In this document: one piece after another, positions 1-64,000 of the stretch
How positions within the stretch are numbered: position 1 is the first letter of the stretch
Layout: every line of letters starts with the position of its first letter
NCBI RefSeq assembly: GCF_000003815.2
Contig: NC_049993.1
Coordinates: forward strand, 18,880,050-18,944,049
Reading direction: 5' to 3'
DNA from: Branchiostoma floridae
Lineage: Eukaryota; Chordata; Leptocardii; Amphioxiformes; Branchiostomatidae
Length of the DNA: 64,000 nt
Position numbers and translations under genes: made by a program
Notes under the pieces: generated by a model
Seen by the model: only the letters and a program-made list of their open reading frames with translations
Told to the model about the DNA's origin: nothing
Database searches by the model: none

Positions 1-69
1 GGGAATAAGATAGCCGTATAGACTAATAAACTTCTGTTCCTTGCTCCAAAGGGCAGTTTCAAAATCTAT

Positions 70-1650
70 AGAGTAGAGTAGAGTAGAGTAGAGTTCTTCA
101 GGCTCAGGTAGGAACTGCAGTTCCAGTTTAGGCCGCTCTTTCCTTCTAAGTCACTGACATCCCAGGTAATTGCGGATCGTCCAGAGCTCTAAAGTTGTAA
201 TACACGCTGTGTTTCTTCATGTGGTTGTCTAGTCTTTCCTTAAAGCAGTTTACACTTGGGGATGTCACCACCGGCTCTGGTAGATTGTTCCACCATGAGA
301 CAACTCTGATGCAGAAGAAGTGTGATCTTCTGTTACTTTTCGACGCTTGTCTCTTAATCCGGAGGCAGTGACCCCTTGTTCTTGTGCTCGTATTTAACTC
401 AAACGGACATGAGGTGTCGTATATCCCATGTAGGAACTTGTAGGTGTTTATCAGGTCCCCCCTAAGTCTCCTATAGACCAGTGTAAGTAAGTTTAGAGCC
501 TTCAGTCTCTCTTCATAGGGTAGACTTCTAAGGCCGGGAACTCTCTTCGTTGCTCTCTTCTGTACCCTTTCTAGATCCAGGGCCAGCTTCCATGTGTAGG
601 GGGACCATGCAGGAGCCCCATACTCCAGCTGGGGACGAATGAGCGACTTATATAGGAGTAAGAACACCTCCTTATCTACATAGGCAAAAGTCCTCCATAT
701 GAGACCTGCGATCTGATTTGCCTTATTACAAATGTTGGATATATGTTTGCTGAAACTCAGCTCCTTGTCAACAGTAATACCCAAGTCCTTTTCCTGTTGT
801 GTAAATTCCAGTAGGGTACGAGTCTCATTATCCAACATTGAGTATGTGTAGTCAGGGTGTCCTTTTCCCAGTCTTATTACTGTACATTTCATGGGATGAA
901 AGCTCAACTGCCATTTTATTGCCCAGTCCTGAAGTACTTGAAGGTCCCTCTGCAATTTGTTGCATTCTTCCCTTTGTACTACTGACCTATATAACTTAGT
1001 GTCGTCTGCAAAGAGCTTCAGCTTACTCTGCACAATTTCCGGCATGTCGTTGACAAATATAGTGAAGAGCACCGGACCCAGGACGCTCCCCTGGGGAACT
1101 CCGCTTGTTACTTCGGCCCATTCTGATTTTTCCCCATTGACACAGAGTCTCTGTCTCCGTCCTGACAAAAAAAATTCAATCCAATTTAAAAGGTTTCCCG
1201 TGATCCCGTAGCTTTGTATTTTGGCTAATAGTCTCTTAATTGGTACTGAATCAAAAGCCTTGCGGAAGTCGAGATAGACCGCGTCAACGGGTGTTCCTCG
1301 GTCAAGCCACTCTGTCCACTCGTCTAAGCACTCCAACATCTGAGTGGTAGTAGATCTTCCTGGCAAGAAGCCATGTTGGTGTGGTGTAAAGAGATTGTTT
1401 ACCTTCATATGCTTGACAATGGCGTCTCTAATCAACCCTTCCAGAATTTTTCCTACTACTGAGGTCAGGCTAACCGGGCGGTAGTTACCGGGTGATTTGT
1501 TACAACCTTTTTTGTAAATTGGCGTGACATTAGCGGTTTTCCAGGCATCGGGGAGTTTGCCTTCTTGTACAGTCTTGACATAGAGAATCTGCAGTGGAAC
1601 CGCCACTCCCCCAGGGTGTCCGCCAATTCCTTTAACACTCTTCCTATAAC
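70..1650 (-). mobile_element. 5'-truncated CR1/Jockey-like non-LTR retrotransposon
   Basis: The element runs on the minus strand. A reverse-transcriptase frame is followed by a short 3' UTR and a terminal microsatellite: about five ACTCT-type units, read on the plus strand as gagta repeats at about 71-93. Such simple-repeat tails are usual for CR1/L2-group elements. It interrupts a dispersed repeat whose left part lies at 1-69 and right part from about 1650. An uninterrupted copy of that repeat occurs at about 30679-31395, so the junctions can be inferred by comparison. The element is 5' truncated: the ORF1 and endonuclease parts are absent. The exact target duplication is not resolved. Confidence 0.85.
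146..1606 (-). pseudogene. Reverse transcriptase of CR1/Jockey-like element, 5'-truncated
   Basis: An open frame of 486 codons reads through a classic non-LTR reverse transcriptase. Visible blocks are NYRPVSLTS near residue 41, LDFRKAFDSV near 113, the GVPQGSVLGP block near 168 and the catalytic FADDTKLYR near 199. A thumb and C-terminal region with RPQLEYGAPAWSP follows. The first codon of the open stretch is GTG, so it is not a real start. Upstream (about 1610-1650) the family sequence continues in another frame (ELADTL), implying a frameshift close to the 5' truncation. No endonuclease domain is present, so it cannot retrotranspose on its own. Confidence 0.88.
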
Positions 1651-2190
1651 GTTATAAAGCGTTGTTGTGAAATTTCCACTGTATTCCCGACCAAAAACGA
1701 GTAGCGGAAATACTGTACGTTTAGCAACAGTGTAACTGTTGTATTGTAGATCATAATAGCTCATACTATTGCATAGATGGTGTTTGCCGTGTTCATATAT
1801 AGCTTTGCTCTCAGGCCGTCTCCATTTGAGGAGATCCGCTCCTTAGCTGTTCGGCTGACAAACTGCGACACTGTTTGAATGTCAGGTGCCAATGTAGGAG
1901 GTTAAAGGTCAAACAGCTTTGCCATGTGAATGTGTTGCCTGACGCGAGAGCTTCGTGTCCTCTTCTTCTTGTGTCTTCAATGAATGACGATGAAAAGACG
2001 GCTGCTTTTCTCGACCTGCGAAAGGGTATGTTGATTGTTGAAGGTTCTGCGCGATGCTGATTTAACGTATCAAAATTTAACGCAGCTTTCAAGTGTTTGT
2101 TCTAGACAGTTCGCTAAATGCATGCTAGTGCAGTGTGTTTGTGTGAAAAAGTTTGTTGCTGTCGCTTTCAGTTCCAACTAAACATAGCAT
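1650..2190. repeat. Dispersed repeat, copy A (right part; left part at 1-69)
   Basis: The stretch matches 30745-31395 in the same orientation, including the run gctctcaggccgtctccatt (about 1810) and the segment ending near the tagcattc block at about 2190. The portion at 1-69 matches 30679-30742. Together they show one repeat of about 0.7 kb, split here by the CR1-like insertion. Its class is unknown and no convincing frame is present. Confidence 0.75.
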
Positions 2191-3128
2191 TCTGCGTGTA
2201 CAGCAGTTAGTCAGACCTTACAGTAGTCAGACCTTACAGTGGGGTTTTGTGCAGCCCCTCCAGACGGGGCTGACCTCTGCAGAGCCACACACATGTGGAA
2301 GGAGTCTGGTTTCTGTGCAAACTCAGGCGAGGCCAGTCCTGGGGGAGGAGGGTGGATGGCTTCAGGAGTTTTTGAAGAAGACTCACTCAAGAACTGAATG
2401 GTCATAATCAAACCCCTCCTATTGGTTAGGTGTGGTACTTCAGAATAATTACATCTCGTTTATACTTGTTTATAAGCAACGTTGCCTGAGAGACTGTATT
2501 ATGTAACGTTATTTGTTACATTTCCGAATAGACAAATAGATAAGTTGTGTATCTTACAACCTATTAACTGAAGAAAATAAGGTAACTCTATTATAACTGG
2601 CTAAGAAGTGAAAGGAGCGAAAATGACAGAGGGAGTATGTGCAACATTTGCCAACAAGAAAACTTTTTTTTTCTTTTTGAACATTTCCAAAGAAAGTTTG
2701 TGTGTGTACAAGACCTTATTTATTGGTGTATGTAACCCTTTAATTGTTCAAGACAGTTTCATCTTGATGATTGCACACCTATGATATATAAAAACATTGT
2801 TATGTGAAGCCACGATGACATCTGCATATGCATTAATTTGGACCCATGATGACACATATCGGTTTGAGCACTGTAGCGATATATTTATGTACTTCAGCAT
2901 TATTTCACCATGTCTCTATTGCTGTAGATATTTTTTTTTATTTTTTCAAATCTTTATTTCAATACATACAACAAACAAGTGGTATTTACATCAATACATA
3001 CAAGAAGCAAGTGGTATATTTAAAAAGATAGTTACACAATGGGTAGATGAGCTTAGAGGTATGTCAAGACTCTTGTGTACCTGTTGTAAGTAACATTAAT
3101 CACATATCATTTTGTTGTTCTGGTCCAG
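2191..3128. other. Non-coding, ANKRD13C intron or upstream sequence
   Basis: The sequence is AT-rich, with poly-T tracts and a short imperfect direct repeat of a caatacataca motif at about 2960-3010. No splice-compatible coding block was recognised. The upstream ankyrin-repeat exons expected for ANKRD13C are not visible and presumably lie left of the window. Confidence 0.5.
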
Positions 3129-6100
3129 AATGGACACGACGCTCGTGGATTTCATGGACATGAGTTTGCAGCGAGGAGACTTGAGCTTCATCTTTAACGG
3201 ACACCTCAGACCCAACGTCTCCTTGGTCGTCCTTGACAACGAACTTAAGGTGTTCCAGAGAATACGATGTGAGGTAAGCATTGATGTCCTTCTTAACACA
3301 CTCCTTGTAAGATTTCCTTGATCTACCATGACAACTAATGCCTGGTAACTGGAATTTGGCGATGGTGCTGATGCAGCCACTGGCTTGTTCAACATGTCCA
3401 TACCACTGGAGTCAGCGTAACATGGATGGTGTTCAGCACTAAGGACAGGTATATTTACCTGTGTGTGGATGGTGTTCAGCACCAGGGACAGGTGTGTTTA
3501 CCTATTTGTGAATTGTGTTCAGCACCAGGGACAGGTGTGTTTACCTGTGTGTGGATGGCGTTCAGCACCAGGGACAGGAATGTTTACCTATGTGGATGGT
3601 GGATGAAGGAGAATTCTTTGTACACAACCAGTGGGTACTTACATAGCTTACGTTTCGATGTCTCTCAGACACCTTCGTCAGAGCTTCTAACTGGAGTTCT
3701 GCTTCTCACCGCTATATGTAGCCGATGTAGGTGGCGCTTTTGCGGTGAGAAAACAATCCCAAACGTGGCTTAGTTTGTATCCCCCCTCGTCCCGGTTCAT
3801 CACTGGGGTTGACTTTCTTATCCAGATGGCCTCCTTAATCCACCGTGCCCGCCTATTGTCTTCCCTGTCTATGACCTATGTCAGCAAGAGCTCACAGACC
3901 ACCTTAACAGCATCGACCCCACCGGCAACATACAGTTTACGTTTGAAGAGGAGAAGGAAGGCACACTACCTTTCCTTGACACCCTTCTAGTGCGTAAGGA
4001 GGATGGCACAGTGAAACTTTTGGTGTACAGGAAGAGTACGCACACGGACCAATACCTAAACTTCCAGTCCCACCACCCTCTGCACCAAAAGTTAGGAGTA
4101 ATCCGTACCCTGTTGGACCGATGCAACACCGTCACCACTGAAGACCAGGACAAAGAACAGGAAACACAACATGTCAAGAGAGCCCTCGCACGCTGTGGCT
4201 ACCCCCAATGGGNNNNNNNNNNNNNNNNNNNNNNNNNNNNNNNNNNNNNNNNNNNNNNNNNNNNNNNNNNNNNNNNNNNNNNNNNNNNNNNNNNNNNNNN
4301 NNNNNNNNNNNNGGGATAGCCACTGCAGTCAAACCCCAAACAACACTGAGAAGTCTGTTAGTGCATCCTAAGGACAGACAGGAGGACTTAGCCAAAACAG
4401 ACTGTGTGTACAGAATCCCGTGCCAGAGCTGTGATCAGGTGTATATTGGTGAAACAGGAAGGACTTTTGGGACGAGGTTAGAAGAACACAAGAAAGAAGC
4501 CAACAACATAGATGCCACAAGATACACAAGATCACAGAAAAGACTTGCGCTCAAAGAAGAAAAGAAGTCGGCAGTTACAGACCATATCGCCAGGAACAAT
4601 TGCGTAATTGACTGGGAGGGGGCGAAGGTCATAGACAGGGAAGACAATAGGCGGGCACGGTGGATTAAGGAGGCCATCTGGATAAGAAAGTCAACCCCAG
4701 TGATGAACCGGGACGAGGGGGGATACAAACTAAGCCACGTTTGGGATTGTTTTCTCACCGCAAAAGCGCCACCTACATCGGCTACATATAGCGGTGAGAA
4801 GCAGAACTCCAGTTAGAAGCTCTGACGAAGGTGTCTGAGAGACATCGAAACGTAAGCTATGTAAGTACCCACTGGTTGTGTACAAAGAATTCTCCTTCAT
4901 CCTATATTCTACCAACCTGATGAAACTATTTTCGTATGTGGATGGTGTTCAGCACCAAGGACAGGTGTGTTTACTTGTGTGTTGGTGGTATTCAGCACCA
5001 GGGACAGTTGTGTTTACCAGTTTGTGGATTGTGTTCAGCACCAGGGACAGATGTTTTACCTGTGTGTGGATGGTGTTCAGCACCAGGGACAGGTGTGCTT
5101 ATCTGTGTGTGGATGGTGTTCAGCACCGGGGACAGGTGTGTTTACCTGTGTATGGATGGTGTTCAGCACCAGGGATGGGTGTGTTTACCTGTGTGTGGAT
5201 GGTGTTCAGCACCAGGGATGGGTATGTTTACCTGTGTGTGGATGGTGTTCAGCACCATGGACAGGTATGTTTACCTGTGTGTGGATGGTGTTCAGCACCA
5301 GGGACGGGTATGTTTACCTGTGTGGATTGTGTTCAGCACCAGGGACGGCTGTGTTTACCTGTGTATGAATGGTGTTCAGCACCAGGGATGGGTGTGTTTA
5401 CCTGTGTGTGGATGGTGTTCAGCACCAGGGACGGGTATGTTTACATGTGTGTTGATGGTGTTCAGAACCAGGGGCAGCTGAGTTTACCTGTGTGTGGATG
5501 GTGTTCAGCACCAGGGACAGGTGTGTTTACCTGTGTGTGGATTGTGTTCATCACCAGGGGCAGGTGTGTTAACCTGTGTGTGGATGGTGTTCAGCACCAG
5601 GGGTAGGTTTTTTCCTGTGTGTGGATGGTGTTCAGCACCAGGTACAGGTATGTTTACCTGTGTGTGGATTGTGTTCAGCACCAGGGGTAGGTTTTTTCCT
5701 GTGTGTTGATTGTGTTCAGCACCAGGGCCAGGTATGTTCTGGTTTGGCCTGGTCACACTTTACTTTAGAATTGATCTATGTATGAACATACCAGCTCCAC
5801 AGGCACACACAGACTGGAGACCACTTGGCCAACACAGTTGAGTTTCCCTCAGTATTTAGCATTTATTGAAAATATGGCGGTACATTACACAGATTAGCCA
5901 GATAGCAAGGCTTGTATTGGCTACCCACAGAGATATACAGACAATAATACACTACTATACTAAAACACACCTACTAAGTGCAGCATCGGTGAGCTGCACT
6001 TGTTAATATGCTGTAAATTTCTGCTACATTTTGGGCATTGCAAGATGTCAGTCCTTTGTCTAATATAAGAGGCAAGTTCTTTTACAATATTGTTAGCTAT

Positions 6101-9100
6101 AAGCTATAACAGCCAAGCAAGGAATGTACATGCAGTTGTGAACTACTTTTTCATATAATTGTATGTAAGCTATCATAAGATTATATATGGTATTTAACTC
6201 ACTAAATTCAATCTATTAGTCTAGACTGTCCATTATTACATCACAATAATCAATTTCCGACAGAACTATATGAAAATTATACAAACAGTCAAGCACATAT
6301 TAAGTAGAGAAAATATGATTAAGTAAGTTGTGCCTGCAAAATTGCTTTTCATTGCTCTTTTGCTCCAATTTTTGAGCTCAGTCACAAGCTCTTTCCAATG
6401 ACTATAGTTTATAATTCATCAACTAAGCAATTCCTTTCACTGGGAGTATGGTAATGACCTTGTTCTATTTTTCATGCAATTGTATGTAATTTGATTATAT
6501 GTTCTTTAACTCATCAATTAGCTACTAGATTATCCATCATTAATATTGAAATTATTTTACAGTTTCTATAGTGAAGGTGCAACTATAAGAACATTCTTAA
6601 TTTCAGCAAAGTAACCCTTTAAGTTAACCATGAATTTCAGTACTTATATTAAAAATTATTACCAGTTATCAAAATGGTTCTATCCCCCGTTCAAAGTGGT
6701 CCATCCCTACTAAAAGTGATAAAAATATCATTAAGATTACTTATTCCACACCGCAGTTTGTAACATATTTGCCTTTGCGTATAAATATCACAGCAGATAT
6801 ACAATATTGTTGACTTAAAAGAAAAGGATCCATTTTGAAATAACATGTCAGCTTTATAGAGTTAAGTAGAACCTTCAGCCAAGTCTCCTGGTCACAATTT
6901 ATGTTTCTTCAAATACTTTTATATTATCATAATTACTGGACAGGTATGATATACAGTTGTAATATATTTCTAAGTGTCTATTGGGGTGGGGTGGCTATTT
7001 TTTGTCTCTAATATCCTCCTGTGTGGTAACTATATTTGGTGATACTTAAAATACATTGTGTTTTTTTTTTCATTTATAGGAAACCCTTTTAATTCTCAAG
7101 TCCTCCATTTCAGTGATCTGGTGTGCTTTACTGGCAATAGGTGTTTTGAGTCCTACTCAGGGCCAGTCATTGTTTTCAGAGAGTTAATCCTTAAAGCAAT
7201 GGTTTAACTTAGGTCTTATTTAATGGTGTTGTAAGTACTGAGGCAGCAGGGATGTGTAGGTGTGCTGCTGCTGACCACTGGGGTTCCTCAGGGGTTCATA
7301 GTGGTTTGGTCTAGCAGCTGTGCTAACCTGTCTGTTCTCATATTTGTGGGACTGAGGGCCTTGTCTTGCTTGTGGACGGGCACCATTTTCAGGGCCCATG
7401 GAGGGGGATGGAACCTCATATCCGTTGTTACAGCTGCCAAGGTGTATGTTGCCAGCACCTTGGTTTGGGCTTTCCCTTTGGTTGATTTCGGGTATGGTGT
7501 CATACACTGGGTCATCAGTTGGAACATTATAGACATGCTGGCTGTTTCCTGTACCAGAATGGGACATTTGGGATTGACTGTTTATGTTTGTATGCCCCCT
7601 TATCTGAACATGACCACTGGACTTGCCTGTGGGGTTTAGGTTACTGGGGCCAGCACTAGAGGCTAGCGCATAAGTATGCTCCCTTTCCTTCCTCTTATAT
7701 ATGCACCTCTGAGTCACTGCAAAGGCAATAGCAGAAATGATAAATATTCCAAGAACAACAAACAGAGTAGCAAGCACAGGCATGGGCAAGGAGATGGCAC
7801 TGATATTAGGGCCCGGATTGCTTTCTGTTATTGTAGACCAGCCTGGGTTAGAGCCAGCAGTAGGTGTGTTGGTGGGTGTTGGGGACAATGTTGGTACCTT
7901 TGATATTGACTTTGTTGAAGTACTGAACATAGACCAGCCTGGGTTAGAGCCAGCAGTGGGTGTGTTGGTGGGTGTTGGGGACAATGTTGGTACCTTTGAT
8001 ATTGACTTTGTTGAAGTACTGAACATAGACCAGCCTGAGTGAGAGCCAGCAGTGGGTGTGTTGGTGGGTGTTGGGGACAATGTTGGTACCTTTGATATTG
8101 ACTTTGTTGAAGTACTGAACATAGACCAGCCTGGGTTAGAGCCAGCAGTGGGTGTGTTGGTGGGTGTTGGGGACAATGTTGGTACCTTTGATTTTGACTG
8201 TGTTGAAGTACTGAACATAGACCAGCCTGTGTTAGAGCCAGCAGTGGGCATGCTGCTGGGTGTTGGGGGCAATGTTGGTACCTTTGTTGTTAGCTTAGCT
8301 GACTGATGAAAAGTAGACAAGTTAAGGGTAGAGTCAACAACATGTTTTTTGGTCAAAGTGGAGTAGGCTGGTGTCGTCTCCTCACAGATCAGGTCTTCAG
8401 GATTTACATCTGAAATGTTTTGCCCTGCAAGGTTGGCAGGTCCAGCACATCTGATCTGGTCTTCAAATGGGTAAGACCCGTTCATCCTCTGTCTAAAGGG
8501 AGCCATCCTACAGTCACACTGCCAGGGGTTGTTGTCAATTATAACACTTGGAAACCAAGTGTAATATTCCCTAGCTGGTACAGAGGCCAGTATGTCATAT
8601 GCCATTACTGGGAGTGTCTCCATTGGGTTATTGTTTAATCTAAGTTCTGACAGCACTGAAGTATTCAAATTTGATAAGGCTTCTAAAGGGAAAGTGCTCA
8701 TGTTATTATAACCAAGTCCCAGTTCTTTAAGCTGAAGCAGATTCCCAAATGTGTCAGCTGGGATGGTTCTGATGTTGTTGCGTGAAAGGCGTAGAACTCT
8801 AAGCTGTGTTGTGTCATTGAAGGTACCTGCCTCAATACTGTGGATGTCATTACTGCCAAGGTCAAGCCACTTTAGGTTACCAAGTCCAACAAATATGTCA
8901 GCTGGGAGAGTAGTTAACTTGTTAAGGTTAAGACGCAAGCTTTGCAGATTACCGAGTCCCACAAATACGTCAGCTGGGAGAGTAGTTAACTTGTTATGGT
9001 TAAGACGCAAGCTTTGCAGATTACCGAGTCCCACAAATATGTCAGCTGGGAGAGTAGTTAACCTGTTATGGTTAAGATCAAAGCTTTGCAGATTACCGAG

Positions 9101-12100
9101 TCCCACAAATATGTCAGCTGGGAGAGTAGTAAACTGGTTAAAGGAAAGATCTAGGGTATGTAGGTTCCCAAGTCCCTCAAATATATCAGCTGGAAGAGTA
9201 GTAAACCGGTTTGAGTAAAGATACAAGGTTTGCAGATTACCAAGTCCCACAAATATGTCAGCTGGGAGAGTAGTGAACTGGTTTGAGCTAAGAGACAAGG
9301 TTTGTAGGTTCCCAAGTCCCACAAATATGTCAGCTGGGAGAGTAGTGAACTGGTTTGAGGAAAGATACAAGTATCTCAGATTACCAAGTCCCACAAATAT
9401 GTCAGCTGGGAGAGTGGGTAACTGGTTTGAGGAAAGAGACAAGGTTAGTAGGTTCCCAAATCGTCCCACAAATATGTCAGCTGGGAGACTAGTTAACCAG
9501 TTTGAGGGAAGAGACAGGTACTGCAGATTACCCAGTCCCACAAATATGTCAGCTGACAGACTACTGGTGGTTACCTGGTTCCCGTTAAGTCTCAAGTACT
9601 GCAGATTACCCAGTCCCACAAATATGTCAGCTGGGAGACTTCTTAACTGGTTATTCCTCAGGTCCAGGCTAGTTAGGCTGGTTAAGTTGTGAAATGTTTT
9701 GTTTTGGATCATGGAAATCTGATTGGAACGAAGATCTAATCTTGTCAAGCTCCTATACCTTAAGAAATCAGACTGACTTAAGTTTGTGATGGCATTGCCC
9801 CGTAAGTCAAGCCAAGTGATGTCTGTAGGCAGGTCCTGAGGAACACTGCTGAGGCCTCTCCTCCTGCAGTAACACCATGATGAGCAGCTGCTGCTGCAGG
9901 CTGCTGTCGGTCCAGCTTCCTTCAGGATGATCAGCAGAAGAACCAGCATCCTCCTCGCTTTGTTGGACATACTGGCCAAGGTGTAGCCTTATGATATCAT
10001 AACAGAGATAGGATGATTTACATAATTCTTTTTATTTATTTATTATCTTATTCAGCTAATATAGTATATTTTGTATTTTTGTGAAGGTTAGACATCCAGG
10101 AATCGTTAGAATTGAAGACGAATAAATCTTTACTTCTGGATACTTTATTTTTATACAGACGTTTCGGAAGGCATCCGCCTTTCTTCCTCAGTGAAAAGAA
10201 AATGAAGACAAACAATTTCTTGGAACAAGGAATAATTCTTATGTTCTAAATAAACAAAAAAGGTAACGGCTGAGGTGTTCTAAAATAAACAACACAGGTA
10301 ACTATTGAGGTGTTCTAACAATGTTCTAAACAAACAAAAAGGTAACTGACAAGGTTCTAGAATAATAGTTTATTGAAGTGATTGATGGTTTTATGTATAC
10401 ACTTATCATGTTTTAATATTCTATTCCTTGTTAGTTCATTTTACTTTGCTTGAATTATTCTAGAACCTTGTCAGTTACCTTTTTGTTTGTTTAGAACATT
10501 GTTAGAACACCTCAATAGTTACCTGTGTTGTTTATTTTAGAACACCTTAGCCGTTACCTTTTTTGTTTATTTAGAACATAAGAATTATTCCTTGTTCCAA
10601 GAAATTGTTTGTCTTCATTTTCTTTTCACTGAGGAAGGAAGGCGGATGCCTTCCGAAACGTCTGTATAAAAATAAAGTATCCAGAAGTAAAGATTTATTC
10701 GTCTTCAATTTTATATTTTGTATTAGTCAAGTAGCGCATTGCTAAATATAAAGCCTTCTACTCAAAACATGAAGATAAGAGTAAAGAAAAAAAAAGTTCC
10801 CAATCCGTATTTGCAGGATTTACAATGAAGCCAGTTTGGGAAAACTCAAGGTTTCAAAAGGGTGAGATTAATATTCAAGAGCAAGATAACAGTACGGGAA
10901 TAACGTTTCACAGTTCTTTCAGAGTCCAAACGTCTTTTACATGTATCAGGTACCAAATTTAAGATTTGTCGGTTCTGTGGGTATAGGATATCCACGGCAT
11001 CACCATATATCGACCTAGCATGCGAAAAAACATCAGCATCACGCAAAAATAAACAGATCTTTCTGCACGCCACACCGTACGCTGTTTGTTCAAAACTTCC
11101 AATCCGGCCGCTGATTGGCCCCTGACAAATCAGGCAAGCTTATTAATATTCATAAGTAAGGCGCCCCTAATACCCGTTGTCTGTGGCTTAATTGTCAGCG
11201 GTGATATCGCAAGGCATTGCTGCGATAGTCAACCCTGAGTGGGCGGGTGGGTCAGAACTAATGTTGAAAATTTTTCGTCATTTGGCAACGATATTGGGTT
11301 GTGGAACTCTAGTTCAAAGTGTGCTTCACTAAATGTAGCTAATTTTTAACATTTTCAACATTTAAAAATACAAGTGGGTAAGATTGAAAAAGATTGTACC
11401 ACCTGCCAAATTGAAAGACTCAGCAATTTTGTTACTTAAAACAAACTTCTATGCAGCCATGAGTTACCAGTGCATGTAATGTGTAGTCAACATTAATTTC
11501 ATTAAAGGGACATATTGTGAAAAATAATGTCACTATATTTGGTCATTTTTCATTACACTGCACAGCAATATTTACAACGTATGGATACGACTTTGCTGTG
11601 CCGTGAGGACATCTTGAAATATGCGCACTTCCCTCCAAACGCTTGAGGTCTCAAAACACAGTTTTTCGCCTATGGGGATTTACATGGTTAAAGACCCCAA
11701 AGTGAGGTGGTTCGACGACTCAAACCTATAGTAAGGTGCAGATACAATTTACGTGAATTTAGTATGTTGAAGTTGAGGGTACTGTCAAGCTACAAAATAT
11801 CTGAAAATGAGCATAGATTTGCTGGCTCGTTTTTCTATAAAAGACACTTTGATTTGACCCCCAGTGGAGATCATGGAACTGCAGGTGGCGAACAGTAAGT
11901 GCCAGTAACCGTATCAAGGCGCAAATTCCTGCCGGCCGAAAAAGCAACGTAATCCAACTTATACAGTATGAAGTCAACACCGAATGTATTCCTCTACCAT
12001 TCACCACAGATTCCACCTCGCTGTCGTGCACGGAAGAATAAATATGGCCTTTGCAACTACTGCGGTGCACTATTTTAACCCGAACTACTTTGGGGGACGG

Positions 12101-15100
12101 GGGTCGCGGATGAATACTGTGTTTTGAGACCTTATTGAGTTGCCCGCCATTTTATCCAACTTTCTGACGAACCAAGGCGCGCTCTAGAACGTGTCCGGTG
12201 GTTCGCTCGAATCNNNNNNNNNNNNNNNNNNNNNNNNNNNNNNNNNNNNNNNNNNNNNNNNNNNNNNNNNNNNNNNNNNNNNNNNNNNNNNNNNNNNNNN
12301 NNNNNNNNNNNNNGACCCCAACGGTCGTTTCGGATATCTAGGACTGACTTACTTCCGGGTATGCTACCCGGAAGTAAATAAATTTGGTCGCATCTTACTT
12401 TGGCACGGTTAATTAGCGCTAGAAAGCTGATAAAATGACGCAGATGAGTTGGAAATAAGTCAATTTGACTTAAGATTTTAAAGTTCAGAACATTTGAAAT
12501 TTTGGCGCCATAACTTTACAATATATCCCTTTAAGGTCCCAGTCATACACTAACTTCAAGTTGTTAAAAGTCAATTGTGAGTGGTCAGAAAAAGCATAAT
12601 GAATCTAAAATATGTAAATAAAATGAGTAATGACTGCCAAAACACTTAATGGGTAAATATGCATAAAATAACTGTTGGTACATATTAACCTTATACCAAA
12701 TATGCACATAAGGGCCTTAATTGCATAACTGATATGACAATGCCAACTCTTATGTGGTGCATGATGGGAATTTAAAAAAATGTAAGTGTGCAAGGAATTT
12801 AATCACCATGCTTTAAGGAGGTATGTCCAGAAATGGGGTAAATGTACGAAGTTAGTGTGTACGAAGTTGTACGAACTTGTACGAAGTTAAAGGTAGATAT
12901 AGACCGTAATCGGTAAACTTCGGAAGTTTTAGGTGACGTCATCTAACTTCGTACAGGTAGGCAGGGTTGGTGTACGATGTACGATGTACGAAGATAACAA
13001 ATCTAACTTCGTACAGGTAGGCAGGGGTTGGTGTACGATGTACGATGTACGAACTTAACAAATCTAACTTCGTACAGGTAGGCAGGGTTGGTGTACGATG
13101 TACTATGTACGGAGTTAACAAATCTAACTTCGTAAAGGCAGGCAGGGTTGGTGTACGATGTACGATGTACGAACTTAACAGATCTAACTTCGTACAGGTA
13201 GGCAGGGTTGGTGTACGATGTACGATGTACGAAGTTAAAAAATCTAACTTCGTACAGAGGGGCAGGGTTAGTGTACGATGTACGATGAACAAAGTTAACA
13301 GATCTTCAGTACAGATGGTCAGGCTTAACGTTGTACGAATCGTTAGAGTCGAATTAAAAAAAATGAGAGGTCTTATTAAAACACCATATTGAACGATGAA
13401 AAAATTACAAACTTTGATAAATAAGACCTATATCTATGTTCATCAAGTGCATTGAAGAATGGTGATCACGTCAGAAATACAAAGTTGACAGTTCTAAGAC
13501 CGTACAGAAGGCACTTGAATAAGTTTTAAATAATAAAAAATAACAAAATTTAGAATGATGGAAATAGTTCCCATAAATGTTATCGTTCTCACTAAGGCAT
13601 AATGGTATACAACAGTCACAAAAATGCTACCTAATGTTAGTAAAAAAAAAAATGATCTTTACTAAAACTCATTTCATATAAGTCATTCTATAGGAACCTC
13701 TTACTTTTATGAGATGGTTGATTCTAACGTTATCTGGCCTAACACCACTGTTTGTTACCAATAGGGGTGTCAGGCAGGAGTGTAAACTAAGCCCTAGACT
13801 TTTTAATATTTTTATAAACGATCTAGTTCCGAGTTAGATGATACAGATTGTTCTCCACCCGCACTCAATAATTGGTGATCGATGATGTGCTTAACGCGTG
13901 GCTGACCATGTGCGATAGGTGAAAGTAGAATAGAATACTGCGTACGGAGTTAGCATAACCCACAGCATAGTCAAAACATCTTGACTTCGTACACCAGGCC
14001 CGACCCATATACGAAGATAGCATACCCACAAAATAGAAAACATTTTAACTTCGTACATCGTACTTCGTACATTAGGTCCGCCCCATGTACGAACTTAGCA
14101 TAACCCACAAAATAGAAAACATTTTAACTTCGTACATCGTACTTCGTACATTAGCTCCGCCCCGTGTACGAACTTAGCGTAGCTACGTCACAGATAATTG
14201 TCAACGTTTCCCGAACTTTGCCGACAGCGGTTGTCGGAAGTTGTCGGAAGATAGAAGTTGTCGGAAATTACGTGTGACGTAGGCTGATCCGAACTTCGTA
14301 CATTTCACCCATTTCTGGACATGTATGGCTTTAAGATATACGAAAGCACTATTATTAAATATTTCATGACAATATCAAAGTCAATTCAATATTTATGTAA
14401 AAAAGAGAGAATCTCAGTAAGCTGGCTGAAAAGATTGGAGAACATTCAGATTGAAGAAGGAATGTAGGACTGATACTAATATGGTAATTGTCTTGTTAAT
14501 ATGTTAACACAATTTTATTTACCCAAGAAATCGTCTTTCTAGTATTAGTATTAGGCTTGTATAAGTGGAAATCCTGGAAAGTTTGTGTGAGATTTTTTAA
14601 CTTGTCGATGAGTGAAGAAAGGCTGATATCAGAAGTTGACAGTGCCAATTAACCAAGTTCCTCCTGACATATTCCTGTTTGACATTTCCTCGTCGCCATT
14701 TTGCGATGACGTATGAAGATTGATCAGACGGTTCTTCCCACAATTTTTCCTGTCATGGACAAAGAAATACCTGTACACTGCATCATGTAGGGTAACAGAG
14801 AAGGGGTTGATTTACTCACCTTAGTATGGTTGGTATCAATATACTTGTTTTCAGTCTGCGAACGCCTTTAATGTTTCAGAGGGTCCTTCAACTCAGCGCT
14901 GAGGTGGCTGGACTACCTGAGGTTACATAGAGACACTGGGTTCAGTTGACAGTGCCTAATGTGTTACATGCCCACATGTACAGGTGATACATGTGTGCCA
15001 TAATGAGTTACATAACAAAATTTTTTGCAAGTACGGGGTTTACTATTTCTTAAATGGTGCTTTAGTTTGCCTTCAGCTGTGGCATTTTGTGTAATGTGTA

Positions 15101-18100
15101 AATTTTGTCACAATACATTATTATTAATATGCATACTCAAAAAAATTAACACCAATCATTTATAGGAACAAAATTGTGAAACATTTCTTTGGCAGTGCCA
15201 TTTTTAAAATGGAAGATTCATGGGGCCTCTAAACTTTCAGGTAACTTTCTGCATCTAAACTCAAATATAACTATCAGTGGTAAACCTTTCTTTTCACAAG
15301 TATTTCTTAGTAGGGGGGTCATATTTGTAAACGACATATTAGACTCAGAAAAAAACTTCTTATCATATGTTAATTTTGTTACAAAATTTGGAGTAGTGTG
15401 TCCTGAATTTAAATAAATTTCTGCTATTCCCCCATTTTGGAAGGCTAAGATGAAACTGAATTCTCCAAGTTTGGGTGTCTGTCTTCCTGTATGTAGAAAC
15501 ATAGGCTGGCTTCATAACTGTAATAGTAATAAGTTTCTGTATTAATTCTCCATGAACGAAGCCAGTCTATGGGGCTCATCTGAAAGAATTAAACTTTCTT
15601 GGGAAGAGTATTTTGACACCCCACTACCATGGCAAAATATATAGTTTACCTTATAAACTTTCGATTGATTCATATACTCGAATATTTCAATATAAACTAC
15701 TATTTAAATTTTTACCTTGCAATAAAATATTATATTTATGGGGTCTGATAGACTCCCCATTATGTAGCCTCTGTAACGAGGAAGAAGAAACAGTCGTCCA
15801 CCTTTTTTGGGATTGTTGTGTAACTTCAAATTTTTGGCGTCAGGTGGACGAATGGTTTTTCAATATAAATGATACTCATTTGCATATTAATGCACTCAGT
15901 ATAATTTTCGGCATTTCTAGTGATCGTTGCTCCGTTCTGTTGAATCTTATCCTGCTTTTAGGCAAAATATTTGTTTTCAAAAATCGTAAGCATTCTTTGA
16001 ATTTGTTTGAATGCTTTCATATCCTATGTTTCATACTTTTATAAATTAGAAATAAACATAGCAATCCGGCAAGGCAAACTGCATAAACACAGGGGGAAGT
16101 GGGGAAACTTAAATAAATTATTTTCTGTTAGAACCTGATATCTTAAATAAATGTATAACGGGGGCCGCCCTAAGACGGTCCCCGTCGTAAGACGGTACGG
16201 TTTTTTTTGCTGATCTTATTATCCATAAGTACACTGTGTTAGTTGTCACTGACTATGCTGATTACAAAGGTAAAAAAATTAAACCAAGTCCATGTACACA
16301 GCTTTAATTTGCATTCCAAGTATACTTTAATATATTTCCTTCATGTTTTTTTTTTTTAAGAGCAGAATTCTAACAGTAATGTTGACAGTGCTGAATCACT
16401 GCGGTCACAGGCCTCTGCATATTGGCGGCTCGTGTAGCTAACTATACGAACTCATCCAAGCAGTCACACAACTGCATGATACACATAAATAAAGCTCCAT
16501 AAAACACTATGAATATGGGTCTTCAAATGTTTGTTGAGTAGAAAACCAACCAAAAGGAAGCGACATAAACATTGTCACCATTGTACTCCCAAGGGAGTGT
16601 GGCCGTGAAGGTGGCAGACTAGAGAACGCTCCAAAGATTTATTTGACTGTAACAAATGATTCGTGCTGTCTATGAAAATAAGACTTGACAGAGAGATGTA
16701 GATGATATTTTCATATAATCAGACAGAGTTTTGTTGATGTTGGCGGTGTCTTTTTTTCGTAATGTTTTTTTTAGTCGGGCATTCACAATCAGTGCATTCA
16801 GCCCATTGCCCGTAAAACATCAGCTGGATTGTTCTAGGTACAGCCTTCCTCATGTGAGACAAGAGGTACATACAGTCACGATTTTACTGTCAAAAGAAAG
16901 CTAAAATATCATACTATTAATTTTTTTCTGTGTACTTAGATTTACCACTTATTTCTGAAGAGAGCAAAATTTAAAAAAAAGCGTACCGAGTTAGGCACAC
17001 TGTCCAGCGTAGTACAAAATTGGAAGGTTACATACACGAAATTGTCTCTCAGTGTTTGCCGCTTGTAACACGCAGCGCGAAAGGTTCATGAACCACATGA
17101 ATGCATTTCTTATTCAAGTATGTTGTTCAAATCTATGAGTAAAAAATTCAGTCATCAAAATTTGACCACTCTCAGGCATCTAGCGATGGAGCGCCATGAG
17201 TTTGAGCGCAAGAAAAAGCGTACCGTGTTGGGGCACCTCCCGTTAGTAATGTTGTTGAATGAATATGGGCAAAGGGGTTTAGGACAAACATTAACTGTTG
17301 TTACTGGTTTTTGCTTTTATTTCGTGGTTTTTACATGTGCTTTGTTAACGTATTTGTAGCTGCCATGCTTTCTTTTTGTTGTTTGTTTTGCAAAAAGTAA
17401 TAAAGAAGGATTAAAAAAAAATTTCAGGTAACACCACAGATGTATGTAATATGTATGTAATGTATATAGATGGCATATTAAGTTCCAACATTACGCTGCA
17501 TTGTCGTTGCACATAATGAAATCATTACAAACTTACGAGTGACCGTGCAGCTCATTCTGCATGGTCCCAAACCATTTACCATAGGACCACTCACTGCACG
17601 ATCCCACAAACCTTTGGGTGCTTGTGGTAATTATAGCCCTAATCTTGTAATTGTTAGCCTGGAGTCCAGCATTGTTCGTTTTGTTCCGCTCCCAAAGGCA
17701 GGACTCCAGGCTAGTAATTGTTTCCTCTTTGTCAGGTTAACACAAGCACTATTTGACACTTGAAATCTCCTTCCAAGTATTCTAATGTATGAGTTTTTTT
17801 GATATCCTTTAAACTTAAGTAAGATTTTTGACTTGATAACAAAACAAGTTAATATCAGAATGTGGCTGACCTGTATCAACCAAGTTCCTTCTGATATGTT
17901 CCTGATATGTTCCTGTTCCACTTCCTCATTGCCATTTTGGTGTGACGTTTGAACTAAACATTTGATTGCACAATCTTGACAACTACTCTTTTGGACAAAA
18001 GATATCAAATATGATGTAGGGTCACAGAGAAGGAATTGATTGACTCACCTCAGTATGTGTAATGCCAGTATGCTTGTTTTCAGTCTGCAAACTCCTTGAA

Positions 18101-21100
18101 GTCTCAGTTTGTCTTAAGTGTGTCCTTCAACTCAGTGCTCAGGTGGTTGGACTACCTGAGGTTACATAGAGACACCGAGTTCAGTTGACTGTGTGTTAAT
18201 GTGTTACATGCCCACAGGTGATGTGGTATTTAGATGTGGCAGTCGTCTGAGCATAATGAGTTGTTTGGGACACATTGTAAGTTTACAGTTAAATTTTTTG
18301 GCAAGTATATACTATTTTATATACATGCATGCTATGGCTTACAATTTCTTGAAGGGTGCTGCAAAATGCCTTCAGTTGTAGCGCCCTGTACAAAAAGAGG
18401 TCACAGAATTATGCAAACTCCATGTTTAATGCTAATCTTTTAAGAACAATTTTGCAAAATATTTATTGTGCTGAGGGACTTTTAAATTCCCCACTATTTC
18501 CTTCAGGCTCCCACAATGCTTGTACTAGTTCTTGCCATGATTTAGTATAATAGTTGTTTCCTAGTTGACTTGTCATGTGGACAAAAGTACTATCTTAGAC
18601 CTTGAACCCCCCCCCCCCCCCAATAAAGCGAGCAGTTTATTATTGGACTGAGCAGAGCACTTTGGAAAAATGCTTGTAGTCTTTTACAGCTTAAACTTAC
18701 CTTTAAGCTAATAGTATCTGATATTTTGTGAAAAACTTCTTTGGTACTCAACATATCATATTGATCCCAGTGGGGGTCTTCGAGCCTCGTTAAAAGTAAA
18801 AAAAAATCTTCAGATGTATTGACTCTTAAGATCTTGAGATTTTTCATGAGAATCTTGAGATCATTGTATTAAGTCTCAAGATTCTTGAAAAAGATCTCAA
18901 AATTTTTTCCAGAAAGTCAGGCAGTGTAGAGGGTGCAGAAAAGTTCCAAAGCCATGACTCATTCTCATATGGACAAAAGGCTCCTGGGCGGTACCTTAAA
19001 CAGACTGTTGCAAGGGTCAACGGAAGGTTACATTCATGCCTTTAAATATCAGAGTTACCAACCTAGGATTGATATATTCAAAAATTCGTACTTTACCAGA
19101 ACTATCGTAGAGTGGAATTTGTTATCACCAAGTACAGTAGGGGCATCTTCTCTGGGTAGTTTTAAAGAACGCTTGCAGATAGATGTGCAAAAGTTAGATG
19201 TGACGGGTCGTTCAGTGTAGTATAACCAGCTGCTGCCGCACCGCGTGCCTGCGAAGCTGCTGTGTAACGCCAAGCGGTTATACCGGCTATATTGATACAG
19301 ATTATGACAGATACATGTGCATTAAGACGCACCTATGTCAGACCAAGCCGCTTCACACATCTTCGATATAATTAGAAAGATAAACATCACAAAATATAAT
19401 CTACTTCAATCGTCCTGTCCGTGAGCTTTGACTTGATGACAAAACCGTCCTAAGGACATATTAACTTTGCTGGTTTTCAGCAGGGTTGACACCAGCAAAA
19501 GTGCTTGGAGGGTCTCAATGGGCATAAATCATATTGTTTAGACCCAGACTGACAGATCACTGATTAAATGTAGCTTACAATCGGCTTTGGCTTAATTTGG
19601 CCCTTTGTTTTGTTTTTTACCACTTTATAATCGTCACTACGTTGCGTGATGAACTAATTAATCTTTTAATCGAATGATCGCTATTTTTAAGTATTTTTCA
19701 CAGTGTAGCTCCCCAAGTTGCCAGTTCCCTCCCCCTTTCCCAATTATACAAACTTTCCTCCTCCAGAGTGATCGGCGAACAGGCAAGCACAGAACAGACT
19801 GTTTAAGCCTTCACCAGGCCTTCCTAAGGGGGTATGGATCGTAGAAATCCGCAAAAAGGGGAATATTTAGACAGAGAGCTTTGTTCTAACATTTTTCCTG
19901 TTTGACATTTCCTTGTCGCCATTTTGTTGTGACGTATGAACCAAACATTTGATAGACCCATTCCAACTATTTCAGCTCACATGGACTAAATCTTCACCTG
20001 GTAACTTGTAGGGTAACAGAGAAGAAGTTGATTGACTCACCTTAGTATGGAAGGAAATATTCAGTCTGCAAACTCCTTTAAGTTGCAGAGAGGTTGTCGT
20101 AACTGACTGTCTTTCAGTGTGTTCTTCAACTCTTCGCTGAGGTGGTTGGACTACCTGAGATTATTTTTATGGCTTTGAGTTTGGGCTGAAATGCCCACAG
20201 GTGATACCTGTGGTAGTTACTCGTTCCAACTGTCTGAACATAATGAGTTGTTTTTGTCTGCACTGCATGTCAGCTACCTTGGAGTTAGTCATTTTGGAGT
20301 TAGAATAGGCCTGCCTTAAATCTCTGGCACAGTTGATGAGCTTCAGCCATATTTTTTTATAGCTAGAAGTTTGCAGAAATTTACAATCGCCTGGTAGTTG
20401 AGCATATTCTTTGGCTGAGAATCTCCCCCCATACATTGGATGGGGCCAGTGACCTTTGAACAATTGGCTGTTCTCTGTATATAATACTCTCCAAGCAGAG
20501 GTTAGGCTCTGGCTGTTTTTAATGCGCCTAGCATGGGAGCCACCCTTTTGGCTTTAGTAAGCTCTCTTGGCATGGGAAGCCACAGAAAGTGCATACTTAG
20601 CTAAAAAGGCCTGAGCACCGGCATGCTAAGAACAACCAAGAAAACATACTAAAAGCTACAATGTAGAAAAGGCGCGCGCGCCCTGGGGTATGGCTCTAGG
20701 AGTAACTGAGAGAGCATATTAAAGCTGAAAAGACTGGTACCAAAGCTATCTGGGATATCAAATGTTACCAAAGTTGTTGATAGAGATGAATGCAGTTACA
20801 GTTATGATAATGTACAACAGTTACTTTAACTACAATGTACTTATGATTCAATTAGAAAATGGAAGGTACAGATTTCCACTAGATGCTCTTTTTACTAGCC
20901 TGTGTTTACACAAGCTCTCGCCGGCTGGGCTTAATGACCCCCCCAATCTTAGGGCCGGCCGCTAGGGGCGCGATTTTAGTCAGGCTACTCTTTTTACTTG
21001 AATGTTCAGTACAATAAATAACCATTAAATGGAATGTGCTCCCCCTCTTTTATCCCCCAGCAGCCCTGTGTAAGGAGGGAGTCCATCCAGCCCCCACCCC

Positions 21101-24100
21101 CCTCTCCTGTCAGCTGGGACGAGTACGTCACCGCACCTTCTGGAAGGTCAGAGGTCACATTTAAGATCCTTAAACAATGTCTGGTACTTTTTATTGGGGA
21201 ATGAAAAGCTATGATCTGCATGCTCTGATAATTTTATAATATCTTCATTTTATAGTGCAGAGGTTTAACATGTAGCTCATCAGTCTCGGTATGCTTACTT
21301 TAAGTTTTTTTTTTTACTAAGTGGGTTTACACTAATGTCTTACATTGAAGGGAAAAGGCTCATTAAGATTTTTGACATCGTCTTTGCATCGTTCTCAACT
21401 GGGATTTTGTCCCTTTCTTTTTATAATTGACTACACTTCAAACTAATAGTTGGGTGTCCTTGCAAGTTGGTCCTTGCAAATTAAAGCTCTACATGATTTA
21501 CTGTTCCCTAATGGTGTTAACTGTAGATTGTTGTTCATTGCAACAGGGTTATACGATTGGGGATTATTGGCTTTATTTCTATTCTTACCTGTTGTAACAG
21601 GTGGCCACACCTGGGCAGACCCATGGTCGTCAAGGAGACCAGGAAATCTCTCAAGGCAACTGTTGCCATGGTAACTACTTCTCTCAATGTTGTCTAAATG
21701 TAAAACTATGTAATGTCAATTCCTAGCGTCAGACATAGACAGCATAATACAGTCTGTCCTTCAACAGTTGTAGCTCAGGGGATACTTACACAGATCTGCT
21801 TATATTTGAAGTGTTTGTTTTTCTTCCTTCTTGCTGCAGAGTGAAGAGTTTCCTATCAGACTAGACAGGTACGTTATGATAAGTTTTTCCTCCTTCTGAT
21901 CCCTCTTGTAAACAAAATTATCATACATGTACATGTATGTAAGTCAAACACACAAATCTAAACGTAACATTTGCTGTAAGGTCGCTTTTGTCTTCTTTGG
22001 AATTATAGAACTTTTTGGTTTGATTATGCTGCATTATTTTTGTTTTGAACTGTAGATGAAATTTTGAGGGTTATAAATTGTATTCAGGACAGACTCTGAT
22101 GGTGTTCTTTTAAAGATCCTCTCTCCCTTTAAACGTCAACACACGACTGTACATGTGTGTTACTGTGAGTGCGTGAATTCTATTGATAGGTTATTTGGAG
22201 GAAAGACCCCATTAATTTCTCTCCTCCTGCTGCAGGTTGCTGGATGTTCTGGAGATCATCGCTCCCTTTAAGCACTTCCTGAAGCTGAGAGAGTTCATCC
22301 AGCTGAAGCTGCCGTCAGGATTCCCTGTCAAGATAGGTCAGTCTTCCCAGCATGCTTTGGTTTGAGAAAAACTTTGGCAAGCTCATCATAAGTTCAATGA
22401 TTCATTACCTTATCTAAGGAGTCAAGCAAATTGTTTCCTCCTCTTTGCTTCTGTCAAAGTAACGTCTTGAAAGACTAATAAGGGATGAATAAATCTGGTC
22501 TGTGTGGACAGGAGTTCACTATAGACAGGATGTTTGTCTCAGTGAGAAAAATTCTGGTCACATTGAAATTCTAGTTTTATTCTAAGCATGAATACCAGTC
22601 CCAAAGTGCTTCTGAGATTTTCTTGCCATTTGAACCGCCGTTTTTTTGTATATTAAAAATGCTTCATATATAGGTGAAGTGGAGGATTTTTTATATTTCA
22701 TTTGGCAACCTTTGAGAAACTCTTACCATGCATGTGTCTGAAACATCATCAGTCGTTTTCAAGTTTGTCTTGGAACACTGTGTATGATTGTCTTGGAACT
22801 GAAGTCGGTCCCTTGTCAGGTATTAATTTCATGCTGACTAATTGGAGGTAATGCTCCAGTGGAAACAGGAGGACTTATTAATAAGTCATTTGGCAACCCT
22901 CAAGAAACTGTCCTTAGGTACTGGCCCATTTGTCTGAAACATGTTGTCTTTCAAATTTGGGAAGTCTGATTCCATTTTGTGTTCAAACTGCAATTGTGCC
23001 AGAACTGAAGTCAACCCCTATCAATTTGATGGTGGCTAATTGGAGCCTGAATGCTCCAGTGGAAACAGGGAGACTTCTGTCCATGTCTAAGTAATTGGCA
23101 CCTGCAGCAGAGTGATCCACATTCCTGCTGACTGTGAGGTGGTTAGTGAGAACTGTGAACCCAGACTACAGGAAACATGGTCTAGCTACATGTATGGCTG
23201 ATTACTGAGATCAGCTGGGGATGGCAGTTGGAACAAGCCTAGAAGTGTAGTAAGGCCAAGGTAACTACTTACCAGGCGGGTTTGCGGAAACGGCTGCCCG
23301 GTCGGTCGACGGAAACGGCTGCCCGGTCCGGTCCGGAGGTTGGTTTTGGGGGTTTCAAGTATACCAAATGTAAACAAGATGGCTTGCTATCGCAGCAGTA
23401 TTTAAGTGCATTTCTCGTGTAGGCTGTAAGTAGCGCTAATATCGTAAACATTACCGTAATTTCGGAAATTCGAAAACACAAACACGGCGTAATTTCGAAC
23501 TTTGTACACGTTTTCGGTGAACACCAGATCTTGGTGCTACCAGCTCATTAACGCTAATGACGGTCGATATTGAGCCGCGCCGTGTCCTCACCGTAAGAAC
23601 TGATTTGCGCCTTGATTTTTGTTTCAAAAATGTAATCCCCAACACTAGTTTTATAGTAATATACTCTGGAATGGGAAACTATAGGTTGGATTGATTTGAT
23701 TCATCGGAAGTTTTCGGCATTCCATGCGGCACACATTAACGTTAGGTCGTTGACCCCGAAATACGCAGTGCGTGTGGCCACGTTGATGTGTGAGGCGCTT
23801 CTAATAGGGGACAGTAGTAAACTTAATTATTACTTGTTCTTCGGAATAGCTTTAGACAAATAAGATGTGGCTATTGATCAGAGTATGAGTCATTCGTGTT
23901 CAAGATTAATTGCTAACTAAGAATTTTTCTCGAGCCGACCGTGGCCACGTTGTTTATGATATTATGATAATATCGGGTGTATTTTTGCAGCTAGTAGGTA
24001 CCCAAAGTGTAATGAGGCTGTTTAACATGGTCGTGGCACCTCCTCGAGCACGGGACCCCCGTTTTACGTCCCTCCCGGAAGACGATTTCGTGGAAAGCTT

Positions 24101-25892
24101 CGTGAGGCTACAGCAATCCGGACGTCCTTGGTTGGGGGACTCCCATCCAAGTACTATGCGGACCGCGTGTTGCTTAACTTCCGAGATCGAGGGATCAGGT
24201 GTACCAACGCGCCACGCGGCCGTTATATCGCGGTGTTATTTGGGCTCTAGCCGCTCTGCTGATCTGAGATTGGATGGGATTATGCTGAGTTTCAGTGCTT
24301 TGACCACGAACACATTTATTAAATCCTTGGTTAAATCTTTACGATCTTTATTATCTTATCATTCCCGACATGTGAGAAGATAGTATCGTGATCAATCAAA
24401 GAATTGTAGTGGGGGAAATCTTCAGACACTGGTGAAATCGCCATTTTTATCTTTCAAGAATTCAATGTTCGATGACAAGTTTGCTTACGGGGAGGAAAGA
24501 CTACGGCGGAGCCATTTTCGTGTGAAGTAACAAAATTATGTGAAAACATTGTACAGGATTAATATATAATTGACTACATTAGTTTAAACCAGAACCTGAC
24601 ACAAAAAAATTGAATCCATGCGCTTGTAAATGTACATTTTAGTATTAATTTAACTAAATTTGAATTCTTTTACAGTTCTTAGACATAGTTTCTCCTCGGA
24701 CATGTCAGACAGCTCGGCGCGGTAGTGCTGTCAAAATTGATCGATTTTTGTCGCTGGCGCCCGTGGCACATATGATATACTAGATCAAAGGACCGCCACC
24801 CTGTACAACCTTGACGTAGCAAACTTCTGACGTTCTGTACTGGGGGACGTTCTAATAGCAGCAGCTGGGGACAATCTTACCAAGAAATGTCAACTTAATT
24901 TTTTTTTCAAAAGATAAGTAAATTGGCCAGCTTCCTTTGAACATTTAACAACATTACATCTAACAACCGTTATGGAATATTTAAGTAGGCATTTTGTTTA
25001 CTTCACTTACACTGCTGTATGTAATACTCGAAACCCCCAAAACCAACCTCCGGACCGGACTGGGCAGCGGTTTCCGCCGACCCCTTACCAGGCACGTGTA
25101 TTTCATTGTATGTGAGGAATAGGCAAATGCCCTAGGCCTGCATGTCTCCCCTGTTTCTTGGTAAGGCGTAGGCAAGCCATTTTGATTTCTTCATAACTTG
25201 TAGGAAAGCCATCTTATTCACCTAACTCATAGCAGGGTGGTCAAACTTTGTCTCATTGCCTCCCTTGAACTTAATGTGAATTACATAGGAGTTATCCTGA
25301 ATTTGGCAGTAAGTGTAGACAGGAAACCCCCATGTGAGCCCTCAGTGATTTGTCCAAGAATCAGCTGGGATCTTTGTGTCCATCACCAAATTAAGAAAGC
25401 TATTGGCAGCTGTTGAACAATCTTAAAGGATTTGAAAGATGCAGGAAGGAATTGTTGAAGGGGACTGACATTATATTAGTAACACTCAAGATAAGCACAT
25501 TTTCAGTTCTTTGGATTCTGTATACACAGTATGTTTCAAAACTATGTGTACATAATCTCTTTATTTTTCACTCAAGGACTGGAAGAGTGGCCACTTAATT
25601 ATGTGTGGATCATTAGCAAAATAACCAATGTCCAACCACAAAAAGGTATACAAGTCTGTTGTACCAAGTATAGAGATAACCTCCTTGGTTGTATGGGTCC
25701 AAATGTACGTCTAAATGAAAAAAAATTAAGTCCAAATTTTCTTCTGTTACAGAAATCCCGGTCCTCCCGACCATCACAGCCAAGATCACTTTTCAGGACT
25801 TCCAGGCGAGAGACTCTGACTTTTACCCAGAATCCTTCTTCCACATCCCCAACAACTTCAAAGAAGACCCTAACAGGTTTCCTGACTTGTGA
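3129..25892 (+). CDS. ANKRD13C: ANKRD13C-like protein, partial (3' exons)
   Basis: Six exons were recognised: 3129-3273, 21061-21146, 21601-21670, 21840-21868, 22236-22336 and 25753-25892 (stop TGA 25890-25892). All have AG/GT borders, and phases agree through the last five. The first encodes DTTLVDF, RGDLSFIFNG and VVLDNE. The later ones encode RRESIQPPP, SWDEYV, LEIIAPFKHF, KLREFIQLKL, SGFPVKIEIP, ITAKITFQDF and the terminal FKEDPNRFPDL. These are hallmarks of the GPCR-chaperone domain of ANKRD13C rather than the A/B/D paralogues. The family is ER-associated and affects GPCR biogenesis (family knowledge). The N-terminal ankyrin repeats lie outside the window. About 100 residues expected between exons 1 and 2 of this list were not found; they may be divergent, lie in a gap, or be lost. 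The first intron hosts an LRR gene on the other strand. Confidence 0.88.
3424..3588 (+). repeat. Minisatellite of about 39-bp units, left part
   Basis: About four copies of a unit built on gtgtggatggtgttcagcac and caggtgtgtttacct. The same unit resumes at 4935 beyond an inserted Penelope-like element. Long open frames through it are by-products of the repeat and are not annotated. Confidence 0.9.
3645..3685 (-). ncRNA. Hammerhead-like motif, inverted copy in the left arm
   Basis: On the minus strand CTGACGA (3675-3681) is followed by the same stem II and GAAAC (TTTC at 3653-3656), with ACGT at 3650-3653. It is the mirror of the motif at 4818-4858, so the element carries two motifs pointing in opposite directions. 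Confidence 0.63.
3882..4816 (+). pseudogene. Penelope-like RT C-terminus and GIY-YIG endonuclease fragment
   Basis: One frame runs from 3882 to the gap with FLDTLLVRKEDG, YRKSTHTDQYLNF and HHPLHQKLGVIRTLLDR, all typical of the Penelope RT C-terminal part. After the gap (4313-4816) the frame shows YRIPCQSCDQVYIGETGRTF, which is the GIY-YIG core. It then shows ARNNCVIDWEGAKV, RWIKEAIWIRK and VMNRDEGGYKLSHVWD, ending at a stop at 4814-4816. Catalytic RT motifs are missing, so this is a 5'-truncated remnant. Whether the frame is intact across the gap cannot be seen. Confidence 0.87.
4213..4312. other. Assembly gap (100 N)
   Basis: Exactly 100 N. The round length suggests a placeholder of unknown true size, and it falls inside the Penelope-like coding region. 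Confidence 0.99.
4818..4858 (+). ncRNA. Hammerhead-like ribozyme motif in the Penelope 3' region
   Basis: Core CTGACGA at 4822-4828. Stem II GGTGTCT/AGACATC (4830-4836 with 4840-4846) has a GAG loop, followed by GAAA at 4847-4850. The next bases make ACGT (4850-4853), then A as the putative cleavage nucleotide, then AGCT pairing with AGCT at 4818-4821 as stem I. One extra A (4829) sits between the core and stem II. Penelope-like elements are known to carry minimal hammerhead motifs; activity here is inference. Confidence 0.68.
4935..5745 (+). repeat. Minisatellite of about 39-bp units, main array
   Basis: Roughly 20 copies of the unit with variant positions (gggacaggtgtg, gggatgggtgtg, ggggtaggtttttt). 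The period is close to 39 bp, so unit variants shift frame and produce spurious long open frames in all three phases. Inverted units of the same sequence occur near 30355-30425. Confidence 0.93.
5746..7219. other. AT-rich stretch, probably including the LRR gene 3' UTR
   Basis: No coding block was recognised. On the minus strand AATAAA occurs at 5862-5867, about 1.35 kb beyond the stop codon of the LRR gene, and is one candidate polyadenylation signal. Confidence 0.4.
7220..9970 (-). CDS. Single-exon transmembrane LRR receptor with tyrosine-rich tail
   Basis: The frame encodes 916 aa from the ATG at 9968-9970; an upstream in-frame TTG was not used. Order of parts: signal peptide (about 1-28, core MLVLLLIIL), cysteine-rich LRRNT cap, 17 LxLxxN-type leucine-rich repeats (about 45-460), and an LRRCT cap with NNPWQCDCR. 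A Pro/Thr-rich stalk follows with about five 32-residue tandem units, then a transmembrane helix near 740-765 and a cytoplasmic tail of about 150 residues. Tail tyrosines include YNVP, YDTI, YEVP, YENR, YEPL and YTSL. The architecture suggests a cell-surface recognition or adhesion receptor, and amphioxus has large LRR families (knowledge). No TIR or kinase domain is present, so it is not a Toll-like receptor. It lies antisense within the ANKRD13C intron. Ligand and function are unknown. Confidence 0.88.
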   Translation of the reverse strand: MSNKARRMLVLLLIILKEAGPTAACSSSCSSWCYCRRRGLSSVPQDLPTDITWLDLRGNAITNLSQSDFLRYRSLTRLDLRSNQISMIQNKTFHNLTSLTSLDLRNNQLRSLPADIFVGLGNLQYLRLNGNQVTTSSLSADIFVGLGNLQYLSLPSNWLTSLPADIFVGRFGNLLTLSLSSNQLPTLPADIFVGLGNLRYLYLSSNQFTTLPADIFVGLGNLQTLSLSSNQFTTLPADIFVGLGNLQTLYLYSNRFTTLPADIFEGLGNLHTLDLSFNQFTTLPADIFVGLGNLQSFDLNHNRLTTLPADIFVGLGNLQSLRLNHNKLTTLPADVFVGLGNLQSLRLNLNKLTTLPADIFVGLGNLKWLDLGSNDIHSIEAGTFNDTTQLRVLRLSRNNIRTIPADTFGNLLQLKELGLGYNNMSTFPLEALSNLNTSVLSELRLNNNPMETLPVMAYDILASVPAREYYTWFPSVIIDNNPWQCDCRMAPFRQRMNGSYPFEDQIRCAGPANLAGQNISDVNPEDLICEETTPAYSTLTKKHVVDSTLNLSTFHQSAKLTTKVPTLPPTPSSMPTAGSNTGWSMFSTSTQSKSKVPTLSPTPTNTPTAGSNPGWSMFSTSTKSISKVPTLSPTPTNTPTAGSHSGWSMFSTSTKSISKVPTLSPTPTNTPTAGSNPGWSMFSTSTKSISKVPTLSPTPTNTPTAGSNPGWSTITESNPGPNISAISLPMPVLATLFVVLGIFIISAIAFAVTQRCIYKRKEREHTYALASSAGPSNLNPTGKSSGHVQIRGHTNINSQSQMSHSGTGNSQHVYNVPTDDPVYDTIPEINQRESPNQGAGNIHLGSCNNGYEVPSPSMGPENGARPQARQGPQSHKYENRQVSTAARPNHYEPLRNPSGQQQHTYTSLLPQYLQHH
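7840..8275 (-). repeat. 96-bp coding minisatellite (receptor stalk)
   Basis: Four to five near-identical 96-bp units encode the Pro/Thr/Ser-rich stalk (core KVPTLSPTPTNTPTAGSN). Because 96 is divisible by three, copy-number change alters stalk length without shifting the frame. The low divergence implies recent expansion or gene conversion. Confidence 0.9.
8880..9650 (-). repeat. 72-bp coding repeat (LRR units)
   Basis: Eleven consecutive 24-residue repeats share an almost invariant LPADIFVGLGNLQ backbone, also at nucleotide level. Variation concentrates at the solvent-exposed positions of the LxLxxN segment. Two units carry 1-2 extra residues (GRFGNL and TTSSLSADIF). The flanking repeats are diverged, so this block looks recently amplified. 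Confidence 0.9.
10150..10197 (-). ncRNA. Hammerhead-like motif, left arm (inverted)
   Basis: The minus strand shows CTGAGGA (10185-10191), stem II with one A-C mismatch relative to the right copy, and GAAAC with ACGT at 10159-10162. Confidence 0.6.
10625..10670 (+). ncRNA. Hammerhead-like motif, right arm
   Basis: CTGAGGA (10629-10635), then a perfect 7-bp stem II GGAAGGC/GCCTTCC with GGAT loop, then GAAAC (10655-10659). Self-complementary ACGT (10658-10661) and C as the candidate cleavage base follow. Stem I is weak. An extra A follows the core, as in the other copies in this window. Confidence 0.66.
10725..12817. other. Non-coding stretch with assembly gap
   Basis: No exon or recognisable element was found. 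It contains the 100-N gap at 12214-12313 and otherwise unremarkable AT-rich sequence. Missing ANKRD13C exons could be hidden by the gap. Confidence 0.5.
12214..12313. other. Assembly gap (100 N)
   Basis: Exactly 100 N, a likely placeholder of unknown true length. Confidence 0.99.
12818..14327. mobile_element. Foldback element built from palindromic minisatellite
   Basis: Terminal inverted repeats of about 35-40 bp share atgtccagaaatgggg on the left and its reverse complement on the right at about 14308-14322. Inside, about 60-bp units rich in gtacgaagtt and its complement aacttcgtac repeat at 12940-13320, and related 76-bp units repeat at 13925-14180. Direct 8-bp flanks gctttaag occur at 12810-12817 and 14328-14335, a candidate target duplication. 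There is no transposase. Confidence 0.72.
13757..13830 (+). pseudogene. Short reverse-transcriptase relic
   Basis: A frame of about 24 codons reads GVRQECKLSPRLFNIFINDL, the conserved PQG-type block of non-LTR reverse transcriptases. It ends at a stop within the foldback element. Nothing else of the element is recognisable. Confidence 0.6.
14590..15120 (+). repeat. Dispersed repeat family R3, copy 1
   Basis: Shares with copies at 17815 and 19860 an ordered set of blocks: ccaagttcct, gccattttg, gtagggtaacagagaagg, ttgattgactcacct, cttcaactc, gaggtggttggactacctga and cataatgagtt. All three copies are in the same orientation. No frame is conserved and the class is unknown. Confidence 0.75.
15189..16044 (+). 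pseudogene. Tx1/L1-like retrotransposon C-terminal remnant
   Basis: The first segment (to about 15416) reads LHLNSNITISGKPFFSQVF and RGVIFVNDIL, resembling the RT C-terminal extension of L1/Tx1-type elements. After a stop-containing stretch, 15613-16044 reads IFQYKLLFKFLPCNKILYLW and SPLCSLCNEEEETVVHLFWD. That second part is the zinc-binding CxxC...H...C module found at the end of such reverse transcriptases. The catalytic domain is absent. Confidence 0.78.
16045..17654. other. Non-coding stretch, no element recognised
   Basis: AT-rich. A 79-codon frame at 17120-17359 has no recognisable similarity and no splice context. The 16150-16200 segment holds a short imperfect repeat (gacggtccc / gacggtacg). 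Confidence 0.4.
17655..17713. repeat. Short inverted-repeat (MITE-like) element
   Basis: The ends tagcctggagtcc and ggactccaggcta are exact inverted repeats of 13 bp around a 33-bp centre with a gctccc block. A related element lies at 49307-49406. Confidence 0.7.
17815..18480 (+). repeat. Dispersed repeat family R3, copy 2
   Basis: The longest of three direct copies; blocks occur in the same order as at 14590-15120. It extends to a gctgcaaaatgccttcagtt block that is also traceable in copy 1 near 15060. Confidence 0.75.
18590..18930. repeat. Poly-C tract and palindromic AT-rich segment
   Basis: A run of 15 or more C at about 18607-18621 is followed at 18815-18905 by repeated inverted and direct copies of tcttgagat and its complement. 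Function is unknown. Confidence 0.6.
18930..19300 (+). mobile_element. L2/CR1-like retrotransposon 3' end, copy 1
   Basis: The frame at 18933-19220 ends with the C-terminus of a non-LTR reverse transcriptase (VEWNLLSP and [11 protein letters not shown]). It is followed by a 3' UTR containing gctgccgcaccgcgtgcctg and ggttataccggcta. The same C-terminus and UTR recur in degraded form at 60875-61270, which supports a family assignment. Confidence 0.75.
19860..20265 (+). repeat. Dispersed repeat family R3, copy 3
   Basis: Third direct copy, with gccattttg, gggtaacagagaag, gattgactcacctta, cttcaactcttcgctgaggt and cataatgagtt in order. It is shorter and more diverged at the left end. Confidence 0.7.
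20266..21060. other. Non-coding, ANKRD13C intron
   Basis: Contains a possible MITE at about 20897-20992 bounded by tagcctg and caggcta-type ends. It ends in the polypyrimidine tract and AG of the ANKRD13C exon at 21061. Confidence 0.45.
23278..25083. mobile_element. TIR DNA element (about 1.8 kb) in the last ANKRD13C intron
   Basis: Ends are inverted repeats of 55-80 bp. Both read inward as GGAAAC[GC]GCTGCCC, then GTCCGGTCCGGAGG, then TTGGTTTTGGGGGTTTC. The left end has an internal duplication of the GGAAACGGCTGCCC segment. Direct 10-bp flanks cttaccaggc at 23268-23277 and 25084-25093 look like a target duplication. No transposase was recognised. The interior includes a 5S-rRNA-like sequence. 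Confidence 0.8.
24104..24222 (-). ncRNA. 5S rRNA-like sequence (pseudogene or SINE-type promoter)
   Basis: On the minus strand the segment holds GATCTCGGAAGTTAAGCA (5S box A region), then TAGTACTTGGATGGGAG (box C region) at the normal spacing, and later TGCTGTAGCC, like the 5S 3' end. The rest is diverged from 5S rRNA. It could be a decayed 5S copy or a 5S-derived Pol III promoter carried by a mobile element, and it lies inside the TIR element. Confidence 0.75.
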
Positions 25893-26955
25893 TCAACTTT
25901 CACCCCTGTGGAGCAGTGGACCTGCCCAACATCTGCCTTCTTCTGTCTCGGTCTGGACTGGTCTATTTATGGAAAAAGGGCTGGTTGGTTGGTTGGTTGT
26001 ATCATAGTTTTGTCCCCTATTGTTTTTGTTGTTTTTTTGCAATGTGAAACAGGACTATAGAAATGATAATTATATTATCCTCTTCATTTTCCAAGTCAAA
26101 CTACTTGCAGAAAAAGGAATCTTGGGCCATGCAAATGATGCTTCCAACAGTTTCTTAACCAGAGATTAAGGTTGAAATACAAAATTACTGAATGTATCCA
26201 AAATATTTCTCAAGTTAACATGTACAGATGTGCATTTTTAAAGGACACAGAATTCTACCATTGCTTTATTGTTGTATTTAGAATTGTGCAAAAAAGTTGA
26301 ATATGTTTAATTAACCCTTCCCTGCTGAGTTATGCTATATCATGATGCACACTAAGCAGATGCAGGGTTAACCACAGAGTCAAGCTTAAGTTTGACCACA
26401 AAGTGCCATGACTTTGTATAGGAAATATTGTGTTGTACATATAATATCTGAATACGTCTGACTTAACGTTTAACTTTAATGTCTTAAGATTGTTAAAGAG
26501 GTTTTAAAAGGGCAGGGATTGATGTCTGTGGTGTCTGTGTACAATTTGGTACAAGAAGGTGATTGCTGAGCATGTGACCAATGCATGTACCCAAAAGGCA
26601 TATGAAAATTGGATTTGTGTATACAATATAACCCTTGATTTTACAATCGGAATATGATGACTTAAAGACAACAAAACAAAACAAATGTTTAAGTATTAAG
26701 TTCTTTATGTTTGAAATTTGTTGATATGTCAAATATTTGGCTGCCCAGTGGTCAGTCAGCAGTCGCAGAAAGTGGGTGTTGGTGTTGGGTGCGGAAGGGT
26801 CGGGCTGGCAACTTTCAACCTACAAAAAATGTAATTTGTGCCTACTAGTAGATGAAATATTCAAGGTGGAAACTGTAAGATATCATGCCTTATATGAGAC
26901 ACAAGGATGACATGTGTTGGGAGAGATATAAACTGCAGGGGTTATGGTGTTTAAG

Positions 26956-27136
26956 ATTTACCCCTTAAACTGCCAAACCTGGATATTTCCAGGATAGCGT
27001 ATTCCCCCGAAGTTGCACAAAAACCGGAAGTTAGGGACATCAGCCTTGTTCGGGGGGTTCTTTTTGGAGGTCAGCAGCCGACCCTGGCACTGATAGCATT
27101 TTATAGTGCTGAAACTCTGTCAGTTTAAGGGTTAAG
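26956..27136. repeat. MITE-like element with TTAA ends
   Basis: The ends ccccttaaactg and cagtttaaggg are inverted repeats about 180 bp apart, each containing TTAA. A smaller palindromic relative with ttaaccc and gggttaa ends sits at 26311-26372. Confidence 0.65.
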
Positions 27137-28041
27137 TACTGTTTGAAGAGATGATGTCACTGCAGCAACAAGTCTGTATATATATTGTACATCTGTTGTA
27201 TGTAAGGTTATGACAAAGGCTCCAAATGAAACTTCATGTATTACTGAATGAAGAAGTCAAGCACATTAAGTTTTCATATGAAGATTATCTTTCACTGGTT
27301 TGTGAGGGAATCCAGTTTTGAAATTCCAAACTTTGAAGTTTGTAATTCTATCTCCAGCTACCTGAAAGCAATCAAAATTCACCTGACAGGTAGAAAAAAT
27401 GGCTTCTATCAAACACCAACTTCAGCTTGTTAAGAAAAAAGAAATACAGCAAATAAGCCCATCACTGATGTTATATAAAACACCATTTGGATAAAGAAGA
27501 CATAGAATATACTAGATGTTTTGGACAACCTATTGTAGCAGTTGGTAAGCTCTTAAGAAACTTTTAAGATTTGATAAAAGGTTTATCTAAAAGATTTGAT
27601 ACAGGTGATCATAACTGTGAGTCTTGTGTACACATAGTTCAGAGAAAGATTGAATATATGCATCTCTACAATGTTCCATGATAGCCTTCTTAGCAGGCTC
27701 TACGACTCTTGCTTTTTGGGGGCCTGTGTGTGTAATGTGCTTTTGCTAATGGCAATTGTCAGGATTAGTTCACAGTATTCAGTTTTTTGTGGGAAGTTGA
27801 CCATGCCTAAGCATTTTTTTTTCAAATTTCCTTTTGAAACACCAAGATTAAGCACAAGCTCTTAAGGGGCAACACACTCTGGAAAATGGAGTAATGAGAA
27901 TTGATCTGCCATCAGAAATAAAGCACAATTTATCCTGAATAGCCTGAATTGTAGAGCCTGCTATAACTTAGTATAAGGAGGCTATTCCATGACATAATGT
28001 CATGTATCTACCTCAGACAGGATTGTATGTTGACATCTCTT

Positions 28042-28508
28042 AGCCTGGGTGCCATCCTCCGTAGTAACCACCAACTCAATCTTAATCAACAAGCAAAAAA
28101 GTTGCAGCAGAGGATGTTACCCAGGCTAGCTATCTCTGAGCGCTCTGCAGATATCGATGTAGAAAACAACATGTACTAGCCTGGGTGCCATCCTATTTGG
28201 TTGATTGGGGCTGCCATACTCAAAAGAGCATGCATGGGCTTGAGCCTTAGCTGGTGGTGTATGCATGGGAGCCCAGGGGAGCTAGTATTGCAGCCCCAAT
28301 ATGGCAAATGTCACATGTCCAAAGTGGGGCCTGGCCGGGCTGTTTCTGGAAACGAAAAATGTAGAATCTGATGTAAAATTATACACAAATATTGTACACA
28401 AATATCATTTCTCTTTACGTCTTGTGTAGTTTGATGTCTTTTGTATCATACTTTTTGTTCCCAAAAGCTGCCCGACCGGGCCCCGGTTTGGAAAGGTAAC
28501 CCAGGCCT
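28042..28508. repeat. Two adjacent tagcctggg-type MITEs
   Basis: 28042-28128 begins tagcctgggtgccatcct and ends aggatgttacccaggcta. 28176-28508 begins with the same 18 bases and ends with gtaacccaggcct. Terminal inverted repeats are clear; no coding capacity. Confidence 0.65.
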
Positions 28509-29458
28509 AAATAGCTTATTATTGGCACCAAGGCACTGTACATGTGTACAGTACTACTTGTATGTATATCATTTGGCATGTCAATTCCTGTCTGCTATAT
28601 AATTGTTCTAGACTAAGAATGTTGTATCATTTTTATTTTTGTTGGGCATTTTAAATTTAGTTCATCAAGATATGTGTATTTATGTTTACTGTTAGTGCAT
28701 AATTTATTATGTTTATCCATGAAATGGGAAAGATGGAAAGATATAGAATGCAGGTGTTTTTGTTTTATTTTATTTTGTTTGGCTCATCAATCTCATGTTG
28801 TATGTAATTCTTTGTAAAAAAAGCTCTTCCAAGTTTCTTTGATTGAACTCCAAAATTTGCATGGATTTTTCCACACCAAAATGTTTGCTTTGAATTATGC
28901 GATATAGTTACATTGGCAATTTACTTTTGGCCAATGCTTCCATCAGGCAACAATGTACGAAGAAATGGTACCTAATGGGTCTCGTGTTTTAGCATGCATT
29001 TGGTTTTAAGAGCTCAGGGGCCTTACTATGTGTACTTCACCTTTGAATAATGTACATGTATATTTAACTACTGCTTCATTGTCAACTTTTTGTGGGTTAA
29101 TTGTCTAATGCATAATATGTACATTTTGAAGGGTTATATCAGCAATAAAAATAAAAAGAGAGGAATTGCCTGTTTTACCAATTTATTTTGGTTTTCTTTG
29201 TAGAGTAAGATACATTTCGCATTAGAGCGTACTTCCCTTGTGAAGCGGTGCTTTTTGTTTCTTACCCTCAAAACCATGCAAAACAAGAGTTCAGAGACCT
29301 CATACCTGCATAAAATATTCAGTTTTTTGTAAAATTCTTGTTTGATCTTGTCTCATTGATTATGCAAATACCGCTGTAGTAAGCGTGCATGTATATCTTT
29401 TTTAAATGGTGGTCTTCCCTAAAAAAAAAAATACATTGGGCATGTGACTAGTCCAATT

Positions 29459-29742
29459 AACCCTGCCCGCAGGAAATCGACCCGCCGTCCCAAAGTCCAG
29501 CCGCCGCCGCCCCAAAGTCCAGCCGCCGCCGCCCCAAAGTCCAGCCGCCGCCGCCCCAAAGTCCAGCCGCCGCCGCCGCCCCAAAGTCCAGCCGCCGCCG
29601 CCCCAAAGTCCAGCCGCCGCCCCAAAGTCCAGCCGCCGCCCCAAAGTCCAGCCGCCGCCCCAAAGTCCAGCCGCCACCCCACAGTCCAGTCGCGCCCCAC
29701 AGTCCAGCCGCCGCCCCACAGTCCAGCCGCCGCCCCAAAAAC
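29459..29742. repeat. GC-rich minisatellite of 15-21 bp units
   Basis: About 15 units of ccaaagtccagccgccgcc with a varying number of ccg triplets. The unit length is mostly a multiple of three, so long proline/alanine or tryptophan/glycine-rich frames appear on both strands. These are not treated as genes. Confidence 0.92.
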
Positions 29743-30349
29743 GCAGGAATGGGATCCTAGCTAGCAAGCCTACCAACCCGCCCCCTTTAATTTCCAACAG
29801 AGAAAGTGCTCTCATGCTTTTACATACTTTTTGTGGCACAATTCATGATAGACGAACACCTATTATTGATTTAAACCATTGATTTATGCCAGTTTATTTA
29901 ACAAACAACAAAATTTTGTTGGCCTTTCAAACATATGATAAATTTTGACAACAGTCAGTCCTCTTGATTGTAAGTTTTCAATGAAGCAATCTCACATAAA
30001 TTATTCTAATCCTCAAAGAGACCTCTATCAGGATGAAATGATATTGCAGGAAACTGCAGAACAATGGCTGCATTCGCCTTGCAAAGTAAAAGTGGTATCT
30101 AAATCGCCTGCCCTTCCAATATGTTCTACTATGGAATTCTAAAAGAATGAAAATATCGTCACGTCACAGATACGATATTCCCGAGCATTTCAAATCCAAC
30201 TTCACATCGAAATTCATATGTTAACGTTCATCTAATGATATGATACCTTTTATGGCTTCTTATCGTCCTAAGTGTAGAGTGTTATTAAAGCTGCCGGGCG
30301 TCATGTAAAAGCTGAAGTTGTCCTGATACGTCAACGTCGACACAAAGGA

Positions 30350-30425
30350 AAACATTCCTGTCCTTGGTGCTGAACACAAACCATACGCAGGAAAACGCCC
30401 CTGCCCTTGGTGCTGAACGCCACCA
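30350..30425 (-). repeat. Two inverted units of the 39-bp minisatellite
   Basis: The segments ccttggtgctgaacacaaac and ccttggtgctgaacgccacc are reverse complements of the unit arrayed at 4935-5745. They lie about 250 bp upstream of repeat copy B. Confidence 0.7.
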
Positions 30426-30678
30426 GCATACAATAATCGCCGAAACAAGAGAGGCAGAACTGATTTCCCGATTGCAGTGCCTTCACGTTTAGTTGGGTGG
30501 CGCTTTATTGGTACCGTGTCACGGTCAGGGGCACCTTGATTGCTAAAAGCTGGGCAGACGTGAGTGCCTGCAGTACCTTCACCCGTCACTTTATGGGCGC
30601 TTTATGGGCGCCGTGTCACAGCCAGATGCAGCCTTTGTGACGAGGAATGGAGATGATTTAAAGGTGCGTAGCGGGATT

Positions 30679-31395
30679 GGGAATAATAAGGTAGCCGTCT
30701 AGACGAATAAAACTTCTGTTCCGTGCTCCAAAAGGCAGTTTCAAACGCTGTAAGCGATGTTGTGAAATTGCCACGGTATTTTCGACCAAAAACGAGTAAT
30801 AGAAACACTAAACGGTGAGGATTAACATCAATAGTAAGCTGGAATCGCAAAGAACTATACAACATTGTCTATCGCTCACAGTAATTAAGGATTATGGCTG
30901 TCCACAGATGATGTTTGCTCTCAGGCCGTCTCCATTTGAGAAGATAAGCTCCTTAGCTGTTCGGCTGACAAACTGCGACACTGTTTGAGTATCACGTGCC
31001 GTTGAAGGAGGTCAAAGGTTAAAAAGTTTTGCCAGGTGAGTTGGCGGACGTGAGCTTCGTGTCTTCCGTGAATAAAACACGGCTGTTTTAATGCAAAAGG
31101 GAGAAGGCTCGGGTATCTGTAGGTTTGTATCGTTTTGTTCTCTTCATGATCATGTACTAATGTAGCACCAGGTGTCCTGAGGTATATACATATTTCAGAT
31201 ATTCTGATGTTCAAAAAATCGTAGAAGGCCCGGTCTATAACCGTGAAATGTGTTTTTTTCATGTGGTAGTATTATGCTACCCCGTGGAATTATGAGTGCT
31301 GATGTTACATGTAAGCCTGTGCGCATATTACAAGGGTTGTTGTTGCTGTCGTTTTCAGTTCTCAGTAACATAGCATTCATACGGTGCCTATCAAA
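30679..31395. repeat. Dispersed repeat, copy B (uninterrupted)
   Basis: Matches 1-69 plus 1650-2190 without the CR1-like insertion, so it documents the pre-insertion state of copy A. No coding potential was recognised. Confidence 0.75.
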
Positions 31396-31554
31396 TCTTT
31401 GTCAACCTTGTGAATATCTTTTTTTTATATTTCTGTAACTGAATCACATGGACTATGAGTGCTGTGAAAACTAGCGTTGTGGATACTGTAATAGTACTTT
31501 GGTATTCCTATTATTTACAGGTACAGCGATTGATAACGTTATATGCAACCTTAA

Positions 31555-32450
31555 TTATGATCACCTGTGTTGCAGATGTACATCAACATGATTTACCCAG
31601 ATGCCGTCATTTTTGTGTCTGGACCACAAGCTGAAGATGCATTAGCGCTGTGAACGTGGCATAATAACTCATAAGCACAATGAGTGAGAAGTTTTCACGT
31701 GTCAAAAGTAACCAGTTTCTAATATGCCGACGAAAGAATGCTCCACAAATGGAGTGTTTATGTGTACACCTTAAAGTTTGTTTTTTTGTTTCTCCAACTT
31801 GAGTATTGCAAGACGATTATCTCAGAGGGGAATGTGGTACATATTTTTATTTCCTGTATCTAATTGTAATTCTGATGTTATTTCAGTAACGTTGTAGCAT
31901 ATATCTGTACACAATTCGGCTAAGTATGCATGTGTAACGTTATTAGTACAGTAAGTAAGCTTAAGGTCGTAGAAGTCTAGTTACAAAATATCTAGTGTTA
32001 ACCGATGTAAATTTTGTATCTTTATAAATGTTAGGCTAAAGACTTTGTACATATGTCATGAACATGTTGCTTTGTCTATGTTTAGAGCAATGTTGATTTC
32101 AGTGTACATACATTGGATAGTCGGATTTGTAGCATTTATGTTGCATTTATGTAAGAATGGAATTCAGTTTCTATTCTATTCTATTCTTGTCCATGCCTGG
32201 CTTTTTGAATAAAGGAAACTTTTCCGCGATCTGCTTCTCCGTCTTTGTCTTTTCATTCTCATGGGAGATCCTGCCAAGAAGCAAATTAATAGGTCCTGGA
32301 ATAGTTTTGGTCACTACTCATAGTTTGCAAGTTAGCAACCAATGTATTCAGATTAATTACACTCACCTGTGGTACAGGTGTATATGAACATAATTTACCC
32401 AAATGGTCTTTTTTAGTGTCAAAACCACAAGTGAAAGATGCATTTTGTAT
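31555..32450. repeat. Direct repeat pair about 800 bp apart
   Basis: 31560-31655 and 32360-32450 share cacctgtg, gatttaccca/aatttaccca, accacaag and gatgcatt in the same order. AATAAA occurs at about 32205. They could be internal repeats of the same element as copy B; no terminal structure was proven. Confidence 0.5.
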
Positions 32451-32459
32451 AGGTACTGT

Positions 32460-34049
32460 AAAGATTTGGTGGGGTGTAGGGGGGCTGGGGTGACAAGAGG
32501 ATCGAACAAGGAGTTTCCATTTAATATTAAACTTTGTACTGAGGGGAGGGCTAGAAGAGTCAGGGAAATTGTGGGAAAATGAAGTTGAAATGAGTAAATT
32601 TGATTACATTTGTATTAATTCTAGCATAATGCGACATTGTGTTACGTGACATCTTGCGGCATAGCCTGGCGTGGCCAGACCAGCCGCGAGGGTACCACGG
32701 AGGTCCCTAGTTTCTTGAGACACTACATTCCCAGATAGAGAACTAGCGATCTCCTAAGCCATAGGACAGCTCATCTTAGCCGTCCAAGGCTCGCACGTGC
32801 CAACCCGCTTGGGCTGACGCCTTCCCCCGAAAAACGAGAGGCTGTCATTCTAACTGAGATAAAGCAATGAACGACATAATTCATCAAATCTGTGTCTAAA
32901 GCCCATTGGAACTCCGTACAACTTTTACTTGTGGTCCAAAATCTACAGAGAAATCAGAATCCCTGCTCCTTCATGTAGTTTTACTGTTATATAATCAAAA
33001 TATGAAATATACGCAGTCCCCCCGCCCATGATATAATTTCTCGTTCTCTATAAAGATATAGAATTGATGTATTTCTCATATATTTTACTTTATTCTGGTG
33101 CTTTTTGTGTGCACAGAGCTACCTGGGTAAATTACAATAATCTGCCAATACACCTTGATTAATTCCACCTGTTGGTATCAGGTGAAGAAACATGAGGCAA
33201 TATATTATAATTAACCAGTGTTTTTCCGAATTACACTTCATACCTTGAAGTGTCCACTCTTCTTCTGCATGTTCATACAACCTACGTCTTTAGCTCGAAC
33301 AGTTAGATATAAGTTTTCTTAGAAACTATTGACATCTCAACGCCTATTGAAGGTCATTGAGAGCCTTGTCGTGCGTTTTCTGCTTCTCTGGAAAACGTCA
33401 TGATTTGGCATCCCTTTTGTATTGCTGCCTGACGACCTGAAGTGGTACTGCAGCTTATACTTAACTACTTACCACCATGTATTGATGTAGTACGCACAAA
33501 GATACTTCACATTTCGTCTTTCTGCAAGAGCTGCATTCTCACATATTAGGCAGTTGGCAATGGGTAATATAAGAGCAATATGCATTATCAAATACCAATG
33601 TGTACTTTGAAAGCTGCAAGATTAAGATTAAGGACACCTTATACTTTTAAAATCTTGTGTCATTGCATTTATTTCTCGAAGATTAGGCAACTGTCTTCAC
33701 ATAATCTGGCTGGAGTGCTTGTCAATGTTTAATCGTCATGATGATGACCTACTATAAAAGGTGAAATATTTGCAGTGGTGCATTTTTTTTTCAGTGATCA
33801 TGACACCAGGAACTTAAAGCCAAGGATGTTATCTAATGTCCTTGTTAAAACCGACGCCAACATTTCCCATCTTACAAAGTAAAACATTGCAAGGCGGTCT
33901 CAACTGCAAACTTAAAGCTATGGTACCAGTACACACTCCATTTTCTCCAGCGATATTAAATCTCTGTGAACATTTCACCTTTTACAGTAACTTCAAAGTC
34001 ATCCAAGAGACGGGAAAAGAAGACAAAAGCACAGAGGCCTTTACCTAAA
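32460..34049. other. Intergenic, no feature recognised
   Basis: This separates the presumed ANKRD13C transcript and repeat copy B from the UHRF1 3' end. I saw no exon, RNA gene or clear element. Confidence 0.45.
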
Positions 34050-34054
34050 CAATC

Positions 34055-36935
34055 TTTATTGGCCAACTCTAACACATAACAATTCCTTTGAAAAATACAA
34101 TCTCCTATATTGCAAGGCAGCCATAGTTTCTCTCTCGCACACAGCGTGGCATTGCGAAAACCGCCATGAGGAAATGACCAGCATACAACCCATACACATC
34201 CCCATGTCTAACACATTAGCATTATTATCATCATATAACATGGTACAAAAACAGCCGGCAAGCCAGGGCCGAACAAAATATAGTTATCTCCTGAGGTCCG
34301 GCCCTGGCTTTAGCGAGGAACGAGAATAAATCACACGTACGTACGGTAAGATTCTTACGAGGTAAAAAGTTCCGCCCTAAGGGCGACAGCGCTGCCCTAA
34401 CAATTCTGCTGCGCGAGAATCAAGAGCTAAAGTTTGCGAACACTGCATCAGTTGCTGACATTCAGTACTTAAAATTTTTCTACTTCAACTGCTGATGCCA
34501 CAAAAATGCATGTAACAATTGTTCTGACTCTGGGTTAATATGTCCAAGTACCATACTTGTCTACCATCCCGTGCCTCAGTTTTCAACTTGCCCAGTTAGT
34601 AATACATGGATGCAAACCCTGCTCCTAAAAAATAGACGTACAAAATTACTTTCCCATTGTTAAGTCTGCACTACGGAATGCTCAACATCCAAAAATCATT
34701 CTGTTAAATCTCTCCCCATGTCACAACAGTGTACAACAACTCTTCAAGGCACAGTCAGTTTGTAAAAATATCTCCGTAGCTCAACAACCTCTACAACAAT
34801 AATACCTTTCTTCAACTTTTCTTTAACAGCCTTTCTTCATAAGTTCTGCATCAAGAATTACATTTCATCTGCTCTACTTGCTGCTAGTTCTTTGGTCAAT
34901 GCATTTCTACAAATCGCAGTACAATTATTTTCAAACACAGCCTCGATAGTTTGCCAGACTAACTAGTGATGTACAGGTCAATTTTACAAGTCAATGTGAA
35001 GCTTAAGTACATTTCAACTGTATGATAAAAAAGCTGACATTACCATTCTAACAGTTCCTGCTGCAAACAGACTACTTTATAACATCCTTTCTAAGTCAAG
35101 ATGACATTTATTTTAACTTGAAAGTTCATCTGTGTTGGCACCACCCTAGTTAGACAACCTCTGACGTTTCATATACATACATACATTTTGTATAGTCATT
35201 TGAACAATCGGTAACATTAGGCAAAGTACGACTTTTTTGTAAGGGGAATAACAGTTTTGCAATTTACATCAGGGCTTAACAACCATCCCTTAACAGAAAC
35301 AGGGTGTTGCAGGCTTTCTTCTACTTATGATCCACTGCTTATCGAGTCTCGTGTTCTATTTGTGTACTGTGACATCACAAAAACAGTAGATTGTTCATTT
35401 CTTGACAAAGACTGGAGATGGACAGTTGAAAATCTACAGGTCAACATCTAATCTGAACCATTGGACTTACCCAAATGTTTGACGTCTTCTTCGGGGAATG
35501 ATACATGAAGAAACTGGTGCTGTATGTTTAAAAATTTGGTCATACACTCTTAATATTGGGAGTTGGAAGCTCAGACATCTGAGAATTTCAGAATGTCTAC
35601 CGACACAGATGAACTTTCAGAATACCACGGAGAACTTCCCATTTGGTATTTTGTTCTACTTGTACAAAAAAAGCGTTTTACCCTGCAGTAGTTTGGTATT
35701 ATAGCTTAGTCTTACTGTATGTGCGGTGAGCTTGATTAATTTCTGCATATCTCTGTATATATTCTGCTGATTGTGTTCTTAGTTGTTGGAAACTAACTTT
35801 TATTTTACGAATCTCCAAAGCTAAAACCTTGTATGCAATGTTTACATCTCTCTCTGTTCCAACAAGATTTGCTACTGTGTACAAGAACCCACAACATTCA
35901 ATGGCAGTATTTGGAATGGTAGTAATTTTACAACTTGTTGTCATTATACAATATTTCTTTAACCCTCTCTATGCTTTCTAACCCTGTAATCAACTGACTT
36001 GGTGCCAAAAAGGCTACCTCAGTAGTGTGCGGGTTAATCTAACACCCAGGCTGGAATATACGTCGTATGGAATGTCATCTAATGGAATTTCAGCTACAAT
36101 ATTAACAATACCGGGAGGATGATGAAAAAAAGGAATGTTACAACAATTTAACCCTAATCCTGCTGAAGTCTGTAAAAATACTGATTTGCATTATAGATGC
36201 ACCTTTAGCCGGGTGAAAGTTAACTAATTATCTTACTTTTTGCCTACTACATGTACATGTAAAGCAAGGGTGTGCCAAAACATTTTGACATTATTACAAT
36301 CTGAAATCAGGCAATGAAATAATGAACAGATAACAACAACAATTTCAGCCTGTAATGTTTCTAACATATGACCAAAGTTCTCTATACGTAATACCCTGGG
36401 TATGTGGAATGAAACTCCCAGCTATGGTTCAATAATGCTCTACTTTGCAGTCTATAACATTCAACTGATCCTTCAGAAATGAACAGGGTATTATTCAATA
36501 ACTCCCTGTAGAATACTCACTAATACCCTGGGTATGTGGAATCTAACTCCCAATTATACATTCATGAAGATTAGACATCCAGGTAAACAATATCTAAAGA
36601 CAATTCAATCTCTAAAACTGTGTGGGATTTGGAGATCACTTCTGGACGACAGACATACATGTCTGGGTTAACAGCAACTGTTCAACTGCTTTTTCCAGTT
36701 AAATGCACCTGTACTGATTTGTTCTCCCAGCTCATTCTAATCTAGTAATGTTGAAGAAGAGTGACAGAAGTTACCCAAAACGTCCAGAGGTAATTTACAA
36801 ATCTCATCCTGTGGTAGAGATTGAATTGTCTTTGAATAACTCCCAGCTGTGGTTCAATAATACCCTACTCTGCAGTCTATAACACCCTGGCATGAGCTGC
36901 TGTGTTTATTTGTTGTGCTGTTGTTGTTTGTTTGT
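34055..36935 (-). other. UHRF1: Possible UHRF1 3' UTR
   Basis: After the UHRF1 stop there is no further coding block. On the minus strand AATAAA occurs at about 36905-36910, only about 26 bases beyond the stop, and again at 34055-34060. Either could end the transcript. The region contains the direct repeats and palindrome described separately. Confidence 0.35.
36560..36850. repeat. Degenerate palindrome with hammerhead relic
   Basis: Inverted arms aagacaattcaatctctaaa (from 36597) and its diverged complement near 36811-36832 enclose a motif at 36750-36785. That motif reads ttgaaga, stem gtgac/gttac, then aaaacgtc: a hammerhead core with two key bases changed. The left edge shares agacatccagg with the palindrome at 10090. 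Direct repeats of gttcaataat...ctgcagtctataaca flank it (about 36427 and 36851). Confidence 0.55.
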
Positions 36936-39900
36936 TTATCTGCCTGCGCTGTACCCGGGGAACAGCAGGTTCAGGATGGCCTGTAGCGGCTTGTTGGTGG
37001 CCATGCTGTACCCTTTCCCAAGGTCATGTCGGCAGGCCGGGCAGCAGTACACCTCCGCACGGAACGACCTCTGCAGACATGCCTGAAGGTCAAACATGGA
37101 GACAAGGTCGAATACGTGTCAGACGGCAGAATTGAACAGAATTGAAAAGAATTATGGTTGTTACAAGATCAAGGTAGAAAATAGAAACAGGGTCATTGTA
37201 GTGTAAGTGAAGACCTTTGTTGTGTCAATACTTGGTAAGCCACACACACACACTAACACACTAACAATAACACACACACACACACTAACACACACACACA
37301 CACACACACACACTATCACTAACACTACCACATACCTTACAGACGTTGTGCCCACACTCTGTAGAGACCGGTTGAAACACCAGCTCCTGACAGCAGATGC
37401 ACAGGAACACACACACACACACTAACACACACACATACACACACACGCACACACTAACACACACACACTAACACCTACCTTACAGACGTTGTGCCCACAC
37501 TCTGTAGAGACTGGTTGGAACACCAGCTCCTGACAGCAGATGCACAGGAAGGTCTGAAGGTCTCTCACACACACACAAACACACACGCACACAGACTAAC
37601 ACTACCACTTACCTTACAAACGTTGTGCCCACACTCCGTAGAGACCGGCTGGAACACCAGCTCCTGACAGCAGATGCACAAAAAGGTCTCCTCGACCTTG
37701 GGCAGGAAGGAGTCCCCGCCCTTCGCTGCCTTAAGGGCCTCGTCCCACAGCTTCTTATTCTTCTCATCCTCCTTCAGCATCTTCTGAACCTCAGCTGAGA
37801 CTTCCCGCAGAGCCCCGCCCTTCTTCTTCTGGGGGGTGCCCTCGTCTGGTGGAACAAAGAAATTTAGTTATGTTAAGTCCCATGTCCCTAATTATGTTTT
37901 TCCCTGAAGGAGAAAACATTGTTTTTGCTGGTGTATTCTTTGTCTTTCGTATTTTATTCAACTTCACCTAGAAGATTTGAGAGGACCTGACAACAAGAAA
38001 ATCAATTTATTTGCGTGGCATGTTTCTATACGGAACAGAAGTTGTCAAGGATATGACCTATTCAACTTTAGTGTAATAACAGGAACAAAATAAAGGTGAT
38101 GATGAAATGATGACAGTTATAGCTCTCTTTGTAACTAGAGAATTCATTGGAGAAAATATTCTTCATAATTCCAAGTTTTGTTTTTTAAGGTGTGTTTAAA
38201 ACTCCTACCATCTGATCCCCGTTTCCTCTTGCCCTTCCCCTTGGCAGGTGTTCCTCCTTCCTTCTCCTTCTCCTTAGCAGCCTGGGCCTCCAGGTAGCCA
38301 TCAGGGTACTGAGACATACACACAACAGTACAAGATACTCCATCAAGGCATCCAACAAAAACTCAACTATTGTCTGTTGGTTTTGTAGAAAACCAAGACA
38401 AACATGTAAGGCTTGACCCTGAATATTTTCAGTTAAGTGTGGAGGCCCATGGATTAACGAACTGCTAGAACTGGCTTTCCTAAAACACAGGACCCGTACA
38501 TCTCATCCAGGTAGCTAGGTACTCAGTTTCACCTAGTCTAGTGAGGAAACATGTGAAGAGATGCCTTTCCCAAGGGCACAACATTGCGGTCTGCATGGGA
38601 TTCAAACTCAGAACCTTTAGATTTCAAGTCAACAACTCCAGCCCCAAAACCTTTTAGTGTAATAGAAAGGATTGATGGGTTTAAGCGATAGCACAGCAAG
38701 CACACCAGGGCATACCCCTTCTCTTTTTGATTAAGGTATCTCGGTTGGCTAAATTGGCATTTTGACCTTCAACTGTTTTCTTATTAACGAATTAAGAAAG
38801 AATGGAGCCGTAACGAATGTTGATAGATGGGCATTAAAGAATTCTAAATCTGATTTTTTGGGGGGCCAAATTGATGACGTCATCATTTTTATTGGCTCTG
38901 ATATTATTTTTTTCTATGACAAAATACAGCACTTTGGTACATACCACTGTAATGAAACTTCGTTTTCCGTTGCATAATGATGAAAGCTACAAACGTAGTG
39001 TTGCGCAAACTGATATCTACTAATGATCTGTAGTAATTAGAAACTGTTTGTTTTCATCTAATTAAAAAAATTTAATTCTTAATAACTACAGATCGTGAGT
39101 AGATATCAGTTTGCGCAACACTACGTTTGTAGCTTTCATCATTATGCAACGGAAAACGAAGTTTCATTACAGTGGTATGTACCAAAGTGCTGTATTTTGT
39201 CATAGAAAAAAATAATATCAGAGCCAATAAAAATGATGACGTCATCAATATGGCCCCCAAAAAATCAGATTTAGAATTCTTTAATGCCCATCTATCAACA
39301 TTCGTTACGGCTCCATTCTTTCTTAATTCATTGCTAAGAAAACAGTTGAAGGTCAAAATGCCAATTTAGCCAACCGAGACACCTTAAGTGTGGTGGGTTC
39401 TTTAACATGCCTGAGGTGTGGCCTTCCTTAAACACCTAACCTACAGTCTGAAGTGTCCTGCCTTACCTGCATGGTGAGTCCGAGTTTCTTGACCGTCTTC
39501 TGCCCCTCCTTGGTCCACGGCGCAGCTTCAGGGTCGTCACGCCGGAGCTTGTAACGCCAAACCAGGAAACCTGACTTCCCCTTCGCTGGCCAGTACTTCA
39601 CTATCTGTGGGGGAAACACAGGAGAAGAGTAAAATTTACGGTTTACATAGCTGGAATGTTATACAACATTTAATGCAGTTTTGAGGGAAATCGTACTTTC
39701 GCTTTGCTGGCCAGTACTTCACTATTTGTGGGGAGCAAATGAAGAAGGAAAGTCAAGCAATCCAATCTGAGCTTCTAATGAATAAATAAAGGTTCAAAAT
39801 CAAGAGTTACAAGGAGTGAAGGAGGATCTGTCCATAATTGGACGGAAGTGGAAGCTGCTAACTTTGATGATATACTGCATAAACTGTTACCTATACGATT

Positions 39901-42900
39901 AAGTACCAACAGACTTGCTCAGCTAGGAAATAATCAAACTCTTGGAAAAAAAATTGTTCCGTGTTTTGCAAAAATTTGTTTGTTAAAAATCTATCTCCAA
40001 AAAAATTGTAAGCCATCATTGAAGTTTAGGACCTATTAATTCTCTTGAGACATCTTTATAAGCAAATGGACATCTTTATAAGCAGTTGGAAAAAACATGT
40101 TCATTTCACATTTTTATATGTTCCATACCTTATAGATGCCGTCGTATCTGTTTCCTTCCTCAGGAGCGTACGTGGAGTGTTTCCTGCCCTTGCAGTTCCG
40201 CAGCACCCTGACAGGCTTGCCCTCCTGCCAGCGCTCCTTGCTGTCCGCTCCCTTCTTAGTGTCCAGCGCGGCCGCACAGTTACGAGCTAGGGCACTGGGA
40301 GGGAAAATATCAATTTTTAAACCTGAATCAAATATACAAACTACCCAGGGCTGTGCAGTTACGGGCTAGGGCACTGGGAGGGGTGAAAAATTAACATTAA
40401 AACTTGAATCAAATAAATTAGCTATCGAGGACTGACATGCTGTTCTTCTGAGAGGGGAAGGGGGAAAACTTAATACTACTTTTAAATCTGAATCAAATAA
40501 CTGAGTTAACTGTCCAGGCCTGAAATACTTATTGATAACGTCTGTTTTTTTTTTTTGATTGGCACCTGATTCATACCTGCATTCTTTTATCTTGCCCAAT
40601 TGCAAAGTTGTAAAGTTGCTTCTATTTCTTTTGCACACTGCAAACTTTTGAAGCAAGATCGTAGCTGCAGGTGGGTATGTTAAACTCATGGCAACTACCC
40701 TGACCCACATCTGAACACTGTATTTCCTATTTTATGAGATCTAATAGTTGGCTACACAACTTCTGCAAGCATTCCTAAATCTAAGACAAGGAACAGTGCC
40801 CCCTGTTGACTACAAGTGGTACTGCAACCCCCACTCACAGGTTCATCTTGGTGAGTTTCTGGTCACATGACTGCTCAGCTGTGCGCTTGTTCCCTGAGAG
40901 GTCGCGACCTCCGCTGCCTGTGTACAGGAACTCCTCCCCATCATCCTTTGGGGCAAAAACATCATTAGGACACAAACTATTTTTAATTTGCAAATTCTAC
41001 TGGTGCAATAGCTCAGTGGTTCGCCTTGCATTGGGGAGGTAGTGAGTTTGATCCCCAGCCGATTCATAGCAAAGACTTTAAAAATGGTACATGCTGATTT
41101 TTCTGCTTAGCACTCAGCACTAATGAAGAAGAGTATGGGAGTTAAACACATCACTACCAGCAGACTAGCCTCCTGCTATAGTGGCTAGAACATATGTGTG
41201 CCCAGGGGCTACAGAAATGGAGATGGGCGCCACCCTAAGCATCTGTTACAGATGCACGGCTACCTTAAAAAACTTATAGCACTCATATGAAGTTTCTTCA
41301 ACAGCGTTTTTTGCATACAACACAAAACTATTTTTCATTCATTGCCCTGAAGTGATCGCGTACTCACCTTGTCGTCCTCGTACCCCCCAGACAGCACGAT
41401 GGAGTACGCGCCCTCCGTCTCCCTCCCGTGGATCCCCGACACGTGCGGGCGGTGCACACCGGCCTCGCTGGCCTGGGGAGACAAACGCTCCCATTTTTAT
41501 TCAAGCAACCTTACATCTTCCCCTTTACTGTGTCGTATGCAATTCTGTTTTCAGAACTGTAGATCCAAATTGTGGATTCAAACTGCTATCCTTAAAAAAA
41601 TATGAAGAATTTTCTCACAGTTGATAAACTACAGCAGAACAAATTTTATCGAAGTTTCCTCCATTTTCAAAGTAGAATGTGTGATGCTGTTTAATTTACT
41701 TCTGGACTTCTTCAAATTGAGTGTTGTCTAAAAACATGATTATCATATTCCAGCATTTTCGACCTATACACAGCTATAAGAATGACTAACCTGCACGCGG
41801 AATTTCCACATGGTTCCCACGGGTACCCCTGGGATGGGTCCGAAGTGGTTCGGGGGGACCAGGTTACACACCTTCGTCCTGCCCACACACGCCATGCCCT
41901 GGGGAAAAAAAAGACAAAATTGTCATGACAAAACTAGACTTTGTCCAACCAACACTTAGGAAAGTTGAGACTTGTGAAGTCAGCAGAAAAATTTGGTTGG
42001 GTCCAAACTCTCTTTTACGCTGGTCAGATAAACTGCATAAAGTCAGTGTCATTTACCAAATACAGATAAGCTTTTAGGAGAGAATGTTATGTTTTTCTGT
42101 ACATGATTCAGTCTTTGCAAATATTGTACACAGCTATGTTTTCTTGCCAGCATAATTTTAACCTCAATAAACTTTCTATACTACATTTTTGTGTTTCTAC
42201 CCGAGTATTTCTTCAAGATTAAGTCAGTCTGCACCTGTGAAAATGCTTCAGAGCAGAACAACGTTCCCCCAAGGGAATTACTTTTAAGTCTACAATTCTG
42301 TAACAATACGATGAACAAACCTTTAATTCAAATGATAGGGAAAAGCTTAACACTAAGAGAGCAAGCAAAGAAAGGTCTATAGTAGTAACCCACCTTTCCC
42401 CAGTCCCTGGTGCTGGTGCCTTTAGCAGACGCCATCTTGGATTTCTTCTTACTCTCCTTGAGTTTCTCCCCCACCCTCACGATCTCAGACGTGTCGTTAC
42501 GGCACAGCGGGCAGTACCTGCAGGAAGAAAAGGATTTTTTTCAAATCTAGCCTGACAAAACCAAGTTTCGAGTAGCCCTTATACTGTTCAGTGACAGCGG
42601 GCAGAACCTGTGGGGAGTAGCATAAAACTCAGGCTGGTACTGAAAACATCTCATATTCAAACTTTATTGAATCAAAGAAATAACAATAATCTTATCAGTG
42701 GAGACTGACAAAAATATTTGGCACAAATTACTCAAATGGTAAGAAATTCAAAATGATGCACACACACACACACATACAGAAACACACAAACAACAAACTA
42801 CCCTCACCATTCGTCGTCATCCGGCAGTACCTCCATGGGTGGGGTGAAGCAGTACATGTGGAAGGGTTACACACACACCCACACGCACGCACACACACAC

Positions 42901-42918
42901 TCACTCATGCACCCACAT

Positions 42919-42953
<35 letters not shown>

Positions 42954-45900
42954 CTCATACACACACACACGCACACACACTGGGGTTTCAGCAGCAAGAA
43001 AATACACGTGTACAATATTTGCAAGGACTGAATCAGTAACAATAAGACGTAATGTTGTCTTTCCCCAGGGCATGGCATGTGTGGGCAGGACGAAACAGTT
43101 TCCTTCGTCGTCATCCGGCAGTACCTCCATGGGTGGAGTGAGGCAGTAAATGTGAAAAGGGGAGTCACACTCGTCACACACACGCGCTCACACACAGACA
43201 CACAAACACAAACAAACAAACACTGCCCTCACCATTCGTCGTCATCCGGCAGTACCTCCATGGGTGGGGTGAGGCAGTACATGTGGAAGGGTTACACACA
43301 CACACACTCACTCATGCACACAGACACACCACAAACACACACGGACAAATAAACAACAAACTGCCCTCACCATTCATCATCATCCGGCAGTACCTCCATG
43401 GGTGGGGTGAGGCAGTACATGTGGAAGGGTTACACACACACACACTCACTCATACACACAGACACACCACAAACACACACGGACAAATAAACAACAAACT
43501 GCCCTCACCATTCATCATCATCAGGCAGTACCTCCATGGGTGGGGTGAGGCAGTACATGTGAAAAGCGGAGTCACACTCATCACACACGCGCTCACACAC
43601 AGACACACACACAAAGAAACACACAAACAAACAAACAAACAAATGCCCTCACCATTCGTCATCATCTGGCAGTACCTCCATGGGCGGGGTGAGGCAGTAC
43701 ATGTGGAAGGCAGAGTCACACTCGCACAAACAAACAAACAAATAAACAAACAAACTGCCCTCACCATTCGTCGTCATCAGGCAGTACCTCCATGGGCGGA
43801 GTGAGGCAGTACATGTGGAAAGCGGAGTCACACTCGTCACACAGCAGCTGCTTGTCTGGGTCCTCCTTGCCCCCACACACGTGGCAGTTACAGTGCTTAC
43901 ACTTTTTGTTGGGGTCGTCTAAGCACTGCATGCACTCTGGGGTCTTCTTACCTGGAACATATCAGTGAAGCCATGTCAACTCATTGTTTGAAATATATCT
44001 TCTAGTAACCCCAAATTCACTATGCAAAGACATTACCTTAGATGTTTTCTTAAAAGACACAAATCTTTAACTGTTACACTTTCATGACAATAAAACAAAA
44101 CTTGTCATGGTCAAAGTATGGTTTACCACAACTTGTGAATTTGCAGCGATCTTTAGTACCACATTACAAACTCTTTCTTTTGCAGCTTTGGGAAAAAATA
44201 TGCTTGCAGATGTCATCTATTAAATCAAATGGCCCATGGCAAGCATTTGCTTGTTGGAGCAAGAAAGAATCTAACAATCAACAGAATATAATATGGACTC
44301 AGATCTACTTAAATCAGATGAATCATGGTTTTATAGAACCATGTTCTGAAATTTGATACTCTGCACAATCAGTTCTATGGAACCAAGTTCTGAAACTTAA
44401 CACCCATCTTTACAAGTCAAGTATAGTACTGAAGAAGCCCTGCTGTGTCCTTACGTCTGAGGTCATCCATGTCGTCTCCGTTGACCTGGTTGATGTTGAC
44501 GTTGGGACACTCGCCCGCCTTCTCGATCTTAAAGATCTCCTCGGTGAAGATGACTCGACAGTCCTCAATGGAGTCACCTCTAGAGCTGTGGACAGATGAC
44601 AATAATCTTTCATGCTTTTTGTCAGATTTCATCACTTTTGTCTGATGTTTTATCAGAAAAATATTGATACATTAGATTAGAACAGAGCTCTTCCTGGATC
44701 GAGGGTTCTATTCAGAAAACCACAGCAAGTACATACATGATTACAATACAAATGGCACAACAAGCCAACACAGAACAGCATACACATTAGAAATGTTGGT
44801 CAGCTCAGCTTACTCATGATTTCTACAAGAATTTGAATGTACATTAAAAATAGTTTTTATACTTTTTCATTTTAACACTAGACTCTACCATCATCTTGAA
44901 TCAACAGCCTCAATTCTGAATAACAATAAGAACTTACCCCAACAAGATTCTGCCAAACAGTTCTTTGTTGGTTCTCTTGGACTTCTGCAGGGGTAAAATG
45001 GGGAGAAAACACCATAACCCACATCAAACTTTGAACACATGAACTACTAGTATTACTGCTGCATTGTGTACAATACAAGTTTTCACCTTCATACTGGACA
45101 TGTGACAATAACCCTGCACAAGTGAACAACATCTGGCCAACGTGACCATTTCTTGGTGGTCCCTTAAATGATTGTCTCATTGACTCAAGAATTAAGAATC
45201 TTGTGTAGCGACCACACACCCACTATGGTTCTTTTCTTCCAAGTCCCTTGACTTGAGTGGGTGCAACAGATAAAGCTTGTATTACTTTATCAACACTCTG
45301 ATGATCATGATGTCCTCCATATCATGCAATGTGCAAAGAAAAAAAGATACCTGACCAAACTTTTCATGTCCTTACCTTTGCTGTGACCTCGATGTCGTAC
45401 CAGTACCCCCGCTCCTTGGGTTCGTCGGGGTTATAGTTCGCCATAACCAGCATGCCCTCCTGCACGTCATCGAACGGGACGACTGTCCGTGCTCGCGGTC
45501 TGATGTCCACGCTCCGTAGCTGCGCGATTTCGTCCTCGTAGCTGGGAGGGAAGGTTGTCAACACAGGTTCCAGGGGGGAAAAGGCACATGGTAGAAAACA
45601 TTCAACATCAAAAGTGTATTATTAGTAATATTATGGCAAAAATACTCCCATTCTATCAACATCATTAACTTATTTATAGGGGAGGGGGGGGGGCAACAAA
45701 GTCATTTGCAGATTATCATTAACTTATTCATACAGAGAAGACAACAAAATCACTGAAGATTGCGCAGATTGCAATGACTGCAGGGCTGTCTCCAGCTTTA
45801 AATTTTTTCCCGTCTCACTTATTCTTTGGGAGCCCATGTTGCTGATTGTCCTGGTTGAACATGTCACTTTTAGTTCATGAAAGTAGATTTCAGTTTCATG

Positions 45901-48900
45901 TCATTAAGTGCAGATTTGACGGATAGGGTAAATTTTATTTCCCTGTCCCATCAAGCAATTTTCCGTCTGTGGGAGGGGTCCTGGAGACAGCCCTGAATGA
46001 CTAACAAAAAACACATCTCAAACCTGTCTTTAACTGATGACAGTCACTCTGATGACCAGCTATACTTGCAAAGAAGTCAAATGATGACAGACACTTTTGA
46101 GACCAATATAGCAATGAAATCATGTATTTTTGACATTTTGTATATCTTTACTAGTAAGTTTAAAGTTTTGTTTCCTCCCCTTTCAAAACTTTAAAACGTA
46201 CAACAATCAAAGGATGCTTAAAAGAAACAATACCTACTCTTCAAACTTGACATGGTACACCAGTCCTTCCTCTTCCCCAGTACTACTCCCGTGTCCGTTC
46301 TCTAACACATTTCAGAACTTAAAAAACTGTGTACAACAATCAAAGAATGACATAAAGAAATACAACCTACTCTTCAAACTTGACGTGGTACACCAGCCCC
46401 TCCTCTGCTCCAGTACTACTCCCATGTCCGTTCTCTAACACGTGTTCCGCAGAGGCTCCATTGGGAAGGCCGTCCACCTCCATGTCTTCGCTAGCGTCCT
46501 TCCCCGGAGAGGTAGCTTGAACGTCCGCGGACCCGTTCGTTTCCTCGGTTTCTTGTGAGGTAGTTTTATCGGCGCCTTTCCCTGATTGCGCGGCCGGGGC
46601 GGGTGAGGTACCCCCAGAGGTAGAGGATTCTTCGCCGTCCTCCGAAAGTCTCGATTCTGAGGTACCGTTTAGCCGAGAGTTCGAGCTGCCCTGTACGGAA
46701 ATGTCTGTTGTCGTAGCAGCGGCAGCAAGGTCTTTGGACTCCACTGTTCCCTGAGAATTGTCTTTGTTGTCGGAGGAGACGTCGTCTGTCTCGGATGCCT
46801 GCGTAATTTTCAGGATCGTGGCCTCGAACCAGGCTCCAATCCGTAAGTCTCTGGCATCCACTAAGTCTCCTACCTGCAAAAGGATGTGAGAAACACTTTT
46901 TTAACTCCCCAATCAGTTTCAAAATCAGTGATTTGTGAACTGTGGAACAGCTTGACACTCTTCAGATAGAATGATATATATATAATTCACATTTCTTAGG
47001 TCGTGGGCCCTATGCTACAATATCTACAGACCGTGCTTTCAAATGTATACATAAAGTCAGTTTATCTTATTAACTTTAGCATTCCACATTCGCCTATTCC
47101 TGGTAGAATGATGACAACTCTTGTCAGATCTCAGGCCATATCACTGAGTTACAGTATTTCAGTCTCAAGATAATATCCCTTTACTTTTGTGCCAAATTTC
47201 ATCTCACTTTATGAAAAAATGAGCCAGTTATAAAACCAATGCCATTATTTTTTTAAGGACCCTCGTGTCTAACTTGTGGTCGAATCCAATATCACTGTAG
47301 TATTTAAAAGTTTGTCACATGCAGAGAGAGAAAGACAGAGGGAGAGGGGGAGGGGGGAAGAGAAGAGAGAGAGGGTGGAGAGAGGAAAGAGACAGAGGGG
47401 GGGAGAGAGATTAAAGAGAGTGACAGAGACAGAGAGATAGACAGAGCTACATTTACATATTGGTTTGGGGAAGTACAAATTTGGAATACGCAAACTACGT
47501 TAATGCAACCCACTGTTCCTAGAATCCTGACATTCCTTACCGCGTAGAGTCCTTTGATCTGTTCCACCTGCCCGCTTGTTGAGGGGTCGGACAGGCCTGT
47601 GTCTGAGTCCACATCACCGTTGGTCATCTGGCAAAATAGAAAACATTTATCAACAGCTGCTACATTCTATGGTTCACAGTAAATATGTTTCTGTAGCTGC
47701 ATGTTACTGTATTCACTTTAATTAAATTTTGAAAGAAGGTAAAATTGGTATATAAATTTTGAAAGAAGTTAAAATCGGTATCTCTTTCAAATCTAGTTTA
47801 AACAGGATGTTTCTCCTTCAGGAAACATAATTTGAAATAAATAAATTTGAAAAGTAAAACTGAAATCTATAACAAATTTTACCTTAAGATTCCACAGTAC
47901 AAAAATAGGGAAGAATCTTTTTTTTATCAAACCAACTCTTGTATAAAACCCTTTGTCCCGTATACATCTAACAGAAGAGAGTATAAATAGCAACCAATTT
48001 TGCGGTCCAATAAAACCGCTCCTTACCGGTGTGTCGGATGGTGTCGATGGCTCCAGCTCTTCCATCGGCTCCTCCTTGTCGGAGGCGGTTTCCGTGGCAA
48101 CCGAGCTGCCTCCTGATTGGTTGGTGGCGGCTGGCCTAACCAGCAGCTGGATGATCTCATTGAGACCCACACTGTAGTCAAACAGGGTGTGGCCATCCTC
48201 CAGCTCAGGGGTAAACAAACAAACAAGGACATTAGTAAACAAACATGACAATCATGGATGGCAGACTTCACCCCCTCACCTATACTGGGGAATACAAGGC
48301 AATCAGGGATGGCAGACTTCACCCCCTTACCCTCTGAGTCTGACCAATGCTGTAGTCAAACAGGGTGTGGCCATCCTTAATCTCAGTGGTGAACAAAAAT
48401 AAAAAAAGGTATCAAAACCAGAAGTTCTGCTGCAGAACTGTAACCAGCCATTAAGGGCCCAAAAATCTAATCATTTTAAGGTTTCGTCAAGATTTACCCA
48501 AATATTAATACAATACACCCAGGCCTTCTCAAATTATGCTGTCCATCCACTAACATAGATACACACATAGTACACATACCCCAACTTTCCTCACTTTTAG
48601 GTGACTAACAAACACAAAACGGTGGTCTTGTCTAATCTCCAAGCAGATCCTACAATGGCATAAAATAGTACCAAACTGGCCAAGGAGTGTAGTCAGCCAA
48701 GAGGTGTACATTTGCCATGTAGCCAAACACACTCCTAAGCCGGCTTCACTCCTCTGCCAGCTTTTGCTACCATAGGATCTGCTTGGAGATTAGGTCTTGT
48801 CATTAAGTTGTTGACTGTGGAATCTCAGGGTCAAGGTCAGGATTTTATTTTACTGTAATGGTAATGGAAGGTAGCTGGTGGGATGGTGTGGAAAGGGGTC

Positions 48901-51900
48901 TTGGCCCTTCCAAGGTAAGGAGATTTTTAAATATGTAGGGTAAACATTGGCACTCTAAGGCTATACTCCCTATTCTATCCATAGAAAAAACACTTTGATC
49001 TCCTGAGGTAACAACATTGCCCCATACTTTTCAAGCACAGGTTCTATTGGCTTCTAGCCAGCAGATTATGTTTGACCCTGCTGACTTTTCTACCTGTCAA
49101 TCATGTTACCATGGCAACAACTGCTGGCTTGTCAATCCCGGTTCAGCGATTGCGTTCAGTCGTATCAACCTACTGCATTAGCTGCATGCATAACTACACA
49201 AAGCTGGCGCGTGTAATTACTTTTTGCCCCTCCCTAATTCCTGTAAACTACACAAATGGAACATGGAACTAAACCCGAAATATATATAATAGTATTATTA
49301 TTTATATCCTGGAGCCCAGCTTTTATTACTTTCGTCTGCTCCCGTTTGCAAAGCAGCGACTGTTGGGAGCAGACCAAAGCTGGGTACAACGCTAGACTCC
49401 AGGCTACAAAATAGAAGCTTTAAGTTATACTATTTTTTTAGAAAATTTGCAAACATGGCTCTAACTTTAGACCATATGGCTACGGTATACAGTCGAACAA
49501 CTTATCATGGACTACAGTAAATAAAAGCTTTGACTACAATTGACAATTGTATGTTCTATCTATATAATTCAAGCAATGTGTTCAACAACAGAATTTGCAT
49601 CTTAACTCGAATGATCATCTGTGTTGACAAACGACATTGTGAACTCCTAACAGAATTTACCTTTTTCTATACATATATGAAGTACGGTAGAGGCAAACCT
49701 GTGATAACGGTGGGTTACAAATCTTTTAGCTGAGTAACATTTTGGCAACTTGACAACATGTTCCCCCCCCCCCCCCCCCCCCCCACTACCTGTCTCCTCA
49801 GTAATTTGTACCAGTGGTTCAGATCTGAGTCATCTTGTTATGTGTAACATTTCCCTGGTACAGTCAGGCACCGCACTCTTACATACAGCTTACTGAGCTC
49901 AAATGCTGGGCAAAACCAGGGTTCTAGCCAGCGTCTGTCCTTCCATCCTATGACAGAATTTTGCTGCTGGGGACGGACAAAAATTATGCCCACTCTGTCC
50001 TCAACATATGCAACAATTCCCCACTTCTGTGCTTGTATGTAACAGGAGAAACGTGTTCTGAGCCCTTTCTATGTACACATCAGTAATAAACTACTATTCA
50101 GAGCTTTAGGCTTTCTCAACTCAAGAAAACTTGCTTGAGAAATAACAAATCAAAGTGGCGTGACTAATTGCTAAGTCAAGTGAAATCTACCGATCAAGGC
50201 ATTGAATTGTCAACATCTAATCATCAGACTCAGGGTTCTAGCCAGGATTTTATTTTAGCGTAGTGGGAATGGCATGGTAGCGAAGCGACTAATCAGGAGA
50301 TTGGTGTGGAAGGGGGGGTCTTGGTCCTTCCACGGTGAGATTTGAAGATGTAGAGTTAAAAGTTAGGATTTTGGGGTCAATTTTGAGAGGCATATCATCA
50401 TTTTTCATTGTTCAGACATTGATTAGTCATTGTTGAACAAGCAAATGACAGCAAAGCACCACTACACTAGTTAAAATTAAGCGTAGTGGCCCTTATTTTA
50501 GCGTAGAGGGTCACAAATTTTAGCGTAGTGGCCCACTACGCTAAAATAGAACCCTGAGACTAATACATTTAAAGTGAGTCAGAATTCTGGAATCAAAATA
50601 CTGTTTCCCGTTACCTACAGTATACAGCCTGGATGCATGTTTTTAACATTTTTCCGCAATCTTGATATTTCCTCTACAAACTGCAAGCTACAAGTCAGGA
50701 TATTTGACCTAAGGAATAAAGGTCTGTTCCATTATGCACAATGTGTTTAGGAAGCAATTTCACGAACCATTATCATCGAAGCCAAAAGCATTTGGAAACG
50801 TCCATAACAAACTGCGCCTTGCCTCTTTCTTCTATTCTAAGGTCTTGGTTCTAGGAAAGGTCCAGGATGTAGTTACCACTTATCATGGCGTAACAGAATT
50901 CCACCAGTAACCACATAAATACACAACTTGGCAAATCAGGCTGCCCTAATCAAAAACCTTCTTTAGGACATTAAGTATGCTTTTTGTAGGCTGCCTTGAG
51001 TTGAATTTTTTACTTCCAAGATGTTAGAATTGTCTGCATTGAATCACTTACTATGAAAGGTGCCTAAAACAGACAAGGGACCTGTAAGTGTAAGTCAGTG
51101 TCTTACACAGCCACCTTGGCCCTTGAGTTTGATTTAAGGTACAGCTACTCCTGCTTGACCTTGCCATGACCTCTAAAAGTCCTTGAGAACCTCCCTGAGC
51201 CTCTTTTCCTGTTTTGCCACTGATGAATATCAGCCGACAAACTCTACAAACACGGAGTCAGCGAGACAAAAACCAAGATGGCTGCCATACATTCCACCAA
51301 AAATGGCTAAGGGCTAACAGTTCCATAAGTTAGAATGGCTTCCACCAATTTTCCTCATGAAAATATCTTTTAAAGCTAATAAAAGAACTGGCAAACGTTA
51401 TGCTGAATTGAACCAGCCCACCTGAGGCATGCACATGAACCATTGTCATGTGTTTAGTCCTTTATTCAACCTTCCTGATTTAACTTTAATTTCATAACGG
51501 AGGAAACTTTTTGCAAAGTTTTTTTTTCTAATAATAAATGTCAAACATTTTACTGAATTAAAACAGCCCAAATCAATGCCAAGTATGACCTGTAGGTAGT
51601 TGACCTTTGTACCTTACTTATGTAAGACTAAGTCTAACGACTAATGTAAGAGGTACATGTTTGGTCACTTTGGATCTACATTTTCTGCTGGGTATTTCAT
51701 CGTCACAACTTTGACAGAAGCAAAATGCACATCGTTGTCAATAGTTAAGATTTAACGAATGTCGACCTTAAGAGTCACAATCATCAACAACCACACAGGT
51801 GACTTGTGATCACATGATTGGGGTGCCATGTTTGGGAGAAAGTGCGAGGTGGAAACGGTTTCACTGCGCAAGCCTGACCTACTTTTGTGTAAACAGCCAC

Positions 51901-53666
51901 AGGATGAAACGTTAGCCAGGGTAGGACGCCATCTTTATGCAAATTGCTGTTTTTGTCCGTGGGTCCATCTTAAACTTGTCTTGCAGGTTGTTTTGTAGGT
52001 AGCTTATGGCTCAATTGTTTTCGCCAACTTTTGATCCAGCCATGTCAGAAAATCATCCGTGTTTTCGCGGATCGTTTAATACTCTTTGATAAGAATATTT
52101 GCAGACGAAATATCAACAACGATGAGGGTCATGGTAATGCTGGCTGGGAACAACCGGGCACCCTGGTCTTGTTACAGCAATGTTCAAGCTTGTCGATTAG
52201 CGTCACGTTTCAACGCCACCGATCCTCCCCCCCCCCCCCCCCCCAAAAAAAAGAGAGAAAACAATGATGTAATTGTAACACCGTCAGCTGATTTTTACAA
52301 TGTGTCAAAATTCCGGCCCCTCCCGAGTGCGTGGCTACATTGCGGAGTGCAGAGACTGGAAGGGAGGGTTTTGTGTGTGCTGACTGCGCATGTAGGGCAT
52401 CTCTGCACAACATGTCGGCCTGCCAGCCAGCCACCGGAGCCATCATTATGCTAATGACGTGTTTGTACTGGGCTGCCATGCCGCCTGGGCTCCCTGCAAA
52501 TGCAGGGGACGAGAAGGGAACGTCACACGAACAATCACAACATCTTCCGACCCCATTAACGAACATGTTGCGTGGTGGTGGTGAATGCTAGTTTTATACC
52601 GGAGGAACATGTTACAGTTTTAAGTGGTGTAGGCAAGCTGGCTGGCTTTGTCCTGGGCAAACTGCAATGCCAGAAGGCAGGGCTTTCCCCGGAACAATGC
52701 TCTGTTGTGCCTTTTTCCCCGAAGTTTTAACCACATAAAGACTGGGTTCCGATGTTGGGGGTGTCGTGGTAAGTCATGTGACCGAAGGCATACAAATCCG
52801 GCATTCCTGAGTGGCGAGGGCCAGTGTGCAGGAAGTGGTCCTTTTCCTGTCTGACGTTGTTTCCACTCACTGCATTTTACATCTCAAACATCACAGCAAC
52901 ACATAATCCACCCTCAAAAGTGGTTGTCGGTTTTCTATTATTGACAAATGGTTAATTGTGCAAGTACGTGTGACTGCGTAGTGCTTGTTTTGATAGCAGA
53001 ATCTCGGAAACTACGCAGATTTAAAGATCTTTGCAACATTTTTGGTGGTTGTCACACTTTCTGAGACAAAATCTCACCAAGATCACTTTCCTCCTGGGCA
53101 TTTGAAAGTTAATTCTTGGATGTCGACAACATTTTGTAATTAAAATATTTAGACAAATATACAGTAATCAACAATGACAGTTACCAAATTATGTTTCCAC
53201 CTCGCCCAGGTTGCCATGATGCAAGCTTACAGGTTGATATTTATGCAGAAACGCGAGTTTTGTGCACTATCGAGACGAGGTCTATTGTTGCCCGGGCCCT
53301 TTTGCCTGGCCGCCCGCCGGTGTCAATGCCCCGTGCCCGGGCTGACCCCGTGTGCACCCGGGGCGCAACAAAGGCCAACCACGGTACCTTACAATACACA
53401 AAGGCACTGTGCAAGGTAGAGGGATGAATCCTGTAGAAACTAGCGTCTTGAGCGTCTATCTAGCAGAAAAACAACGCCTTTTCTGAATGAATGAGGTGGT
53501 GCAAGTTTACCTGTTTGCCTCGGTAGAAGAGGCGTTGTCGGTCGGGCGGCGAGTCGTCGAAAAGCTCCTCCACCCTCCCCCTCAGTTCCTCGATCTTCGT
53601 CAGCTTCGACAGGCCGTCTATCTGGACCTGCCGCTTGCCGTCCATCGTCCGGACCTGGATCCACAT
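36936..53666 (-). CDS. UHRF1: UHRF1, E3 ubiquitin ligase and hemimethylated-DNA reader
   Basis: Seventeen exons join in phase to 893 aa: 53511-53666, 48027-48203, 47541-47627, 46371-46873, 45376-45541, 44938-44984, 44455-44585, 43765-43951, 42394-42517, 41791-41898, 41368-41472, 40839-40945, 40129-40294, 39467-39604, 38209-38308, 37613-37845, 36936-37082. Domains: ubiquitin-like (1-76), tandem Tudor (about 132-422), PHD (about 429-490, [16 protein letters not shown]), SRA (about 510-700, with [11 protein letters not shown] and [10 protein letters not shown]), and RING (about 829-866, [24 protein letters not shown]). The protein binds hemimethylated CpG and H3 tails and recruits DNMT1 (family knowledge). 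It is about 100 residues longer than the human protein (793) because exon 4 inserts about 130 acidic, Ser-rich residues into the first Tudor lobe. The PHD acidic residues and NKR finger are conserved; one Tudor cage tyrosine is Phe here. Many exon borders are tandemly duplicated. Confidence 0.96.
37333..37560 (-). repeat. Two partial copies of the UHRF1 RING exon end
   Basis: 37333-37408 and 37477-37560 repeat the last 70-80 bases of exon 16 (encoding [19 protein letters not shown]) with its GT donor. They are separated by CA-repeat intron sequence. The true exon ends at 37613. The copies lack an acceptor, and using their donors would not keep frame. Confidence 0.88.
38731..39387. mobile_element. 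Palindromic TTAA-flanked element in UHRF1 intron
   Basis: Arms of about 300 bp (38731-39034 and 39083-39387) are nearly identical inverted copies. They begin ttaaggtatctcggttggct and end with its complement, separated by about 50 bp. There is no transposase. The TTAA ends resemble piggyBac-type targets, but class assignment is inference. Confidence 0.8.
39688..39735 (-). repeat. Copy of the UHRF1 exon 14 start with acceptor
   Basis: The run gctggccagtacttcactat followed by a tgtgggg acceptor region repeats the border of exon 14 (start 39604), about 110 bp upstream in the transcript sense. Confidence 0.75.
40350..40520 (-). repeat. Copies of the UHRF1 exon 13 start, about 82-bp period
   Basis: The unit 40272-40350, spanning the SRA exon start and adjoining intron, is repeated at 40350-40430 (cagttacgggctagggcact, acceptor retained). 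A more decayed third copy runs to about 40520 (aaatctgaatcaaataa). Confidence 0.82.
42588..42617 (-). repeat. Short copy of the UHRF1 exon 9 start
   Basis: gacagcgggcagaacctg repeats the exon 9 border cacagcgggcagtacctg (exon start 42517), about 90 bp away, with the AG acceptor kept. Confidence 0.65.
42798..43724 (-). repeat. Array of six partial PHD-exon copies
   Basis: Partial copies of the 3' part of exon 8 lie at about 42798-42866, 43096-43183, 43223-43291, 43361-43430, 43500-43586 and 43643-43724; the true exon is 43765-43951. Each repeats the segment encoding [16 protein letters not shown]. Most keep the TG|GTGAGGG donor, and CA- or CAAA-rich intron lies between them. None has an acceptor. 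The copy at 43096 has lost its donor where an inverted piece of exon 10 abuts. Confidence 0.93.
43061..43096 (+). repeat. Inverted copy of the UHRF1 exon 10 start
   Basis: ttccccagggcatggcatgt and the following gtgggcaggacgaa match the acceptor and first codons of exon 10 (41898, minus strand). They read on the plus strand here, 1.2 kb away and inside the PHD-copy array. Confidence 0.85.
46231..46309 (-). repeat. Copy of the UHRF1 exon 4 end, 133-bp period
   Basis: Repeats the last about 75 bases of exon 4 (encoding ENGHGSSTG and GLVYHVKFE) plus the GTAGGT donor. The adjoining intron (tacaacaatcaaag) is also repeated. The true exon ends at 46371. No in-frame acceptor was seen. Confidence 0.88.
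48331..48381 (-). other. UHRF1: Candidate 51-nt cassette exon from exon 2 duplication
   Basis: A diverged copy of the exon 2 start lies upstream of exon 2 in the transcript sense. It has a pyrimidine-rich AG acceptor just above 48381 and a GTAAGG donor just below 48331. The 51 bases read [17 protein letters not shown] without a stop and in phase with exons 1 and 2. Inclusion would insert a second KDGHTLFDY-type strand into the ubiquitin-like domain. Use is inference. Confidence 0.5.
49307..49406. repeat. MITE-like inverted repeat related to 17655-17713
   Basis: Begins cctggagcccagc and ends gactccaggct. The centre contains inverted gtctgctccc and gggagcagac blocks. Confidence 0.65.
50228..50568. 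repeat. Inverted-repeat element with gcgtagtgg motifs
   Basis: Starts cagggttctagccagg and ends with the complement-like aatagaaccctga. Inside, ttttagcgtagtgg occurs several times, and gcccactacgctaaaa closes a hairpin. A related segment is at 48825-48960 (attttatttta, ggtcttggcccttccaaggt). Confidence 0.65.
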
Positions 53667-53966
53667 TTTGGCCGAATTTCGTGGCGAAAGTTTTGTAGCA
53701 GCGTGCTTGTGGAAAGGGGCGAGAGATGTGATAAAAGAAGTGAACACAAACGGCTTTAAATATGATAATTTCACCCACGTGTGGGAATGGCGCGAACAAC
53801 CTCTCGCCAAATCTCGTCCGAAAATATACCCACTTTTACAAACCACGGCACCGAAATAAAACACAGAAATGTACAAATGGTTCTATATATTCATTAGATA
53901 GACAAGTTGAATGTGGAAATGATAAATGGCGGGAAATATGAGAGAATATTTTGTGATGAAAGGAAG

Positions 53967-53976
53967 TCTCGCGAGA
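53967..53976. promoter_or_regulatory. TCTCGCGAGA palindrome
   Basis: A perfect 10-bp palindrome, between the two E2F-like sites. In vertebrates this motif marks CpG promoters, many of them bidirectional, and is bound in an unmethylated state by BANP (established knowledge). Confidence 0.6.
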
Positions 53977-53995
53977 GCAGGATGCAAATACAAAA

Positions 53996-54007
53996 TTTGG
54001 CGGGAAA
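53996..54007. promoter_or_regulatory. E2F-like site TTTGGCGGGAAA
   Basis: Matches the classical E2F consensus TTTSSCGS with the GGGAAA extension, about 330 bp upstream of the UHRF1 start codon. A second GGCGGGAAA lies 60-70 bp closer to UHRF1. Confidence 0.6.
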
Positions 54008-54778
54008 GTTGATGGGTTGATGTGGGAGTCAGCCATGCGTGAAGCCGGGGCGCTGTCAACAAAGGACCGGGCGAACCTGGCGTCACATAAAAACAAATAC
54101 TAACGTCCCCAAAGAAAGGAACAAACTGAGGAAAGGCTGGTGAGATTTCCCTTCGTAAAATTGAAAACACCCTTGTGAGAAGGCTGTGCTGTTTTTAGCA
54201 TATTAAACATGCTTAGATTAATTATTGAGAAACATATGCTTATATTTTTGTATCGTTTGCTTTATCTAAATGCCCCTTGAACTTGAGCCCGTGATGATGT
54301 TGCCAAATGACCTTGAGATGAGTGACAGCACAGATTGACGATTTTCTGTGCCAAAGTTGAGGCCAAGGTTGCCACGCCCACCCAAAACAAGAGACCCATA
54401 GATTTCAGACTATACCAAAGAGTTTACAGGGGTGATGGCTAAATGAAGCACATTTCAAAGCATCGTCTTATCTATGACATTACTAGATAGATTACTTAAT
54501 CATTGCTTTGTAGATAAAAATTTTAGCAATATGCGTAATAAGTAAACAGTGGCAGGTGAAAGTCCGGAGGCGGCCTGCCGTCTTGTGGACTCACCTGCCG
54601 ACCTCTGACCTACAGAGGCATTTAGGACCTGTCACGCCAGCGGTGGGAGCGAATCATAGACCAGCCCGCGAACAAAACTCTCTCAAACTGCGACTGTGGG
54701 GCAGAAACGCTCCAACTGCAACATAGATCGCATTTTAGACATCCCTTCCAACATTTCTGAACGTCAGTCTCGGTCAAG

Positions 54779-57700
54779 ATGCTCGGTTTCTTGCTTTTTC
54801 TGTTGGTGGTTTTCGGTGGCGCTGGACTTTGGGTTCACCTGAAGGGGATAGAGTATGTCTTGGTGCACCAGAGATGGGTGTTTGTTTGCTTCTTCCTTTT
54901 GCCGCTAAGCGTGATCTTCGACTTGTACCACTACCTGCGGACTTGGATCGTCTTCCAGCTGCACAGCGCGCCCAAGAAGCATGACGAGAGGGTCAGGAAT
55001 ATCCAGAAACAGGTCAGACCTTGGGACAAATTAATTAGACATCGATTCACACAAGGGCGTTTCGTAACCTCCAAGCAGATGTCTGGTAGGAGCTCGTATT
55101 AATCTTGTAACGTGACGTCTTTTGTTTTGGCTTGTTTTCTAAGTTGTTGTTACGATGAAGACATGTCCTCTTGAAAATGGAACCACATAAAAGTCGTGCA
55201 AAACGAGTGAATTGGATAGCAAAAACGTTGCAAACCACATAACGTTACATCTGCTTGGAGCAAGGAGATTACGTGACGGTATTGTCACCTGAGGTGTCTC
55301 TCTTGGTGACGGCCTAGCGATCGTGTTTCTGTTTATTTTGGGCTAAGCATGACTATATTTAAGAGACTAAGACTACAATATTGGTGATATTTTAGATGTG
55401 GGACCACAGTGTGGTCTGATGTCAATGTTTGTGTTGCCATGGCAACAGAACCATTCCACCTGTCACCTTCACTGTGTTATCTAGAATGTTCCAAGGTTGT
55501 TGCCATTTGGGCATATGTTGCAATGAAGTGAAAACCAATTCATCAACTCTGGATGATGTGGTTTTCAGGAGTTTTTGTTGTTGAATGGCTGGCGAATTCA
55601 GCAACCCAGCAAAACAGCGAATTCAGCAACACTTCTGGAATTTTTTAGAATTAGATTACCTTAGAAAAATAAGTTAGATTATCTATTGAAGAGATAAATT
55701 GAAGGAGGCTTTTCTTACAAACCAAGAACACGTCATTGAAATGTTATGTGTATACTAGTGACTGTGTTTTAGGGATGAACTTTGAATTCTCTTGGTGAAT
55801 TTAGCAGCCCGAAGAGAGCATTTCTATAAAAGTACATAACGTCCACCACACAGAAAAGCTAAGTCAATATTGGACTTTCAGCATGTCAGTCACGCATGCA
55901 GACAAAACCTGCAGAGGGAAGATTTTGTCCCACAAATTTAGTTTTAATTACAAATTACATATTTACAAGTATTTCACGGCCAACATGTTATGAATATTCT
56001 AAAAATGCAATTTTAACCGAAATTATGTGCATAAATGTCTGATTTAATGTCCTTCTGGAAAGAAAAGTACATTTACATTTACATTTATTTTATTTAACCA
56101 GGTATTAGTTGGGTATTTCCATCGACCTTTGCCTCCTACAGAATCTAAAGAAGAAAGGTCAGGGCCAACATGACTGCCTATTATAAATAAAGGTTTTTAT
56201 AATTGGTTTATTGTTTGACCAGAGTGTCTTGTATGCTCTACTGGATGTTGACCCCATTTTAGACCAGAGGGGTGATAGGTCAAATCCTAACCTGTTGTCT
56301 TGCCCACTACTGGAAGGGTTTGCAATCCATATATATATGATAAGATATAGTTGTCCTTAAAGATTTTCCCTGGAAACTTGGAAACAAGTTTGAGCTACAT
56401 TTGTTTCTTGAATGAAAGCTCATCTGTGTTGCTGGAATCCATAGTTGTAAATTTTAAGCTTTGTTCGACACAAAGAAAGAAACTCACCATGAATTTTTGG
56501 TTAAGCTTGTCAACCTTGTACGTTTGTTACAGTCAGATGTATGTTTTGCATCACTGACATTCCGGAAGTTGGAAGATGACGTCAGCAGCAAATTGTAGAT
56601 GGCGGGAAGACGGAATCTGACATGTTTTCTTCTTTCCGCAGGTGCGAGCGTGGAAGGAAGATGGCAGCCGTTCGCAGATGTGCACGGCGCGGGCGGGCTG
56701 GCAGACCATGAGCCTCCGTGTCGGGAAGTACAAGCAGACGATGCGCAACATCAACATCAACCTCATCGACATCCTGGAGGTCGACATCGAGCGCCAGGTC
56801 AGACTGCACCAATGAGATGCCTTGTTTCTGATGTGTGAAATTATTTGTTTTTGTAAACAGTTTGATTTCTGTACTTGAATGTAAGTTCATCTGTGACGGT
56901 AGTTTGATTTCTGATCCCATATTGCGTTTTGAAAGCTTTGAAAGAAGAATGAAAGAAATGTTGACATAAGTTCAGTTTCTAACGTCATTTTCTTATTGTT
57001 GTTGTTGTTGCATCAAAGTATTTTTCTCATTGTGAGAGGAAAATAGTGAGCCTGAATGCCAGCCTACTATAGTAGGTAGCTGATAAGTCTTCACCCCAAC
57101 AATTGGCTATAAAAAAAAGGCTTTAAAAAAAGAGTTAAATTTACAATATGCAACCTTCTACATGTTTATGTAGTCTCAGAAACTTGTCTGAGTTAAGACC
57201 TCCTGTAGTTTAAGGTGGTACAAAAAAGTACCCTTTTCATACGTAGTGGCAGATATTTGCTGTCCCAAAGCTAAGTTCCCGACCCCCCCTGTGCCTGTGC
57301 TTGTAGGTTGTCCGAGTGGAGCCGCTGGCCACCATGGGACAGGTCACAGCCTCACTGCTGCCACTGGGATGGACCATTCCTGTGCTGCCGGAGCTCGACG
57401 ATCTCACTGTCGGTACGGCTCATCCATTGATTGATTAATTCATTGGTTGGTTATTGCTTATTGGGTGGGCTGACTACTCTCTCCTCGCACCCAGGGGCTG
57501 AAAACAATCGATCAGGTGACCTCAATACAACAGCAATTGCCCCAGGTGTAGCCATTGGACTTTAGGTTTTGAACCGCTCACTGATTGATTGATTGATTGG
57601 TCAACTCATTGTCACAATATCTATGTAATACTATGTGACAATGCCTTACCATTGGAACCACATTGTTAGCAGTAACACCTATAGCTAGATGCAGTACACA

Positions 57701-60700
57701 TTGAACCAGTCATTATTGTTTTTTAACTGACAGCCACACATTGACTGTTGCAGTGGACCAGTGCTCTTTGGTTGGTTTTATGTTCCATAACCCTGTCTAG
57801 ACTCACTTTGAAAGTTTAAAGTGCATTGAAAGTGTATCTTTGTTCTGCATACATAAACTACTATTACAGGTGGGTTATGCATACAGTTACAGGTGGTTTG
57901 ACATGTTAACTACAGGCATGTTCTGTTGTTCCTTGTCCAGGTGGCCTTATCTGTGGTGTAGGTGTGGAGACCTCCTCCCATCACTATGGACTGTTCCAGC
58001 ATGTTGGCTACAGTTTTGTTCTGTTGTTGCAGGTGGCCTCATCACTATGGACTGTTCCAGCATGTTGGCTACAGTTTTGTTCTGTTGCAGGTGGCCTTAT
58101 CACTATGGACTGTTCCAGCATGTTGACTACAGTTTTGTTCTGTTGCAGGTGGCCTTATCTGTGGTGTAGGTGTGGAGACCTCCTCCCATCACTATGGACT
58201 GTTCCAGCACACCTGTGAAGCGTTTGAGTTGGTGCTTGCTGACGGGAGTCTGGTCAGGTGCACAAAGGTGGGGAATGTGTCTGCTCTCATTACATGCATA
58301 CTTACATTTTGAGCTACATGTAGGGATGTGTACATTGTACCTAAACAGGGGTGGTTACCAGTCTTGGTGGAGCAGTCCGAAAAAATGGACCTGATACAAA
58401 TCAGTGAACCAGATGTTGGACCAAATAGAAAATTATTCAGATTATATCTGCAGGCATTCACAGGTTTTGGGGCTTACAGGTCCAAGAAAATAATAAGAAT
58501 AATAAGAGTGAAGTAGAGTAGAGTTTACATTTATTTCTAATAAGTATCTACTGTCAAGCATACAGAGTCTAAATGTACATGTACATGAAGACAGGATTCT
58601 AAAATGCCAGAGGGAGTCGGATACTCCACCAAACAGAATCCTTTTGTAGAAAATTGGACCATTGTATTGAGTACTGTCCATTCAAAAGTTTTCACAAACC
58701 TGAGGACCAGGACCTTACCCTCTGGACCTGAATCGTACCTGTACCTGTACCTGAAGTTTCTGTACTGGTACCCACCCCTAGTCACGAGAATGGTCTTTTA
58801 GGGCAATTTTGACTGTTTCAGGTGCTTCCATAATCCATTAAAAACTTTTTCTCACATCCAGGATGAGAACCCTGACCTGTTCTACTCCGTGCCCTGGTCC
58901 CATGGAACCCTGGGATTCCTGGTTGCTGCGGAGATTAAGATTGTTCACGCGGCGAACTTCGTGAAAGTGGAGTACAAGCCTTGCCACAGCGCTGAGGAGA
59001 TCAACAAGGTCTACACTGAGGAGGTCAGTACATGGGCTGGGTTTCACCTGTGTGCGAAATCCTTTTTTCAGCCAGGTTGCACAGGCAGCATCCTGAGTCA
59101 TAAGAAGCTAGGTTGTGCCATCAACATTTTATGTTTACCCACTTCGAAGTTATTACTTAAATAAATCAGCTACATACCCATAATCTTTTCTACCAGTTAC
59201 ATGTAACTACTTATGTTTTATCTTATCAAGACATAAATACAAAAGCTTATGCACATAGGCGGGGGAAAAGCAGGGCTCCAACTGCAAAATTTCAGGTTGT
59301 GCAATGTGCTATCTGTGTTTAAAATTAAGTTTGGCAAAGGTGTATTTCAAGCACTGGTTTCACTGACACTCATCTGTGCAGGGCAGCCTATTCGACAAGG
59401 GCTGCTTTCCTAAGGTGTTGTGGCCCATGTATTTTAGTCTGTTGAAAGTTAAAAGTCAGTCAAAGCCATCTCCGTTTCTTTAGCCCTTGGGCCACACAGG
59501 TCCACTGCAGTAGGGCTTTACAACTTAAAAGTCTTTGGTAATAAAGTGTATTTAACTCACATGTGCTTTCTCCTGTTAGCAGAGTGTTGAACAGAGAAAG
59601 CAACTTGCAGCCCAACTTGCTGTCAGCTTATTACATCTGACTGGACATAATCAAGTTCAGTAGAAATAATCCTTATTAATTTTCTTTGGTTGTTCCCAGG
59701 TCATGAAGAAGAGTGAGAACGACTTTGTGGAGGGACTGATGTACAATGAGAACCAGGCGGTCGTCATGACAGCCAACCTGACCAATCAGGCAGAGCCTGG
59801 AAAGGTAGGCGTGGTCTCTAGGTCATTGTCATAGCACTAATCTGACCAATCAGACAGAGCCGGGAAAAGTGGTTCTTATAGAAAGGACTGCAGTTCTGTG
59901 ATAAGATCATCCTTCTTCAGAGATGTTAGGGCTTTTGTGCTGTGTATGGGGGAGCTTCAGGTGTCAAAACCCCTGCACATGAAAGAACCCAACCCACTTG
60001 TTGATAAAAGTGTTGACGAATGTGCTTACAATTATGGTCAAATCTTGGGCTGAGATGATGTCCGTCCTGTCACTTTGGATACTTTGGACAACAGTGTTTA
60101 TAGAGAGCATTTTCTTAAAATGCTGTAACAGTTACACAGTAATGATTTTGCAGTAACTAGATTCAGCAACTAATTTGGGCTTTCAGCATGTTAGTGACGA
60201 GGATTGTTTCCATCCCAGGTGAACTCCATCGGGCTGTACTACAAGCCGTGGTTCTTCAAGCATGTGGAGTCATTCCTGAAGACTGGGCCTGGGGTCGAGT
60301 ACATTCCGCTGCGTCACTACTACCACAGGCACACTCGCAGTATCTTCTGGGAGCTACAGGTAAACACTAACACACTACTACCACAGGTAAACACTAACAC
60401 ACTACTACCACAGGTAAACACTAACACACTACTACCACAGGCACACTCGCAGTATCTTCTGGGAGCTACAGGTAAACTTTTTTTGTACATGGTTGGGTTA
60501 GGTTGAAACTCCTTCATAGTGTAAAACTCGTACTAGGTGTGAAAGATTACCCCCAGCAGCAGAGAACTTCATCTGCCTCAAAGAGTGCCTGGCCTATCCA
60601 CCATAGGCTGGATACCAGGTAACACTCAGAGGTGTTACTAAACAACTGTGTTACAGTTACTGTGAATATTTGCATGTAGGACTAATCACATGAAACATCA

Positions 60701-63171
60701 CTCAGCAGTGTTTAGTGTTTAGTTATAATAAGTGAAGAAGTGCTTTTGCCAAGTTGTTTTTGTTTCTCTTATCTAAATGAACAGGTTCTTCAGCTGTATT
60801 AAACCACATGTACCTTTATATTATGTTGTTATCCCATTTCTTCTCTTTGCACCCAGATTTTTAATTTAGGTGCACCTGACAGACGAAAAATGTCCAGACT
60901 TTGCATGATGTACAAAATGACCAATAAGCTGGTGGACGTACCAACTGATAAGTATCTAATACCAGCTCAAAAAGAACAAGAAACAGCCATGACTTCAAGT
61001 ACCAGAGTTTTCAAGCTAGGATTGATGTGTTCAAAAATTTCCCAGAACTATCGCAGATTGGAATTTTTTATCACCAAGTACAGTAGGGGCATCTTCTCTG
61101 GATAGTTTTAAAGAACGCTTGCAGATAGATGTGCAAAAGTTAGGTATGACGGATCGTTCAGTGTAATATAACTAGCTGCTGCCGCATCGCGTGCCTGCGA
61201 AGCTGATGTGTTACACCGAATGGCGGTTATACCGGCTATACAGATACAGATACATTGTGTGTACCTGTTTACCTATTCTCAAAAAGAGATTTCGAGCCCT
61301 GCTCGATATTTTGTTTGTTTGTATATAGGACATCATGTCCTTTGAAAAAGTCAAATTTTCTGGTACAGTTTTGAAATAAAACATTTGTTTATTTGTTTGT
61401 TTGTTTATAGGACATCATCCCGTTCGGAAACAACCCGGTGTTCCGGTTCCTGTGCGGGTGGATGGTCCCCCCAAAGGTGTCGCTGCTGAAGCTGACTCAG
61501 GGCGAGACGGTTCGCCAGCTGTACGAGAAACATCACGTCATCCAGGACATGCTGGTCCCGCTCGGCAAGATGTCCGAGGCTCTCAGGGTCTTCCACAAGG
61601 AGATCAAGGTTCGCATGAAAGCTCATCTGTGTTGATGTAGTACATATTGAAGATTTTTCACTGTCTTACAACACCCAAACTTGCTTACCTCGAATTTTCA
61701 GTCGCACTTCTGTCGACCTTCTTCAGGAGTGATGATTCAGTTACTTTGATCACGTGACTTAGAGACACGTGATTCTAGTAACGAAACATAAATGCCTGGC
61801 AGGCGATATCGGCCCCCGTCTCTGTTGAGTGTCGGCTGATGTGCTCTTATGTAGATGGCCTCCTTAACCCCCCTCACAAAGTAATCCGGTTCAGTGTCCA
61901 ATATTTGTACCTTGTCCAAGGGGATGAATGTTCGTTCGAGATCAAGGTTCGTGTTCGAACATAGGATTGGGAGGTCACAGTTTTTATTCGTTTTTACAAT
62001 TCGTGTAACATACATTAAGTAAAGCTAGGCTTTTGGTTCGGCTAGCAGAGATGGAATTGAGCAGTCACAGATTTGATTCCTACAAAGGTACAGTGTTTTG
62101 CAAGAAAGTAATAATAGTTTGAATTTTTAGCAAATTTGAAGTAGTAAGGCAAATTGGAAGTTTAGTTCAGTTCAGTTTATCCTCATAAGAGGTGCCATTA
62201 ATGATGTCTCAGACCATGCATTGGAAGAAACATCTATAGACATTTTATATGTACACAACTGCAATGGGAGTTCAGTATAGGTCATTACAGCTCTCAATGT
62301 AATCATGTAATATCCCCCTCTCTGCCCCTGTAGCTGTACCCCCTGTGGATGTGCCCCATGCTGCTCCCCTCCCAGCCCGGAATGGTACATCCCAAGGGTG
62401 ATGAGGATGAGATGTACGTAGACATCGGCGCGTACGGCGAACCAAAGACTCTCGACTTCGAAGCGACCGCCACCACCCGCCGCCTGGAGGAGTATGTACG
62501 CAGCGTGAACGGGTAGGGACCATTTTCCTTTACACACCTACATTTTGTACAAACATTTTGTATAAGGCCCCAGTAAAGGAGAAGCTTCAAATAGATTTTC
62601 CAAATTTCAACCTCAACAAAGGAGATCTAGCAAAGATCTTCTTAGGTACATTTGACACAAGTTCATTCAAAAGGATTTTTAAAGGCAATTCTTAATATGT
62701 TAGGTGAAAGAACCATTTTGGTGTAATGAATAAGATGTTTCTTCTTCCTCTGCATATCTTTTTGACTTTGCCAAACATCTGAAACGGTCCAAAAACTGAT
62801 GGCATTTCTTGAACCCAAACTGTTTGTGTTACCAAGGTGCCATTCTGCAATAAACGAAAATGTGGACATTTTAGGCCCAGTTTCCAGATGCTGTATGTTA
62901 TGTGATGTGACAAAGATAATTCCTCATATAGTAAGGTTCTTTGATACACAACCAGAATTGTGCTCACCCCCCCAACCTCAGACTAACATCAGAATGAAAA
63001 ATGACTTTTCCCCCCAGTTTCCAGATGCTGTACGCTGACTGCTACATGACCCGTGAAGAGTTCCGCCAGACGTTTGACCACACCCTGTACGACAAGCTGC
63101 GGACGGACCTCGGGTGCGAGAAGGCCTTTCCTGAGGTCTTCGACAAGATCTGCAAGAAGAACAGGCTCTAA
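54779..63171 (+). CDS. DHCR24: DHCR24, delta(24)-sterol reductase (complete)
   Basis: Ten exons join in phase to 517 aa (human 516): 54779-55012, 56642-56797, 57307-57412, 58149-58267, 58862-59023, 59700-59804, 60219-60359, 61411-61608, 62334-62512 and 63018-63171 (stop TAA). The enzyme uses FAD and NADPH to reduce the C24 double bond of sterol side chains, such as desmosterol to cholesterol, in the ER (family knowledge). The sequence shows N-terminal hydrophobic segments (residues 1-20 and about 33-60). The FAD-binding PCMH-type domain includes [19 protein letters not shown] and [10 protein letters not shown], then [15 protein letters not shown]. Later conserved blocks are [49 protein letters not shown] and [10 protein letters not shown]. 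Nothing essential appears missing. It lies head-to-head with UHRF1. Four exon borders carry partial tandem copies. Confidence 0.97.
57941..58148 (+). repeat. Three partial copies of the DHCR24 exon 4 start
   Basis: Copies begin at 57941, 58033 and 58091, each after an AG acceptor, and repeat gtggcctta and catcactatggactgttcca. The last two have a 58-bp period. The true acceptor is at 58147-58148. Using the other acceptors would add 58, 116 or 208 nt, none divisible by three, so only the last keeps frame. Confidence 0.9.
58340..58795. repeat. Dispersed TIR element in DHCR24 intron 4
   Basis: The end gtacccacccctag and internal blocks (ggacctgatac, gaaccagatgttgg, caggttttggggcttacagg, agtagagtagag) match, in inverted orientation, the element at 63222-63620. 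No coding capacity. Confidence 0.7.
59822..59871 (+). repeat. Copy of the DHCR24 exon 6 end
   Basis: atctgaccaatcagacagag followed by ccgggaaaagt repeats the exon 6 end ctgaccaatcaggcagagcc (exon end 59804), with the donor decayed. Confidence 0.78.
60360..60471 (+). repeat. Tandem copies at the DHCR24 exon 7 end
   Basis: Three 27-bp units (60360-60386, 60387-60413, 60414-60440) join donor sequence gtaaac to the exonic actactaccacag. A copy of the last 31 exon bases with its donor follows (60441-60471). Read-through to the second donor would add 112 nt and shift the frame. Confidence 0.92.
60875..61270 (+). mobile_element. L2/CR1-like 3' end, copy 2 (degraded)
   Basis: Reads [18 protein letters not shown], then after a stop [12 protein letters not shown], then a UTR with gctgctgccgcatcgcgtgc and ggttataccggcta. 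It is homologous to 18930-19300 and contains stops and a truncated 5' part. It lies in DHCR24 intron 7. Confidence 0.75.
61680..62020 (-). mobile_element. Penelope-like 3' fragment in DHCR24 intron 8
   Basis: A minus-strand frame (61737-62015) includes [20 protein letters not shown] and [20 protein letters not shown], the C-terminal part of the Penelope GIY-YIG nuclease region. It is followed downstream by a hammerhead-like motif at 61690-61730. It is truncated at the 5' side. Confidence 0.8.
61688..61731 (-). ncRNA. Hammerhead-like motif with AATT stem III
   Basis: The minus strand shows CTGAAGA (61720-61726), extra A, stem II GGTCG/CGACT, GAAA, then AATT (within 61692-61699) and C. Stem I CTC/GAG is short. 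Stem III differs in sequence from the ACGT copies but is again self-complementary. Confidence 0.6.
62875..62900 (+). repeat. Copy of the DHCR24 exon 10 start
   Basis: cccagtttccagatgctgta repeats the acceptor and first codons of exon 10 (start 63018), 143 bp upstream, and then diverges. Confidence 0.78.
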
Positions 63172-63221
63172 ACGCTGAGGACAACCCACAGTGAAGATTT
63201 ACCAACAGGCACTTTATTGTC

Positions 63222-63620
63222 TATATTAGGGGTGGGTACAGGTACATAAAATTCAGGTCCAGGTCCGGTTCAGGTCCAGAGGATCAGGTCCAAGTGCGGA
63301 CCTGAACCTGATTCAATATGTGAGAACTTTTTTTGAATGGATGATACTCAAAACAATGGTCCATTTCTCTAAGAAATCTGTTTTGTGGAGAATTCGACTC
63401 CCACTGGCATTTTCAAATTCTACAAGGCTGCCTCTGTACTATTGACTGTTAAACTTGGTAGAAATGACAGACTCTACTCTACTTGGCTCTTGTTATTTTC
63501 CTCGACCGCTAAGCCCCAAAACGTGTGAATGGCCTGATATTTCCAATAGGTCCAACATCTGGTCCACCCAAATTTTTCAGGTCCAGTTTTTTTACACTGT
63601 ACCAGTACCCACTCCTAGTG
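63222..63620. repeat. Dispersed TIR element in DHCR24 3' UTR
   Basis: Starts ttaggggtgggtacaggtac and ends gtaccagtacccactcctag, an inverted repeat of about 20 bp. The interior is rich in aggtcc/ggacct motifs. It is the inverted relative of 58340-58795. Confidence 0.75.
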
Positions 63621-63745
63621 TATATGAAGCACTCCACTTCCAATATTAAGAATCAGCTGTGAGACAATTGTTTTCCACAAGGCCATGTTGATTTGATTCT
63701 ATAGATGACATCATGTGGGAACCCCAAAACTGATGCAGGTGTGCG

Positions 63746-63751
63746 AATAAA
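63746..63751 (+). terminator. Candidate DHCR24 polyadenylation signal AATAAA
   Basis: The first AATAAA after the stop codon on this strand, 575 bases downstream and beyond the TIR element. Cleavage position not determined. Confidence 0.55.
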
Positions 63752-64000
63752 ACAAGTTTGGAAATGGAAAAAATTTACGTGTGTGCGGATGTCATCCATA
63801 TAATCAAATCAACATGACCTAAAATGCACACATTGTGCACTGTTGTACCAAAGATTACGTCAACCTCGGGGGAAGTCAGTAAGCATAGTCTAAAATTAGA
63901 TGCAGCTTGTATCGTTGCACATTGTGTACTTACCAGAATACATAGCTGATGTCAGTGTTACACTGTGAGGTGGTACATTGTCTACAATCATAGACAAAGA

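What the first reader, a model, noticed from the sequence alone, without database searches (positions are those of the whole stretch)
37333..62900. Exon-intron borders are tandemly duplicated across two genes
At least 11 of the 50 internal exon borders of UHRF1 and DHCR24 have one to six partial copies: UHRF1 exons 2, 4, 8, 9, 13, 14 and 16, and DHCR24 exons 4, 6, 7 and 10. Units span exon end, splice site and intron together, with periods from 27 to about 140 bp. Both starts and ends are affected. I recall minisatellites over exon-intron borders being reported at an amphioxus Adh locus, so the type may be known there. Density across two neighbouring genes suggests a genome-wide process, for example replication slippage or repair anchored at splice-site sequence.
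Basis: partly seen in the sequence, partly recalled or inferred. Interest (0 to 1): 0.85.

Follow-up and report, generated by a model that had tools for sequence, protein, structure and literature searches.

The report
Exon borders multiplied as minisatellites
In this lancelet-type genome about one in five tested exon-intron junctions has been copied, some of them many times, into the neighbouring intron; the phenomenon is already known as 'mirages', and what is new here is a first estimate of how common it is and the finding that repeat arrays inside the tested genes tend to include a junction.

Summary
Nine of its 11 hold strictly; it missed a DHCR24 exon 8 copy and an inverted copy of the UHRF1 exon 10 acceptor. 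Shuffled sequence gives almost none. The type is known: amphioxus 'mirages' (Adh3, globins, PGBD5 and others).

I tested other genes of the same genome. GLDC and GPI were picked beforehand as hits of E. coli enzymes; a membralin-like gene lay in the flank. In all, 24 of 122 borders have strict copies (GLDC 8 of 20, GPI 3 of 34), on two contigs. Position by position, borders are no more repetitive than introns (26 of 122 against 896 of 3540). Array by array they are: 20 of 33 arrays contain a border, 6.2 expected; in the two pre-chosen genes 10 of 17, 2.8 expected. Allowing 1.8-fold for easier detection leaves P 0.006 for these. Units are mostly not cut at splice sites, so anchoring there is not supported. 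Cause of the border preference: open.

The parts
36936..53666 (-). UHRF1-like gene, 17 coding exons (model)
   Evidence: the spliced aligner recovered all 30 borders between exons 2 and 17 with guides of 39-97% identity
54779..63171 (+). DHCR24-type gene, 10 coding exons (model)
37241..37689 (-). UHRF1 exon 16 donor array; real border 37612, copies at 37478 and 37335, unit about 134-143 bp with CA-rich intron part
39686..39756 (-). copy of UHRF1 exon 14 acceptor (real border 39604), period 121; acceptor AG lost (AA)
40356..40434 (-). copy of UHRF1 exon 13 acceptor (real border 40294), period 79
42586..42647 (-). weak copy of UHRF1 exon 9 acceptor (real border 42517), period 90
   Evidence: does not pass the strict test
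42755..43836 (-). UHRF1 exon 8 donor array; real border 43764, border copies at 43652, 43508, 43370, 43232, 42807, and an exon-end copy without donor at 43104
43051..43093 (+). INVERTED copy of UHRF1 exon 10 acceptor (real border 41898) inside the exon 8 array
   Evidence: score 32.2; 40 bp, 92.5%, E 1e-9; only inverted border copy of score 16 or more among 50 borders
46179..46307 (-). copy of UHRF1 exon 4 donor (real border 46370), period 133
48333..48420 (-). copy of UHRF1 exon 2 acceptor (real border 48203), period 178
57902..58209 (+). DHCR24 exon 4 acceptor array; real border 58148, copies at 58090, 58032, 57940
59821..59872 (+). weak copy of DHCR24 exon 6 donor (real border 59804), period 64
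   Evidence: not strict
60315..60477 (+). DHCR24 exon 7 donor array: 27-bp units from the donor on, then a perfect copy of the exon end displaced by 112 bp
62761..62899 (+). copy of DHCR24 exon 10 acceptor (real border 63017), period 137

Best explanation
These are 'mirages': tandem (once inverted) duplications whose unit has one end in an exon and the other in the adjoining intron. SHOWN: the unit contains the border; the border copies lie in introns and the exon-proximal border continues the reading frame; 20 of 22 same-strand border copies keep AG or GT; most would shift or stop the frame if used; arrays range from one copy to many (36 BLAST matches at a GLDC donor); within the five genes tested arrays contain a border about three times as often as random placement predicts. 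INFERRED: a duplication by slippage or template switching copies exon end plus splice site into the intron; splicing goes on using the exon-proximal site, so the change is tolerated; unequal exchange, partly between haplotypes, then expands, homogenises and shrinks the array; the exon copy, kept constant by selection on the protein, remains a good template, whereas purely intronic arrays decay. That 'living template', or a mutational hot spot at borders, would explain the border preference; I cannot tell which.
For: Strict copies at 11 of 50 borders, 2 of 18 membralin-like, 8 of 20 GLDC, 3 of 34 GPI. Copy anatomy and splice dinucleotides. Inner copies of the exon 8 array are 98% alike over 205 bp, while its copies match the real exon end at 85-93%. 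Of 77 distinct exonic differences between copies and real exons 42 are silent, against 36-44% expected for freely drifting copies (P 0.0007 to 0.04 by assumed transition bias), and 12 of 13 at UHRF1 E4 and E16 (these two picked after seeing the data): transfer from another allele would do that. The inverted E10 copy argues for template switching besides slippage. Same anatomy in print: passages of PMC3087553, PMC3902484.
Against: By position, borders are not enriched (26 of 122 against 896 of 3540; without GLDC 17 of 102 against 391 of 2705). An ungapped coverage test on the window genes (8 of 50 borders) gave P 0.11 by rotation and 0.05 within introns. The array excess in the window genes weakens when weaker repeats are let in: 9 of 19 at score 14 (footprint null P 0.03), 9 of 22 with distances up to 400 (P 0.22, one CA-repeat cluster left out). 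GPI alone shows no array preference (2 of 5, 1.2 expected, P 0.36) and membralin none (1 of 4, 0.8 expected). No RNA, no second individual and no reads were available, so splicing, instability and mechanism are inferred.
Confidence: 0.82

Rival explanations
1. Ordinary intronic minisatellites in a minisatellite-rich genome; in compact genes some cover a border by chance.
For: Local arrays are common here: 94 clusters in 264 kb, 11% of bases; intron points are as repetitive as borders; rotation P 0.11; expected border share from random placement is already 20%; weaker arrays show less excess.
Against: 20 of 33 arrays contain a border against 6.2 expected, also in the pre-chosen genes taken together; in the window genes 7 of 7 arrays of score 25 or more do.
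Confidence: 0.2
2. The border excess is a survival effect: purely intronic duplicates diverge on both sides, border duplicates only on one, so the latter are recognised longer.
For: Follows from neutral decay; simulation raises the expected border share from 20% to 21-36%. With 9 of 19 arrays at score 14 the excess is then P 0.009 to 0.07.
Against: The simulation does not model repeated re-seeding from the exon, which would be a stronger form of the same idea.
Confidence: 0.4
3. A mutational process (replication or repair) is targeted to splice-site sequence.
For: DHCR24 E7 27-bp units and GLDC E7 42-bp units start at or within four bases of the donor.
Against: In ten measured arrays the border is inside the unit at varying distance from both ends; acceptors and donors are both hit (7 and 5).
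Confidence: 0.1
4. Assembly artefact: collapsed or merged haplotypes of a very polymorphic animal.
For: An older amphioxus assembly is reported to contain allelic swaps and misassemblies around repeats (passage in PMC2632668); the GLDC stretch contains 25.9 kb of N.
Against: Periods of 27-178 bp with copies mostly at 75-100% identity do not look like merged haplotypes; the window has only 200 N, none after 12313; the published PGBD5 repeats were confirmed by re-examined Sanger and new Illumina data (passage).
Confidence: 0.05
5. The copies serve alternative splicing.
For: 20 of 22 keep the splice dinucleotide; the DHCR24 E7 27-bp units would add VNTNTLLPQ in frame.
Against: Only 3 of 22 would keep frame without stop, all in one array, and one of these has lost its GT; survival of 20 of 22 dinucleotides is about what 10% divergence predicts (own estimate).
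Confidence: 0.05

Closest known systems
Amphioxus 'mirages' (Adh3; retinol dehydrogenase, presenilin, troponin C, globins BflGb6 and BflGb9, PGBD5)
   Same: Tandem units span an exon-intron boundary at either exon end, many copies keep AG or GT, inner units are homogenised, units of 10 to about 160 bp (passages of PMC3087553 and PMC3902484; the Adh paper itself is not held).
   Different: Here several borders of the same gene are affected at once (8 of 20 in GLDC), some arrays are long (36 BLAST matches at one donor), one copy is inverted, and frequency is measured on 122 borders.
Intron gain by internal tandem duplication of splice-like sites (Rogers model; potato RdRp, Drosophila cases)
   Same: Tandem duplication carries splice signals and could create new exon or intron ends (listing and starts of abstracts; passage).
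   Different: No new intron is evident here; the duplicated border stays inside an existing intron.
Ordinary minisatellites / VNTRs
   Same: Head-to-tail units of 27-180 bp, homogenised inner units in the array examined.
   Different: One end of the array is a protein-coding exon end, and such arrays are over-represented in the genes tested.

Membership tests
amphioxus mirage minisatellites | repeat unit spans an exon-intron boundary | tested here: met
   11 of 50 borders strict, 2 more weak; alignments
amphioxus mirage minisatellites | both 5' and 3' exon boundaries can be affected | tested here: met
   7 acceptors and 5 donors among 12 same-strand cases
amphioxus mirage minisatellites | many but not all copies keep AG or GT | tested here: met
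   20 of 22; the exon 8 copy at 43104, which lacks the donor, was not among the 22
amphioxus mirage minisatellites | inner units homogenised, edge units diverged | tested here: met
   UHRF1 E8 only: an inner pair 98% alike over 205 bp, copies against the real exon end 85-93% in the exonic part
amphioxus mirage minisatellites | cephalochordate genome | tested here: inconclusive
   genome unnamed, 513 Mb; ten Rfam mir-2060 matches, a miRNA name listed for B. belcheri
amphioxus mirage minisatellites | length variation between haplotypes, somatic instability | not testable with these tools
   one assembly, no reads, no relatives held
amphioxus mirage minisatellites | normal mRNA despite the copies | not testable with these tools
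   no transcript data; gene models with exon-proximal borders give uninterrupted proteins

The most novel reading that the evidence does not exclude
Mirages are not intronic minisatellites that happen to touch exons. Roughly a fifth of all exon borders in this genome carry them, they make up most of the sizeable tandem arrays inside genes, and coding exons act as permanent templates from which arrays are re-seeded, so that introns grow from their edges by copies of their own splice sites.
Probability: 0.4. Interest if true: 0.68.

Novelty: new member of a known kind. Interest (0 to 1): 0.5.

Why it matters
It turns a curiosity known from single genes into something countable: about 20% of 122 tested borders, with many competing splice sites at some of them. 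That makes two open questions testable in one animal: how the spliceosome picks the right site among near-identical neighbours, and whether intron growth and shifts of intron position start from duplicated borders, as proposed for the globin genes (PMC3087553).

Tried and rejected
Splice-site anchoring of units: not supported. Point-wise enrichment at borders: not found. Alternative-splicing function: only one array could add codons in frame. Base composition as a cause: no clear GC difference between affected and other borders (P 0.56 intron side, 0.24 exon side); affected borders have more low-complexity intron sequence (P 0.018) and longer introns (782 against 509 bp median, P 0.021), on 12 against 38 borders, uncorrected for four tests; the longer introns may be effect rather than cause. 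One search aligned several copies with themselves; its counts are not used, one search replaces it. Finding further genes in the fetched flanks with E. coli proteins: no hit with 105 open frames. Of eleven E. coli queries planned six were sent and two answered (gcvP, pgi); metH, glgP, sdhA and acnA never were, so the pre-chosen sample is two genes.

Dropped or set before counting: GLDC mini-exons 4 and 5 (four borders, all with strict copies; with them 12 of 24); membralin exons 3 and 4 and everything after the exon 12 acceptor (doubtful model); the membralin E5 acceptor, corrected after the test, is counted as no although BLAST at a neighbouring point finds a 73% copy; membralin E9 donor scored 13 and is counted as no; GPI E13 acceptor has a 71-bp, 96% copy that reaches only five bases into the intron and is counted as no; GPI exon 2 (10 bp) is doubtful but kept, both borders no; the exact GPI exon 3 acceptor is uncertain by some 20 bases. 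Control points of membralin and GLDC were chosen with the full models, doubtful exons included.

Full report
OBSERVATION. I rebuilt both genes from the raw sequence. UHRF1 runs on the minus strand with 17 coding exons and DHCR24 on the plus strand with 10; every intron has GT and AG. UHRF1 is confirmed by Pfam and by PDB chains named UHRF1. For DHCR24 the searches only show a FAD-binding oxidase. The 25 introns give 50 internal borders. Each was compared with its surroundings by local alignment. Eleven of 50 have a partner of score 20.1-41 that spans the border; the next score is 11.3. Shuffled sequence gave 0 or 1 segment at score 15 or more in each of five runs against 193 real ones.

ANATOMY. 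In ten arrays measured, the unit holds 18-77 exonic and 4-117 intronic bases; in five of them homology covers 96-100% of the period, as in true tandem duplication, and in the others 49-78%. The border copies lie in introns. Of 22 same-strand border copies examined 20 keep AG or GT; 3 would keep the frame without a stop if used, all in the DHCR24 E7 array, and one of these 3 has lost its GT. The exonic parts of copies differ from the real exon at 103 of 1064 aligned bases, the intronic parts at 138 of 1091. Of 77 distinct exonic differences 42 are silent; a model in which the copy drifts freely and the exon changes silently predicts 36-44% (P 0.0007 to 0.04 by transition bias). At UHRF1 E4 and E16, picked after the fact, 12 of 13 are silent. 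The simplest reading is that some copies were transferred from another allele.

TEMPLATE SWITCHING. Inside the exon 8 array, at 43051-43093, lies an inverted copy of the exon 10 acceptor from about 1.2 kb away (score 32.2; 40 bp at 92.5%). It adjoins an exon 8 copy that lacks its donor; the few bases between them are flanked by GACGAA and TTCGTC (sequence printed). Among 50 borders it is the only inverted copy of score 16 or more; among 1661 control points 59 have one, in 7 loci, one of them a palindrome. Slippage alone does not invert.

IS IT MORE THAN BACKGROUND? By position, no. Intron points 35 bp or more from a border are in repeats about as often as borders: two window genes 206 of 1477 against 11 of 50; membralin 60 of 454 against 2 of 18; GLDC 505 of 835 against 9 of 20; GPI 125 of 774 against 4 of 34 (score 16 or more). 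Exon interiors: 28 of 334 in the same calls. Two permutation tests on the window genes gave P 0.11 and 0.05. By array, yes. Among arrays with period 15-300 and score 20 or more, 9 of 12 in the window genes contain a border (2.6 expected from unit length and border density), 1 of 4 in membralin (0.8), 10 of 17 in GLDC and GPI (2.8), in all 20 of 33 (6.2; P 1.6e-8). Multiplying expectations by 1.8, about the largest detection advantage seen in a decay simulation, leaves P 3e-4 overall and 0.006 for the pre-chosen genes. Most of the latter signal comes from GLDC (8 of 12); GPI alone gives 2 of 5. Letting weaker repeats in lowers the excess in the window genes: 9 of 19 at score 14 or more, 9 of 22 with distances up to 400 (footprint null P 0.03 and 0.22); with a five-base rule 12 of 20 clusters contain a border.

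OTHER GENES OF THE SAME GENOME. The genome is an unnamed assembly of 513 Mb. I wrote a spliced aligner and checked it on UHRF1 (exons 2-17) and DHCR24 with guides degraded to 39-65% identity: all 48 borders were recovered exactly, with two extra borders in one run. E. coli glycine decarboxylase found GLDC on the window's contig C15, E. coli glucose-6-phosphate isomerase found GPI on C6; both were planned before any of their sequence was seen. Of the GLDC stretch 25.9 of 48 kb are N, yet 8 of its 20 certain borders have strict copies (12 of 24 with two doubtful mini-exons). BLAST finds 36 spanning matches to the exon 2 donor (units of 45 bp over 1.6 kb), 14 to the exon 7 donor, 10 to the exon 1 donor and 6 to the exon 2 acceptor (matches to very short units may overlap, so these are not exact copy numbers). 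GPI: 3 of 34 strict. A membralin-like gene in the flank, recognised by its protein while I was reading a list of open frames in which a repeat was already visible, has 2 of 18 strict and two weaker ones. Together 24 of 122.

HOW IT WORKS. Shown: duplicated borders, their position in introns, retained splice signals, homogenised inner units at UHRF1 E8, an inverted copy, excess of border-containing arrays in the genes tested. Inferred: duplication by slippage or template switching; tolerance because splicing keeps the exon-proximal site; growth and loss by unequal exchange, partly between alleles; persistence because the exon copy is held constant by selection. Whether borders are also hit more often by mutation cannot be decided here.

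WHAT IS KNOWN. Passages of PMC3087553 describe the same structures in globin genes under the name mirages, cite Adh3 and two further loci (references on retinol dehydrogenase and presenilin), report length instability, and propose them as a source of new introns. Passages of PMC3902484 describe 60- and 108-bp units over PGBD5 splice sites, confirmed by re-examined and new sequence data, and cite troponin C. The original Adh paper was not available. In the listings of my library searches I saw no paper on UHRF1 mirages and no genome-wide count; DHCR24, GLDC, GPI and membralin were not searched by name, and subscription journals are mostly not held.

VERDICT. Confirmed observation, known kind, new members, with a frequency estimate and evidence that tandem arrays inside the tested genes prefer to include an exon border.

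Noticed in passing
3417-3589, 4931-5700 (+), 30346-30439 (-): A dispersed 43-bp minisatellite matches the Rfam microRNA family mir-2060 ten times. The B. belcheri mature sequence bbe-miR-2060c-3p in PMC5650284 (passage) closely resembles part of the 43-bp unit, so this annotated miRNA family may be two units of a minisatellite; one copy folds at -35.2 kcal/mol, z -2.2.
   Followed up: partly
38731-39387: Near-perfect foldback element in UHRF1 intron 14: arms of 200 and 134 nt, 94-97% complementary, 10 nt between the inner arms.
   Followed up: no
3813-4816: Open frames with a weak GIY-YIG match (E 3.8e-4, below cut-off) between two 43-bp minisatellite arrays and across an N gap; from memory it resembles a Penelope-like element.
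   Followed up: no
7223-9988 (-): Single long LRR reading frame with tandem repeats of 72 and 96 bp; long open frames with similar N-terminal sequence recur through the left flank.
   Followed up: no
60360-60440: 27-bp units behind DHCR24 exon 7 keep the reading frame and would add VNTNTLLPQ repeats if the next donors were used.
   Followed up: partly
L032-L036 (C15:21315001-21363000): GLDC introns are rich in tandem arrays, many of them copies of exon borders: intron points in repeats 443 of 644 in the first modelled part and 62 of 191 in the second.
   Followed up: yes
146-1648 (-): Reverse transcriptase frame (RVT_1, E 3e-33), from memory of a non-LTR type.
   Followed up: no
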